DNA of 64,000 nucleotides from Stichopus chloronotus. Its lineage: Eukaryota > Echinodermata > Holothuroidea > Aspidochirotida > Stichopodidae. The notes beneath the pieces are model-generated. The model had not been told where the DNA came from. It saw only the letters and a list, made by a program, of their open reading frames with translations, and searched no databases. The first letter of the stretch is position 1, and each line of letters begins with the position of its first letter. A program made the position numbers and the translations under genes. The DNA lies in contig CM037840.1 of NCBI GenBank assembly GCA_021234535.1, forward strand, positions 1,673,801 through 1,737,800. The letters run 5' to 3'. Positions 1-64,000 of this stretch are shown in pieces.

Positions 1-249
1 AAACCTTTAACGTAGATAAAAAGAAGCAAAAGGATAGCTGTTTTCGAAAACACAGTCGGGAAAACTCAAGTGAAAAGTATTTTTTGGAGTTGGAGAAAAA
101 CCAGTCCCTCAACGTCGAAGCCGATCACTAAAATCAAACGGAGTCTAGTAATAGTATGTATATATGCTCTGTGTGCAATGTATGCTGCAGACGTGTACCG
201 CAGCTGCTCACATTTGTGTATGTTGAAACGAGAAGTTACGTCATAGGTC

Positions 250-460
250 ATGTTGATCTCGTGTCACCTTGATTCTCTGAGCTGTCACACACGGTTTTTC
301 GATCCCCCGCGCGAGATCTGATCTGCCCCGACGGGAGGATCACCATCTCCGGATCTGATCCTGAGTGCGAGAGTTTTCACACTACAAAGTTGATCTCGAG
401 GGGTGGATCAGATCCGGATCTGAACCCAGGCTTGAGATCAAGTGTGAAAGCAGTCTATGG
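250..460. repeat. GATC-rich fold-back repeat, MITE-like
   Basis: Dense GATC/GATCTGATC motifs with inverted pieces: 'ttgatctcgtgtcac' on the left against 'gagatcaagtgtgaaagcag' on the right, and a perfect 16-bp palindrome TCAGATCCGGATCTGA at 408-423. GC is much higher than in the flanks. The rest of 1-990 shows no gene or promoter I can support. Confidence 0.55.
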
Positions 461-991
461 TACCTCAAAAGTATCCCACACCCAAGGCAACACCAAGGCA
501 ATGTATACACTCCCAATGCCCACTGAGTTTGATTTTCAGTGATTCATTTTATTGTGGATAGGAGTTCATCCCTGTAGACATGCTGCTTTGAACCTTATTG
601 TTTCCAATCTGATCATATATATCTCCCACACATATGATGTTATGCACAGATGCAGTACGGTTAAACACTGTTAATTCTTTTGGACTTTTGACATTAAACT
701 TTTGAGCTTCTCTTAAGGCAAACTTTATTACGCTACAGCACAACAATTATAAGACATTACAAATGCCTGCATTACTGTGACAAGTAATGTTAGCATTCGA
801 AATGAAGCAATTAGCCAGACCCATCTTCATAGTGACTGGCTAATAACAACAGATTTACCTAAAAGTTAGGCAGAGCCAGTAATGAATTGTGTAACAAGTA
901 CTGTATGTCTGCATATAGCATGTCACCACGAAACAGTCTCTACTATGTAACCAATATGCATATTCTAAGTTTGTTCTTTCTGTTTTGGAAG

Positions 992-1119
992 GTGCGTAGA
1001 AGTCGGTTGTGCATGCTGTGCAATAAGGAGCAGAGATATTTATCCATACACTTATGCAGAGTGCACAACATCCAGTGCAAGCAGGAGAGGATGAAACTGC
1101 TATACGAGGCAAGAGAGAG
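992..1119 (+). CDS. Exon 1 (first visible): zinc finger 1
   Basis: The acceptor follows a T-rich tract (ttctttctgttttggaag) and the donor is GTGAGT. The exon enters in phase 0 and leaves after two bases of a codon. It encodes a C2H2-like finger, CMLCNKEQRYLSIHLCRVH (C-x2-C-x9-H-x4-H), followed by a basic helix (KQERMKLLYEARER). The frame stays open upstream to an ATG at 887, but that stretch reads as a translated polypyrimidine tract (ILSLFFLFW), so an acceptor at 991 is the better choice. The true start is therefore further upstream. Confidence 0.75.
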
Positions 1120-4100
1120 GTGAGTTTGTGTAACCCGGTATACATCCACAGTATTTATAAGATGCAACTACTACCCTACAACTTGAGGTGTAAATTACCT
1201 ACTGAATCAAAATTCAGTGGAAAGCATCCTATGTAATTAACACCAAACAGTGAGAGCACCCGAAAAAAACTTAAAACACTACAGAACTAATATCAGAGAT
1301 TAGAGGTTTACTATTTGTTCAAAGTTAACACTCAGACCACTGAAAATACCTCAACTGTATGATCATGTATGTCACAGAACTTGCTCATAGTATGGTAGAA
1401 CATGTTCTACTGTAGGGTTGCCAGATAGCAAACCCTTTCATGTTTACCACGAAAATGAATATAATAATAATACAAGACTTATAATGACCTAAATCTAGCA
1501 ATGTGTTCATAGCACTTTACAAATCCAGTTCTTCATATATTCTAAGCAATAAATGAAGATAAATCAAGTGGAACAAATGATGAAGAGATATGTGAACCAA
1601 AAGTGCTAGTTTTCATAATGCATTTTTAAACTCTAAATGAAAGAGTCAATTGTCTATGATAAAGGTAAATTGGTCCTTAGTATTGGAGTAGCCAAAGCAT
1701 TTAGCAGTAATGTTTTCAGTAAATTTCACAAACCTTGTCTTACCAGATGGGAAATTCATTGAGTTAAGGTTTTTGTTTGTGATATACTTTATTTAGGTAT
1801 CCCTGGATGTGGACTATGTAATCAATGATAGTTTGCATAAATTTATAATCGCTAGAGATACATACCTGATATATGCGTGTTCTTGATCAATTTGGAATTC
1901 CATGTAAATAGATGCCGAGTTACCATCAACTCTAGATTTCAACTTCTATAGATCTCCAGTGACCAGAACGAGGTCAGTGACGATTCCCTATGGACAAAGA
2001 CGTCGGAACTGCCCGGTGGAGGGATGTCCCGCCAAGGCCATTACGCGGGTCGATTGCCATTTGGTGAAGGTACACCATATAAATGTGAGTTCCTGTCGAT
2101 GTAGATAATTCTTACACATGATCTCATGCAGTCAGAAGTCCTCATGGACAGTGACATATTGCTTCAGTGTGCATGGTCATTCACTCATAGTGCTTCTTTA
2201 TATTGCATTTAACTGCTTATAAGACACTAAATCTACTTCCTGCCATGGAGGGTGGAGCATTTTAAGCATTGTCATCCATTTTAAATATTGTCATCAGGTT
2301 TTAGCTAACCATTTAAAGGTAAAGTATTAATATATTATAAGATATACAGTTTCGTGTAGGTCTGTCAGGGACATTGGCCTGATGTAACCAGTGAGTTCAG
2401 TCATATATATTGTACATCAGTGCAGTCACTCATCACCCCAAGCTACATTTTTGGCCAGGGTAAACTTAATTCTCAGTTGGTTTCTACCTTCCCTTTGATC
2501 AACAGCAAATTCAGTTGCAGAGCACATTATATTACACAGCATGCACAGGTGCAGGATGTTTTGATTGCACATGTGGCCCTTGTATGCTCATCAGGACATG
2601 CAGAGTTTGAAGTAGAATTGTTTTTGCTCAAGGAAGCATTTTAGGCAGGCTCTGGGAAGAGTTAGAAGTAAGTAGTTGTGAAAATTGGAACTGTATCTCT
2701 AGGAAGAATGCAGTCACTTCAATTTGCGTTGGTATAGTCCTCTATCTTGATTCATAGATGGCTCTTTTGCATCAAGTGACATTATGTTTGTTACTGGATT
2801 GCTAAATGTAAGCAAGTTATTTGTTTCCTTTGAATACCCGATAGTTTGAAATATCCTCAAAGATTCCTCTAAGGTTCAAAAGGGGAGATTTGTAAGATTT
2901 AGCTGATGCTACAGAGTGAAGTTGGAAGTAGCTGCATCCCTTTAATATTCACATAGCATTTTCATTGCTAACCAAGAAACTTAAAGTACCAGTAGGCTTT
3001 GGCAGGTCACTCCACTCTGTTGCAACCCCTGCATGTCCAAGTGTGACAACTCAACCCCATTTTCCCTAGAGTCAAGACTCATGTGAAAGTTTTAACACTA
3101 TAAAAAGATTTTTTTTAGATTTGCAAAAGTCCAATCCTACCTCACCAGCAATGTTTGGGCACGTTTGAGCCCATCTGTGTCTGTCTGTCTGTCTGTCTTT
3201 ATCTTTGTGTTCAATCTACAATGTTGCATGGTTATGTAGCAGTTATGATGTAACTTGATCCTACTACAAACTCAGAGTCACAAGTTGCTTCATGGTCGCT
3301 ACTTTATTCAGGCAACAAGTAGTCAACTCTGAAAATTTTGGTGTCCCCCAAGCCTATTACATACTTCCTGCTGGGGGTTGGAACAATGGAATTACTTTCC
3401 AACTGGTTATATGGGTCACAATTTCAAGGTGAGTACATTCATGTGTATGTACAATATATAATCTGGTAATAGGCATCCTGTATGTTGGCCTTAAATGACT
3501 GAAAGTGCTTCCTCGTATAGAAGATTAATCGATCAATTGAAGCAGTCATGTGACGTTGAGTTCTAATGTTCTCATGTTTACAATGAACACATAAATCTAG
3601 CAATAGGTGATATACAGTGACCTGACGTGAAAAATAAGTTCAGGCACACAAAGAGTTTACTCCTCATAAATCATTGTAATCACTTACATGATGCTTACAT
3701 TATACCGTTTCCTTATCCAGAAAAATGACCCAAACTACAAGCTGCTACTTGACAAATGCAGGCAGTCTGGCAGAGAAGTTGAAGCCGCTTCGCGCCCTCC
3801 TGCCGCTGCTTTACTCCCTCCTGAGACACAACAATCTTCCAGTTCTGTCCAGGACTCCATCCTTGGTAATTGCAGTCATAATTTTAACATGTACATGATG
3901 CAAGAAACCTTTCTAACATGACCTATAATATCAATTGAACCTTTTTGTATGTCCATTTTGAGTCAGATGGTTTGGAACTCTCATTTTTTCAGCCAAGCTT
4001 GTAGATGCTGTTTGAGAGAACACCTTTTCAAAACACTGTTGATGTTCTTGAAAGTACTCTATATCTCCTTGAGATCCAGAATTGTACACCATGTGTGCCT

Positions 4101-7100
4101 GGAAAAAAATACCTTTTCAAAGTTGACACTAAAAGGATGGTAACTGCAGAGATGTTGTAATCTTCCATATGGTTCAGTTTAGCCAAATATTGATGATAGT
4201 TTCAACAGTGGTTGATGATAGCTTTAGGGGTGGTTGATAATAGCTTTACTAGTGGTTGATGATAGCTTTAGCGGTGTTTGATAATAACTTTAGTGGTGGT
4301 ATATGATAGCTTTAGCGGTGTTTGATAATAACTTTAGAGGTGGTTGATGATAGCTATAGTGGTGGTTGTATGCTGTTATGTCTGCTCTTGGAAGATTTTT
4401 TTTTCTATACTTAGCTGCCCGTAGTGTTTGCACAAGTTCCAAAATATGGACCCAGGTCCCCAAAACTCCTGGTTCCTCCTTTGTTATACTGCATGCAGGC
4501 TCACTTTGAAGTCAGGCTTGCTGTGAAGTAATATAGTTTGGTTTTGCATGTTAATGTAACGCTTCATGAGGGTATGATAAAGTTTTCATGCATGCTGAAT
4601 TTAGTCACATATAAAATTAGCATTTAATAGTAACACTTTGTATCTGAGTAGCCATTTCAGAACTGAGTCTTGTCAGTTTTTTGGTTGGTTACCAAGGTTA
4701 CCCCTTGATATCACTAACTATATGAGTGTTGTGGGTGGTATGTGCAGCCGACATTTCTGTCATTTTCATTTTTACAGGACAATTTCAGAACTATCTCTTT
4801 GTGAAAGGAGGCTGCACATTAGCTGCCAGAAAATCCGCAACGCAACACCAAAGACAAGTAGAAATTATGTTACAGAGGCATCACATTACCCTTAAGCAGT
4901 TTTGTACTCCATCAACACCACCAAGGTATCTACATATTTTATGAGCTATGAATATTTTCCACAAGTTGTTTGAGGGGTTACCTACCACTCCTTGAGAGTA
5001 AACTGTGACCTTCCAAAATAGCAAATAGGGTAAAGCTCAGTTTGGCCTCCCCCCCAAAAAAATTTACAATAGGCTACTACTATTTCAATTGTAGGCTTAA
5101 CGTAATGCATCTTTGAATGACCATAATGAGAGAGTAGCCTCCTTTAATTCAAATCCTTCACATTGAGATTATTTCACAGTAGCATAATACATCTCTTAGT
5201 GACATAAACCAGAGTTGAAAGGCTGATAACCTTAGACTAAATTATCATATCCAGTGAATGGCGGTTGAAATGCCAATCACATTAAGATGTTGGTCATACT
5301 GGAACAATAGCAGACTCAATTTTCATCCAACTTTTTCAAGTGCCATCCTAAAGTGATTGTATGCATACGAGGAAGAGTTCAAACATTTTGTGAAAATAAG
5401 TAGGTTGCAGGGTTTAGGTGGTAATTTCTGCCATATGATCTCAAATTCTTGTAACATGTTTCAAAAAGTCTAAAATATGATTATGTGAAGGTTGACAGTT
5501 TTCATTACGTTAACTGTGCGTTTCTTTTAACAAATCAATGGGATGTATACTAGCAATGAATATTCAGGTGGTCAAAACAGGTGGCCCTCTGATGTTCATG
5601 TAAGTGAGGTTATCTGGTAGTATTTCTTAAATACAGAGCCGTATTTCAATAAATATACAATTCCAGACAAAGATCAAGAAGCTATACCTTGAACAGTATG
5701 TTTGTGATCTACCAGTGAGCAGCTGATGTGACACATGCCCTCTCAGCATAGTAGCTACAAAAATAGTACATGCCTACAGGCCAGCTGAATTTACTAACCC
5801 TAACTCTGACGGTTATTTTGTCAGAGATACATTTCTCTATGTAGCGACAAAATGTAATTTTTGCCAGGGAGACATGTATTGTTGAATTTCATAACGTAGG
5901 CACTCTCTCTTTGAAATTTCAAGTACCTGCTTGCTTTCAAACATGAATTCTCTTTTTTTTTTACTGTTTTGTGCCATTCTGTTGCTTTTTAGTGTGGTAC
6001 TGTCATTTTCATTATTTGAATGACACACTTTTAGCGTGAACAACCCTGCATCTCCATTGAGAAGTAAAGAAAAAAATGACAGCTGTTATCAGACAAATGA
6101 AACATTCTGTAACAATTTTAAGATCAACCTCTTCATTGAGTTGTATAATATATTAGGTGAGTTTGTGACAATTTATAAGAAGACGACTGGTATAGAATCA
6201 GATATGGGTGCGCTCTGACCAACATAGATTGAAACAATGCCATTTGCATTATAATTTCAAAAAGTTGAATCAGATATATTATAATCTGATCTGCACCTAT
6301 AACAAATTGGATCAGATATATTGTAGTCTGATCTACACCTATAACAAATTGGATCAGATATATTGTAGTCTGATCTCCACCTATAACAAATTGGATCAGA
6401 TATATTGTAGTCTGATCTCCACCTATAACAAATTGGATCAGATATATTGTAGTCTGATCTGCAACTATAACACTACCAAAACCAAAGTAAATCACTGATC
6501 ATGTAAACCTAAATGGATTTGGAGGGACTTAACAACAGAAATGAGTTATTACTGATAGTATGTCAATGACCATTGCCAAAGATAGCAACTGCATGCTGTC
6601 AATGTTTCTTATAGGAAAAATATGGGATTTTTAATTTTTTTATGAGGGGGTACTTCGCTAAGAGTTGACTAGGTTCTGGATAAAATGTTCTTCATTTTCA
6701 GACTCATGGAATCTTTGCAGAAAGAAGGACTGCAACCAAAAACAACATCCAGTTACTTCCTCATTGTAAAGAAACTTTGCAGCTTCCTCTTGCTGTACGG
6801 GGAGATCGCACGTTCGATAGGAGTAACAGAGACCGATCTCTCCGATACGATGGGCAGCGTGGATGATCTAGCAACTGTTGTGCGGAAAGCCACCGTCAAA
6901 AGGGAGTCGGACCGTAAATCTCAAGTTAGTGGTATGTACAGTGAGTAAAAAGTAAAGCTTGTAGCAGTGACCCCTTCACCCCTTAATCATATCTATGGTA
7001 TACATTTATCAATTCCACAGATGGGTTTTACCCTTTAGAGGTTTGTTTGTAGTTCATTGATATTTACTTCATTACTTGAATTTAAAACAAAAAGGAAAAT

Positions 7101-10100
7101 AGGTCAAACACTGTAGTGGTGAAGAGTATTCTTAGGTGAGATGAACTCATGCAAAAAAAAAAACTACTTGCAATTATTAAGAATGCACATTTTATTGAAG
7201 AGTTGTGTGATAGGTGTTTTATTGCAGAATATTGACGGAAAAACAGCAAGAATCTAAAATAGTTATGCTGAACATATAACAATTATATATATTGGAAACT
7301 TAAAAGAAGATGGAAATAACCACTAAAAAAAGATAAAGTAGCAGTAAATAAAAGGAGAATCAATTCGTTTCTTTGAGTAGTTTTTGATTTTAGCAAGATG
7401 ATGAGTGTCACCAATAGCATGACAGTTGTGCCAGATAATGTCTGAAACTTAGGTCACCCACTTGCATTCATAATTATCAAATTAAAAGACTGGTACAGAA
7501 GTATAAAATACCTTAATCATTAAAGTAAATGATCACATACGTGTGTAAATCATCACAATTGTACTCTGGGTGATATAAGAGCTAAATGAAATGACTGTCT
7601 GTATTATTTTCACCAGATTGACGCTGTTCTTGGCAGTTATTGTGGGTATTCAGGAAACATGTATGGTCCAAAGGTCCTGACTTGCTAGTATGCCCTACCT
7701 AACCATGTATTTAATACATATGTACAACTAACAAACGAAATTGCATTTCCTTGTTGCTTTTGATTTGCAGATGTTCTCCTACCTCCAGAGGAGATCCAGA
7801 GGCTGAAGGTCAGTGCTGTGGCAGAACTGGAGGAGGTATTCGGTACGGACATTTTAATACATAAAAACATTAAGGGTAGCCTTAAAGGGGAGATCATTTC
7901 ACTCCAATTTGTGTTAGTATAGTCAACTATCTTAATTCATGGTGAATGCCTCTTTTACATCAAGTGACAATATTTTTTGTCATGGGATTGCTTAAGTTAT
8001 GCAAGTTATTTGTTTACTTCAAATACACAATAGTTTGAAATATCCTGAAAGATGCTTGTAAAGTATGAAATAGGAGTTTTGTACAATTTAGCTGATGCTT
8101 CCAAATAAAGTTGTTGTAACTGCTTATTAACTTTAATTGAAATAAGGCATTTGCTTTGTCACAGAAAAAAAAAAAAACTTTGTTGAGCATTCAATTATTG
8201 AGAATAAAGAATGACATTGGCCTCTGTTTCAAGAAATAAGTATCTCACAAATAGAAATTCACTTATATTTCTTGCCCTAGCATAAATTGATCATCCAAAT
8301 TTCAAAAATTCAAATTATGCATCATTCATAACTGATGGTGTTTATTGTGTTTTGAGAAGATGAAGCATTTGCAGGCGTTTATTGATGAGCTTGGATGGTT
8401 TAACAATAATAAAGCTTTGTATGGCAAAATTGTGAGTTAATTGTTAATGCCCTATTTCCCTGTAAAATCATACATACAACAAACTTTCTTGTGCATCGTC
8501 AACTAAAATCATGATCTTTTCATGTATTGAGATCATATTTAATGTGCTTCCATTCATTCCAAATAATTGACAACTATAACTGCACCAAAAGCAATGTTCA
8601 ATTTCTTCTTTTTTTTCTTGCTTGAAAGCACTGTGTTTCTGAAATCAGTAGAGTATGGTTGTAATCTGATAATTCCTGCATGTGATTTCATATCACAGTA
8701 CGCCAGACAGGTTAGGCCTGGTTAGATTTTACTAACAGTTTACTTTTGGGTTTCCATGAAATCGTAACCTTTGTAATCACACGGCGGTGGGTGTATGTGT
8801 GTTTTTGATGCCTACTTTGTAAACACGATATCTCAAGAAGGGAAGCTTGAACAGATCCCATATTTAGCACATAGGTGTACCACATTGAGTACAAGAATCC
8901 TATTGTTTTTGGTGGAGGTCAAAGGTCATTGGGGTCAACGGGTCAAATTGTGAAAACCTGGTAAACACAATATCTCAAGAAGGGAAGCTTGGACAAATCT
9001 CATTTGTGGTATGTAGGTGAAGAACATTGATTGAAATATCCCTATAGATTTTGGTGGAGGTCAAAGGTCATTTGTGGTCAATAGTTGTCAAATTGTGAAA
9101 AACGTATAAACATGTTATCTGAAGAAGGGAGCTTGAACAAATCTCTTATTGCTATCTAGGTGTTCCACATTAAGTGCAAGAACTCCATTGATTTTGTTGG
9201 AGGTCAAAGGTCATTTTAGGTCAAGAACGGTCAAATTGTGAAAACATTGTGAACAAGATATATGTTATATAAGAGGGGAAGCTTGGACAAACGTCCTATG
9301 TGTTATGTAAGTGCACCACATTGATTACAAGCTCACTTTTGACCTTGGTGGAGGTCAAAGGTCATTTGAGGTCAACAGGGGTCAAATTATGAAAATATTC
9401 TAAACAGATTATCTCAAGAAGGAAAACTTGGGCAGATCTCCCATTGAGAATGTAGTTGTATCTCATCGAGTATGCAAGAATTCCATTGTCTTTGGTGAAG
9501 GTCAAAGGTCATTTGGTGTCAACAGGGTCACATTATGAATTCTTGTAAAGGTCATATCTCAGGAAGGGATGCTTTGACAGATGTCATATTCAATCTGTAG
9601 TTGTATCTCATTGAGTACAAGAACCATTTGGTCTTTTCTGGAGGTCAAAGGTCATTTGATGTCAGCAAGGATCAAATTGTGAAAACCCTGTAGACATGAT
9701 CTCAAGAAATGAAACTTTTACAGATCTCATATTTCATATAAAACATAGGTAGCCCAATATAGCTTTAATGTCAGATTTAGAAAAACTGCTCATAATCCAA
9801 TCATTGAAACCACAATGCATTTGTGCATTCTGGTTGTATTTCCACAATCCTGCATTGAGGAGTGTGGTTTTTGCTTCAATTTACCTTAATTGATTCCTAT
9901 CAAACAATTCGGAATTTAAGGATAACTTGATCATTTTGTCTGCATGCACAGAAGGTAAAATGTAAGAAATTAAATCTGGCTCCTCTGTAATGTAATAATG
10001 GTTAAATTTACAAATAAGTCTCTTAGTTGGGATTTCAACTTTGGAGCAACTGCAAAGTACTGTACCTTGCCTTACAATTCAATGAGAAAATTCCTCTGCT

Positions 10101-13100
10101 TGTGTGAATATGGTAAAAAACTTGTAGTTTTTCAGTCACTACTTGTACTCAGGATTTTCTACTCTCATTACAAGTCTGCATGGTTTAACTCTCATTCAGA
10201 TGTGTAAAGAGAAATTTGTGATTGTATCACTGCTGCAATTTGCCTATTCATACAAAAGTATGGAATTGTAGAAAGTTATTCCATCAGGGAGAAGTTTCAT
10301 GGTGGCCAAATACAGTATGCAATTTGTCACAGCATAAACAACTACAACTGCACTGTAACTTGGCTTCTGCAGGCTAATATGAAGATATGGAACCATACTC
10401 TCAGACACTCTATTTACCTTTTACCTTGTTCCTTTCAGGTGCCCTTGAGAACTCCCCTACCTCAGTTGGATGGTGTAATGTGGTCAGACTGAGGAATATC
10501 CTCATCACATTCATCCTCCTCAGTTCTGGTCACCGATGCAGCGTCATAACTCAGCTGACTTTGGAGGAGTTCTTGAATACAAAGGAAGTGCAATGTGGGA
10601 CACTGGACACCTACTTCTTCATTAAAGTGAGTAGAAATTGTAGAAATTCATCTTCGTCCGTGAGAGGCAGATCAGTTCATGGAGTAATCCCTCCTCCCCT
10701 GCCCCTGTTTAATCCTCTGTGTGATGACATTAAAGGTTTGGGCCATTTCTGCAACTTCACCGCATATTTCATCCCCGCCCACTGATTAAAAGGATAGTCC
10801 AGGCAGAAATTTAGCTTTGATGTGTTTAAGAGTAAGTAAATGTGATCCTTATAGTAAAACTTCCATTCAGTTCCCATGCATGGTTCTCTCAATTTTATCA
10901 GTTTGAGATACCCCCTTTGCTACCAACTGGGAACTTGAAGCAAACAGGAGCGACATCATCTCTTCACATTGCTAAAGAGTCTTTTGTTTTCTTCATTTTT
11001 TAAATGTATTATTTTGACCATGGAATCAGCAGGTGGTCAGCCCACATACTGGTGACGTGAAGGTCACAAAACTCTCATACCCCTCCTACATTCACATTAT
11101 GATATCACTATATATTGAAAGATTAAATTTGGTATATAAACATAAAGAAAAACATAAAATACTTTATTGATATGGGGAGATGACATCACTCCTGCTTTCT
11201 TCAAGTTAACTATCAGTAACAAATGTGGCAACTTCAACTGCCCATATCTCGAGAACCACACATGAGAGTGGAATGGAAGTTTCACTGTAATGGTCAGATT
11301 AACTTGCACAATTAAGTTGTGTTCGTGGCTAGACCATCCTTTCAAATTGATTAACTTGTGTATCATTGTATTAACAGGTGTGTCCATACTGCCCAAAATA
11401 TTTTCTCTTGTTTGATCTTTCCTGTTGATCCATCTACACATACTGCACCATACTATGTATCAAAGATATTTTGACGGTCACTTGAGAAAGAATTCTAGCA
11501 CAGGACCGTAGTACGGATAATATTACTTAACTTGGACTGATATTAAGTCTGTCCTGCTACTAGCCAATAGGATGGTGTCAGGGATTTTTTTCAGCATCAA
11601 TGTCTATCACTGCAACTGTATAGTTGGTCAATGAATTTTATTACTTGTCACTTGTACTGCATTATTATGTTGGTATTCTTTCATAACCATTATGTCAGCA
11701 ATATGATTGTATAGCAAGTCATGAAATGTTCATAGGCCTTCTGCATTTAAGACACACATTTCTTCTGTAACAAACTTCAGAACATTAATTCTTATTAGCA
11801 GCTGTTACCCTGTTACATGACTGATGATGCATTGTCCCTGATCTGAATTGCCACTGGGTCCAAAATATTTTCTTATAAACTTGCTGTAGCAAAACAAACA
11901 AGTGGGTAATCCATGGAGTTGCAAATCTCATCCCTGTCTATCGGTGATCGGGCACTAAAGTACAATGCATATATGTCAAATGCGTATGGCACAAATACCT
12001 GCATGTGTGTACGCACAATCATATTAATGTACAAGAAATGAGAGGTAAAGAACCAAGATTTCTACTTTTTTTACTTTTCTCAGGTTCACAACCACTACAC
12101 AGCCAGCACCCATGGTCCTTTATCAGTTGTACTGACCCAACAACTGTTCTACTGGTGTAAGTCCTATATGGAGCTGGCTAGGAACCTTACTCCAGGTGCC
12201 TCTGCATCCACTCTTAATGACCTCACAGCACCATTCTTCTTGTCAAAAGGAGGTGGTTCTGTGGACCGTGTGGGTCAGGAGGTCAACAGACTGGGTGAAA
12301 GGTACAATGTCAAAAACCTCTCACCAGTTAACATCAGGAAAACCATTATCACCAGGGTATGTGGCATTAATTAATTTAATTTGATTCAGATAATGTACAC
12401 AGTAGTATTTACTTCTTTATTTAGCAATTTCATTTAATTAGCAGTCTCCAAAAATTTTAAATCAGATGAATTTTTTTATTCTTAGGGAGTAACTAATGAA
12501 ATTCAAGAAATCACAATATAATACCCGAAGATAGAGGATTCATACATAACTTGATTCCACAATCAAGGACTGGACATATACCCACTGGGGGGGTGACATG
12601 TTGAGGGAGGAGTGGTTGCTAATTCTGCTCATGCTGTTGCTAGATTCAAGACATTTGTTCGGAAGGAACCAAACTGGTGATACAGAAGGAGGGTCATATG
12701 AGGTAACACTCACAGAGAGTGGTGACATGGGTGAATCCTGGGGGGGGGGGACGGTGAGTTTTGAATCCCAGCTAACATTGTGGTAAGAATACCTTAGCGT
12801 AGCGCCACCATCGGTTGGTGCAGAACATGCAAGAAGGTACCATGTAGATCACCAGAAATTGCCTCTTTAGGGTCAGCTTTCTTCCATGGGTTGAGCAATT
12901 TAGTGTTTTTAATACTCGATTTTTCACCAATTATTGGCCTTCCTGGAGGGTGGGGTGTGTATGGTCCACAATGGCCCCATCTTGAATCCACCAGTAAAGA
13001 GGAGGTGTCTTCCCCTCGACTTTGATTTACCATAACTGAATTTGAGAGATGATAGAGTTAAAGTTGGTGTGACATGAAAATGACGTTTTGGAGTACTGAG

Positions 13101-16100
13101 TGCATTTAACATTGGAAAATATTAAAAATAGCCTTAAATTCCATCAAACTCTGTCAAAGATTGACCAGTTTACAGGGATATTAGTGTCTCACAGCTATAT
13201 TATGAATAAACAGTGGCTAAGTATGCAAATTTGTGACATCAAGATATGGACTCCTATGTTATGTCTTATGTTAATTTTTGTTTATGTAACCTTTATTTCA
13301 AGGACATTTGAGAATTTTATACGCCTGGAGTGTTTTGTTTTGTAAGCATGTATTTTCTAATTCAAAAATATTGATATCACTTACCAACATAAAACTCAGT
13401 AATTAAGTAATTAACAGGCAAAATTTTTAGCTTAACAAAAGAAATACTGACACTGTGCAATGCTCCACATCATCTGTTTTGCATTTTTTTCAACTTTGAA
13501 AAGTCATATCTCAAAAATGGAATAAGATGTAAACATAATTCCAACAGATTTTCACTCAGGTTTTTTCTTTGCAACTCCTGAATGAAGGGTGCTCTTTTCC
13601 TAGAAGCATGTCACACAACCTTTTTAACTAGATGTGCACAATCTATGACTGCATGGACATGCAACAGCCTGGGCCAAATGGAGGCCTAGCCAAGGATGCC
13701 AATTGTAGCACAAGCTACATTACATTTTGAATATATCTAAACCGAATGGTAAATCAACGAGAACACACGTATGGGTTGTGGTTTTGGTGATGTCATTTTT
13801 TCATGACTATGACACATTGAATAAAGTGAGTACTATGTGTCGCATGGTTGGTCTTAAGATGCTATGTTACAGTAATTCATATTGTCCCAAATGGAAATGT
13901 GTATGATGATAACTGATAACCATCACATCTCAACAGTCTATATACTAGATAGAAGATATACCCAACCTTCCTGCCGTGAGGTGCTATATCTACATAGGGT
14001 CCACAAATTGACCTTTGTTGATCCAACTGGCTTCAAACAAATAATACAGCCTTTTTGCATTCAGTATGGCACACCACTACATTTACATGACAGATATGCA
14101 TTTAATCTCTTCAGTTATATCGTGTTTACATGGTTTCACAGCTTGATTCTGTTGATGCTGAATGGCCTTTGCTACCGACCAAAGACAATAACTTTCATGT
14201 ACCAAAGTACACATACATACCAAAAATGACATCTGTCCAGCTCCCCTGTTTGACCCCAAGTGACCCCATTTGACCCTTTTGATCTCCACCACTCATTATT
14301 TTGATATGTCTATCAGGTTGTTCCCCTCCATATGTTAATATGTTTTGTTAAGTTGTTCCCCTTGTTGTTTTGATTGGTAACATTTTTTTACACCAATTTT
14401 GTTCATTTCAGTCTTCCCAAACCCAGTCTGCTGCCTCATGGGTTAAGATTGCAGAGTATATGGCTCATCGGGAGGACAGCCAGGCCCACCGTAACAAGAA
14501 ATCGGACCAGCTTTGGGTCGCTTGTGAGGCCACTCGACTTATCAGTGGCCTCTTGGATGGAGTGAGAGTTTATTACTCAAAATATATCTGACTATTTCTG
14601 CTGAAAATAGTCTGTAATCGTGATCTATGCAAATTTAAAAACCAGCACAGTCAGATTGTATCTAGGAGAAATTGTACAACATTGCCCAAATTTTGCATAG
14701 CTATATTATCATGGATTGCTACCCCTTCCATTGCATTGTATTGTACTCACATTTAATGTAAAAAAGAGGAAGAAAAAATTCAAAGTAAATAAATGGTTAG
14801 TACATACAATGCTAGAAGCTTAAGCTTCTCTTTCAATAAATATATACATGTACACAAATATCTCTTTTAATTTTCAGAAGAGAAAGTGAACCAATAAAAA
14901 GAATACCATATTTGACCCCTCTCTGTCACCTAAGAAGGAGTTCACATATGCTGTAATGTTGGTAAAATATGTTATATATTTAAGTCCAGACTGTGCATAA
15001 CATACAGATTAAACCAAGTTGACCTAACAGTCATTGTCAAGTTCGAAGCATAATACATCACTGATGAAGTCACTTTTCTTTTGTTTTCTTAACATTTATC
15101 ATGCCTTCAGTCTACCACTCCCCAAATTGTTTCATCTGTGCCATCCTCCAGCTCAGGGACATCACTCTCTTCCACAGAACCTCTCTCATCTGATCAGGTA
15201 TTTGAACTTGCTTCAAGTCGATTTTCAGCTCATGATTACACTCCTCAAAAATCAAACAACTGTTGCACTTGTAAATAAGGTGCAGCGTGAAATCTTAACC
15301 GTCAAATGGTAACAAGAAAGATGAATAAAAATGTTTCTGACTGTACAAGAGTAGGCATGAAAGATTTTTAGCTAATATTTTGTATTATCACGCTTGCTTT
15401 AATATTCACATGAATGCTTTAAGTTTTGACTTTGATGCTTACTTTGCGTTTTTTACTCTTTATCCAGATAGCTTTAAATTTTATTGAATTTTTTGCACCA
15501 TGAACAGAACCTTCAAAAGCAAAGTAATTGCTTTGTAAATAATACATAATGAACTTAAGTTTACTTTTAAAGTGATTGTGTGTAACCACATAAAACAATT
15601 AATCTGATTTACCTGACTCAAAATTCTGTATGATGTATAAAAATATTCATTCCTTTCCTACCACTAACAGTCCTTTCCAAAATAATTTGGTTTAGAAATC
15701 CTTCTTTGACCTTTTCTTTTTACTACTAAAGGAAATACAGTAAGGCATTTACAATACACCAACATGGCATGTACAAAGAAATCAGTTTTAATCATTGTTA
15801 AACCATTCAGTCTCATCAGTAAACATTGGCAAAAGGTTTATCTCATCAAAACATTATGCTTTTATTTATGGAAGATACATCATTAAAATTTTAGAAAGTT
15901 GATTGAACAACTTATTCTTCAAGAACAGTATAAAGTTAATTTCTATTCCTGAGAAAATGGTTTCATATAGAGGAGACTACTGTCCTTCCCTATGTGGATT
16001 ATTTAATCATTACTACAAATATTGTTTTTAAAGATATGTTTGCCTTATTTCTCTTTAATGAATCTGCAATATGCCTAAAAGAAATATTTGATTTGATTTC

Positions 16101-19100
16101 TAATAAAAAGCATCCTATCTTACATGAATGATATATCCCAAAGGTCATAAAAAGGCGACAAAAAGAAAGCCTTATCCTGAGGAAATAACACTTTCTAAAA
16201 AGGTTTCTGATTGATCCAATTGATAAATCATAAAAAACAAACAAATCTAATATATGAAGCTTGGATTCATATATGTATAGAACTACCACTTTCAGATATA
16301 TAATGAAATATTTTATGAATTGTGTTTGACCATTGATCTTAGATGGGTGTCAGTATGCTGTGTCAGTATGCTATGTCAGTATGCTGTGTCAGTATGCTGT
16401 GTCAGTATGTTGTGTCAGTATGCTGTGTCAGTATGCTGTGTCAGTGTGTGTCAGTATGCTGTGTCAGTGTGTGTGTCAGTATGCTGTGTCAGTATGCTGT
16501 GTCAGTGTGTTTGTCAATATGCTGTGTCAGTATGCTGTGTCAGTGTGTGTGTCAGTATGCTGTGTCAGTATGCTGTGTCAGTGTGTGTGTCAGTATGCTG
16601 TGTCAGTATGCTGTGTCAGTGTGCCGTGTCAGTGTGCCGTGTCAGTGTGTGTGTCAGTATGCTGGTCAGTATGCTGTGTCAGTGTGTGTGTCAGTATGCT
16701 GTGTCAGTGTGTGTGTCAGTATGCTGTGTCAGTGTGTGTGTCAGTATGCTGTGTCAGTGTGTGTGTCAGTATGCTGTGTCAGTGTGTGTGTCAGTATGCT
16801 GTGTCAGTCTGCTGTTTCAGTGTGCTGTGTCAGTGTGCCGTGTCAGTGTGCCGTGTCAGTATGTGTGTCAGTATGCTGTGTCAGTATGTGTGTCAGTATG
16901 CTGTGTCAGTATGCTGTGTCAGTATGCTGTGATAATACGGCAACATTGATCTGCCTAGACTACATATTATCCACCTTAAAATGTTAATGCCTACTGCTTC
17001 TCAAATTAAAATGTCTCTTGACTCATTAGTCGATATTCCATGAAGCCCTGGAAACTGGGCCAATTATGAAAAAAACTCAACCAAAAACAGTTAATGACAG
17101 CATAAAGGTCGCATGGAGAAACTAGAGTCTATGAGATGGGTTACCAGCTCATAGCTCATAGGCTAAATACAGATCTTTAGATCTTCTTACCCCACCCGGA
17201 TGCCAGTTGTACACCATAACGAACCCCCCACCCTCCTGAGTTGCAGTGTAAGATTCACTAACCAACTATCACTTGAATATCAGAAGGCAGGCAAGACTTA
17301 GTACAGGTTAAGGGTCAATATGGCCATCAAAACAGCTAAGTCGGCAATGATGTTTCTCTCGGTATACTGTCTTAGAATGATATAACAAAGAAAAACCTCT
17401 ATATAACTGGTCTGGAGACATGAATGGTGTGATACCAGTAAACGCAGTGTGTCATGACATATGTAGTAGGAGGATACTGTCTACATATGGTCTCACTTAT
17501 ATTTCTCATTTCTTTCTTGTTTTCCCTTAATAAAGTGTATTCCACCATCATTATCATCATCACCATCTACAACAACACTGCAGACAGAGGCGGCAACTGT
17601 AAGTATATATTTTTGTCTTTCATCCTCTTTTTTGGAAGAAGTCAACAATTTAGTGAAAAATGAAAAAAAGGGTGTATCTTGTTGGTGTTTGCTTGTATTT
17701 ATCATCTGTCAATGCATTACTTTGACAGATGACCAAAGACCCCATCACTTATCTGCTAAATTGAACCGTGTTTGTCAGATGCAAATTGAAAATATATATC
17801 TATATCTATACATATGTCGATGGGTTTATCTGAGCGCGTGTATACGTAGCAATGCGTATACGCGCTTCATATGTTTACCTCAATTGAGGTAAACCCATAG
17901 GAACAGCCTAATATTTCAATGAACTTCACATCCTTGTGAAGTGTCATCACTTTTTCTAAGGAAAAATTGCCATTTTCTTCAATAATTCCATCTCAGATTA
18001 AGAAACAATACTTAAGAGGAAGAGATTTTTTCACTTAAAAATAGCTTAATATATCGGGAATATATATCGGGAATATATAACAGATATATGTATAGGATGA
18101 TTCGCTGTACATATGTTTACTCAAACTTTATGCGTCAAATTCAACCACATACGCCTATATGTATGTAAGAAACATTGGGGTTAGCCTTATTACAATTCAT
18201 ATTTCATCATGTGCTGATATCACTTTTGTTTATATCAATTAAGTGAAAATACTATCTTTTATTTTTCACACTTATTTATTTGTAATCTTCAAATTATCAT
18301 ATAACGCCACCACATATCCAAAGTTCAGACAATTCAACTTTCACGTGGGAAATTCTAAGTGATGCAGAGAATGCATAATGCGCGTATATCATTACTGCGT
18401 ACACTTGGATACAATGAACCTTAGAGCTGTCACGAAGTATATGTCATGCCATCACTCATATCACTTGGATTTTTGATCTAAGTCTGGGGCATTCCATAGA
18501 CAGTAAGTATGATTTCTTTTTTCACAATATTTCAATAAAGAACCATTAAATGAAATCCTAAGTATTGTGCAATTTCATGCTGATCAATGCCGTCAGTGTA
18601 AATCTAGTGCATGTGCTAGGCCTGACATAGGTCGAGGGAGAGGTAAAAGTATACATCCTTGGCAAAATTCGTTGTCGTACATCCAAGCTACACATATGCC
18701 TTCTTCTTAAGTAAAATTTTGATTTGCGGTATCTTAATTGAATTTAGTCAGTTTTCCTATTGCAATGTAAAGCAACAGTTATACTACATCCATGCCTAAC
18801 TAGAGGATATCGTAATAATTAAATCGCACGTAGCTAGCCTTAGAGACATGTACAACAACTGCGTACAACAGAATCTAATTACATCAAACTACGGACATGT
18901 TGGCAATACATTGTGCTACTGTTAGCTAATCTAAAAGTGCCTAAAGGTAGTGGTTGCTAATTGTGGTCTAACAGTCCGACATGCGAATGCATTCATTCCG
19001 TATGTGCATGTATGTATTTTAGTTGGGTTGCTAGTGTCTATTCGCACTAGCATCTTTGGATGCGCAAACAATGTGAAATAAGGTTCATCATTCTCTGTAA

Positions 19101-22100
19101 TTCATGTAGAGAGAGCGATCTGGGTTGATGGTCTTCATGATCAACAGAACTTACATAAAATGATACCCTGTTATTTCATTGACTATAGTATGTTAAGTAA
19201 AAACGTCTTAGGTAATGATTCTTTGTTGTGGGTAGTAGGCGGCCTACTGAGTTCGTATACTATGAGGAGCATTTGGGCCCAATGACAAAGTAATTAGTAG
19301 GCCTAATTATGTTAGTGGTGCTGTTGACATTTTGCTAGCAGTTGCAGGCCTAGGGGCTATGCGGACCACTTCTAATCGGTGAAGACATTGTGAGGTAGGC
19401 TTATAGAGGCTTTCGCACCTAACATCTCTATTCGTAACTTGGATGGAAACTACAGACAATTCGAGAAGCAATCTCATCACCTTACGTTATGCCTAAGCGT
19501 ATTGTTGTTTTCCATCAAGTAAGGGGAATAGTTGTGTCCCCATGTATCAGTTATCATGGGCACGTCACTGCAAAATCAGTTGTGCGTGGAAATTATGTTT
19601 TATAGAAAGCCTAACATACCCCCCAAGCTTAAAGTTTTGTGCAATGTGTGGTCCATACAGTACTGCAAACATGGTTTGTCTACATTCTGCCTGAAGATGA
19701 CCTCAAGTGACCTTTGGCATTCACTCAAACAATCCCAATCTTCATATGTCTTACCCACACAGACTTCGAACTGTCCTGCAAGTTCACTTCAAAAGCTAGG
19801 GTGTTCAGAAGCACTTTACATTATGACTTCTGATGATTCCAGATAACCTTTGACCTACAAGAAAACCCTCACAATCTCATTTACTCAAATTGCAGTACAT
19901 ATCCAAGACTGAAGATCATACCTGTAGAACTTATTGTTTCTGAGATACTGCAGACACAGTTTGTCTACATTTTGCCTGCTGGTGGCCTCAGATGACCTTT
20001 GACCCCCATAAAAAACAATAGGGTTTTTCCACTTAATATGGTACATCTATGTATCAAGTTTGAGAACTGTCAGAGTTTCTCTTCTTGAGATATCCTGATA
20101 ACAAGATTTTAAGTGTTTGACCTCTGGTGACCTCAGATTACCTTTGACCTCATCAAAAACAAGAGTACGTCTGAAAAGCCTGTAGTTGAAATCTCATGTG
20201 TAATGGGGTGGAAGAACATATATTTTTTCGAAAATTTATGGTAATGGTACAGTCCGAATCTGAATTGAGCTAATGATATTGACAATACTGCAGAGGGGAA
20301 GAAGTTTGTTTACGAGAAGAACACATTTAAAAACTTTAGAAGTTCGCGGCATTTTCTTAAATGGCTTCTTACCCAACCAAATTTTTCGATGGAAAGTGCA
20401 ATTCAATGTTAAATCTCTGTTAGATTTCGTATCTGGACATATTTTACTGTAAATTTCACTTTTGTATGTTATCTTTTAAAAAGAGGCCAGTCAGCCAGTA
20501 GAGAGAGGTATTGAATTTCTTTGGAATGAGGCAGTTGCCTTGATATGTGCCTGGGGCACTGAAAACCGGAATGGCAGTGGGATTAAAGGGCGCTTTTTCA
20601 CGTCATTGACATGATATTGATGTTGGCAAGTTAATAGTCAAAGATCTTGTAAGGGACTTTACATTATGACTTCTGATGATTCCAGATAACCTTTGACCTA
20701 CAAGAAAACCCTCACAATCTCATTTACTTATCAATATAGGCCTTGAATTTGGAGGCCTGCGAGTGCGATTGCACACCACCACTCACCTTAAATCACAGTG
20801 AGGAGTGTGATTTCTTGCACATCTTGATAGAGAATGGGTACTTTGGTAAATCAATAGAAGTTAGTGTAAATCACCTGCCACACTAATTACTGAGGAGTAA
20901 TTTGAAGCCAACCTGGAAAATTTAAAACCATAGCTTGATGAAACAGTGTGCAATTAGTGCAACATACCTTTTCCACACTGGCTCATTAATGACTTCAAAA
21001 CTCCTTCCAGACGTCGTCTACTCATCAAGTGATACCAATGATAAGAGGTTGAAGTTCCATCAATATTCCTTTGCTTAGATATCTCCCATAATGGGTTTTC
21101 ATATTCATACTTTATGCTCTGGTGACCTCAAATGAACTTTGACCTCCATCAAAACAATGGGGATCGTCTTCTCACAATGGACAATCAACACACCAAGATT
21201 GAAGTTTGAGCACCTTTTCCCTTTTTGAGATCTCGTGTTTACAAGGCAGGGCATCACATGCACACACACGGTATCACCACTGCATAAATTCCTTGCCTTC
21301 CTTTCTCAACGAATTAAAAATGTTAATACACACAGCAAATTCCTTGTGATACTTAAGCTTTAAAAGGAATTTTCAATGACGTCAAAAATATTTTAACAAT
21401 TACAAACATAGTGTCAGTATATATTACTGAATAAAAATTGTTTGTTGTAATAGTATTATAGTATTGTATGAACATGCAGATGGACTTTTGCAGTACAAAT
21501 CAACAGGTGATTTATGTAAAACATCACAGTATTTTGTTTCTTATATCATTACAGAATACTTTGGGAGCTAACATGCAACCACTGCTACCAATGGATGTAC
21601 TCAGCAATTCAACTTTTGCTGGACTTCTAAAGGTAACAAAGCTAAACTTTGACTATAAACAAAAGGCTGAGTGACTTCTTGTGGCTAATATGTGTATGTT
21701 CATACACACGGCTGATTCTAGATCTCGATTCAAGTAACTGTTATGTATGTACATATCATAAAGGTAAAATAAAATGAGCAGAAGGGCACTATGGTTCCTT
21801 TCATGAAGATTATTTTAACTGTACCAAATTAGTCATATAACAGTACATGTAATAGTTTAATCAACTGTTAATAATAAAATTGATCGCAATTCAGGTATCA
21901 TATGAGCCACATAGTGTACACATTCCTTGTTATCTTCTTACATTTACCATAGAAAAAGATAATAGTGACAAGTTAGGCATCACTTATGACATACGAACAC
22001 ATTCCTTGTTATCTTCTTAAGTTTATACCATTATCTTACAGGTTGCTGAAATAGAAAAGGATAAACCCAAAGAAGATGATGACAAAGAGGTTAGTGACTA

Positions 22101-25100
22101 CTGAGTAACATTGTATAATTCCTTAAATATCTGGTACAAATATTAAGTTAATTTGCCCCTATAGATATATATCAATATAGGCCTTGCATTTTGAGGCCTG
22201 CAAGTGCGATTGCACACCACAACTCACCTTAAATCACATGTGAGAAGTTTGATTCCTTGCACACCTTGATAGAGAATGGGTACTTTGGTAAATCTATTGA
22301 AGTTTAGTGCAACAAAACACCTGCCACACTCGTTAAAAGTCTTAAAAAGTCTTACATACCTTGCAAGTTAGAGTTTGTGCAATGTGTAGTCCATGATACA
22401 CTGCAAACATGTTTTGTGTATAGTTTCGCCTGCAGATGACCTCTGGTGACCTTTGGCATCCACCAAAATCAATCCCAGTCAAGATCTCTAAATACTCTAC
22501 CCAAACACTGACTTTGGACTGTCAGGCTGGCACATTCCCTTCAAAAGATAGAGTGTTCACAAGCTTTTTACATTATGACTTCTGATGACCCTGGATGACC
22601 TTTGACCAACAAGAATACCCTCACAATCTCACTTACTGTACTTAAAGGGCAGTACATACCACCCAAGTTTGAAAATGATGCAACTTGCCCTTTCTGACAT
22701 ACTGCAAACATAGTTTGTACACATTCTGCCTGATGATCTCAGATGACCTTTGACCTTCACCAAAAACAATCCCAACGGAGATCCTCATATGTTTATCAAC
22801 ACACCAACTTTTAGCTACCGTGCACTTTCTCTACAAAAGCTAGAGCGTTCATGAGATTTTGTCTCACACACATACCTACACACGCGCACAGCTTTACATT
22901 ACATACAGAATGAGGACTCCATTGAATTTTCCTTTGTAGTTTCTTCCCGTACCCTAACCTTAACAATAGACTCCCCAATTGTTGTTTCTCTGAGGACTTG
23001 AAAGTTCAATAGAATTTTCTCCGAGGACCTGAAATTCTTTTGTTCAGGTCCTCCGAAAGTACTACAATACAAGGGCATGTATGCATGCACATACACCAAA
23101 TCACCATCACAAAGATTCCTTGCCTGCCTTCAGCAAGAGATCAGAAACAATGGGGCACACCTTCTCAGTATGGTGAACATACATACCAAGTTTTACTTTC
23201 ATCTGACTTTCCCCTGTTGTGTTAGAGAAACAAGCATGTGTGACAAGCACACAAACCCACAGACACACCAACCTGACTGTATCTGTAGGTTCCTTTGCTG
23301 ATGCAAGGAACCAAAAATTGAAAGCTCTTAAAACAATCGTTGAGCAAGAGTACAGTAGATAAGATATCTAGGTAGATTAGACAGACTAGATAACTCCCAA
23401 ATGTCATTGCAATACCACACTACCTTTAGTAGCTCTTGGTAACTAGTGCAGTGCAAGTGCATTAACAAAGTAAGATCAATAAAATTAATGTGCAGTTTTG
23501 AGCTGAGTGTTCTGTTCTAATGCAGGCCTGTGTTTAGAGTGTTAGTTGCAAATTGGTCAATTGCTCTAAACAATCATTTGGAAAATTTTACCCTATTCCT
23601 TGATCCTTGCAGCTTTCGTGTATGCCGGACAGAGACGCAGAGACACAACCGCAAGACAAAGATGGTATGTTGTTACAACTTATTATATCATTGGATGGAT
23701 TATTACTGACCTTTCAACATTGTGTCATTGACTTAATTTGCATTAGTTTTGCAATATCGAGTGCTCTTCGTGGGGAGTCCAAATGTGGTGTAAATTTTTG
23801 TGGTAGAGCAGAGAGAATGCGGTGGGCACTTCAGTGAAATGCTAGCATTTCCTGTTGTATATTTGGGTATTATTTTTTTTCTATGAATTCGAGGAACTCT
23901 AAGTCAGTAAAATTATGTGTACCACTACCATAGTACTACTGTACTGTAAAAACCCTCCATATTGTAACATTTAACACAGAAGGAAACCAAGCTTTCTGAA
24001 TCATTGCATGAAGTGGTCCATATGAATCATTTCTTGTAACTGTAACTTTATTTCAGTCTCATTAAATAAATAGTTAAAATGGAAAAATACAATGAAATAT
24101 GTACTAAAAGAGACTGAGGAGTGACTACAAAAAGCTTTTAAAAGCTTGTCGGGGTAATCACCCCTGGAAAAGAAAGAAACAAAGCTAATCAGTGTACGAA
24201 AACAATAGAGAAAGAGAACAAACAGCAAAGAAAACAAAAAAACAAGGAAAAACAGAGAAACATGAGTATCAGGTGAAATTAATTCTGTTTACAAACTAAA
24301 TGGGATTTACGCTTTTCTTAAAAGTGTTCAAGCATTTGCTGTGTTACACGTAATCAGGGAGGGAATTCCAAATATTTACACCTACAATCTTGGACAAAAT
24401 ACCTTGGGACACCCTGCTCCCCCGTTCAATGTTGGCTGTAGAATTGCTGTTCAAAGTGTACATTCACCCCTATAGCCCAACACTGGAAAGAGGCGCGGGG
24501 TTTCATGTTATCCTCTCACCTAAAATTCAGTATAATATTTGCAAAGTGTCTCAACAATTTTGTTTTTTAGTCTACAAAAAGGGTGCACATTCTGTGTGAC
24601 TGGAGAGTTTGGTAGGAATTAACATCCAACTAAAATTTAAAATAATGCTGGAAAATTGAAGGACAATTATCATGTAACCATCAGAGATGAAAATTGCACC
24701 ACTATAATGGTTAAGATTATACAATGTCAAGATGTTTAACTTGTCAAAGAGGGATGTGCTGTTGTAATAACAGGGTTTGCTCGTGATGAGACGCATACAT
24801 CTTTTCTTGAGGAGAAGCAGAGGTTGGATCCTTGAATCAGCTGATCATGGGCACCAACGCAGATGAAAATCAGAAAAAAATTCACACGACGAGCTGAGTA
24901 AATCAAAGAATCAAAGCTATGGGCTTCGATTAATAATATGACAACCTAAATTATGTACAAGTTGTGGAAGACGCATTTTGCATACCATAGAAGGACACAT
25001 ACTGTATGAGAATAATCATAGTAGTGCGGATATGACACAACATCAATCTTGTACCATCTACCCTGTGTACATTTTGCACAGTTTTGTAAAATGGCTCATA

Positions 25101-28100
25101 TAGCCCATTTGTAGCATACGCCCAAAATCTTGACCACCCCACAAGTAAAGTGATATAACCTCAACGAAGCAACGCCTTCTGTATACTTGCCTAAAAATCC
25201 AATTAACGTACCTAAGTGCTTGTGTCATTCCATTTTTATTTGTAGCAATGATTGTGATTGGCTGAAACTTGGTGTAGCAACAGCTTTACCAATTCTCTCA
25301 AAAGTACTAAAAGCAATGGTCTCTGTCTCCTTTCTCTAGTATATCCAACTATTCCCTTGGGATGGCATGCAAGCATTTGTGATTGTTACAGTAGATACAA
25401 ATGTACATCCATCACAAACAAAAAGCTGCTTGGTATACACTACTTGAAAAATTCACTTGACGTGACTCCTTAAAGAGTTGATTTACAGTACCAGTGTTTA
25501 CAGCATATGTGATACTGCATCTTAAAAGTGTGTCTGACACTGTAGGTACAGCTACCATCAAGATAATTGCCAAACATGTTTCGTCCTATAAGTATGTTTG
25601 GCAAGTATTAGTGTGAGTATGGAGAACTCATGTACAGTAACATAACCATAGAGGGATGGGTGAAAGTATTCACAGGCACTCCTTAAAACTTACATTTTAA
25701 ATTCCCTTGTGTAATGACCTCCCATAATCTCTAGAAGACTGCTGCCCATAACTATACCCCACTATTACATTAGTTCCTTCATGAATTCTAAAATGTATGT
25801 TTTGATCACTTTTACAGATCCACTCCAGTCTGTCTATGATGATGAGAACAGCATGGAATTAGGATCCTCGCCTAAAAATTGTAAGCACTTTTAAAAAGGA
25901 AAATTTAAATATTGTGGGCATTGTCATAGCATTAAGCGACTGAAGCGTCGTCCGTCAGTAGTTAGTGATTTTTTTTTTTATTTCACCTCATGCATATTTC
26001 CAGTGATGACAATATACCAGACAGTTGTTATAAGATGGAGTGACAAAGAAATGTAATCTGCATTTGCACCTCATTGTCCTTTGCTTTACCTTCTTTGTTA
26101 TCTCATTTCCTATTTCTATTCAATACTCTGTGCACCTCATTGTCCTTTGCTTTACCTTCTTTGTTATCTCATTTCCTATTTCTATTCAATACTCTGTGCA
26201 CCTCATTGTCCTTTGCTTTACCTTCTTTGTTATCTCATTTCCTATTTTCATTCAACATTACATCCAGCTGGATGCATGGCACACCTGTTCACATGAGTCT
26301 TTCACTTCAGTGTTTTAATATGTACGAGCATGTTTGGACAAAATACCTTGGGACACCCCACACCCCCGCTCAATGTTGGCTATAGGACTGCTGTTCAAAG
26401 GGTACATTCACTTCTATAGCACAACATTGGAAAGGGGTCCCAAGTTATCCTCTCGCATAAAATTCTGTATTATACTTGCAAAGTATGACAAAGTGTCCCA
26501 ACAATTTTGTCCAAGACTGTAGCTTTTTTCTCTGCAGATTCAAAGTTTGCACTGTGCAAAATGTTATCTAGACTGAAATGTGAAAATTGCTGGTGCATTC
26601 CAGTCACAATTTTAGGATACCCAGCGATCTACACCCTTTATTCACACTAACCAGAAAGCCAAGAGGCTATGTGATTTCTTGCCATTGTTACATGTGAACA
26701 TTGCCCCACTAAGATACTGTGCCCCGAAAAATTGAACGTGACACCCCATCTCAATTCAAGTTCTGGTCTTTTCTGTATACAGCATTCCATATGATGTAGC
26801 AAAGCTGAATCACTACAAAACTTGAAAGCAGTGATAGTAGTTAGAGAGATTTATTACTAATATATATTTGCCTTTTTCTAGTTCTAGTGTAAAAGTTCGA
26901 AATTTAAATTTCACATCATTCACAGAAGTGTTCCTCCAATGTCCTTCCAGGTTCGTAATTGATAACCACAAATTCTGCAGCCAGCACATGGTATACTGTA
27001 TATTGACATTGCTGTTACAAGTTGTATCTTTGAAATCAGGTCATTATGGCCTGTCTTTCCCTTGCTGGATATATTCAAAATATAACTAGAAGAGTTGAAC
27101 TTGCAGGCAAGTACATCGAAGCCCATTGGGACTGTGGAGATGTACGCTGCACCTCTGATTGCAGATCAGCCCTGTAACATGTACTGCTTAGGCTACGAGC
27201 TACAGTGAGATCAATAAACTGTAACACAACTAGGCCTGACCTACAATCTTGAACAAAATTGTTGGGACACTTTGTCGTATGTTGCAAATGCAATACTGAA
27301 TTTTAGGTGAGAGGATAACATGAAACCCCGCGCCACTTTCCAATGTTGCGCTATAGAAGTGAATGTACCCTTTGAACAGCAATCCTACAGCCAACATTGA
27401 ACAGGGGCACGGGGTGTCCTAAGGTATTTTGTCCAAGATTGTAGATGGTACAATGGCACGCACGTACAGCCACGTGAACATGGCACCACAACTCACACGA
27501 AACACCACTACAATGGAAGAAAACTCACACATGCCAAGTAATGCTTGCATTAAAATTAACCTACAAACTCGTTTAAAACTGTAGCGGAAGTAATTCTGTC
27601 TGTAAAGATAGGACTATTTAGTGAAGGAACAGAGGGGACACCACGATAACACTTGTCGTGGTATGGTGGTACGGTGTACATATGCGATATTTACAACAGT
27701 AACTACAACTACCAGGCTAATTGTGCTGACAGACAGTACCGGTTTGAAGCTAGCATGGACAGAGTGATTCTAGGTAGGTGGAAACAACTTGAAACAATCC
27801 AATCAAATCCCCTATTTTCTCTGAGTGAAAGTTGGTAAAATGTCGAAAGGTACTTGGTGTTACACACTATAATAAAATTAAAAGGGTCTTACAAGCAGGC
27901 TAAAATGGCGATTAGCACTTAATAAAGCAACAGAAATGTCTGCGTCACTGTTAACATTCACGATGAATCTGCGTTTCACGTGTGTGCACAAGAACGTGTA
28001 ACGGAACTATTTGTAGGCAGCAACGCAGATAAAAATGATAAAAAAGAAAACACAACGGGTTGGGTAAATCCAAGAATCGAAGCTATGGGTTGCGATTAAC

Positions 28101-31100
28101 TACAGTACTATCTTATCATATCTTGGAGAAAAAATATCTCATAGGTAATCAAAAGTGACATGACAAATCACTTCTCTCTGGATGTGCAGCTCAATTGTTA
28201 GATAAAGATTCCTGGGAGACTGATACCTGTCTAAGTGACCTCAGAGGTCAGTGGTCACTTATCAAGCTAAAAAATTCTCTCTGTGTGCAAGAAATTTTGT
28301 CTTAGTGAAGCCAAATATAAAACCAATTGCTTGTCTTTTGTTAATTTTGTACTTACAAGTTCTATCAAAACAGCTCAGGAAATAGTAACACATTTACAAC
28401 GAAAGGATTAGAAAGGTATGTATTGCATTTTGTGGGCACTGCATTAAAAGTCACAGAATTCAAATTTATAACACCAAAATTAAAAAAATGAATTTGTCTT
28501 GAACCTTTCCTTCAAAAACTAGAGCGTTAAAGAGGAACCGTAGTGGGTGTTGCAATCTCAAACTGCACTTAATTTACATTTACAAACAATAACAAAAGTA
28601 ATGGTGTTATCTTCACAATTACTCCTCTCTAAATATAACGTCAAACCTTCCACCAATGTTGTACAGTGCATTGCTATTTTGAAAATGTATGACTTATCAC
28701 ATGCAACAGCAATACTATGTGATATGGGCAGGTGCATTTGTGATGTCACAATCATGTAATTCTGCAACAACATGGCAACTTGCAGGTGAATAGAAAGTAT
28801 ATTCATTAAAACTTCATTTTTCCTTGGAGGTGAATTTGTTGTACTACCCAATGGTGTCTTCTTATTTGAAAAATGATACTTGAATACTCAGGAATATTTG
28901 AAAGGCTGTACAACGGTTTTCCTTCAAAAAACGTTCACAAGCTTTTCACACTATGGCCTCTGATGACCCCATATGACCTTTGACCTCCATGAAAATCATC
29001 ACAATTTTATTTAACCATGAGGGAGTACATACCCTATGAGTGTTACACATATTTCCTGAGATACTGCAAAAATCTTTGTCTATGACTGCTGGCGACCTCA
29101 TACGACCGTCACCTTTGACCCACACCAAAAACAATCCAAACTGAGATCTTTATATGCCCTACCCACACACCAACTTTCACCATTCTTATACCTTCCCTTC
29201 AAAAACTAGAGTGGTAAAAAACTACAGTGATAAACTGACTAGAGTGATAACAAGATTGTTGTTACACACACACATACAAACACCTACATCAAACCAAAAT
29301 CATCATTGCATAGATTCCTTGCCTGCCTTCGGCAAGGAATAAAAAACTAATGTGCCACACCATTCCGGGTTGTTTCTATATGTCTTTATCATTGATACCT
29401 ACCACATTTTCCGGATTTATTGTAGGAAGGAACAATGCATGTTCTGGTCAGCTTTAATCATACATACTATACTGTCATTATGTAATTTCACATTGTCCAT
29501 AAACCTGGTTAATTGTTTAAACATGTATCATCTTTAGTACTACACCACATGGTCGATGACCTTTGACGTTTGGCTTGCCTTTCGGCATGTGTAGGGATGG
29601 AAAAGACTGGTAGAAATATTAGGGAGGGGAGGGCGATTGAAATAATGTACCTTCCACAGGGAGAAAATTGTCTCTGAATATTGGGGACACTTTCCCATGA
29701 TAATAGTATTTAGGGCTTCAAGGTCAAGACTGTACACAAAATTTCCAAACTTCCATATTTGCATGCACGTTCCCCTCAGCTCACTTCTAGTCTTCTAAAA
29801 GAAATTGTATTTTAAATTTTCTATCAGTGGGAAGGAAGTTGAAAGCAAGTATGGTCTCACAGTTTCCACATGCAAAAAGAGCCTTGTGTGGAACTACTTT
29901 TAAATGTAGTCCTCTAATTTCAACCAAGGCAGAGTTATGCCCAAAACGGTTGAGTGCCAGCAGGACCTATCTAAGTGGAGCATCATCATCAATTGGCAGG
30001 GAGCATACAAGAAAATTTTGGGAATTTTAACCCGTCCAGATGGCCGGAAGCACTTTCTACTGTACTGTAGGTGTTTTCAGCTGTATATACACAGCCAAAA
30101 CTAGGACTCTTTTATCTGTAATGCTCAATAGACAAAAAACTAGAGCACCAATCGGTGCAGAAGCCTGTACCTCAACACCCTGAAGGTACCATTCATGTAT
30201 CATTATGTCAAATCATACGAACCACTGACTGAGTATCACTATACCAAATCACCAACATTGTACAAGAGAATCTGTAGAACTGCACAATTTCAAAATTTTA
30301 TAAACTAGGGCATCAACAGTGCAGAAGTTTGATCTTTGTCAATAAATTAAATTTGTGAAAATTTTGATGGGTACTACCAAATAATGCTTTCAATTAGTAT
30401 CACTTTTCATATCAATTATGAAAACTGTCAATTTTTATTAATTTTCTTAACTGGCTATGGGTACAGGTATAAGAGTAAGTAATAATGTGGAAAACTGAAT
30501 GGCCACTAGTTTCCCAAAACCAGTTTAAATCATTAACTCCCCACTCATTAATGGTCATTTGTATGCGACTCATAATGGGGAACCACTTAGTTGACCATCG
30601 ATCTGTCACTAGAAACTTAACACAAAATTGGCACATTTGTGATGACTAACTGAAGTTCAAGAAACAACATAATGTGACCCTTTAATGTATATACTTGTAA
30701 AGATACCTGAGGGGATATAGAGTTTCAGTTAGTACATCAACTGCGACCATCCCATTACTCAATTATCATTCATGTATGAATGATTCATGTATATTTAAGA
30801 TGTGTACAGTAGGACAGTTTAAAGGGGCACTTTATTAGTAGGAGGGAACCATAGACTACAAATTCATGAACACCCTATGCTAACCACTAGCAGAGTATCA
30901 TTATGACAAACCGTCATTGTACAAGAGAATATGTAGGAGAAGAACTTTGCAGAATTTCCTAAAATGGACCACAGGGTCCACATGGGACTTTGGACGGAAA
31001 CATTTCTGTACACCCCACATGAACTGCAGTACCACCCAAGGAACATTGTGTCCAAGTTAGATATACATCAATGGAAGCGTGTGAGAGAATGAGCAGCAGT

Positions 31101-34100
31101 TCGAACAGAATTTCACATAGTGGGCCGTTGGGCCTACGTGGGGTCATGGACCAAAAATACCTACACAGCCTGAAGGAACCATTAACTGAGCATCATTGTG
31201 ACAAACCATCAACATTGTACAATGAAATCTGTAGGATGAGAAGCATTTTGTAGAATTTCATAAAATGGACCAAAGGGCCCACATGGGACATTGGACAAAA
31301 ATGCCTGAACACCTGAAATGGTCCATCAACAGGGTTGTCACCAGACCATTTTGAGAGCTGGGTAATTTGTGATCACCATCCTGGGGGAGGGGTCTAAGGG
31401 GACCTCCCGTTTGAAAAATGTTTGCGGCCTGGAGAGTGCTTAGATGTAAAATGGTGCACTCTAGATTATAAATTATGAATTCGGTACTTTGGTTTCAACC
31501 AGTGCAGAAATGTTTAGGCTTACTTTGCCATTTTGAAGTGAAAAAAGGATAATCACTCAGAATTCTAAAGAAATCTAACAAATTTTATTCAGTTAAGTTA
31601 CGAAATTTGTGCCGGGTGGTGATCCTGACATTGACGGCGAGTGCCTGGCGGAGATTTTGAGAGCTGGGTTGCACCGCCCGGCACCACCCGACCTGGTGAC
31701 AACCCTGTCCATCACCCAACGAACAGTGTGTCTAACTTTCAGACAAATCAGTGAAAGTATGCAGGAGGAGAAGTGTTTTGAACCATTGTGGACAGATAGA
31801 GTGGGCTCCATGATCACATCTATGTACTCACCAGCATGCTGGTATGAGGCTAAAAACTTTTTACACATGGTGGGTTCAAGGAGATGAAACAGATTCCTGG
31901 TATACATATTGTGCCCTGTGCATACTGTAGCTATTATACTCTAGTTGCAGTAAATATGAAGAGTCTCCATTTGCCTACCTATCTTTACTACAGCATACAT
32001 GTAAAAAGCAGGTGGACAAAGCAAGCAATGCCATTGTCACTACATCTTACAACTCAGTTCTCATGGAATGATGGTTTAGTAAGACTTGTGTATATGATAT
32101 TGACACCACCAGGGATTCTCCACCACCTAGATTCTATGGGAGGTTGTGAATGTGAAACTGTCCAATGTTGTATATAGGTACAATTAAATTGGGTTTCTTG
32201 TAGATAATTACCTGCATATAATGTGGAACTTTAAAGTCAGATCTACTTAAAACTATCATGTTTCTTTCAAGACAGTCAAGTTTATCAAAAGCTATTGTAT
32301 CAAAATGCTTTGTAACTGTGTGACATCAGATTTATCACAAAAAATGCATTGTTCTGATATTAGATATTATTATTATTATGTTATCATTAGATTTTTTTTC
32401 AAAAGCCATAACATACGCCAAATGCAGTTGAAACAAGTAAGAGCAAATTTATTTAATTTTCATGAAATATCAGTCTCCTTTGATGATCAGTCCCATTACA
32501 TACAAATATGCTGGATGCTTAGAAACTGTCAGGTTACCACTAGTCTTTTGTTTTCAACAGCATACAGACCACCAAGGGTATATTCCAAACGTCCAAAAAG
32601 ACGGTGCCCCTTCTGTTCGAAGTTAATTGCTGGATCACAATTGACCCGGCATTTGAAGGCGATGCATAAGACTGAAGAGGAAGTCAGTTTCGCTCTCCAG
32701 CAACCGAAAATGACTCAAAAACATTTATTCTGTCAACTAATGAAAAGGGGACTACATGCAGTGAACACAGGGGAAGTCCTTACTGGCACACAAACCATAA
32801 CAAGAGTGAGAAACCAAGGAAGTTCTGAAACAGTGATATGTAGCATCTGCAAAGGTGCCTACAGCAAGAGGAATTTCCCTAGGCATAAAAAGTCTTGCAG
32901 TGAGGCAGAGAGAGCTGAGATCAAGACTACAACACCATCGCTTCCATATGGCATGCCTCCTTTCCTACAATTGCATGAGGTGAATAGCTTTGCAGCTAAT
33001 GTTTTAATGAAAATAAAAAGAGACGAAGTTGGTGCCATGGCCACAACAGACCCAACCATCTTGATGATAGGAAAATTTCTGTGGGCAGAAAAACAAAATA
33101 AGGTGGACAAGGTGATGGAAGGCCGGAAGTCAGTTATCAAGGCAATGCGGCGGCTTGCTCTGTTGTCGCTTAAATTCCGAGAAAAGATGATCCAGAGTGG
33201 TAAAGACATTGCAGCAGTGTCAACAGCAAACATGTTCGAGAGAAGCAATTTTTTTGAACTAGAGGAGAGTGTCGTTGCAATTACAGGATCTGCAGATGGG
33301 TTACTGAAATACGGCCTTAAAAATGAGATTAAGTACCTTGTGAGAAAGGTAGCTCTTATTCTCCACTCAAACTATCTCATTCAAGGACAGGATGACAAGG
33401 CAGGAGCAGTAAACCTTTTTTTGTCTGATTTTAAACTGAGACAACACAGCATGTTCAGCGATGCCGAATACCAACTCCTTAAAAATAGACAAGTAAAACA
33501 AAGAAAGCCTGTACAGCATCCACAGGAACAAGATATTGAAAAAATGCGTGACTTCACATTCCACAAGATCAAGATTCTTCTAAAAAAGACAGGACCATGG
33601 TCTTCTTCTGAATTCTGCAAACTGCGAAACCTTGTTGTAAGTAGACTAACGCTGTATAATGCCTGGAGAGGTGGAGAGCCATGCAGACTTGACCTGCTAG
33701 AATGGAAAGATGCCGAAGATGGTAACTGGATTGAAGCTCGAGATGCATCCAACATCACAGACCCGCTGGAAAAGCATCTGCTCGCAACCACAAAAATAGC
33801 CTATCAGACAGGGAATGGCACAAATCGACTGGTGTCGATCCTTATTCCTTAGGATTGTATTGCACCACTGAAGTTGCTGGCTGATCCCATGTTGAGGACC
33901 ACTTGTGGTGTACACTCTGCCAACAAGTATGTTTTTCCATTCACGCAGGGTTCATTAGATCACCCCAGTGGATAGCAGTGTGTGCGCACTGTGGCACAAG
34001 CAGCACAAGTTGAGTGTCCTAATAAAATCACAGCAACGGAGACGAGGCATCGCACGAGCACAATGTATGCTATGCTGGATGTGTCCCCACTTGAGAGGCA

Positions 34101-37100
34101 AAGATTCTATGAACACATGGGCCACCCAGAGGGGATCAACAAGCACGTCTACCAGACTCCTCTCGCAGTCTCAACAACCACAACTGTTGGAAAACATCTT
34201 TTTCGTTTTGACAAAGGTAGGTACATCTACAACATGCAGGATGTGAAGTGTTGCATGGACCCCTTTTCTGTCCACAGTTAAGACCATATTTTATGATGCC
34301 AATAACTATGAAAAAAAATTGAAGTTCAGTCACCTTATCCATCTTGAGACACCATGTCTACAAACTTTTCTAAGCTATGATTTTGCTAACCTTCGTACAA
34401 ATTGACTAGGGTTGGGCGGTACCAGTAAGAACGGGCGCTAGTACCAGTACAGTCCTCCGTGCACATGCACGTTTCTTAAAACGGAAAATAAGTCATACAT
34501 TGATCCACTCAAACATGTATCCAAATCACTCATGAACCTTCAATTTCAGTAAAAGATAAAGTAAAATTATGTTGTTAAACGTGGCCTTGTTTCTTTTGCA
34601 CACTCAGTACTTTTGTAAGTTATAAGAAAAGAAATGTTAACATGTTTGTTGTACAGTAGACACCTACTGCACATTAACGTTACTGTGCTAGGTGAGTCAG
34701 TGTCGAAAATAATATGCCAAAACTTTACATGGTTCATACAGACTAATACTAACATCTAGCTAGACAGTCAAAGGACTTTTTGATTCCTTGCCAATATCTC
34801 ATTTGTTTTCATGCCCACACATTCACTTACCCTCTAAAGTAACCAGACAAGAAGGGAATGCACTACAGTATATCAAAATGAAAAACAAAGTGAAGCAATA
34901 ACAACCGCATTCTGTGTCACTTATGGGTTTGAAGTTAGAAGGTGCTGATATGAATGAGTAATGTCAATCACTCAGCATTGATGAAAAGTTTGGTCATGAA
35001 GGATGGAATCTTTTGAACAAGGTATTTTACAAGTCGATGAAAAGCAGTTTGTGGCTTTAAGTTGCGGTTATGATTCCAGAGTTACCAAAGGCAACCAGGA
35101 ATAGATCTTGCCTTCCAAGGGAGTGTTTGGTGTTACTAAAACAACCAAATACTTTGTAAATCTTGACAGGAAGTTGCTGGCAACTGGGAAATTCTCTGAA
35201 TGATTAGAAATATTAATCTTTTTTGACATTATTTAACATCATTTGTAATTGGCTCAGAGAATGGTTGAATTGGCTCAGAGAATCATGGTTGTAGGCTATA
35301 ACAAAACAATGATGTCCGTATGGACTTTCTAGTACTTGTTTGTAGCATCATAGTTTTAGACAATTTTGAGATTGGATGTTAAAATTAACAGCACATTTCA
35401 AGGATAATTTGTATTAATTTTTAGCTTAACCCACGAAGTGTGGGTAGAGCTTATGTGGTACTGTAGGGGGAGAAAATGTCTGTCTCTCTGTTCAAAAGCC
35501 TACTTCTTCTGCAGTTACTGGTGGATTTTTCTGAAATTTGCAGTGAAGGTGCCACATTGGGATAGCAATACAAGTTGTTCCTAACTACATGATAGGACAA
35601 AGGGAAGTCATAATTTTTGGCTATTTTGATCATTTTTCCTTGTGCTTTAGATACTTTTTGAAGTCTCGCTCCCTTGATTTGTGTGGTTATATTATGTGGT
35701 AGTAGTGAGTTGAAGTGAGCTTTATCTGGAGGGGCATGCTCACCACCTTAAATGAATAGCCTCAAGCTAAAGCTTGCATAAGACAGTTTTCAGTCACTTT
35801 GTTTTGACTGTTATTCTTGGGCATTACTTGTACTCCCTGTAGAATCCAGTGTCCACTGTGTACACAACTAATGTACCATAATGGCAAAGTTCCCTGACAG
35901 CTAATTTTAGAATCTACTACATAGCCCCCCTTGCTAGTTGTGTGGACATTGCATACAGAGGGGTTATTGTTCTTCACCAGTTGTTTCCCTGGTCTAGCTG
36001 GAATGGTTATCAGAGAATGTTAGGGAGTTGAGGTTTGGTCTTGGCTTGGTCAAGGCCCTGCACTAGTGGCATAACCAGACTTTTTATTTGAGGCGGGGGG
36101 GAGGGGGGAGACAAGTGATTATGGCACTTTCTAAGTGTAGTGTAGCATACCACTAAAATTTTTGCCAAAAGTTCCTCTCATAGTGCAGGAATTGGCAGTT
36201 CCCAACCTCCCAGAACTTGTGAATTGTGGCCAAATATTCTTCATTTTTGACAAACCACATTTAGAAATTTACACTTCCAAAAGGTCAGTCTCTTCAAGGG
36301 TTGTGAGTGAAAGCCAAAAAAAGAAATTGTTGATAAATTTTTGATAACATCAATAGTGCTAATTTAGTTCAGTTTAAATTAATGTATTCAGGCACTTACA
36401 GGGCGGTTCACTAAGTAGAGATGCAACATTCTTATTTGTCAACAAAAGCCTACATATTTCATCATACTAGATTCTTTTCTTTTCATTAATTTGTTTTTTA
36501 CGGAATCAATATTAGACTCCACACCACTTAGCAGCATTTGCTTAAAGGGACTCATTGAGTTGACATCAATAAAGTTTGTGGTGGTTTTGAAGGATATAAA
36601 CACATGACAATACTTACAATTAGCATAAGTAGTCAAGTTTCACATCCAATAGTTATGAAAACTGTCAAAATTTTCAAATTTTTGACTGTTAGTTGCACTG
36701 GTTGTGTGCGTGTGAATGTTGTACTAGTATGAAAAGTGTCTGGTCACGAATTTTCATAAACCAAATTAAATCGTTAATTACTTACTCATTAATGTTCCAT
36801 TGTATGTGAAACATTGGGATCTTCTTAGTTTGACCATTTGTCACATGTGTGTGAAGGAAACTTGACGGGTGTAGATAAATTTAGTGAATTTCAGGAAACA
36901 ACTCAATGAGCCTCTTTAAAAAATGCATGGTGTGGTTTTCATCCAATACATTTTTTACTCACCAATTTCATTGGGGGTAGTGGGAGGGGACAATTAGACA
37001 TTTGACAGCCCCCTCTGGTTGTGTCACTGCCCTGCATAAACTCGTGGCATGTACTAGAAGTCTACTTTGTGATCCCTATCCCTGTCTCCTGTGGGCAGTG

Positions 37101-40100
37101 TTATATAGCTAAGCTTTATCCCTGAAACCAGGAAGTTGCTATTTGTCAAATAGCAACTCCCTGCTGAAACAGACCAGCTGCGAAAGTTAATTGCTAGGTC
37201 AACAGTGTTTATGTGCTGGCCAGCCCAACATGAGTTTGTGTACAGTATGAACCATGTTAGGACCATAGATGTATTCCAAATTAATTTTCAACTGGACACT
37301 TCCTAACATCAGAAGGGTTGAGCAACTGCAGCATCGCTGCTCTAGTTTGGAAATGGTACCGTTTCTAATAAATTAAGTCAGTACCAGATGGATTTGTAAA
37401 GCCACCAGGTTCTACCGGTAATAGTTATTAAAAATTTAAATTGGTACCAAGTAGACCCAGTTACCAAAATACCGGTACCAACTTGACTACCGGAATACTG
37501 CCCAACTCAAAAAATGAAAAAGATCATCAACTCATCAAGAGCAGCCATTCTTTACAGTTTGTGCTGTTAACAACCATTAATGTTAACAATTGAATTGTTA
37601 GTGACTCACTCAATAATGTTCATTTGTATGTGACACATGAAGATCATTTATCATTAGCAGGAAACTTAGCAAGGAAAATTGAATGAATTTCTGGATTCAA
37701 CTCAATGTGTCTTTTAAATTTGGAAAACCATTAGGGCTCCATGGCAACAGTGCACACCTACATGAATAGAATGAGATCCAAATTATTGTGCCATCTACTG
37801 TACCGTGTTTATTTCAATAAACAGACCTCCGATATTTACAGAGATGGTTCAGACATGATTTCTAGTGTTTTTCACATCAAAAAAGAGTATTTTGGACACC
37901 AAAAGCATATTTTCTTCAAATGATTCATGTTAAAACATAAACGATTTAAAACACTTTAAGCACAGCAGTTCAAAGTGATTGGCAATGTATGGTACTACAG
38001 TACTTACTCTAACATAGGCAACTGTACTCTTGGCCTAACATTGGACTATAACCACATTAGCTGAGGCTACTTGTTAGAACTAACGTTTGCTACACTAACA
38101 GCTTTGTCAACCACTGTTAACGATGAAACACAACTTTTGGTGTATTTAGATTTGTATGTTTGTTACATAGCTGCACAATTTCCGTATTTTTAACGATTAA
38201 TGCGTATTCCCATGTTTCAAACTAAACTTTGTACATAATACAGGAAAACCCTGCTAGGTTGCATCTTTGCATTTAAAAGGATGGTCCAGCCACAGAGTTA
38301 ACTTTAATATGTTAGCTGATCTGAACATTCTGGTAAAACTTCCATTCCGCTTCTATGTTTGGTTCTCGAGATATTATTAGTTGATGTTACCCCCTTTGCA
38401 ACCAACTGTGAAACTGAAGCACGCAGGAACCACACCATCTCTTCACATTGATGAAGAGTTTTGTTTTCTTCATTATTGAATTTATTATTTTGACCTTGAT
38501 ATTAAAAGGTGGTCAGTTTAAGTACTGATTTTGTGAAAGTCGCAGAGTTTCCATACCTCTCATACATTTACAGTATGATAGCACTAGATATTGAAGTATT
38601 AAATTTGATGTTAATTAAACATGAAATGCTTTTACAATGTGGAGATATGACATCACTCCTGCTTGCTTCAAGTTAACTGCTGGTAACAAATGTGGCAACT
38701 TCAACTGCTCATATCTCTGGAATCACACATTGGAATTGAATGGAAGTTTCACTTCAATGGTCAGATGTACTTGCTCTTCAACATATCACAGCTATATTTG
38801 TGAATGGACTATCCTTTAAATACTTTGGCTTAGAAATATCTATGAAGAAGGGAGTTGAACCAACTGATGCATTTGCCAGCTTTGTGACTTTTTCAAAAGG
38901 CTAGAACTGACTGCTACAGATTGTCCATTCTGCATGCACCCTGCTTTCAATGCACAAAACCGTTTTATTTTTTTTACTAATTTATTTTCATTTACTTTCT
39001 ACTTACCTTTTTCTATGCACTGAGTATGCCTTAAACCATTTTTTTGTTTACTTTATGTACTGTAGGCAAATCATCCTCATCGAACAAAAGTGATGGCAAA
39101 GCTGATAGGAGTGCTTTAAGTAAGTTAACCAGTTTAGTTTGTTCTATACAGCCAGTGAAAATAGGTTTCCCTTCATGTTTACATGCAAGGGTCTCAAAAC
39201 ACACAAATGGAGTCATCATGAATTCACTAGTATTGTGGAAACTAACCATTTAAGATACTGTATCCAGAATAGTACAGTATTACAGTAGTTGTATGTATTA
39301 AGCTAGCCTTATTGTTCAAAGTGGTTGGTACAAAGTTTTGAGGTTTTTGGCTCCATGAAAACAATGCACTGACATTACAGTATATCAGTGTTTCAGTCAG
39401 TTTGACATTTTCTAATTATCCTCTGATGCATCTCTTCAACACTAAATCCTAATAGGACATGTCCATTATCCAAAGGAGAGTTTGTTGTCCTGTTTTGTTT
39501 TTTGGTTTTGACCTAAATGACCTTACTGTATAGTAATTGCACCCAGGGTTGGAAATTCGCGGTCCGCTAGTCCGCCAGCGCACTAAAAATAAACCACTTC
39601 TTACTAAAATTACTTCCATGTATTCCCATGGTCTGCCAGTGGCGGACCAAAACATTGAAAGCAATTACCGACATGCTGAGTTTCAAAGTATGGTCAAACG
39701 TTTGCCGACAACAGCTTTGTACTGAGTAAACCCATCACAAATTCACAACACCAATGAACGAACATGTGCGCATGATAGTAATGCCGTAAATCAACAGTAT
39801 TAATGAACATACAGGCACCAGTCGACACTGCGCATCTTGTGCCACAATGTTGTAGACAGTATGCTCTATAGTAATTTTGTATAACGATCACCCTGAAATG
39901 TGATCACCACGCTGTTTGAATGGATTCTGTACGTATGGTACATGTGCAGTGTGCCGTACGTAACCTGTTGTGCATCAGCTGGTTGTGGAGAGTACTGCGG
40001 GATTGTACAAAAAGTAACCCTATTCCAACAAATCTCCCAATACCTTGGCTGAAACTTACCTGACGATATTTAGGTCTACATTTATTGAAATAATCAACAA

Positions 40101-43100
40101 AGACAACAATAAGCAGCCTAGTGGCCTACACAAAGACTACCAACGTTAGAAAACTTTGTTCGTGTTAGCATGCAAGTGTGACGTCCGAGCCTTCAGAGGA
40201 GCCTAATGTTATGTTTTCTTCACCTAGCAGTAGTGTTACTGTTCACTAACGTACATGTGGTCTGCTCTGCTGGTAAGTTGGAAGGTGTACATTGATGGCA
40301 CTCTGTACTCTGTAGCACCTGCTCTGAAGTCCAATAAAGATAGATAGATAACAAAAGTTTGCAAATTTTCATTTCTTGCTGTTTATTCTTCCATCATTGT
40401 AAAGTTTTAACAATCAAATCATTACAAAGTTTAAGCAATGAAACTGATTTGTTGAAAATTTAAAAGAAAAATGAAATACTGTACCTTAAAACAATTAACA
40501 TTGCAAAGTTGCCATGCTGATATGTGCATTCTTCATCCTTGAATTTTCCTCAGCAATAAGGGCTGACTAGAATCTTACCCAGGCTTACTAAACCTGGGGA
40601 AATGGTACTTGTTGGTCAGCACTAAAGTTGAATTTGCTGACCAAATTTTTTTGCAAATTTCAAACCCTGATTGCACCAATTATAGTCTGAACCGCTACAT
40701 TTTAATTAAAGATCAGAAGAAGCCTTTCATTTGTAAGAAATTTTGTTTACAAGGAGGGCATCTCATACTGTATGTATACACACATAGATGCATACCATCC
40801 TAATCACAAAATGTTACAATTAATCAGGAAAAAACTACCTATAATGCAAAAATGTATTGTGGTGTCATTGATATAATCCTCCACAGCTACCTGGCGTATA
40901 TATTGCATCATATGGTTTTAGACCATACACATATATGCATTGTGGTTTCGATGATCCAATTATGGGCATTTTTTTTTTGAGCCTGACATTACAGCATTAG
41001 GATGTGTCCCAAGCTACCTATGTTTTATATCATGAATTATGAGATCTGTACAAGCTTCCCACATTTGAAGTAATATGTATAAGGTTTTCACAATTTGACC
41101 CCTGTTGACCTTAAGTTATGACTTTTGACCTCTACTAAAAGCTAAAAGGTAATGCACTCCATGCATGAGATACACCTACATTATGAATATGTCATCTGTC
41201 AAAGCTACCCTTTTTGAAATGTGTTTGCAAGAATTTCATAATGTAACCTTGTTGTAATTTGACATCTTTTGACCCTAGTTGACCTTTGACCTCCACCAAA
41301 AACAATAAGGTTCTGCCTCTCAATGTAACAAAGCTACATGCCACATATAAACAGCATCCATCATCCCTATTTGGAGATATCAAATACACAAGCTAAGTGT
41401 CACAAGCACATGCATAAATATACACACTCGCATGCCATCATGACAGCAAAAGGTTTCTCTTATTATCAAAACCAAAAAACAGTAAAAGTTGGGGTCTGAT
41501 CGAATGTACCAAGCAGGGCTTTGTCACCTGGATATACCTGTTTCATAAGGTCAAATAATTCACTATAAGTCTGCATTGATCACTAAATTTATCATGAAAA
41601 CATGTATACAAGTTAATTGACATGTTTATGTACAAACAACTGTTGGTACAGATCAGTCATGAATGAGAATTAAAGCGGAAAGCCAGTCAGGAACATGCTT
41701 TCTTGCTTATTTAAGCCAATTCAAACCATTTTAATCCATATTTTTTATGTTTTGAAAGGAATTTCTCATAGATAACATGATATATTCAAAGTTGGTGCCA
41801 AACAGAGTTTCTGACACTATGTGCATTAGGGTTTGGCGGTATCCTGGTATCCAAGTCATTACCGGTATTCGCAGTACCGGTATTAGCAGTACCGGAAGAA
41901 AAATCTGAATATGCGAGTACCGGTACTTTTGAATACTTCGCAGTATCGGGGAAAATTCTTGGTGGCGGTGATACCGGTACCGCCTCCAACAAATAAACAA
42001 AAATTTGTTTTTTTCGGATGTAGCGTTAATACTTACATATCAACATCAAAATGGACCAAAAACAAATTCCAAATCCATTTTAAAACTGTTCATTTCAATA
42101 TCTCACTGAAACAAACCTCAGTGCTTCTGAAAGTAAATGTATTCATCGCCGTAACGATTGTAGTGAACGTAGTACACAGTGACTGTCCCTGTCTTATGTT
42201 TAACAAAGCAGCTGTCTTCCCTAACGTTGGTAAAATCATGCAAACCATGCAGGCTAGGCCTACACATATTGCCCATTTTGTTAACACTAACCTACTGTAA
42301 ACGACGAGTAAACACCCGCATGTTATACTAAACAAAAGCGAACTGAAGAAGAACAGCTCAGCTATGTAGAAGTGGAAGGAGAAAAAGTTACATTTAGGCA
42401 TAATTCTAGCGGTGATTTTTTTTGTTTTTTGCGTGCCTCCTGGGTGCGTATCGTTGTATATTTTTCAGTCCCAGGTAGTCATCTATGTATGAAGTGGCTC
42501 AGGCAGTTACTCCAGTGGATTTGAGATGGGAGTGTCACAGGTTCACTCCCCACTTGGTACTGCGTTTGCCTTGTTTTTTATCTCATCGCCCTATAGGGGC
42601 AAGATGAGATATTGTAGTCACTTGACTAGTGGAGCTACTGTTTATATTGTGCTGTGCACCCATGGGAGAATGGTTGCCATGGAAACGCTTGGAGTGGATG
42701 AGTAGCTACACCCCAGGGGTACCCCGTGGTAGAGTGACCATGGGTACAGGAGGTTCCTGTTGGGTGGTATAAATGAAAACGTGTCCGTGCCAATGCGTGT
42801 GCATGTGTGTGTCTGTGCATACGCGTGTGTGCGTGTGTGTGTGCGTCCGGACCTGTCCAAATTGTGGTTTTTCCAGAATAGTTTGAAATGGATATGAGCG
42901 ATTAAGTTTAAACTTGGTAAGGTTGTGCATGATGCCAATATGTGCGAGATGTATTAGTTGTATGTAAGATCAAGTCACATTTGCTGATTTTTGAGAAAAC
43001 AAGAGCCCAAGGGCACAGTGGTTCCTTGCACAGATGGAGAGTATAATGTAAATTATGAAGTAAAAGGAAGCATATTGCATTATTTTGCAAAATAGCCCTT

Positions 43101-46100
43101 ATGGCCCATTTCTGACAATGAAACCTCACTGTAACATAAAATCTGTAGAGACAGAAACATATTTCACCCTTTTGTAAAATGGCCCATTTCAGACAGTGGA
43201 CCCCAAACATGAACCAATATGGAACCACTTCCATAGCACTAACGTGACCAACCATCAACAGTGTTACATACAATCTGTAACAGAAGAAGTATTTTGCATG
43301 ATTTCACAATAGCCTATGGGCACTATGGTTCCTTGTACTTGAAATATGTATACTGTAAAATGATATGCCTGAGTTCATAAATATCAAAAAAGCCATTTCA
43401 ATTCATGCAATGAATTGAAAATGTTGATTTCTGCAATATACAGCAATATCCCATTGACTTTACAAAACACAAACAGCTGTGAATCTCTCATTTAAAGAAG
43501 GGGCTCTGCAAATTGCAATATGGCTTATCACATCTATGCCCCTTTAAAGTCCACCAAACTAATAGCATGCCCTGGAGAGAACCCTTGGGGTCTAGTTTAA
43601 ACTGGTAAGAACACCAACTGACTTATTTTCTTTCATTGTTACCTGCCTACCTCACTAATTGAAAAGACACTTACATGAATGCACACATTAGCACTCAGGC
43701 ACGAGGAGGTAAACTGATCCAGCCAAAACTTGTCTGGTGTGACCACCTACAGTACTGCAAACAACACTGCTGCTTTTTCATTTGATCAAGAAACTGCTAA
43801 CTCAAGCAGTACTTCCATGATGCACTGGAGCGGGACTGATGGAACATATGAGCATCCATAGCATAACAAGGTTTTCAGACTTTTGCCCCCCAGTTCTCCC
43901 AGATGACCTTTGACCTCCACCAAAAACAATAGGGCACACCTTCTCAATATGGCAAACCTGCATACCAAGTTTGACTTTCATCTGACTTTCCCATATTGAG
44001 TTAGAGCGTACGCAAGCGGCATCACACACACATACACACACACACACACGCACGCACACGCCAAGTTGAATGCAAAGGTTCCTCTTGCTAACGCAAGGAA
44101 CCAAAAATGAAAAACAAAATGCAAGAATGACAACCACATTCTGTATCATGTGTGGGTTTGATGTTACCAAATGCTAATATGAATGAATGCCATTCACTCA
44201 GCCTTGTTGACAATTGTGGTCATGAAGGAGGTAATTCACAAGTTGACTGAAAGTTTGTGACACCAAATTGTGGTTACAGACCTGAGAGTCTGAAACTGTG
44301 CAACAGTGCAAGTCAACAAAGGCAATCTGGAACAGTCTTGCCTCCCAAGGGAGTGTATTCTATGACTAAAACAACTACTGTAAGTACTTTGTAAATTTTT
44401 GGCAGTTTCTTGCAATGGCTGGGAAATTCTCTAAAGGCTTAGTAAAAGTGATAAGAGCTATGTTAAGTGGTTGTTTGGCATAGAATATTGAAAGAGAATG
44501 AGACCAAAATTTACCTAGCAGTAATCTCTGCTATGAAAAATAGATCTGCATTTTGGCAAGTTTCCCATGTGAAACAAATACTGTATGCATTATTTTCTCA
44601 AGGTCAGTAACATTGACCTCTTCATATCTTCACATTCTATACATGTAAAACTCTCTAAGTATCACATGCTGGGTTTTGAACACAGGACAGATCTTAGAAT
44701 GGCAGAACTTATTACAGTCATTTCATGTCATGTTACAGTGATGACAAATCTCCCATGGGGCAATTCAAATGACAGACATCAGTTACTTATCAAGTGATAC
44801 CAATGTTGACACTTTGAAGTTCCAGCTGAATCAGGTACTAGGATATCTTCCTCAATAGGTTTTCATACTTTAAGCCTCTGGAGACCTCAAATGACCTTTG
44901 ACCTCCATGAAAAACAACACGATCATTTACTCACACTTGACTACCAACACTGTAACTTCAAAATTCAAGTACCTTTTCCTTCTCAGAGAGACTGTGTTTA
45001 CAAAGTTTTCACTGTCTTCTATTAAACTCACATGACCTTTGACCTCCATAAAAATGACAGACATCATCTACTTTACTAGGATCTACCAATGATAAGAGTA
45101 TTCACTTCCAGAAATATTTAGTTGCTGAGTTATCTCCTCTGATAGGTTTTCAAACCTTAACCTCTGGTGACCTCTAATGACCTTTAACCATCATAAAAAA
45201 AACAATAGTGATTATCTACTCACCATGGACTAGAACATACCAAGATTGAAATTCGAGCACAAAAATGTACACACACACACATGCAATCACCGTTGGCAAA
45301 AGCGGACATGGAACATTCTACCTTTTATTTGGCCTACTCTGCCTGTCATTTCCATTAAATGTCAGTAATTATGATATATGATATGATATGATGTGATATA
45401 ATGCGGACGAGGGCTTTACAAGCCTCTATATCCGCATCCACATGAGAACACTGTAACAACTAAACACCAACAAACCATCATATATAAGGAGAGTAGTCAG
45501 CTTCAAAATCAAATTTCATATCTAAATTATCCCAAAATTTATCAAGGCTTCTTTCGAAAGTAGCCACAGATTCAGCTTCCACAACTTTAGCTGGTAGACT
45601 ATTCCAAAAGTTGACCGTAATTGTCAATTCATAATCACTGGAAATTTATCTCATATACAGACCAGGAATGTGGTGAAGCCGAAGAATCAGATTCAGAAAC
45701 AGTTGCAGGTAAGTTTACCATTTCATGATACTGTTGCAATTCTTAAAAGGGAACTGTAGTGGGTACATGTTTCAATTTCAAGATACAAAACAATGTACAT
45801 CTCTTTACAAACAGTTATGATAGTACCCACTTCTTTCCAAATGTAACTTCAAATTTCCCACTGTTGTAGAGCGTATCACCATTTTGCAATGGATGATATA
45901 TCACATGCACCTTGCACCTGCAATACAATGTGACATGTAAAAGTGCATGTATGACATCATGTTTCATGTAATTGTGCCACAACATGGCATCTTAGTGAAT
46001 GAAGAAGTATAGTCATTAAAACTTCATATTTCCTTGCATGTGAATTTATTGCCCTACCTATGGTGTTTCCCTGTTTGAACAAGGCCCCAATAGGCTCTGC

Positions 46101-49100
46101 ATATCCTTGCGTGGAGATTATTAATTGAAGCCCATAGCTTAGCCAATTGTGCCTTTTTTTTTATCATTGTCATTTGCATTGGTGCTTACAAGAAGTTGCA
46201 TTGTACATTCTTGCACACGTAAAGTGGAAATTCACTGTGAAGTTGAACAGTGATGCAGACAATTATATTGTTTTATTAAGTACCAATCACCATTTGAGCC
46301 TGCTTGGAAGACCCTTTGAATTTTATCGTAGTATGTAAACACCAAGTACCTTTTGAAATATTACCAACTTTCACTCAGGGAAAAAACAATAGGGAATTTG
46401 ATTGATTGCTTAAAGTCCTTTCCACCTACGGTACTAAACAGCACTCTGTCCATGCTACTGTAGCTTCAAACTGGTGCTGACAGTCAGCCAACATGCAAGT
46501 TGCCTGGTAGTTGTATGTACTGCAATAACATCACATATATATACCACTATAACACGACCAATGACGTGTATAGTACTACAGTAGCATGATCACGGTGTTC
46601 CTTCTGTTCCATATGGGACCAATAATACTGACAACCTACTGTAAAGGAACCCTCTACCATAATACTAATTTGACATATTTCAATTTAACACCACACAATC
46701 TTGACATGATTTCATAAAATGGTCCAAATGGTCCACTTGAACCTTTGACCCCCAAAATCTCGAACAAACTGGCGACACTACTATCATAATGCATCTATAT
46801 ACCAAGTATAAACTTTTTCCAAGCTATACAATGGGAGATATCCTGTTAAAAGGGTTTTTGTAGTATGCCCCCCCAGTGCCCCCAGATGATCTTTGACGAC
46901 CTTTAAAAACAAGAGGGCACACCTTCTCAATATCACAGATCCACCCACCAAGATTGACTTTCATCTAACTTTCCCCTGTTAATTCAGAGTGTACCCAAGC
47001 AAGTATTACGGAATCTTAGATTTTTGCCCCAGTGTTCCCAGACGATTGAACTTTGTCTTAAACCAAAAACAATAGGGGACACCTTGTCAATATGGTGGAT
47101 GTCCTACATGTAAGTTTGACTTTCATTCGACTTTGGGTGAGTATGTGTGTGCATGTGTCACAAGAGACACACATGCACACACACCCACACACATGCAAAC
47201 CTGACTGCATAGGCACCTTCGCTGATGTATGTCATGTATGAATAAATTTCAACTTTAAAAACTATTTGCAAGGCTGCACAATGGTTTTCCTTTTATGGAA
47301 AACATTCTGTATATTTGTGATTAATGCTCTTTGTAATTTTAAGTCAATGCTTACAGTGGTAAGCATCAATCACTATGTACATCATACAATATCAAAACCT
47401 GAATCAATCCTTGATGCAAAAATGGAGATTTGAAGCATTTTTAAAGGCTGTGACGCATCACCCCAGACCAATTCTCCCAACCACCTACCTCTATTCCTTC
47501 CCTCAGCCTGTCTTAAATTCCTCCACATGTGTAAATCAAAACAATGGATCCCTGTGTAAGCTGTGTAATACGAGCTGCACTGCATCTTTCGAATTTGCTG
47601 TCAATCTAAGAGCACTGTAACTTAGAACCAGTTGAGAATTTCCCTTTCCGGGAGGTAAAAATATAGCTTAGGGTGATGCAATACAGCCTTTAATTTTCAA
47701 TAATGTTGGATTGAAAAATTCTGACAACAGCAGCCTAAATCTTTAGAGAAGGTAGGCTGTGAACACTTAACTGTTGATCCTGCACCTGAAAACACCATCC
47801 AACTAATTTCTTGTCACAGTTGGTGCTCAGCAAAAATTTCTCTCGATTTCAACAGATGATAGTGAATGTAATGAAGAGGAAGACATCTATGTGCCATATG
47901 TGAAAGTACCCAGGAAGTCAAGTAAAAAGTCAAGAAGAAAGTCAAGTAGAAAGTCAGGTAAGTGCAACAGGTTGTGTATGTACTGCACTGCAGTTTATAG
48001 TGCAGGGCAGTGTTGTAACGAATCACCGAGTCAGTTACTTGGCCAAGAAAAGAAAAGAGCCAAATTAAATATTTGCTCTATAGTCAACTCAACTTTGTAA
48101 ATGTCTCAAAGAGATTACCAGAGGCTGAGCGTTATTCTGCTGATAAAGACCAATTCCTAATTAATCTGTCATGAGCAATAATGCATAAAGCATGGACATA
48201 ACACATTTCATAGATTGTACTTTAAAATATACAACCAATTAAGGCCCTGTTGTGTGGCACAGTGCTGTAGGCATCCATATAGACCAGCTACTACTGTAGG
48301 TGACATAAGCAAAACCTGCACTGAACAGTCAGTCAGTCAGTCAGTCAGTCAGTCAGTCAGTCAGTCAGTCAGTCAGTCAGTCAGTCAGTCAGTCAGGGAA
48401 ACAGCCAGAAGACAATCCGACTTTCAGTGCTTGACATCCGGTTGCCATAGAATTGGCAGATGGCAATTAAGTCAGCGGACCACGGAATGAACAGCTGTCT
48501 GCCCAATGGTGTGCCAACGATGGCTCAAGGTCAGCCTGTCGGTAGTATTGAGCAGTAACATATGGCGGTACTGTATATGCCGATATTTACAGTAGTGTGA
48601 TTGCTTATCCTTATTTTTTACACCATTTTTATTTTCAAACTGGGTTCTGTGCTAAACAAAATGATGAAATTGCACCTAATGCATGGTGACCATTTCAACT
48701 GTCAGAACTTTTGCTGGTGGTGAACTTGGGGACTTTCTAGCCATAAAGTGTCAATTGGAATAGTTAAGCTCGTGAAATTAAGTTGCACAGAATATATGCA
48801 AAAGTTATCACAATCTAATGATCACATTTTTTTCAATTACTTGTCAAAAACACTGATAGTATTTACACAAACCCTCTTCATGCATGTCGAGTGTCTAATT
48901 GTAACCCCACTCTGTGAATAATTAGCTTGACCCTATAGGTATTTTAATTGATTTGTAACCAGGAGTAAGTCATGTTTAAACTATAGAAATATGAAGAGAG
49001 AATTAATATCATGAATATGTTACATAAACATGACTACAAGTAGTTGTACATAGTTTTACAATATATGGGGAATGGTCAATTAATTTTACATCTATAATTA

Positions 49101-52100
49101 CTGGTACTGATAATTCTTAAATCGGCAGGCCAGCTTCGACCCACCACCGGTATTCCGTATACTTGCCGCCAGTGGGGTGCCACCCCTTGCCTGCCTACAG
49201 CCCACCAGTGTAACACCAGATGTCACCAAAAAGCCAACGTCTGGAAAAAAATCCCTCCTACCATGGAAACATGAAGATGTAAATGAAAATTCCAAACATA
49301 AGCTAGTCAGCCACTTATTCAATATATTTATCTTCCTGGATGGGACCCTGTCATTAAATCTTCTAACAAACCACAAACAGCAACCTTTGCTCCGGTCAAA
49401 GCTCGGTGACACAGTAATAATAATGACAAGATAATAATATCATCCTTAGCAGTTTTCCTATTTATCATTTTCTTTCCCACTATTTGGGGAGTGATATACA
49501 GTAGGCCTACCAATTGTGACAACTGAACCAGAAGCTTTGTGAAGAGTTAGTCTATTTAGAGTTGACTCACATGACACAGAGTTGACAAAGGATCCTCGTA
49601 GCTCTGGTTTCTCAATTGCACTTACCATATTATCTCTGACATCCAACAAAACCCTTCCACCAAACCCCTTATTAGTATTAAACCTATCTTAACAATAAAC
49701 CACATGCAGAATCCAGGACACTTAAATCCAAACAACTATCAATATCATCTCCAACCAAGATTCAGTTACACCAAATATGTCTGGCTTCATATCCTCTGGC
49801 CTCTGGAAGTATGGCAAATTCATCAAATTTATTCCAAATGGGCTATTCCTAACATTAATTAAAATAATCTCTAACTTAGCCTATTCCTGGAACAACTAAT
49901 CTTAGATTCCTTCTTACCGCTTATTAGTTTATGGGTTTTATCGTAACTCCTGTATAGTTGGTGTAGCTGTTGGTTGAGCCAGGATAGACCTATCCTTGCT
50001 TACGATTATCCGCTGTCCTCATCGCCCTAAACAGTTGTTTAGTGAACACAGCTGCTCAACAGTAAAGTTTCGCACCATTGGCCAAACAGTGAGGCCCAAG
50101 TCTTACCTACATGTAACCCGTCCCTTCCTCCTGCTATGGAAACATGAAGATATATCAACAAATGTAAATGAAAGTTCCGAACATAAGCAACTCAACCAGT
50201 TACTCAAAAAATTTTAGCTTGGAAGCCTTGGATGGGATCCTGTCATCAAATCGTGGTAACAAACCACCAAATAGCAACCTTTGTTCTGGTTGAAGCTAGG
50301 CCACTCAATAATTTATGATATCTGAACCTTATCAATTGATTCCTCTACATTGTTGTACCCACCTGAATCGACAACACACACCTCTTCATCCGAAACAATT
50401 TTGTTCACCCTTTCAATAACATCTTGAATTTTGGCTACAAAAATTGTATGAATCAGAATAGTGACCTACATTCACAAAGATTCCACAAGAACTAGCCTGA
50501 TAACTAAAAATGTTAACTATCTGGAGGTATATGCCCTACCTGTAAAGCACCATGTGGTTCAGAAGTGAGGCAGGTAATGATGCTCTCATGTACGTAGGCA
50601 GAGTCAGAAGAGTAACACTGTATATGCTGCGCCTGCTGTCTGGCTCCTTGTTGTACCTCAAAGTTCATCGGTGTTACTTTTTCAGGATCAGCAAGGAAGC
50701 AAAACATATCGATAGCAAACTGGCCAAAAGGCGGCCATATAAATAAAAAAAAAAAGAGCGAGCATCAACTCTAAAAGGAAACACCTTAAGTCTTTTTGGT
50801 TAAAACATGTACAGGACAAAAAATTGTAAAGGAACCTTTTCGTCATAAAAATTTTTATATCAGAAAAATTTTAGAAACGAAAAATCAAAACATTTTTCAT
50901 GAAAACAAAATTTGTTGTTTGTATCAATTAAGCTCTGAAAAAAGAATTCTGTAAACAAAATTGTATGTTTTTTCCTGGTACCGCCCTGGTGGCAAAATAT
51001 GGTCGGCCCCACTGCGCAGATCTGTGGCAACTTTCAATTTTTTTCCATGCGTGTTTCAGGTCCCCCGCTACACTGGCGTTGCCAGACTGGGATCCAGTGG
51101 GGTAATCCGCCAGACTTTTCATGGGGTGGCAAAGGGCTCTGCGAATGGTGCCGGGATAGAGTGGACGATAATACTACTTTCATAGGTGTGTGATTCATTG
51201 ATTGAAATCACGACATGGAATCATCATTCTGCATCATACTAAACTAGAGTGTGGGGGGGGCAATAGTTTAAGTGTAGGTTGGTAGCAAAGATTCATATTC
51301 ACTACTTCATCAGCTGCCGTCCTTCACATTTATTACACAGTTAAGTTGGTGGTCAGCCTGCATTGTACCTGTGGTCTGCTATGCCTTTAAATTGATGAAT
51401 TAGCTAACTTGTTCAATTTCATCGTTAGCATGACAACAAAGCCCATATATTTTAACATAATGTGTTCATCGTATTTTCAATTAGCCTATGACAAATTTTG
51501 CCTTTATCCAATCAAATCAAGATTTGTGATTCTTGCTTTTTTCTTCTTTTTTTCTTTTTTAAAAATCAAAGAATGATGAATCATGGGCATCGGTTTTTGT
51601 TTTAATTGCTTGATTCCTTTTTCACTTTCATCTTGACTAGATTTAGGCTATCAGTGTCAAACTAATTTAAACTCAATCTCATGCCTATGTCTTTTTGATA
51701 TATACTGCATTAATAGTAGTTTTTGTCTTCAAGTTGTACAAAATTTGGACTATTTTCCTTTTACTCTCCCAGGTTAGGCAAAGTAAAACCAAAATAGTTT
51801 CTAGTCCCCGCACGACGTTTTCCTCCCGCACGATTTTTTTTTTCTTTTCTGTCCAAAGTAGGAGTTTTAAAGGAATGTCATGTCCCAGAAAAATCATCTC
51901 TCCAAGTCTTGAGCGGTGTCTAGCACTCATTAATACAGTGATGAAGCATGTATAGAAAGAAAATCAATTTTGAAGAAAAGATTTAGTCCAATGGTAATCC
52001 ATGAGAATGCTCCACTTTCCGCTTCCTCTAACGAATAAAATATTGAGATAAAATTGGTACTTGTAGTTTACCTTTTATCTCTCAAGTTCCCCTTGTAGAC

Positions 52101-55100
52101 GGATCGATATAACCCACTAGCTCTTGGCCGGGAAGGGTCAAAGCAAAACCATCTCAACGATTACTTTCCTTGATTTAATAATTCAGCTACTGTCTACGTC
52201 CCGGGCTCTGTAGCCCCTCCAGATACGTCCATAGGCATCGAACTTTTTTTCTGAAGCTAGAGCCTGGGAGCAGTGAATGGGTACCGTAGCTCTTTAGAAA
52301 GAACACTTCCAATGTACAAAGAAAATTTGTTTTTGTTGTAAAAATTTTCCAGTCAAATTAACTTGAGATGAAAAATTAAGCGATAAAATAGAAAACATTG
52401 AATAGTGTGGGCAAAAGGTGTGGCAGAATGGAACCAGTACGTGTAATTTTATTCCCACAAAATTGCATAGTGCCTATACCGTGGGCGGTGCGTTTGCAGG
52501 CCAGCTAGGCTGCATAGAATGACGTTACCATCAGTCACGGTGACTTGGGCAGGATTTCAACATGTTCATTTCACCTACTGAAAAGTTATGGAAGCTATTA
52601 AAGTTATGGAAGCTATTAAAGTTATGGAAGCTATTAAAGTTATGGAATATCAACCCCCATGTTGAACTCGGGAAACGTTGACCCTTAATGAGCGGCCCTA
52701 ATGGTCACCAAGAAAGATAGGCCATGCCACACAGCTACTGACATCTTGAAGCAAATTCTTTTATCAAACCTAAATGCAGTCAATTCCATTTGACAGATTT
52801 TTTCACAACTATGTTTTCAATGTTTCATTTGTAGTAAAGCGTGAGCTACAAATTGCCCGAAACTTTACGCCACGCTGCTACCCCCATTCCCCACACACAC
52901 ACCTTGATTTCACAATTCCATCGCTTAACTGGATGCATGAAGGATTAAATATCATAGGCCTATGTACAGTATTTTGCTCAGTTCAATCTTTCACTCACTA
53001 TTGAATTTATAGGGTGGCTGAAGGAATTTAATATGCAACTGCGAAAGGCACAGTAAACGGTGGCAGAGCTACCATATGGTCAAGGGGCAGAATCCCCCCC
53101 AATCGACTAAAATGCATCGCTGGCGACCTATTCACAGAAGAGATAAGCAGGGGCGGATTTAGGAAGGAGGCCGCCCCCTTGAAAAACATCGATGTTTTTT
53201 CCAGCTTCATAAAACAGTGCAAAGCGGTAGCCTATCCAATTAGCACACTAGGCCTATGTGACGTGTCATGATCAGTGAAACTCATTATTTTCGACCTCAA
53301 AAAATGTGTACTCCCCTGAAGTGTTACTTCCGTTACCTCAAATTTAGGCACCCTGATAATATTATGGCTCATATGGACCACAGCCTGGATAACTGAGGCC
53401 AACTCCAGAAATTACCAGAAGTACCATCTTTTGTGGTTACCTATATGTGAGCACAAGGGCCTTCGCGACTGGGGGGTGTCAGAGCAAGGATAGTCGGAAA
53501 ATCTGGAATTGGAATTTTTCATATCCCAATCTAGCACATTTTATGACATAGAAAGATGCCTACTATATTGCTATAGCACCAGATTGTGTTAAGGTTGCCT
53601 GGTGATTGAAAAATTTCTCAATAAATCTTATATCAATTTCAATTTTTCATATAAGAGTGTTGCAGCATTGATAGCCGGAACATCTGAAGTCAGGTCAGAA
53701 TTAGTCGTATTTCAGTCTACACATTTTGTGCCTTCAAACTATGCCAAACATTGCAAAAGATTGCATCTAAGGTTACAAAATAGGTGAAAAATTACTCAAA
53801 AGGGGATAAGGGTATCTCCTTCCAGGCTTACAATCCTCTTCTAGGCCAATTATCACTCATCTCATCCTCCCCCCGTTTGAAAATATTTTATTGCATAACA
53901 TTTTTTTCTAATCAAGCTGGCTATCATTTGCAAAATTATCGGTACAACAACTAGCTTTATACTTTATTATACAATTATTGTCGCTTGTTGCAGAGAAATA
54001 CTAGCGCAGCAATGCCGCTGTAGCTCACACAATTGAACTGAGGGTTACAGCCCTATGTTCTGACACACTTTTGTTCCCACACTCCATGTTCTGACACTCA
54101 TATGTTACAACACATTCACTAAATCATGCACCATTTTGGGTCCCAGCTATGATGCTCGGTGCAGTGATGACGCATTGATCAGCCGCTGCTGTCGGTATTT
54201 GAGTGTTCATGTTGAAATATAAGTGTGTCGGAACATAGGGGTGTCGGAACATAGGGGTGTCAAAATTTAGGGCAGTCACTGAACTAAGGAGAGGTAACTT
54301 TTGTTTGCGGCATTGCAAAATGAAAGTACAGTACTTGGAAGGTGACAAACTGTTACATGCAAAAATTATATAGTTGACACACTATCAAGCCTATGACATT
54401 ATCATATGCCAGTGTAGTATATTAATTTCGACATGTGATGTCGAAAATGGTAATAGGTGTACCATCTATGGTCTGTAGAGAAGGTTAAATCTACTTTAGG
54501 CTGTGTGATATGTGAGGAAGCAATGGATAATGTTTAGATCCTGTCAAAGCTGGCTTTTGTACACCTGGGAAGTGCCGTGTCCTGCCATCGGGAGGTTTTG
54601 AAAAGCCAGGATTTTCTTGTACACTCCACGCCAAGTAATGGTGGTGCTCTGCTTAGATAGTAATGTCGCTAATTGGTCACAAACAATCAGCCAATCTCTG
54701 CCTGCCCCCCCCCAAAAAAAAAGATCTAGGTGTCGGTGTTCCTACAGTATGTTCAGCCAAGTTTATAATAAAACCTGGGTAGAGTTGTTGGCTGAGATGA
54801 GGAGGTTGTGCCAGGTGAAAAAAAAAATCTGAATTACCCAGAAAAGGTTTAAGAATATTTCATCCAGCAAGATGAAAACAAAAAGGATGAATTCCAGAAT
54901 TCAGTTCAAATCTGGCATCAAGTGTAGCACCATTTTGCATCCAGCCCACCCAACGTGAGCAAAACTTTTTCCAGAGGTGTCCCCCTCTCCCTTGACGCCT
55001 CTCCCAAGATCAGTCTTTTGTAAAAATCATGTATAACCTCGGCAGCGGTGAGTGATGAGCTGCAAGAGCTGTCTGTCAGGTGGAAAAACTCTCAATTACC

Positions 55101-58100
55101 CAGAAAAGGTTTACAAAAGACTATTTCATCCAGAAAGAAGACAAAATAAAATCGTTACTAAAAAAGTAAGAGTTTTTGATGCTATATTCAATTCAAACCT
55201 AGCATTAAATGTTGCACCATTTGCATCTTGCCAACTCTAAGTTAGCCTTTTTTATAAGGGAAGGGGGATACCTCTTCCTCTTTGATCCCTCCCCGGGACA
55301 GCGATCAGCCATCGTCCTGCTGCCCACCCATCCACCCCCCCATTCCTTCTGCCAAATCATCAATCAGAATAAAGTGGAATAGAAAAAGGTTATAAGAATG
55401 AAAATGAAAGAGAAAGCAAAGAGAATGCAAGTTTAAGTACTTCAGCACCCTATACATCCAGGAAATTATGCAGGTGATACCAATTTTATGCCTTCAAATT
55501 CAAGCAAGTACAGTGCTTGCCACGAAATGTGCAATTTTTTTATCGGAAAACTCCCAAATGAGTTGAACTTTTCATGGAAGAAAATATTAACAACACCATT
55601 TTCTGGGGCTTACTTGCTGAGCCTGGAGAGAGCTATTTCCAGCAATCTAGGGGCGAGGGTTTATGAATCTATTTTTCTGGTATGCTTCGCTCCATACGAT
55701 GCTAGTGCCCCTCTAAGATAATCTTCAAGCAATCTCACATCACCCCTAATAAAAAATTCAGAATGTGCCCAATGCAACAAGTGCATACTCTTCTTCCATA
55801 TCACACTGTATCACTGCCCAATGAAAAAAGTGTGGGACTACTTCATCCCAATCAAATATTTGTCAAGTGAGGATGCGTAATTTATGATTTCTTCGTCATC
55901 TCAACCAATCGGACTTGTATTAAAATTTTCATTGATTTGCTTTTGCTTTCATTAATTTGAGAACTTGCAAACATGAGACCCTGTTTCAAGACTGTGCATG
56001 TGCAGCTTAGAACACCCAGAAAGTGCTGTTTCTGCCCATCTAGAGAGTTTGAAAGCCATTTTTCTACGTTCCACGCCAACTGATGGTGGTGCACCGCTTT
56101 GATCGCCCTCATGGGTTCCTATATAGGGAGGGTTGTGACAACTGGTTGTTTGATGACATTTTACCTCAAAAATAGATGATCTTACTGATCCTTTTGTGAG
56201 ACATGATTACCATTTGCCCTTATACATCTTTTGTCTTTATTTAGATTTCAGAGCAAGTCATAGGTGGAGCCCCTCCAGCACCAAATTAATTTTGAAAAAA
56301 TTTAAGAGATACATCGAAACTGAAGGAACCGGAACAAAAGGGGCATTACCAGGTAACTTGAAAGAGCAACATTATCTATTGTAACCTTTCACTATGATGA
56401 AAAGCTTACAGTGTTTTTACCAAAATTGGACCTTGATTACTGTGCTGGGAAATGGAAGTGAGTAATTAATTTGATGATTCATAGTTTTACTATTACAAAC
56501 AGATGCTGAAAGCGGTATATTTCACCTATTGTTTGAGCCTTAAAACTGGCAGATAAAGTTGGGCAATCTCCCATCTGATCTGTTCCTTTTCCACTAGTGC
56601 TAGTGTTGTGTTGATGAGCTACATTTTGCTGTTGGTTCGGACGTTGTTTTTTGGTTTTTTTTAGTTCAATCAGCCAGGAAGTTGACCTGTAGTTATATTG
56701 CAATTAAGTCCAACATCAAAGGAAAACACTTTCTTCTACTGTTAAAAGAAAAAAAAAAAACGTACTTAGATACTTCTCTAACTCCCAAAACAGTTGATCA
56801 AAATGACATAAGTTGTTGACCATGAGCCATCATCTCCAAAAGTGAAGGGACGTGAATTTTCAGAATTTACACGTTGCAGTCCTGATGGGGGGTCTGTTAG
56901 ATCGAATGACTGCTCCTTTAAAAAAAAAAAGGAAACTGGAAGATGTCTCTTTGGCAAATGGTGCAATGTTTAGCCATAATTTACCTTTTAAAATGTAGCA
57001 TCACTTTTACAGTCTACTGTTTACAATTATTATGTAACAAGTTGGAATCTTCTTATCCTCATTTCCCAATCCAAAATCATTCCACTGGTTCATCCTCAGT
57101 GGGTATAATTCTGAAAACGTACGCTCATTGGAAAATTCCATGAAAAAATTACCTCATTTAGACCGCATATGTCCAACCTATACCTTTTGCATACGTGCAT
57201 AGATACTTCTCTATAAACTAAACAATTTTAAGCACTATGATCAAAATGGCAAATGTTAAGACGTTGGCCAATGACAATATTAATTGGTGAGATCATAGAA
57301 CTACATTAGCTTGCCTCTATTCTACTAGTATGTAATAAATTAAATGTGAAGTTGCTCAGTATATATTCATACAAGAGCATTTTCGGGTACGAAACACTTC
57401 AGGTACAGGTGATGACATACGACTACATTCTTTGACAAAAATGATGGGACTCTTGTACTCAAATGTGACACTATTGAAGTAGATTCGTTCATCTTTCACA
57501 ATCCCTCCCCCCAGATCAATTTTGTTCCAACCAAAATATATCCCAAATTTCAACTTTGAATGGGGAGTGGGAGAAGGTGTACCCATGTATTTTTGTCAAG
57601 GATTGTAGCCTTACGCTTCTATGTCGAAATGAACAGAGAGGCTTCGGCTGAACCTGTGCATGTCATCAGTTACAACGAAAGCTATAGCAACAAATGTCAA
57701 CAAAGAATATATGATACGGTCACTGCGCTGCCACAGCCTTGAATTATACACCAGTAAAATTGACGATGTGGAGGTTTGAAATCAAGAAAATTCTCAAAAT
57801 GCTCAAAATTCTGTATTTTAATCAGTCATCGCAGTTTTAGGTTTCATCATTTTGAAAAAGCTGAGGGACATTTGGGATACTTCCCCCTCTTACACAAAAG
57901 TGTGATATAGAACCGTACCAGAATGAGCCCTACCGTAGTGGTATATTTACCCACATCTTCACACTTAAGAAACTTGCATACATTATCTTTACAGTCACAC
58001 ATTCTAGATTTTTAAAGATCTAGGCTTATTTCATGTAAGTTCAAGGATTTGTATTTTTTTTTATAGGGAAAGAAGAGATACTGGCGTTTCTAGACGAGGA

Positions 58101-58215
58101 GAAAACCTTACTGCCAGACACGGTGCCGCAAGAAAAGAAGATTTTGCTCACTAAAATGAAAGTTTTCAATGAGAGAAAATCACTCCGCCTCAGACTTGAA
58201 ACGTTTCAAGTTTAA
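992..58215 (+). CDS. 21-exon tyrosine-recombinase-like host gene, 5' partial (overview)
   Basis: This entry spans the whole gene; the exons are listed separately. All 21 exons have AG acceptors and GT donors. Their lengths total 2445 nt (814 codons plus TAA), with phases running 2,0,1,2,1,1,0, then 0 for exons 8-13, then 1 for exons 14-20. Domain order is two C2H2-like fingers, a linker, a helical arm-like segment, a recombinase fold (exons 7-9), a low-complexity tail and a basic C-terminus. The fold aligns without gaps around the first Arg with the nested copy at 32.6-34.2 kb (both begin LRN). It keeps Arg I (GHRCSV), the Lys (end of exon 7), Arg II (NIRK) and a His (MAH). Asn replaces the catalytic Tyr, and the Glu after Arg I is Val. 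Known for the family: such recombinases are encoded by Crypton, DIRS and Ngaro elements, and some became host genes. Inferred: a nuclear DNA-binding protein without recombinase activity. The exact element class is not settled. No initiator Met is visible. Confidence 0.82.
1952..2084 (+). CDS. Exon 2: zinc finger 2
   Basis: Acceptor aacttctatag, donor GTGAGT. The split Arg codon from exon 1 joins in frame, and the exon ends in phase 0. After an Arg-rich run (GQRRRN) comes CPVEGCPAKAITRVDCHLVKVH, read here as C-x4-C-x10-H-x4-H. An alternative donor (aag|gtacac, 2069) would cut the finger before its last His, so the downstream donor is preferred. High GC and the absence of stops support real coding. 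Confidence 0.8.
2660..2955. repeat. Dispersed repeat B, copy 1
   Basis: Shares a long, ordered set of blocks with 7.88-8.15 kb ('catcaagtgaca', 'gcaagttatttgttt', 'atagtttgaaatatcct', 'tttagctgatgct'). It lies in the intron between exons 2 and 3, next to otherwise featureless DNA. Confidence 0.75.
3180..3199. repeat. Short GTCT microsatellite
   Basis: Five GTCT units in the intron between exons 2 and 3. Confidence 0.8.
3721..3865 (+). CDS. Exon 3: linker, Ala/Pro/Ser-rich
   Basis: Acceptor ttccttatccag, donor GTAATT; phase 0 in, phase 1 out. It begins KNDPNYKLLLDKCRQSGREVEA, continuing the helix after finger 2, then turns Ala/Pro/Ser/Gln-rich (AAALLPPETQQSSSSVQDS). It is probably a flexible linker between the fingers and the recombinase-like region. 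No domain is recognised. Confidence 0.78.
4190..4370. repeat. Degenerate ~21-bp tandem repeat
   Basis: About eight imperfect units of the type gtggttgatgatagctttag, alternating with 'gtgtttgataataacttta'. It lies in the intron between exons 3 and 4. Confidence 0.85.
4778..4925 (+). CDS. Exon 4: linker before arm-like domain
   Basis: Acceptor cattttcatttttacag, donor GTATCT. The split Gly codon from exon 3 is completed, and the exon ends two bases into an Arg codon that exon 5 completes. It reads GQFQNYLFVKGGCTLAARKS and later CTPSTPPR. It is mostly polar, with several His and Gln residues; no domain is recognised. The exact phase fit on both sides is the main support. Confidence 0.75.
6264..6476. 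repeat. 42-bp tandem repeat, five copies
   Basis: The unit is 42 bp and contains the imperfect palindrome GATCAGA...TCTGATC. Because 42 is divisible by three, frames on both strands stay open across the array (120 and 96 codons), but the translations are pure repeat and not genes. Confidence 0.92.
6702..6931 (+). CDS. Exon 5: helical arm-like region
   Basis: Acceptor ttcttcattttcag, donor GTATGT; phase 2 in, phase 1 out. It encodes RLMESLQKEGLQPKTTSSYF, then a Leu-rich helix (IVKKLCSFLLLYGEI) and an acidic/polar helix. In tyrosine recombinases of mobile elements an N-terminal core-binding or arm region of short helices, with a 'parameters for crossing' type Lys/Thr/Tyr motif, precedes the catalytic fold; this exon resembles that in position and composition. 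The assignment is inference. Confidence 0.82.
7771..7842 (+). CDS. Exon 6: short connecting helix
   Basis: Acceptor ttgcttttgatttgcag, donor at ttcg|GTACGG. It encodes DVLLPPEEIQRLKVSAVAEL and ends in EEVF. A nearer donor (gag|gtattc, 7836) would leave phase 0 and not fit exon 7, which needs one carried base. The longer exon is chosen because it keeps the frame. Confidence 0.75.
7880..8155. repeat. Dispersed repeat B, copy 2
   Basis: Same orientation as the copy at 2.7 kb, starting just after exon 6. Identity is high but gapped, suggesting an old family. Confidence 0.75.
8800..9740 (+). repeat. Tandem array of six ~145-bp units, each with a DR1 motif
   Basis: AGGTCAAAGGTCA occurs exactly at 8916, 9058, 9201, 9352, 9499 and 9642, spaced 142, 143, 151, 147 and 143 bases. 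Each unit also carries 'atctcaagaaggga' and 'tcaaattgtgaaaa'. The 13-mer is the consensus DR1 half-site pair bound by RXR, PPAR, HNF4 and COUP-TF type nuclear receptors. The array lies in the intron between exons 6 and 7. Dispersed copies, mostly reversed, occur elsewhere in the window. Confidence 0.92.
10439..10626 (+). CDS. Exon 7: recombinase fold, Arg I and Lys
   Basis: Acceptor ttaccttgttcctttcag, donor GTGAGT; phase 1 in, phase 0 out. It holds LRNILITFILLSSGHRCSVI, which lines up without gaps with LRNLVVSRLTLYNAWRGGEP of the nested recombinase. The catalytic Arg I is kept (GHR), while the following conserved Glu is Val. The exon ends in FFIK, whose Lys sits where the beta-hairpin Lys (TTK) falls in the nested copy. 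The stretch after the donor runs on open, but is not needed. Confidence 0.85.
10800..11340. mobile_element. TTAA-flanked fold-back MITE, copy 1 (541 bp)
   Basis: It starts AAGGATAGTCCA after TTAA (10796-10799) and ends AGACCATCCT before TTCA, a one-base variant of TTAA. The two halves are partly complementary: aaaacttccattc near the left pairs with gaatggaagttt near the right, and gttctc with gagaac. The second copy at 38.3 kb shares length and sequence. Confidence 0.8.
12084..12356 (+). CDS. Exon 8: recombinase fold, beta-hairpin to Arg II
   Basis: This is the longest exon of the host gene (91 codons, phase 0 to 0). Acceptor tttttacttttctcag, donor GTATGT. It starts VHNHYTASTHGPLSVVLTQQ, matching the strand-Lys-strand element with a GP turn seen in mobile-element recombinases. 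A helix with WCKSYMELARN follows, then APFFLSKGGG and a final helix NLSPVNIRKTIITR. The Arg of NIRK fits the second catalytic Arg (HxxR box, His not conserved). Confidence 0.87.
12357..14411. other. Intron 8-9, nothing recognised
   Basis: AT-rich intronic DNA with a G-run (12740s) and a few worn DR1-like pieces near 14255 ('tgaccccaagtgacccc'). No coding or structured feature is supported. Confidence 0.5.
14412..14561 (+). CDS. Exon 9: recombinase fold end, Tyr lost
   Basis: Acceptor ttttgttcatttcag, donor GTGAGA; 50 codons, phase 0 to 0. It reads KIAEYMAHREDSQAHRNK. In the nested copy the same place reads EHMGHPEGINKHVYQ, with the nucleophilic Tyr nine residues after the His. Here the His is kept (MAH), but Arg-Asn-Lys stand where the Tyr should be and no Tyr occurs later in the exon. 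The protein is thus unlikely to cleave DNA. The exon closes with a helix (VACEATRLISGLLDG). Confidence 0.84.
15111..15197 (+). CDS. Exon 10: Ser/Thr-rich tail
   Basis: Acceptor catttatcatgccttcag, donor GTATTT; 29 codons, phase 0 to 0. It is almost entirely Ser, Thr and Pro (VPSSSSGTSLSSTEPLSSDQ). This looks like a disordered tail and a candidate for phosphorylation. It is identified mainly by splice sites and phase. Confidence 0.62.
16350..16932. repeat. 13-bp minisatellite mixed with GT-rich units
   Basis: Units of GTCAGTATGCTGT (13 bp) alternate with 'cagtgtgtgt' variants for nearly 600 bp. None of the units contains a stop in any plus-strand frame, so all three frames stay open for about 200 codons with Cys/Val/Ser repeats. 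This is a repeat, not a gene. Confidence 0.93.
17536..17598 (+). CDS. Exon 11: Ser/Thr-rich tail
   Basis: Acceptor tgttttcccttaataaag, donor GTAAGT; 21 codons, phase 0 to 0. It reads CIPPSLSSSPSTTTLQTEAA, the same composition as exon 10. The donor is perfect. The acceptor tract is interrupted by 'ataaag', so the left edge is less sure than the right. Confidence 0.6.
17821..17897. repeat. Nested palindromes
   Basis: Two inverted repeats sit side by side: gcgcgtgtatacg with cgtatacgcgc (17834-17865) and a perfect 22-bp palindrome centred at 17883/17884 with arms GTTTACCTCAA/TTGAGGTAAAC. The outer pieces tgggttta and taaaccca also pair. GC is higher than in the flanks. Confidence 0.75.
17900..19650. 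other. Intron DNA, nothing recognised
   Basis: AT-rich with short local repeats (atatatcgggaatatatatc at 18053) and no exon with consistent phase. Worn DR1-repeat sequence begins after about 19.6 kb. Confidence 0.5.
19660..20200 (-). repeat. Dispersed DR1-type repeat
   Basis: Reversed copies of the ~145-bp unit: 'gatgacctttgacccccat' near 19993, 'acctttgacctcatcaaaaac' near 20143, and related 'ctgcagacacagtttgtctacattttgcctg' type stretches. Confidence 0.7.
20728..20870. repeat. Dispersed repeat C, copy 1
   Basis: Begins 'tatcaatataggccttgaat' and shares about 140 bp with 22.17 kb, including 'gcgattgcacaccac' and 'gagaatgggtactttggtaa'. Confidence 0.8.
21555..21632 (+). CDS. Exon 12: tail
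   Basis: Acceptor tgtttcttatatcattacag, donor GTAACA; 26 codons, phase 0 to 0. It reads NTLGANMQPLLPMDVLSNST, then FAGLLK. This is a mildly hydrophobic patch within the otherwise polar tail, possibly a short docking motif (inference). No family is recognised. Confidence 0.62.
22042..22089 (+). CDS. Exon 13: charged micro-exon
   Basis: Acceptor cattatcttacag, donor GTTAGT; 16 codons, phase 0 to 0: VAEIEKDKPKEDDDKE. Together with exon 12 it reads as a short helix passing into an acidic run. The donor is weaker than in most exons of this gene. Confidence 0.6.
22169..22335. repeat. Dispersed repeat C, copy 2
   Basis: Begins 'tatcaatataggccttgcat'; same orientation as copy 1, just after exon 13. 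Confidence 0.8.
22340..22870 (-). repeat. Dispersed DR1-type repeat
   Basis: Contains TGACCTTTGACC at 22596 and the exact TGACCTTTGACCT at 22744, with 'catagtttgtacacattctgcctg' like blocks shared with 19.7-20.0 kb. It ends in a CA-rich stretch at 22.87 kb. Confidence 0.7.
23288..23318 (+). repeat. Terminal hairpin of the DR1 repeat family
   Basis: GGTTCCTTTGC pairs with GCAAGGAACC with one bulged base, followed by 'aaaaat'. The same stem-loop plus A-run closes the copies at 29.3 and 44.1 kb. Confidence 0.6.
23613..23664 (+). CDS. Exon 14: tail, shifts phase 0 to 1
   Basis: Acceptor ttccttgatccttgcag, donor GTATGT. It reads LSCMPDRDAETQPQDKD plus one base. It is the only tail exon that changes phase, and the six exons after it all begin and end in phase 1. 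The polar, acidic composition fits its neighbours. Confidence 0.62.
24381..24576. mobile_element. MITE family A, copy 1
   Basis: About 195 bp starting CTACAATCTTGGACAAAAT and containing 'cttgggacacc', 'gttcaatgttggctgtag' and 'ttatcctctcacctaaaatt'. The right end is worn (caacaattttgttttttag). The same sequence occurs at 26.3 kb and, reversed, at 27.2 kb. Confidence 0.75.
25818..25880 (+). CDS. Exon 15: acidic tail
   Basis: Acceptor gatcacttttacag, donor GTAAGC; phase 1 to 1. It reads DPLQSVYDDENSMELGSSPK. It is acidic and Ser-rich. The downstream intron is the longest in the gene (13.2 kb) and contains the nested recombinase copy. Confidence 0.62.
26067..26252. repeat. 66-bp tandem repeat, 2.8 copies
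   Basis: Units begin CACCTCATTGTCC at 26067, 26133 and 26199 and are nearly identical, which suggests recent duplication. Unit length is divisible by three, giving repeated open frames without meaning. Confidence 0.93.
26333..26523. mobile_element. MITE family A, copy 2
   Basis: This copy matches copy 1 in the same orientation. Its left terminus is worn (tttggacaaaatacc) and its right terminus intact (attttgtccaagactgtag). It lies in the long intron after exon 15. Confidence 0.78.
27241..27444. mobile_element. MITE family A, copy 3 (reversed, best preserved)
   Basis: The termini are CTACAATCTTGAACAAAAT and ATTTTGTCCAAGATTGTAG, 18 of 19 bases complementary. Interior matches copies 1 and 2 in reverse. 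TA next to CAATC at each end would fit a Tc1/mariner-type TA target, which is inference. Confidence 0.8.
28525..28860. repeat. Dispersed repeat D, copy 1
   Basis: Shares an ordered series of blocks with 45.74-46.07 kb: 'gtagtgggt', 'tatcacatgca', 'acaacatggca', 'cattaaaacttcat' and 'tttccttg'. About 335 bp, non-coding. Confidence 0.75.
28930..29345 (-). repeat. Dispersed DR1-type repeat with terminal hairpin
   Basis: The exact TGACCTTTGACCT lies at 28974. The repeat runs through a CA-rich stretch (29263-29285) to a perfect 10-bp stem, ATTCCTTGCC (29314-29323) with GGCAAGGAAT (29331-29340), followed by an A-run. Confidence 0.75.
29346..31329. other. Intron DNA, nothing recognised
   Basis: Contains loose repeated phrases such as 'gaaccattaactgagcatcat' and 'tgtacaagagaat' (30.2, 30.9 and 31.2 kb), which suggest an old dispersed family. 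No gene is seen. Confidence 0.45.
31330..31707. mobile_element. hAT-type MITE, 378 bp
   Basis: Perfect 15-bp terminal inverted repeats: CAGGGTTGTCACCAG at the left and CTGGTGACAACCCTG at the right. The flanks TCCATCAA (31322-31329) and TCCATCAC (31708-31715) are an 8-bp target duplication with one change. The internal arms also pair (gagagctggg on the left and its partner on the right). Non-coding; the open frames crossing it are not genes. Confidence 0.88.
32561..34216 (+). pseudogene. Nested tyrosine-recombinase copy with two in-frame TAG codons
   Basis: A single 552-codon frame runs from an AG acceptor (tcttttgttttcaacag) to a GT donor (gacaaag|gtaggt), phase 1 on both sides. It is broken only by TAG at 33850-33852 and 33973-33975, with no frameshift. 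It encodes two zinc fingers: CPFCSKLIAGSQLTRHLKAMH, and CSICKGAYSKRNFPRHKKSC with a C2HC end. A helical region follows, then the recombinase fold: NAWRGGEPCRL (Arg I with its Glu), TTK (Lys), TRHRTST (Arg II), HMGH (His) and KHVYQ (Tyr nucleophile). The full catalytic set is thus visible, although the first TAG falls before the second half of the fold. It matches the domain order of exons 1-9 of the surrounding gene but has no introns. It could be a decayed mobile element, a retrocopy-like duplicate, or an exon captured by the host gene. The open frame extends upstream to an ATG at 32305, but that part is AT-rich and looks intronic. Confidence 0.85.
34408..34465. repeat. CGGTACC-type repeat end (hAT-like terminus)
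   Basis: Begins AGGGTTGGGCGGTACCAG, the kind of end seen in hAT MITEs. A complementary end lies at 37490-37506, so this may be the left end of a 3.1-kb element. No matching 8-bp duplication was found, so it may equally be a solitary fragment. Confidence 0.4.
34466..37354. other. Intron DNA between the two CGGTACC ends
   Basis: No transposase-like frame found. A short inverted piece, acccacgaagtgtgggt, occurs near 35430. If the flanking ends belong together, this would be the non-coding interior of one element. Confidence 0.4.
37355..37508. repeat. CGGTACC-type repeat end
   Basis: Rich in ggtacc and accggt motifs and ending 'ggaatactgcccaactc', the reverse of the 34.4 kb end with changes. 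Confidence 0.45.
38277..38815. mobile_element. TTAA-flanked fold-back MITE, copy 2 (539 bp)
   Basis: It starts AAGGATGGTCCA after TTAA (38273-38276) and ends TGGACTATCCT before TTAA (38816-38819). It shares long stretches with the copy at 10.8 kb, for example 'accccctttgc', 'catctcttcacatt' and 'tgacatcactcctgct'. The TTAA target suggests a piggyBac-like mobiliser (inference). Confidence 0.85.
39066..39119 (+). CDS. Exon 16: Ser/Lys-rich tail
   Basis: Acceptor ttactttatgtactgtag, donor GTAAGT; phase 1 to 1. It reads CKSSSSNKSDGKADRSAL. The T-rich tract upstream is strong. It lies between a TTAA-flanked MITE (ends 38815) and a hAT element (starts 39544) and belongs to neither. Confidence 0.62.
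   Translation, partial: ANHPHRTKVMAKLIGVL
39544..40669. mobile_element. hAT-type non-autonomous element, 1126 bp, with 8-bp TSD
   Basis: The element begins CAGGGTTGGAAATT and ends AATTTCAAACCCTG, imperfect terminal inverted repeats with one mismatch. It is flanked on both sides by a perfect 8-bp direct repeat, ATTGCACC (39536-39543 and 40670-40677). An 8-bp target duplication and CAGGG termini are hallmarks of the hAT superfamily. Subterminal inverted pieces (tccgcc near the left end, tggcggacca at 39650) are present. No transposase reading frame is found, so it must have been moved by an enzyme from elsewhere. Confidence 0.9.
41080..41430 (-). repeat. Dispersed DR1-type repeat
   Basis: The exact TGACCTTTGACCT lies at 41280, followed by 'ccaccaaaaacaataagg'. 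The same block occurs in reverse complement in the 8.8-9.7 kb array. Confidence 0.75.
41826..41994. mobile_element. CGGTACCG-rich MITE, ~170 bp
   Basis: Starts 'tagggtttggcggtatcc' and ends 'gataccggtaccgcctccaa'; the ends are partly complementary and the interior has repeated taccggta palindromes. Related to the 34.4 and 37.4 kb pieces. Confidence 0.6.
42780..42848. repeat. GT/GC-rich microsatellite
   Basis: Irregular gtgtgtgcgt-type tract following 'cgtgtccgtgcc'. The open frames on the minus strand across it (His/Thr repeats) are artefacts. Confidence 0.85.
43850..44110 (-). repeat. Dispersed DR1-type repeat, CA tract and terminal hairpin
   Basis: The exact TGACCTTTGACCT lies at 43914. 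It is followed by 'aatagggcacaccttctcaa', a CA microsatellite (44023-44060) and the stem GGTTCCTCTTGC / GCAAGGAACC (44077-44102), then 'aaaaat'. Confidence 0.75.
44840..45290 (-). repeat. Dispersed DR1-type repeat, at least two units
   Basis: Exact TGACCTTTGACCT at 44892 and 45033, with a degenerate third unit (atgacctttaacc) near 45178; spacing is about 141-146 bases, as in the 8.8 kb array. It ends in 'acacacacacacatgca'. Confidence 0.75.
45378..45405. repeat. ATATG microsatellite
   Basis: A short run of 'atatgatatgatatgatgtgat'-like units just before a stretch ending near exon 17. Confidence 0.7.
45661..45708 (+). CDS. Exon 17: acidic micro-exon
   Basis: Acceptor tttatctcatatacag, donor GTAAGT; phase 1 to 1. 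It reads NQECGEAEESDSETVA. It is strongly acidic with Ser-Asp and Ser-Glu pairs like casein-kinase-2 sites (inference). It begins immediately after repeat DNA and is followed at 45.74 kb by another repeat. Confidence 0.62.
45740..46075. repeat. Dispersed repeat D, copy 2
   Basis: Same orientation as the 28.5 kb copy. It starts about 30 bases after exon 17. Confidence 0.75.
46100..47855. other. Intron 17-18: worn repeats only
   Basis: Weak DR1-family pieces at 46.74-47.1 kb ('cctttgaccccc', 'aatagggga') and a CA-rich stretch at 47.16-47.20 kb. No gene is seen. Confidence 0.5.
47856..47957 (+). CDS. Exon 18: acidic-to-basic tail, NLS-like
   Basis: Acceptor tttctctcgatttcaacag, donor GTAAGT; phase 1 to 1. 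It opens DDSECNEEEDIYVPYVKVPR and ends with a Lys/Arg/Ser repeat (KSSKKSRRKSSRKS) built on a short DNA repeat, aagtcaag. The basic run is a plausible nuclear localisation signal, consistent with a DNA-binding role. Confidence 0.72.
48326..48397. repeat. (TCAG)n microsatellite, about 18 units
   Basis: An uninterrupted TCAG run. It translates as a Ser-Val-Ser-Gln repeat and lies in the intron between exons 18 and 19. Confidence 0.95.
49330..49905 (-). mobile_element. Non-LTR retrotransposon remnant, AP-endonuclease part
   Basis: The minus-strand reading gives KPDIFGVTESWLEM (the PDI..xTETWL box with the catalytic Glu), GFGGRVLLDVRDNM (the GGGVLLYVRD box) and VTIGRPTVYHSPNSGKENDK (the xxYRPPNS box). 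These are in the correct order for an APE-type endonuclease of CR1/L2-like elements. Frames shift between blocks and stops occur, so this is a fossil. The GDFN block is no longer clear. Confidence 0.68.
50105..50290. repeat. Duplicate of the 49.25-49.43 kb segment
   Basis: The stretch starting near 50110 (ctgctatggaaacatgaaga) repeats the stretch starting near 49250 with scattered differences, including 'atgggatcctgtcat' against 'atgggaccctgtcat' and 'aacaaaccac'. This suggests two overlapping copies of the same retroelement fossil or a local duplication. Confidence 0.6.
50290..50710 (-). mobile_element. Non-LTR retrotransposon remnant, possible ORF1 esterase-like part
   Basis: On the minus strand, upstream of the endonuclease block, AKIQDVIERVNKIVSDEEVC and VVDSGGYNNVEESIDKVQ are readable. 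CR1/L2-type ORF1 proteins often carry an SGNH-esterase domain with a block of this shape (helix, VVxxGxNxV). The order ORF1 then endonuclease on the same strand supports one element. The match is short and inferred from memory. Confidence 0.4.
51060..51185 (+). CDS. Exon 19: Trp/Gly/Cys-rich module
   Basis: Acceptor ttttccatgcgtgtttcag, donor GTGTGT; phase 1 to 1, 41 full codons plus the split ones. It reads PPLHWRCQTGIQWGNPPDFS, then WGGKGLCEWCRDRVDDNTTF. Three Trp residues, a CxxC pair and an earlier Cys suggest a small metal-binding or binding module that differs from the rest of the tail. GC content is clearly above its flanks. No family is recognised. Confidence 0.68.
   Translation, partial: VPRYTGVARLGSSGVIRQTFHGVAKGSANGAGIEWTIILLS
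51186..54039. other. Intron 19-20, first part: nothing recognised
   Basis: Apart from the 18-bp tandem repeat at 52.6 kb, this stretch shows no coding frame with splice support and no repeat I could pair. Confidence 0.45.
52580..52648. repeat. 18-bp tandem repeat, about 3.5 copies
   Basis: Perfect copies of GTTATGGAAGCTATTAAA, hence recently expanded. Confidence 0.93.
54040..54290. repeat. Fold-back repeat with GTGTCGGAACATAGGG units
   Basis: 'ccctatgttctgacacac' near 54052 is inverted relative to 'gtgtcggaacataggg', which occurs twice around 54226-54260. MITE-like; ends not defined. Confidence 0.5.
54530..56112. repeat. Broken repeat unit in three pieces, zinc-finger-like in part
   Basis: A block near 54565-54650 ('gggaagtgccgtgtcctgcc' to 'ccacgccaagtaatggtggtgc') recurs near 56010-56095 ('acgccaactgatggtggtgc'). 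A second block near 54825-54950 ('aattacccagaaaaggttta') recurs near 55093-55235. The 56.0 kb piece reads RKCCFCPSREFESHFSTFH, resembling a short C2H2 finger, then a stop. It may be a decayed exon of a duplicated gene or element. Confidence 0.45.
56245..56352 (+). CDS. Exon 20: Trp/Lys-rich C-terminal segment
   Basis: Acceptor tcttttgtctttatttag, donor GTAACT; phase 1 to 1. It reads HRWSPSSTKLILKKFKRYIE, then TEGTGTKGALP. From memory, genes with this recombinase type in cnidarians and fishes often end with a similar segment: a Trp, a Lys-rich helix ending in a hydrophobic/Tyr patch, then a Gly-Lys loop. Here it continues into exon 21. Confidence 0.78.
57423..57608. mobile_element. MITE related to family A by its termini
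   Basis: The ends are CTACATTCTTTGACAAAAAT and ATTTTTGTCAAGGATTGTAG, which resemble family A termini. The interior is different apart from 'gggac'. It lies in the intron between exons 20 and 21. Confidence 0.65.
58067..58215 (+). CDS. Exon 21 (terminal): C-terminal helices and stop
   Basis: The acceptor is an excellent T-run (tattttttttttatag); phase 1 in. It reads GKEEILAFLDEEKTLLPDTV, then KKILLTKMKVFNERKSLRLR and ends FQV with TAA at 58213-58215. Two amphipathic helices are likely. No AATAAA lies in the next 150 bases; ATTAAA at 58358-58363 is a possible poly(A) signal. Confidence 0.82.
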
Positions 58216-58357
58216 TCAGTGTTTACCCTATTAACTGTTGATTTTTATTGTTTGATATCCACTCATTGGATATTGTTCAAACATGAAGTTCTGTACATGT
58301 TTATCATAAATTGTATGCAGTACAAATGCGTTGTGTCCCATGTATGTCTCATCACCC

Positions 58358-58363
58358 ATTAAA
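58358..58363 (+). promoter_or_regulatory. Possible poly(A) signal of the recombinase-like gene
   Basis: ATTAAA, a common variant of AATAAA, lies 143 bases after the stop codon. A T/G-rich stretch is not obvious right after it, so this is only a candidate. Confidence 0.25.
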
Positions 58364-58739
58364 CTGTATTAATGAACTACATTTACCAGCTGGGCTGCCA
58401 GCATTGGATTGTGTGAGTATCAAGCACATCAAGCTTCTGACTCTCAATATGAAACTGTGGTCTGGTCCATATACTGTACACTCTACACTACAACATGTTA
58501 ACATGCACCTAAAGACATTATTTGTAAGGTGGAAGTATTGTATACTATTTGAGTAAGATGTGGTATAGTCTAAACAAGTCTTTTCTCCCACTTTACAATT
58601 CGATGCTACCTTTCTTTCTAAATATTGAAAATTTGACAGTTTTTTTTTCCAAATTTAATTACTTTAAATGATATACATAGGAGGAGGTATGATCCACAAA
58701 ATTTGTGACATGTTAAATTGAGCCTAAAACTATCTTAGC

Positions 58740-58995
58740 TTAAAGGAATGTTGAAAGTTTTGTCTATCAATCAGAGTTGACAGTCCTCCCTTTCAGTTTA
58801 TCAATACTATCTCATTCTCATTGATGGTGTTTGATCAAGATATATCAATATTCATCTGGAAATTTGTTCGAAATCAACTTCTCTCATCTGTGAAAGTTTT
58901 GCCTATTAACAACGGCAACACGAACATTGTGTGGTGACTAGTATCTGTAGGAGGTCTTCAATCAAAATTTCACTTAGATCACATTTCAAAGTTAA
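58740..58995. repeat. Local duplication, left copy
   Basis: About 250 bp shared with 59.61-59.87 kb: 'aaggaatgttgaaa', 'cagagttgacagtcct', 'cagtttatcaatactatctc' and 'gactagtatctgtag'. It lies about 500 bp after the end of the recombinase-like gene. Confidence 0.85.
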
Positions 58996-59492
58996 GTAAG
59001 AACTGTTACAGTCACATAGAACTTTTGTAATAACAGCAACTGAAAAGAGAATTGTCTTGCTTCAAACAGCAACAACAATTGATGATAGCATGGGTGCCTG
59101 TAATGAAAAATTCACTTTCATAAGTCAGAGCCCTTTTAAGCTGTCATAATACAGTAGGTAGTGTCCTTCACATATTTTCCAGGGAACGGGGTGAGTGAGG
59201 TTGCAAGGAGTTGACTTGGAGGGGAGCAACCACACTTCCAAAAACATCTGATAATTGAGATGCTAATGATGCAAAATAGTGCCATCTACAGGCAATTTCT
59301 ACTCGAAATGGCAGTCGCCAGCTGCTGTCAACCTTTTCTGCGGGGGAGGACTTTTTTAAGGGGCAGTTGCTATTTCAGTTTGCAGCAATTTTTACCTGAG
59401 GTGGACTGCTCCTGTGGGGATCAACACAGTGTATTGTATTTTGTTGTATATGTCAACATAACTATTTAAATTGCATGATCAAAATATTTTAG

Positions 59493-59544
59493 AAGACAGA
59501 CGAGGAGATCCAGGCACTTTCACAACTTTTCTTTGCACTTGGAG
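59493..59544 (+). CDS. Weak candidate exon
   Basis: Between an AG (aaatattttag) and GTGAAG lies KTDEEIQALSQLFFALG in phase 0 to 1. It is protein-like, but the acceptor tract is poor and the phase does not match the pieces at 62.5 kb. It sits just before a local 245-bp duplication. Confidence 0.2.
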
Positions 59545-59609
59545 GTGAAGTATATTCAAAATTACATTTTTTGTTTCATTATATTCGGTACTAATGATGT
59601 TTGAAAGCA

Positions 59610-59872
59610 TTTAAGGAATGTTGAAATGCTTTCCTCTCACACTCAGAGTTGACAGTCCTGCCTTTCAGTTTATCAATACTATCTCATTGATGATGTTTGA
59701 TCAAGATATACAATTTATCAATATTCATCTAAAAACTTGTTTGAAATCAACTTCTCTCACCAGTGAAAGTTTTACTCATAACCAACAGCAACACAAACAT
59801 TGTGCTGTGACTAGTATCTGTAGAGGGTCTTCAATCAAATTTTCACTAGGATCAAATTTCAAAGGTTCTGAT
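59610..59872. repeat. Local duplication, right copy
   Basis: Same orientation as the left copy with scattered changes and small indels. The 93-codon open frame across it is not shared in the left copy and is not a gene. Confidence 0.85.
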
Positions 59873-61680
59873 GTTGGGAATCTTGAATCTTCTCTATGAA
59901 AAGGACATTAAACTGAACAAAAATGGTATGCAACAGTCTATTAACTGCAGTGTAGAGTCCATTCCAAAACTAAGATGTAAAGTGAATCCAGCTACCTGTA
60001 GTTATCAGTTCAAGTTCACACCACTCTAAGGCAGTTTAGGTTCACAACAATCACAACAAGGTGACAATTCAACAGCAAACCCAGAAAAATGGGTAATAAT
60101 AATAATCCTGATTCTGTTCTCAGTCCAAAGGGGGATGATTAAAACGTGTAATAGAAAAAAATGAAAGGTCATCCAGAGAAAGAAAAACCAGAAAAATCAA
60201 GGGGCTTTAACCTCCACCCTGGTCTGCCACAGGAGCTGAGAGGAAGAGGGAGGAAGCAGGGCAGTTGTGAGAAGGCTATCTGTGACTGGCATAAATTTCA
60301 CCAAAGAATCCTTTTCTCCTTAGGCTTCAGCATGGAAGCATACACCACACACATTTTTAGTGCAAATACAGGCAACTGATGTCGTACGTACATAGGCAAA
60401 ATAAAATGCATACAAAGATTTGACGCCTCCACTTGGCTGCTCTGTGACTCTGCTGCATTGTAATATTGGATATGTAAATCCAAATTTGTCACCAGTTATG
60501 ATTCATAATTTTGAACCTAAGAATATGAGTAATACTTCTTAAGGTTTAATTAAGTGGACAGCCTTAAATTAAGAGGGCAGCCTATTATAGCCAAGTAATG
60601 AAACCCAGAAGAAGGGCTGCTTTACAAACAAACAAAAAAATCACAAAAAGTCAAAAGGGGTTTAACAGTTTCATCTACTCTATATCAGTTTGTATGAGCT
60701 TAGAAGAAACATTTTACTCCTATTTGTCCAGTATGAGGTATGCAAGACTGGATAAGTTTTTGAAATATACAACAATGGGTTTGCTATTGTTATAATTGCA
60801 TATGCTTTGGTGATAAACCTTGAACTGCTTTTAACTTTGCCATTGTGTTACACATTTTGACAGTCAATAGAAAAATAACACTTGCTATAGTTTTTGATAT
60901 TGTAGTGTAAACAAGTAACTTCGACCTTAGTATTCTGCTTACCAACAGGACGATGTTCTTCTGTTCTCTGCTTACAATGTACATGTGTTTAATGATGATT
61001 CTCCATTTTCAAGTTTATGGGTATTTTCAGTTTCCATCTCACGGTTGAATCTCAGTCACACTAAATAGTACCACCTTTTCTGTTAAGACAAATCATTTTT
61101 TAAGTAGTTTGATCTTTTGTTGTATGTACATCATAAGATTTCAAAATTACAATGGCTTTCATGATGTTGAAATCATTTCTTTGTTGTTGCTATAAAAAAG
61201 GTATGACTCATACAGAATGATGACACCTATCTTTCCAGTTTCTACTTCTTTCTCTTTGTTTGTTGGTTGACAACTTGCTAAAGTTCTGAACTCAACATGA
61301 TGACAGATCTGTTAGGTAACTATGATGTAAAAGTCCACATGTACATCTTTTGCACTTGTAAAAAGGTTTTGTAAATCTTTTGCACGTCTCAAAAGTTTCA
61401 AACTATTGACTTATGTTGTCTTGAAATGTGATATGGGCGCACATACCAATTACCCCCAAAAATTTCAACCAACAAATCCCAAACACAAACAACAATTTTT
61501 AGCAAACTATAGGAATACTGTCCAATTCGGGGACCTGCAATAAAACCTGCCTGTACATTTAGCCAGTAACCAATCACCAATACTTGTAATCGCCTGAGAA
61601 TAACATACTGTAAGGTGCCATGCAATACATCATAGCAACCTGCCTCCGATCAGTTTAGTGGCCACAAGTACTTCATCAAA

Positions 61681-61947
61681 TCAGGCAGCTGTCATTATGA
61701 CGGAGATATAATAAGGTTTGAAACTGCAAAGATCATTGATCCTTGTAACCAAATGTCTGTGGGTTTCCCCGATATAGCAGGCGTTACAACTTGAACAATT
61801 GAATCGGTAGACTACATGGGATTTGAGATTTGTTGGAACAGAATCCTTGGTAACAAACAATTTACTTATTTTAAAGGAAGTGAACACAAGTCTGACATCA
61901 ACATTAGTACAATGAGATTTGATCATTTGTCTGATTTTGATGAGCAT
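61681..61947 (-). mobile_element. Penelope-like element remnant, GIY-YIG part
   Basis: The minus-strand reading contains VPTNLKSHVVYRFNCSSCNA, then CYIGETHRHLVTRI. This is the Cys-rich N-terminal part of the GIY-YIG endonuclease found at the C-terminus of Penelope-like retroelements: VVY replaces GIY, YIG is kept, a Cys pair is present and the catalytic Arg lies in the TRI region. The reverse-transcriptase part is absent. The matching downstream part of the same domain lies on the opposite strand right next to it, so the copy has been internally inverted. Confidence 0.72.
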
Positions 61948-62160
61948 CTAAAATCCGATAAAAACTCACATGTTCACAAACACTGACACAAATCCCCCTC
62001 TTGTAAGGCAAAATGCGATCACAACTCTTTCAAAATCATTGACTCGGCACCCACTAAGCTGCAGCTTAAACTCAAGGAATGCCTTCATATCAACTGGAAT
62101 CTGCCCAATCTCAACAAACAACTGGAATCCCCATTATTTTCTTTATTCAACTGTCACAAG
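61938..62160 (+). mobile_element. Penelope-like element remnant, C-terminal part (inverted relative to the other half)
   Basis: The plus-strand reading gives EHLKSDKNSHVHKH, a TGA, then CDHNSFKIIDSAPTKLQLKL, KECLHINWNLPNLNKQLES and SLFNCH. This pattern (FKIID..PTK.QLKLKE.LHI.W..P.LN.Q) is typical of the final part of the GIY-YIG domain of Penelope-like elements. It should follow the TRI segment on the same strand, but lies head-to-head with it. One stop codon shows it is decayed. Confidence 0.7.
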
Positions 62161-62517
62161 TGTCACTTCTAAATATTTTGTCTTTGACAACCCAATTGGT
62201 ATTACTTTCACCTCTCCTTATTTAGTCTTATCATCAACCTGTCGATGGAAGTTGACCTTCCAAAACATGTCGTATTTTTATTATAATCTTTGTGTACACT
62301 GTTAATATATTGATGTTTTCCATCAAATCAGTGGTGTATTGTTTCATTTTATTATCTGGACTTGTGCTTTGTAGAACATTCGGATACATATATATGTATA
62401 TATGTAAATAATGCTAATCATTTGAAAGTCCTTAAATTTTTTATACCAAACCTGTGTGCATGCCTGGCTACGTATACAGCAATAACTGAAATTACACTTT
62501 CTTTACCTTAACCACAG

Positions 62518-63499
62518 ATAAAAGCATCCTTTGCACTGAATGAAATTAAAGAAATTATGGAGGTTTAGAAAAAAGCCAAACTCTGGTTCCATGACAAGTC
62601 AAGGCTGAAAGACATGGTGAGTTTTTCAACTAAGCAATTGTTTACAAAACATTGGATATGTTATTTAACGTCACACATTCTTTGTAGTTAAGATATGAAG
62701 CATGCTGACAAAACCAGGGGACGAAAGGAATTTTCAGAGGATACCAAATGTGTAAAGACGAATTAAGTCAAGGCAAACTTTACACTATGATGTGGGGGGG
62801 GGGATAATTTTAGGGGTATTTACCCCCTGGCCTCCTTGACTCTGGGCCTGAATAGAGGGTGTATGCTCCCTAGGACTTCAGTAGAAACGTTTGAAATTTG
62901 ACAGTAGCAGATGTTTTTGTAAGTATGTAATCATATTTTATATTGGGAGATATCCAAAATGAGCTTTTGACTTGCACATTAACTCTGAAAAGAAAGGTTG
63001 GAACATAATTTTTGGGCTTACCATGCCATGCCAGAATAACATGATTACATGCTCCTGTATAGAAGATACAGGTTTTATGTTTTGACCCCTCTGTTGACCC
63101 CATATAACCCATGACGGTTACCAAAAACAATGGGGAAGTTGCACTTGGTATGATGGAGGAACATACTAACAGAAAGTAACAACAACAAAAATTGATCTTT
63201 TATTTTTAGATTTTTTTTTTTGCCAAGATAAATTTATCAATTTATCTTGGCACTGGCTAGCTTTAAAATATTCAATAGACATTAAATTAGAGGCAGTTTT
63301 GTTTTAATTATATTGCATCCCACATCATAGTTTCTTAAGCTGAACATCCCATGAAATGTTTTTATCATGATTTTTGTCTTTTTCATAGGTCTGTGTCGTA
63401 TACGAAGAAAATAAATGGCTGAAGAAATGGAAATTCCAACAGTTTTATGACAAGATCAAATGTAGATTAGATGATGACCAATTGCTTTTAATGTTTTAA
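62518..63499 (+). pseudogene. Two exon-like pieces, possible 3' end of a second gene
   Basis: The first piece (62518-62616) has an acceptor (cctta-accacag) and a GTGAGT donor, is 33 codons in phase 0, and reads IKASFALNEIKEIMEV, then TAG (62566-62568), then KKAKLWFHDKSRLKDM. The second (63389-63499) follows gtctttttcatag in phase 0 and reads VCVVYEENKWLKKWKFQQFY, then DKIKCRLDDDQLLLMF and TAA. The pieces join in frame apart from the TAG. The Lys/Trp-rich, charged composition looks like protein. No family is recognised, and it could also be an alternative 3' end of the upstream gene. Confidence 0.4.
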
Positions 63500-64000
63500 T
63501 TTGAACCATTAGCTGAAAATCTTTCTTTGCTGTCACCTTTGGAGTGTTAAAGACCAGCTGGAAGAAAGCTTTCAGGTCTTGCTGATGAAAACACGGGCTA
63601 ATTGAGTTGAAATAGTTTATTTTATGGCAAGTCTGATGGAAATCATTGCATGCCAATACTTATAATCAGCCCTCTTATTCATGTATCTGTCCTTACAGTC
63701 ACTGAAAATGTGGTAGAATGTAGCATATTTCCATGAACAGGAATTGCCTATGGTTAAGACATTATACTAAAATGTCTACAATCAAAGATTTACAAAATGT
63801 GATTTTGATCATTATTTACCCTGTAGTTGTTACTTCAGCTGTGTGTCCGATGTTCAGACTCTCTTAGTTTGACAATTTATCATCAACATATGAGTTGTAC
63901 TCAACAGGTGTGACAGAATATCATGAAATTTGTGAGCCAACTCAATAAACCTCTGTAACATAACAGTAACACAGTATGGTTAGCAAAAATTTATCGGATA
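63500..64000. other. End of window, nothing recognised
   Basis: AT-rich DNA after the possible terminal exon at 63.4 kb. No AATAAA is seen close to that stop. Confidence 0.45.

Follow-up and report, generated by a model that had tools for sequence, protein, structure and literature searches.

A supposed 57-kb gene of Stichopus chloronotus is most likely two neighboring animal genes, both of DNA-cutting recombinase descent

Introduction

Recombinase folds that bind nucleic acid without cutting it have precedents in two described systems, the DUF3504 genes (KCTD1, KIAA1958, ZMYM2-4, QRICH1, and WOC) and the repressor MrpR (PMC3212892, PMC10516654). In the account given in PMC3212892, the DUF3504 genes have lost the second arginine and the histidine (the histidine in all but KCTD1), and its authors propose that they bind DNA or protein; animal Cryptons are described there as being without a C-terminal domain. 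MrpR (YopR), the repressor of the prophage SPbeta, is presented in PMC10516654 as a protein with a recombinase fold and no recombinase activity.

The stretch of DNA analyzed here (64,000 nucleotides from the sea cucumber Stichopus chloronotus; hereafter, the window) had been described in a first-pass annotation as carrying one 57-kb gene derived from a tyrosine recombinase. We report that this supposed gene is most likely two neighboring animal genes, both of DNA-cutting recombinase descent, here called gene A and gene B. Neither was recognized as described in the literature searched, at the level of titles and the beginnings of abstracts, which is no proof of absence.

Results

One Gene or Two

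Table 1. Exons proposed for gene A and gene B, with the basis for each.
Feature	Position	Strand	Basis
Gene A exon, first zinc-finger-like motif (C-x2-C, H-x4-H)	992..1119	+	AG/GT borders; 61% identical to P0001; finger named by eye
Gene A exon, second zinc-finger-like motif	1952..2084	+	AG/GT borders; 52% identical to P0001; alignment spans 1119/1952 junction
Gene A exon, linker, weak donor	3721..3865	+	AG/GT borders, exon ranking; absent from P0001
Gene A exon, helical region ahead of catalytic core	6702..6931	+	AG/GT borders; first part 63% identical to P0001
Gene A exon, start of core	7771..7842	+	AG/GT borders, exon ranking; absent from P0001
Gene A exon, Arg I (SGHR), Val at Arg I+3	10439..10626	+	Motifs, AG/GT borders; 53% identical to P0001
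Gene A exon, HNHYT (Lys position) and Arg II (SPVNIR)	12084..12356	+	54% identical to P0001 over compared part
Gene A exon, last His (YMAH) and Asn at His+9 (nucleophile position)	14412..14561	+	AG/GT borders; rank 3 among plus-strand candidates; outside P0001
Gene A exon, Ser-rich tail	15111..15197	+	Frame and splice borders only
Candidate terminal exon of gene A with stop at 22102-22104 (22042-22089 if internal)	22042..22104	+	Top terminal exon score in 14.5-32.4 kb; ab initio only
Candidate initial coding exon of gene B (ATG)	23622..23664	+	Top initial exon score in 15.2-32.4 kb; ab initio only
Possible gene B exon, acidic N-terminus	25818..25880	+	Ab initio, phase only; relatives give no significant match
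Core exon of gene B, encoding fingers and a tyrosine-recombinase core that keeps its Tyr; two in-frame TAG codons (33850, 33973); phase 1/1	32561..34216	+	
Gene B tail exon	39066..39119	+	Join with 34216 yields FDKGK as in P0003; phase
Gene B tail exon, acidic	45661..45708	+	Exon ranking, alignment with P0003, phase
Gene B tail exon, acidic then basic	47856..47957	+	Exon ranking, alignment with P0003, phase
Gene B exon, first half of C-terminal domain	56245..56352	+	Match to family C-terminus
Final exon of gene B with the second half of the C-terminal domain and the TAA stop; ATTAAA at 58358	58067..58215	+	Match to family C-terminus

The exons in Table 1 probably belong to two adjacent genes on the same strand: gene A, with a recombinase-like, putatively DNA-binding product that lacks its nucleophile, and gene B, a stop-bearing member of an animal recombinase family. 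Gene A would extend on the plus strand from upstream of 992 to 15197 or 22104 and gene B, likewise on the plus strand, from 23622 to 58215, each presumably transcribed separately; the exon at 22042 is given to the end of gene A, and those from 23622 onward to the start of gene B, only tentatively. The first-pass model would correspond to gene A joined to the outer exons of gene B with the core exon passed over, probably because of its in-frame stops.

Gene B aligns end to end with its relative P0003, the 34216/39066 junction included, and its exons show a phase bias that we count in favor of gene B. Its last two exons match the C-terminus of family members (BLAST against all 44 relatives, with E-values for that set), so that the end of the gene at 58215 was placed correctly. 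A single 57-kb gene was rejected on the C-terminal exon matches, the P0003 alignment, and the phase bias: exons 39066-58215 are consistent with a second gene, and the protein joined earlier lacks the central exon of that gene. The Apostichopus japonicus relatives of the two genes lie on contigs that differ in size, which we also count for two genes.

We consider it quite unlikely that there is one gene after all, with the gene A exons spliced to 39066-58215 and 32561-34216 either skipped or a mobile copy within an intron. Such a gene would have every exon on one strand with compatible phases (15111-15197 ends in phase 0, where 22042 begins), and skipping the phase 1/1 core would preserve the frame. 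However, the last two exons match the C-terminal end of proteins from the family to which the core exon belongs (41% to P0003, with 53% identity between the core of P0003 and 32561-34216); the 34216/39066 junction reproduces that of P0003; and the core of gene A can barely be aligned to this family.

Exons of Gene A

All nine plus-strand exons between 992 and 15197 have AG/GT borders, as had been claimed. The further claim of one frame kept through 21 exons (2445 nt) stood in part: the last six of the nine are open in one frame over five introns, while our rebuild, which did not draw on the earlier exon list, reached 18 exons (2156 nt) with a gap in the frame between 3865 and 6702. The frame fails to close from 3721-3865 to 6702-6931, so there must be either a missing exon or a misplaced border; the numbering of the first-pass annotation implies one exon placed there, and our search for a further in-frame exon between 3865 and 6702 gave none that was convincing.

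In an unguided exon ranking that used generic weights for splice sites and an approximate table of codon usage, seven of the nine positions (6702, 14412, 12084, 1952, 3721, 10439, and 7771) came within the top nine candidates on the plus strand, with two donors a few bases off (6940 for 6931, and 7835 for 7842). Exon 1952-2084 scored best in a frame other than the one supported by P0001. The two outermost exons were recovered only in shortened form: 992-1119 as an overlapping segment in a different frame (rank 11), and 15111-15197 as a segment with a low score.

The protein joined from these exons was searched against 5.8 billion proteins; 8000 candidates were scored and one was kept at E up to 10, the hypothetical protein BSL78_18944 of A. 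japonicus (P0001; E 1e-69, 38% identity, 86% of the query). When the search was repeated with a focus on the core, this protein was again the only one kept, of 170 candidates; such searches find only relatives that share exact words, and others may exist. The direct alignment, at 49% identity (61, 52, 63, 53, and 54% piece by piece), spans the junctions 1119/1952 and 10626/12084. The second part of exon 6702-6931 reaches 28% and is poorly conserved or misaligned, and the annotation of P0001 does not include exons 3721-3865 and 7771-7842. Judging by this alignment, gene A is real.

Active Site and Fold of Gene A

Arg I, Arg II, and the last His lie at the usual recombinase spacing, as read by eye (P0001 covers only Arg I), and the motifs SGHR, SPVNIR, and YMAH bear out the earlier statement that these residues are kept. 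The reported loss of the nucleophile likewise held, with Asn at His+9 in a region outside P0001, as did the Val in place of Glu at Arg I+3, which P0001 shares. The lysine, in contrast, had been said to remain: its hairpin position is Tyr (HNHYT) in the window and Lys (HNHKT) in P0001. With Tyr replaced by Asn and Lys by Tyr, gene A, as read from its sequence, does not look like an active recombinase. The annotation of P0001 ends ahead of Arg II and so reaches neither that arginine nor the final His and the site of the nucleophile; as P0001 also keeps the Lys, the comparison does not show the loss of chemistry to be old.

It is highly improbable that gene A still encodes an active recombinase, the Asn being an assembly error, a recent mutation, or a product of the wrong exon. 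P0001 does retain the Lys and does not reach the nucleophile region, but the Asn-bearing exon is the third best candidate on its strand and has its His and Asn spaced as usual; moreover, both species have Val in place of the Glu, and the Lys is lost in the window. It had also been envisaged that a Tyr might come from a missed exon. Exon 32561-34216 is indeed a second recombinase core with its Tyr, but it is a separate domain and cannot supply the Tyr of gene A.

Profile searches of gene A returned nothing credible from Pfam, the zinc-finger-like motifs included, and no match to Phage_integrase (PF00589) up to E 10 (Pfam-A); there was likewise no DUF3504 match up to E 10 (Pfam-A), in keeping with the earlier view that gene A is unlike the DUF3504 genes. 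PHROGs gave no match, and no recombinase was among the matches listed in a PDB sequence search. A HMMER profile of the gene B family core did not raise gene A above shuffles (among 1000 shuffles and the two real sequences, P0001 came third and the core of gene A ninth). Profile alignment of gene A to this family scored above 150 of 150 shuffles, yet with an hhalign probability of 5% (17% in another run). The predicted structure of P0001, a poor model, matched Cre and XerH best in the PDB, with Z under 8. The proposed descent from a tyrosine recombinase is therefore upheld in part, by motif spacing and by conservation in one second species, with weak fold evidence from a poor model; gene A looks like a member of the recombinase superfamily on its motif spacing and that weak model, and appears at most distantly related to the gene B family.

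What Gene A Might Do

Gene A most likely encodes a DNA-binding, probably regulatory protein that does not cut. Its product would carry a pair of zinc-finger-like motifs and, beyond a helical region, a tyrosine-recombinase-like domain in which the nucleophile, the active-site Lys, and the Glu are replaced; fingers and recombinase fold together would grip DNA, and with nucleophile and Lys gone it should not cut. A regulatory role is our inference. Gene A also looks like a domesticated recombinase, although domestication is inferred from its sequence and the evidence, one relative in one species, is thin.

It might instead be a decaying copy of a mobile recombinase without host function, which we regard as unlikely. 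The Lys is gone in the window and retained in P0001, the adjoining core of gene B is itself decaying, and just one relative was found. Against this, gene A has many introns, and its nine exons keep an open frame between intact splice borders; its 52-63% identity to a second species in the compared pieces would hardly be kept by a neutral remnant and may reflect selection on gene A.

Gene B and Its Family

Gene B, by its sequence, is a member of a widespread, unnamed family of animal tyrosine recombinases, with 44 relatives found (P0003-P0046; for example, BSL78_00778). Its members have a finger start, a recombinase core with the recombinase fold and, in some, a C-terminal W...PGK...NER domain. 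Catalytic motifs are retained in other members, so the family looks able to recombine. PF00589 was matched by 5 of the 10 members scanned at E 0.1 or better (best 8.6e-6), all under the curated cut-off; DUF3504 gave no match in the 10 scanned of the 44, nor in the window copy. Our alignments held 35 of the 44 relatives with the window copy, or 34 of the 44, those dropped being mostly short. The C-terminal profile made without the window drew on 7 of the 44, chosen by eye for having the tail; one containing the window was circular and was discarded as evidence.

The closest relatives found for both genes are in sea cucumbers; searches of viral contigs for relatives of the two genes gave 37 and 22 pattern matches, none confirmed. 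P0020 (Saccostrea echinata), a relative of gene B, has an N-terminal match to PF04843, a herpesvirus tegument domain, over residues 19-160 (E 2.7e-6), before its recombinase part begins; this is perhaps a module gained by fusion or from a virus.

The core exon of gene B carries two nonsense codons in this assembly, and Asn replaces Lys (GNG; GKG in P0003). The mid-tail exons and those at 22-26 kb gave nothing significant in BLAST against the 44 relatives. The core exon (1656 nt, phase 1/1) is frame-neutral: its removal leaves a single open frame across the exons on either side, and a recombinase-free product, despite the stops, is conceivable. A high-scoring candidate at 51060-51185 in the phase of gene B is not needed by the best relative and is either an alternative exon or chance.

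Other Features of the Window

An intron of gene A (8820-9740) holds a diverged tandem array with a period of about 145, rich in AGGTCA-like motifs. At 16347-16931, a 13-base unit (GTGTCAGTATGCT) is repeated in about 46 copies with all three plus-strand frames open. Nearly perfect tandem arrays occur at 6265-6472 (42-base units), 26065-26255 (66-base), and 48326-48396 (4-base). On the minus strand, an open reading frame at 24572-24844 resembles, by eye, the end of a retroelement reverse transcriptase, with no Pfam match at E 0.1. Six side open reading frames gave one Pfam match, at E 0.076 and under its cut-off, and an Rfam scan at gathering thresholds gave none.

Discussion

The locus shows how tandem genes of similar origin, one of them with a stop-bearing core exon, can fuse into a plausible but wrong model. 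If gene A is a host gene, a tyrosine recombinase has been reused outside the DUF3504 set with both arginines retained, and a comparison of sea cucumbers could reveal in what order active-site residues are lost. It is possible, though doubtful, that two steps of taming lie side by side here, gene A as a two-finger DNA-binding gene from a recombinase lineage other than Crypton/DUF3504, with its nucleophile gone and both arginines present, and gene B as a decaying, frame-neutral exon between open flanks; if so, skipping of the decaying recombinase exon of gene B would give a recombinase-free protein with the C-terminal domain.

The nearest relative, BSL78_18944, shares with gene A the two finger motifs, the core up to a point before Arg II, Arg I, and the Val at Arg I+3; it differs in having the Lys and in an annotation that omits two of the window exons and ends ahead of Arg II. 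From the family of P0003-P0046, the window copy differs in the two stops of its core exon and in its Asn for the Lys. Gene B differs from the animal Cryptons, as PMC3212892 describes them, in having a C-terminal domain and no DUF3504 match.

MrpR, as portrayed in PMC10516654, resembles gene A in using a recombinase fold for DNA binding without recombination, a use that in gene A is predicted; unlike gene A, it is a phage protein that has the Lys and the Tyr and has lost other residues, and that portrayal mentions no finger motifs. The DUF3504 genes are, in the account of PMC3212892, recombinase-derived host genes without the catalytic Tyr, as gene A would be; gene A differs from them in keeping the second Arg and the His and in having no match to the DUF3504 profile.
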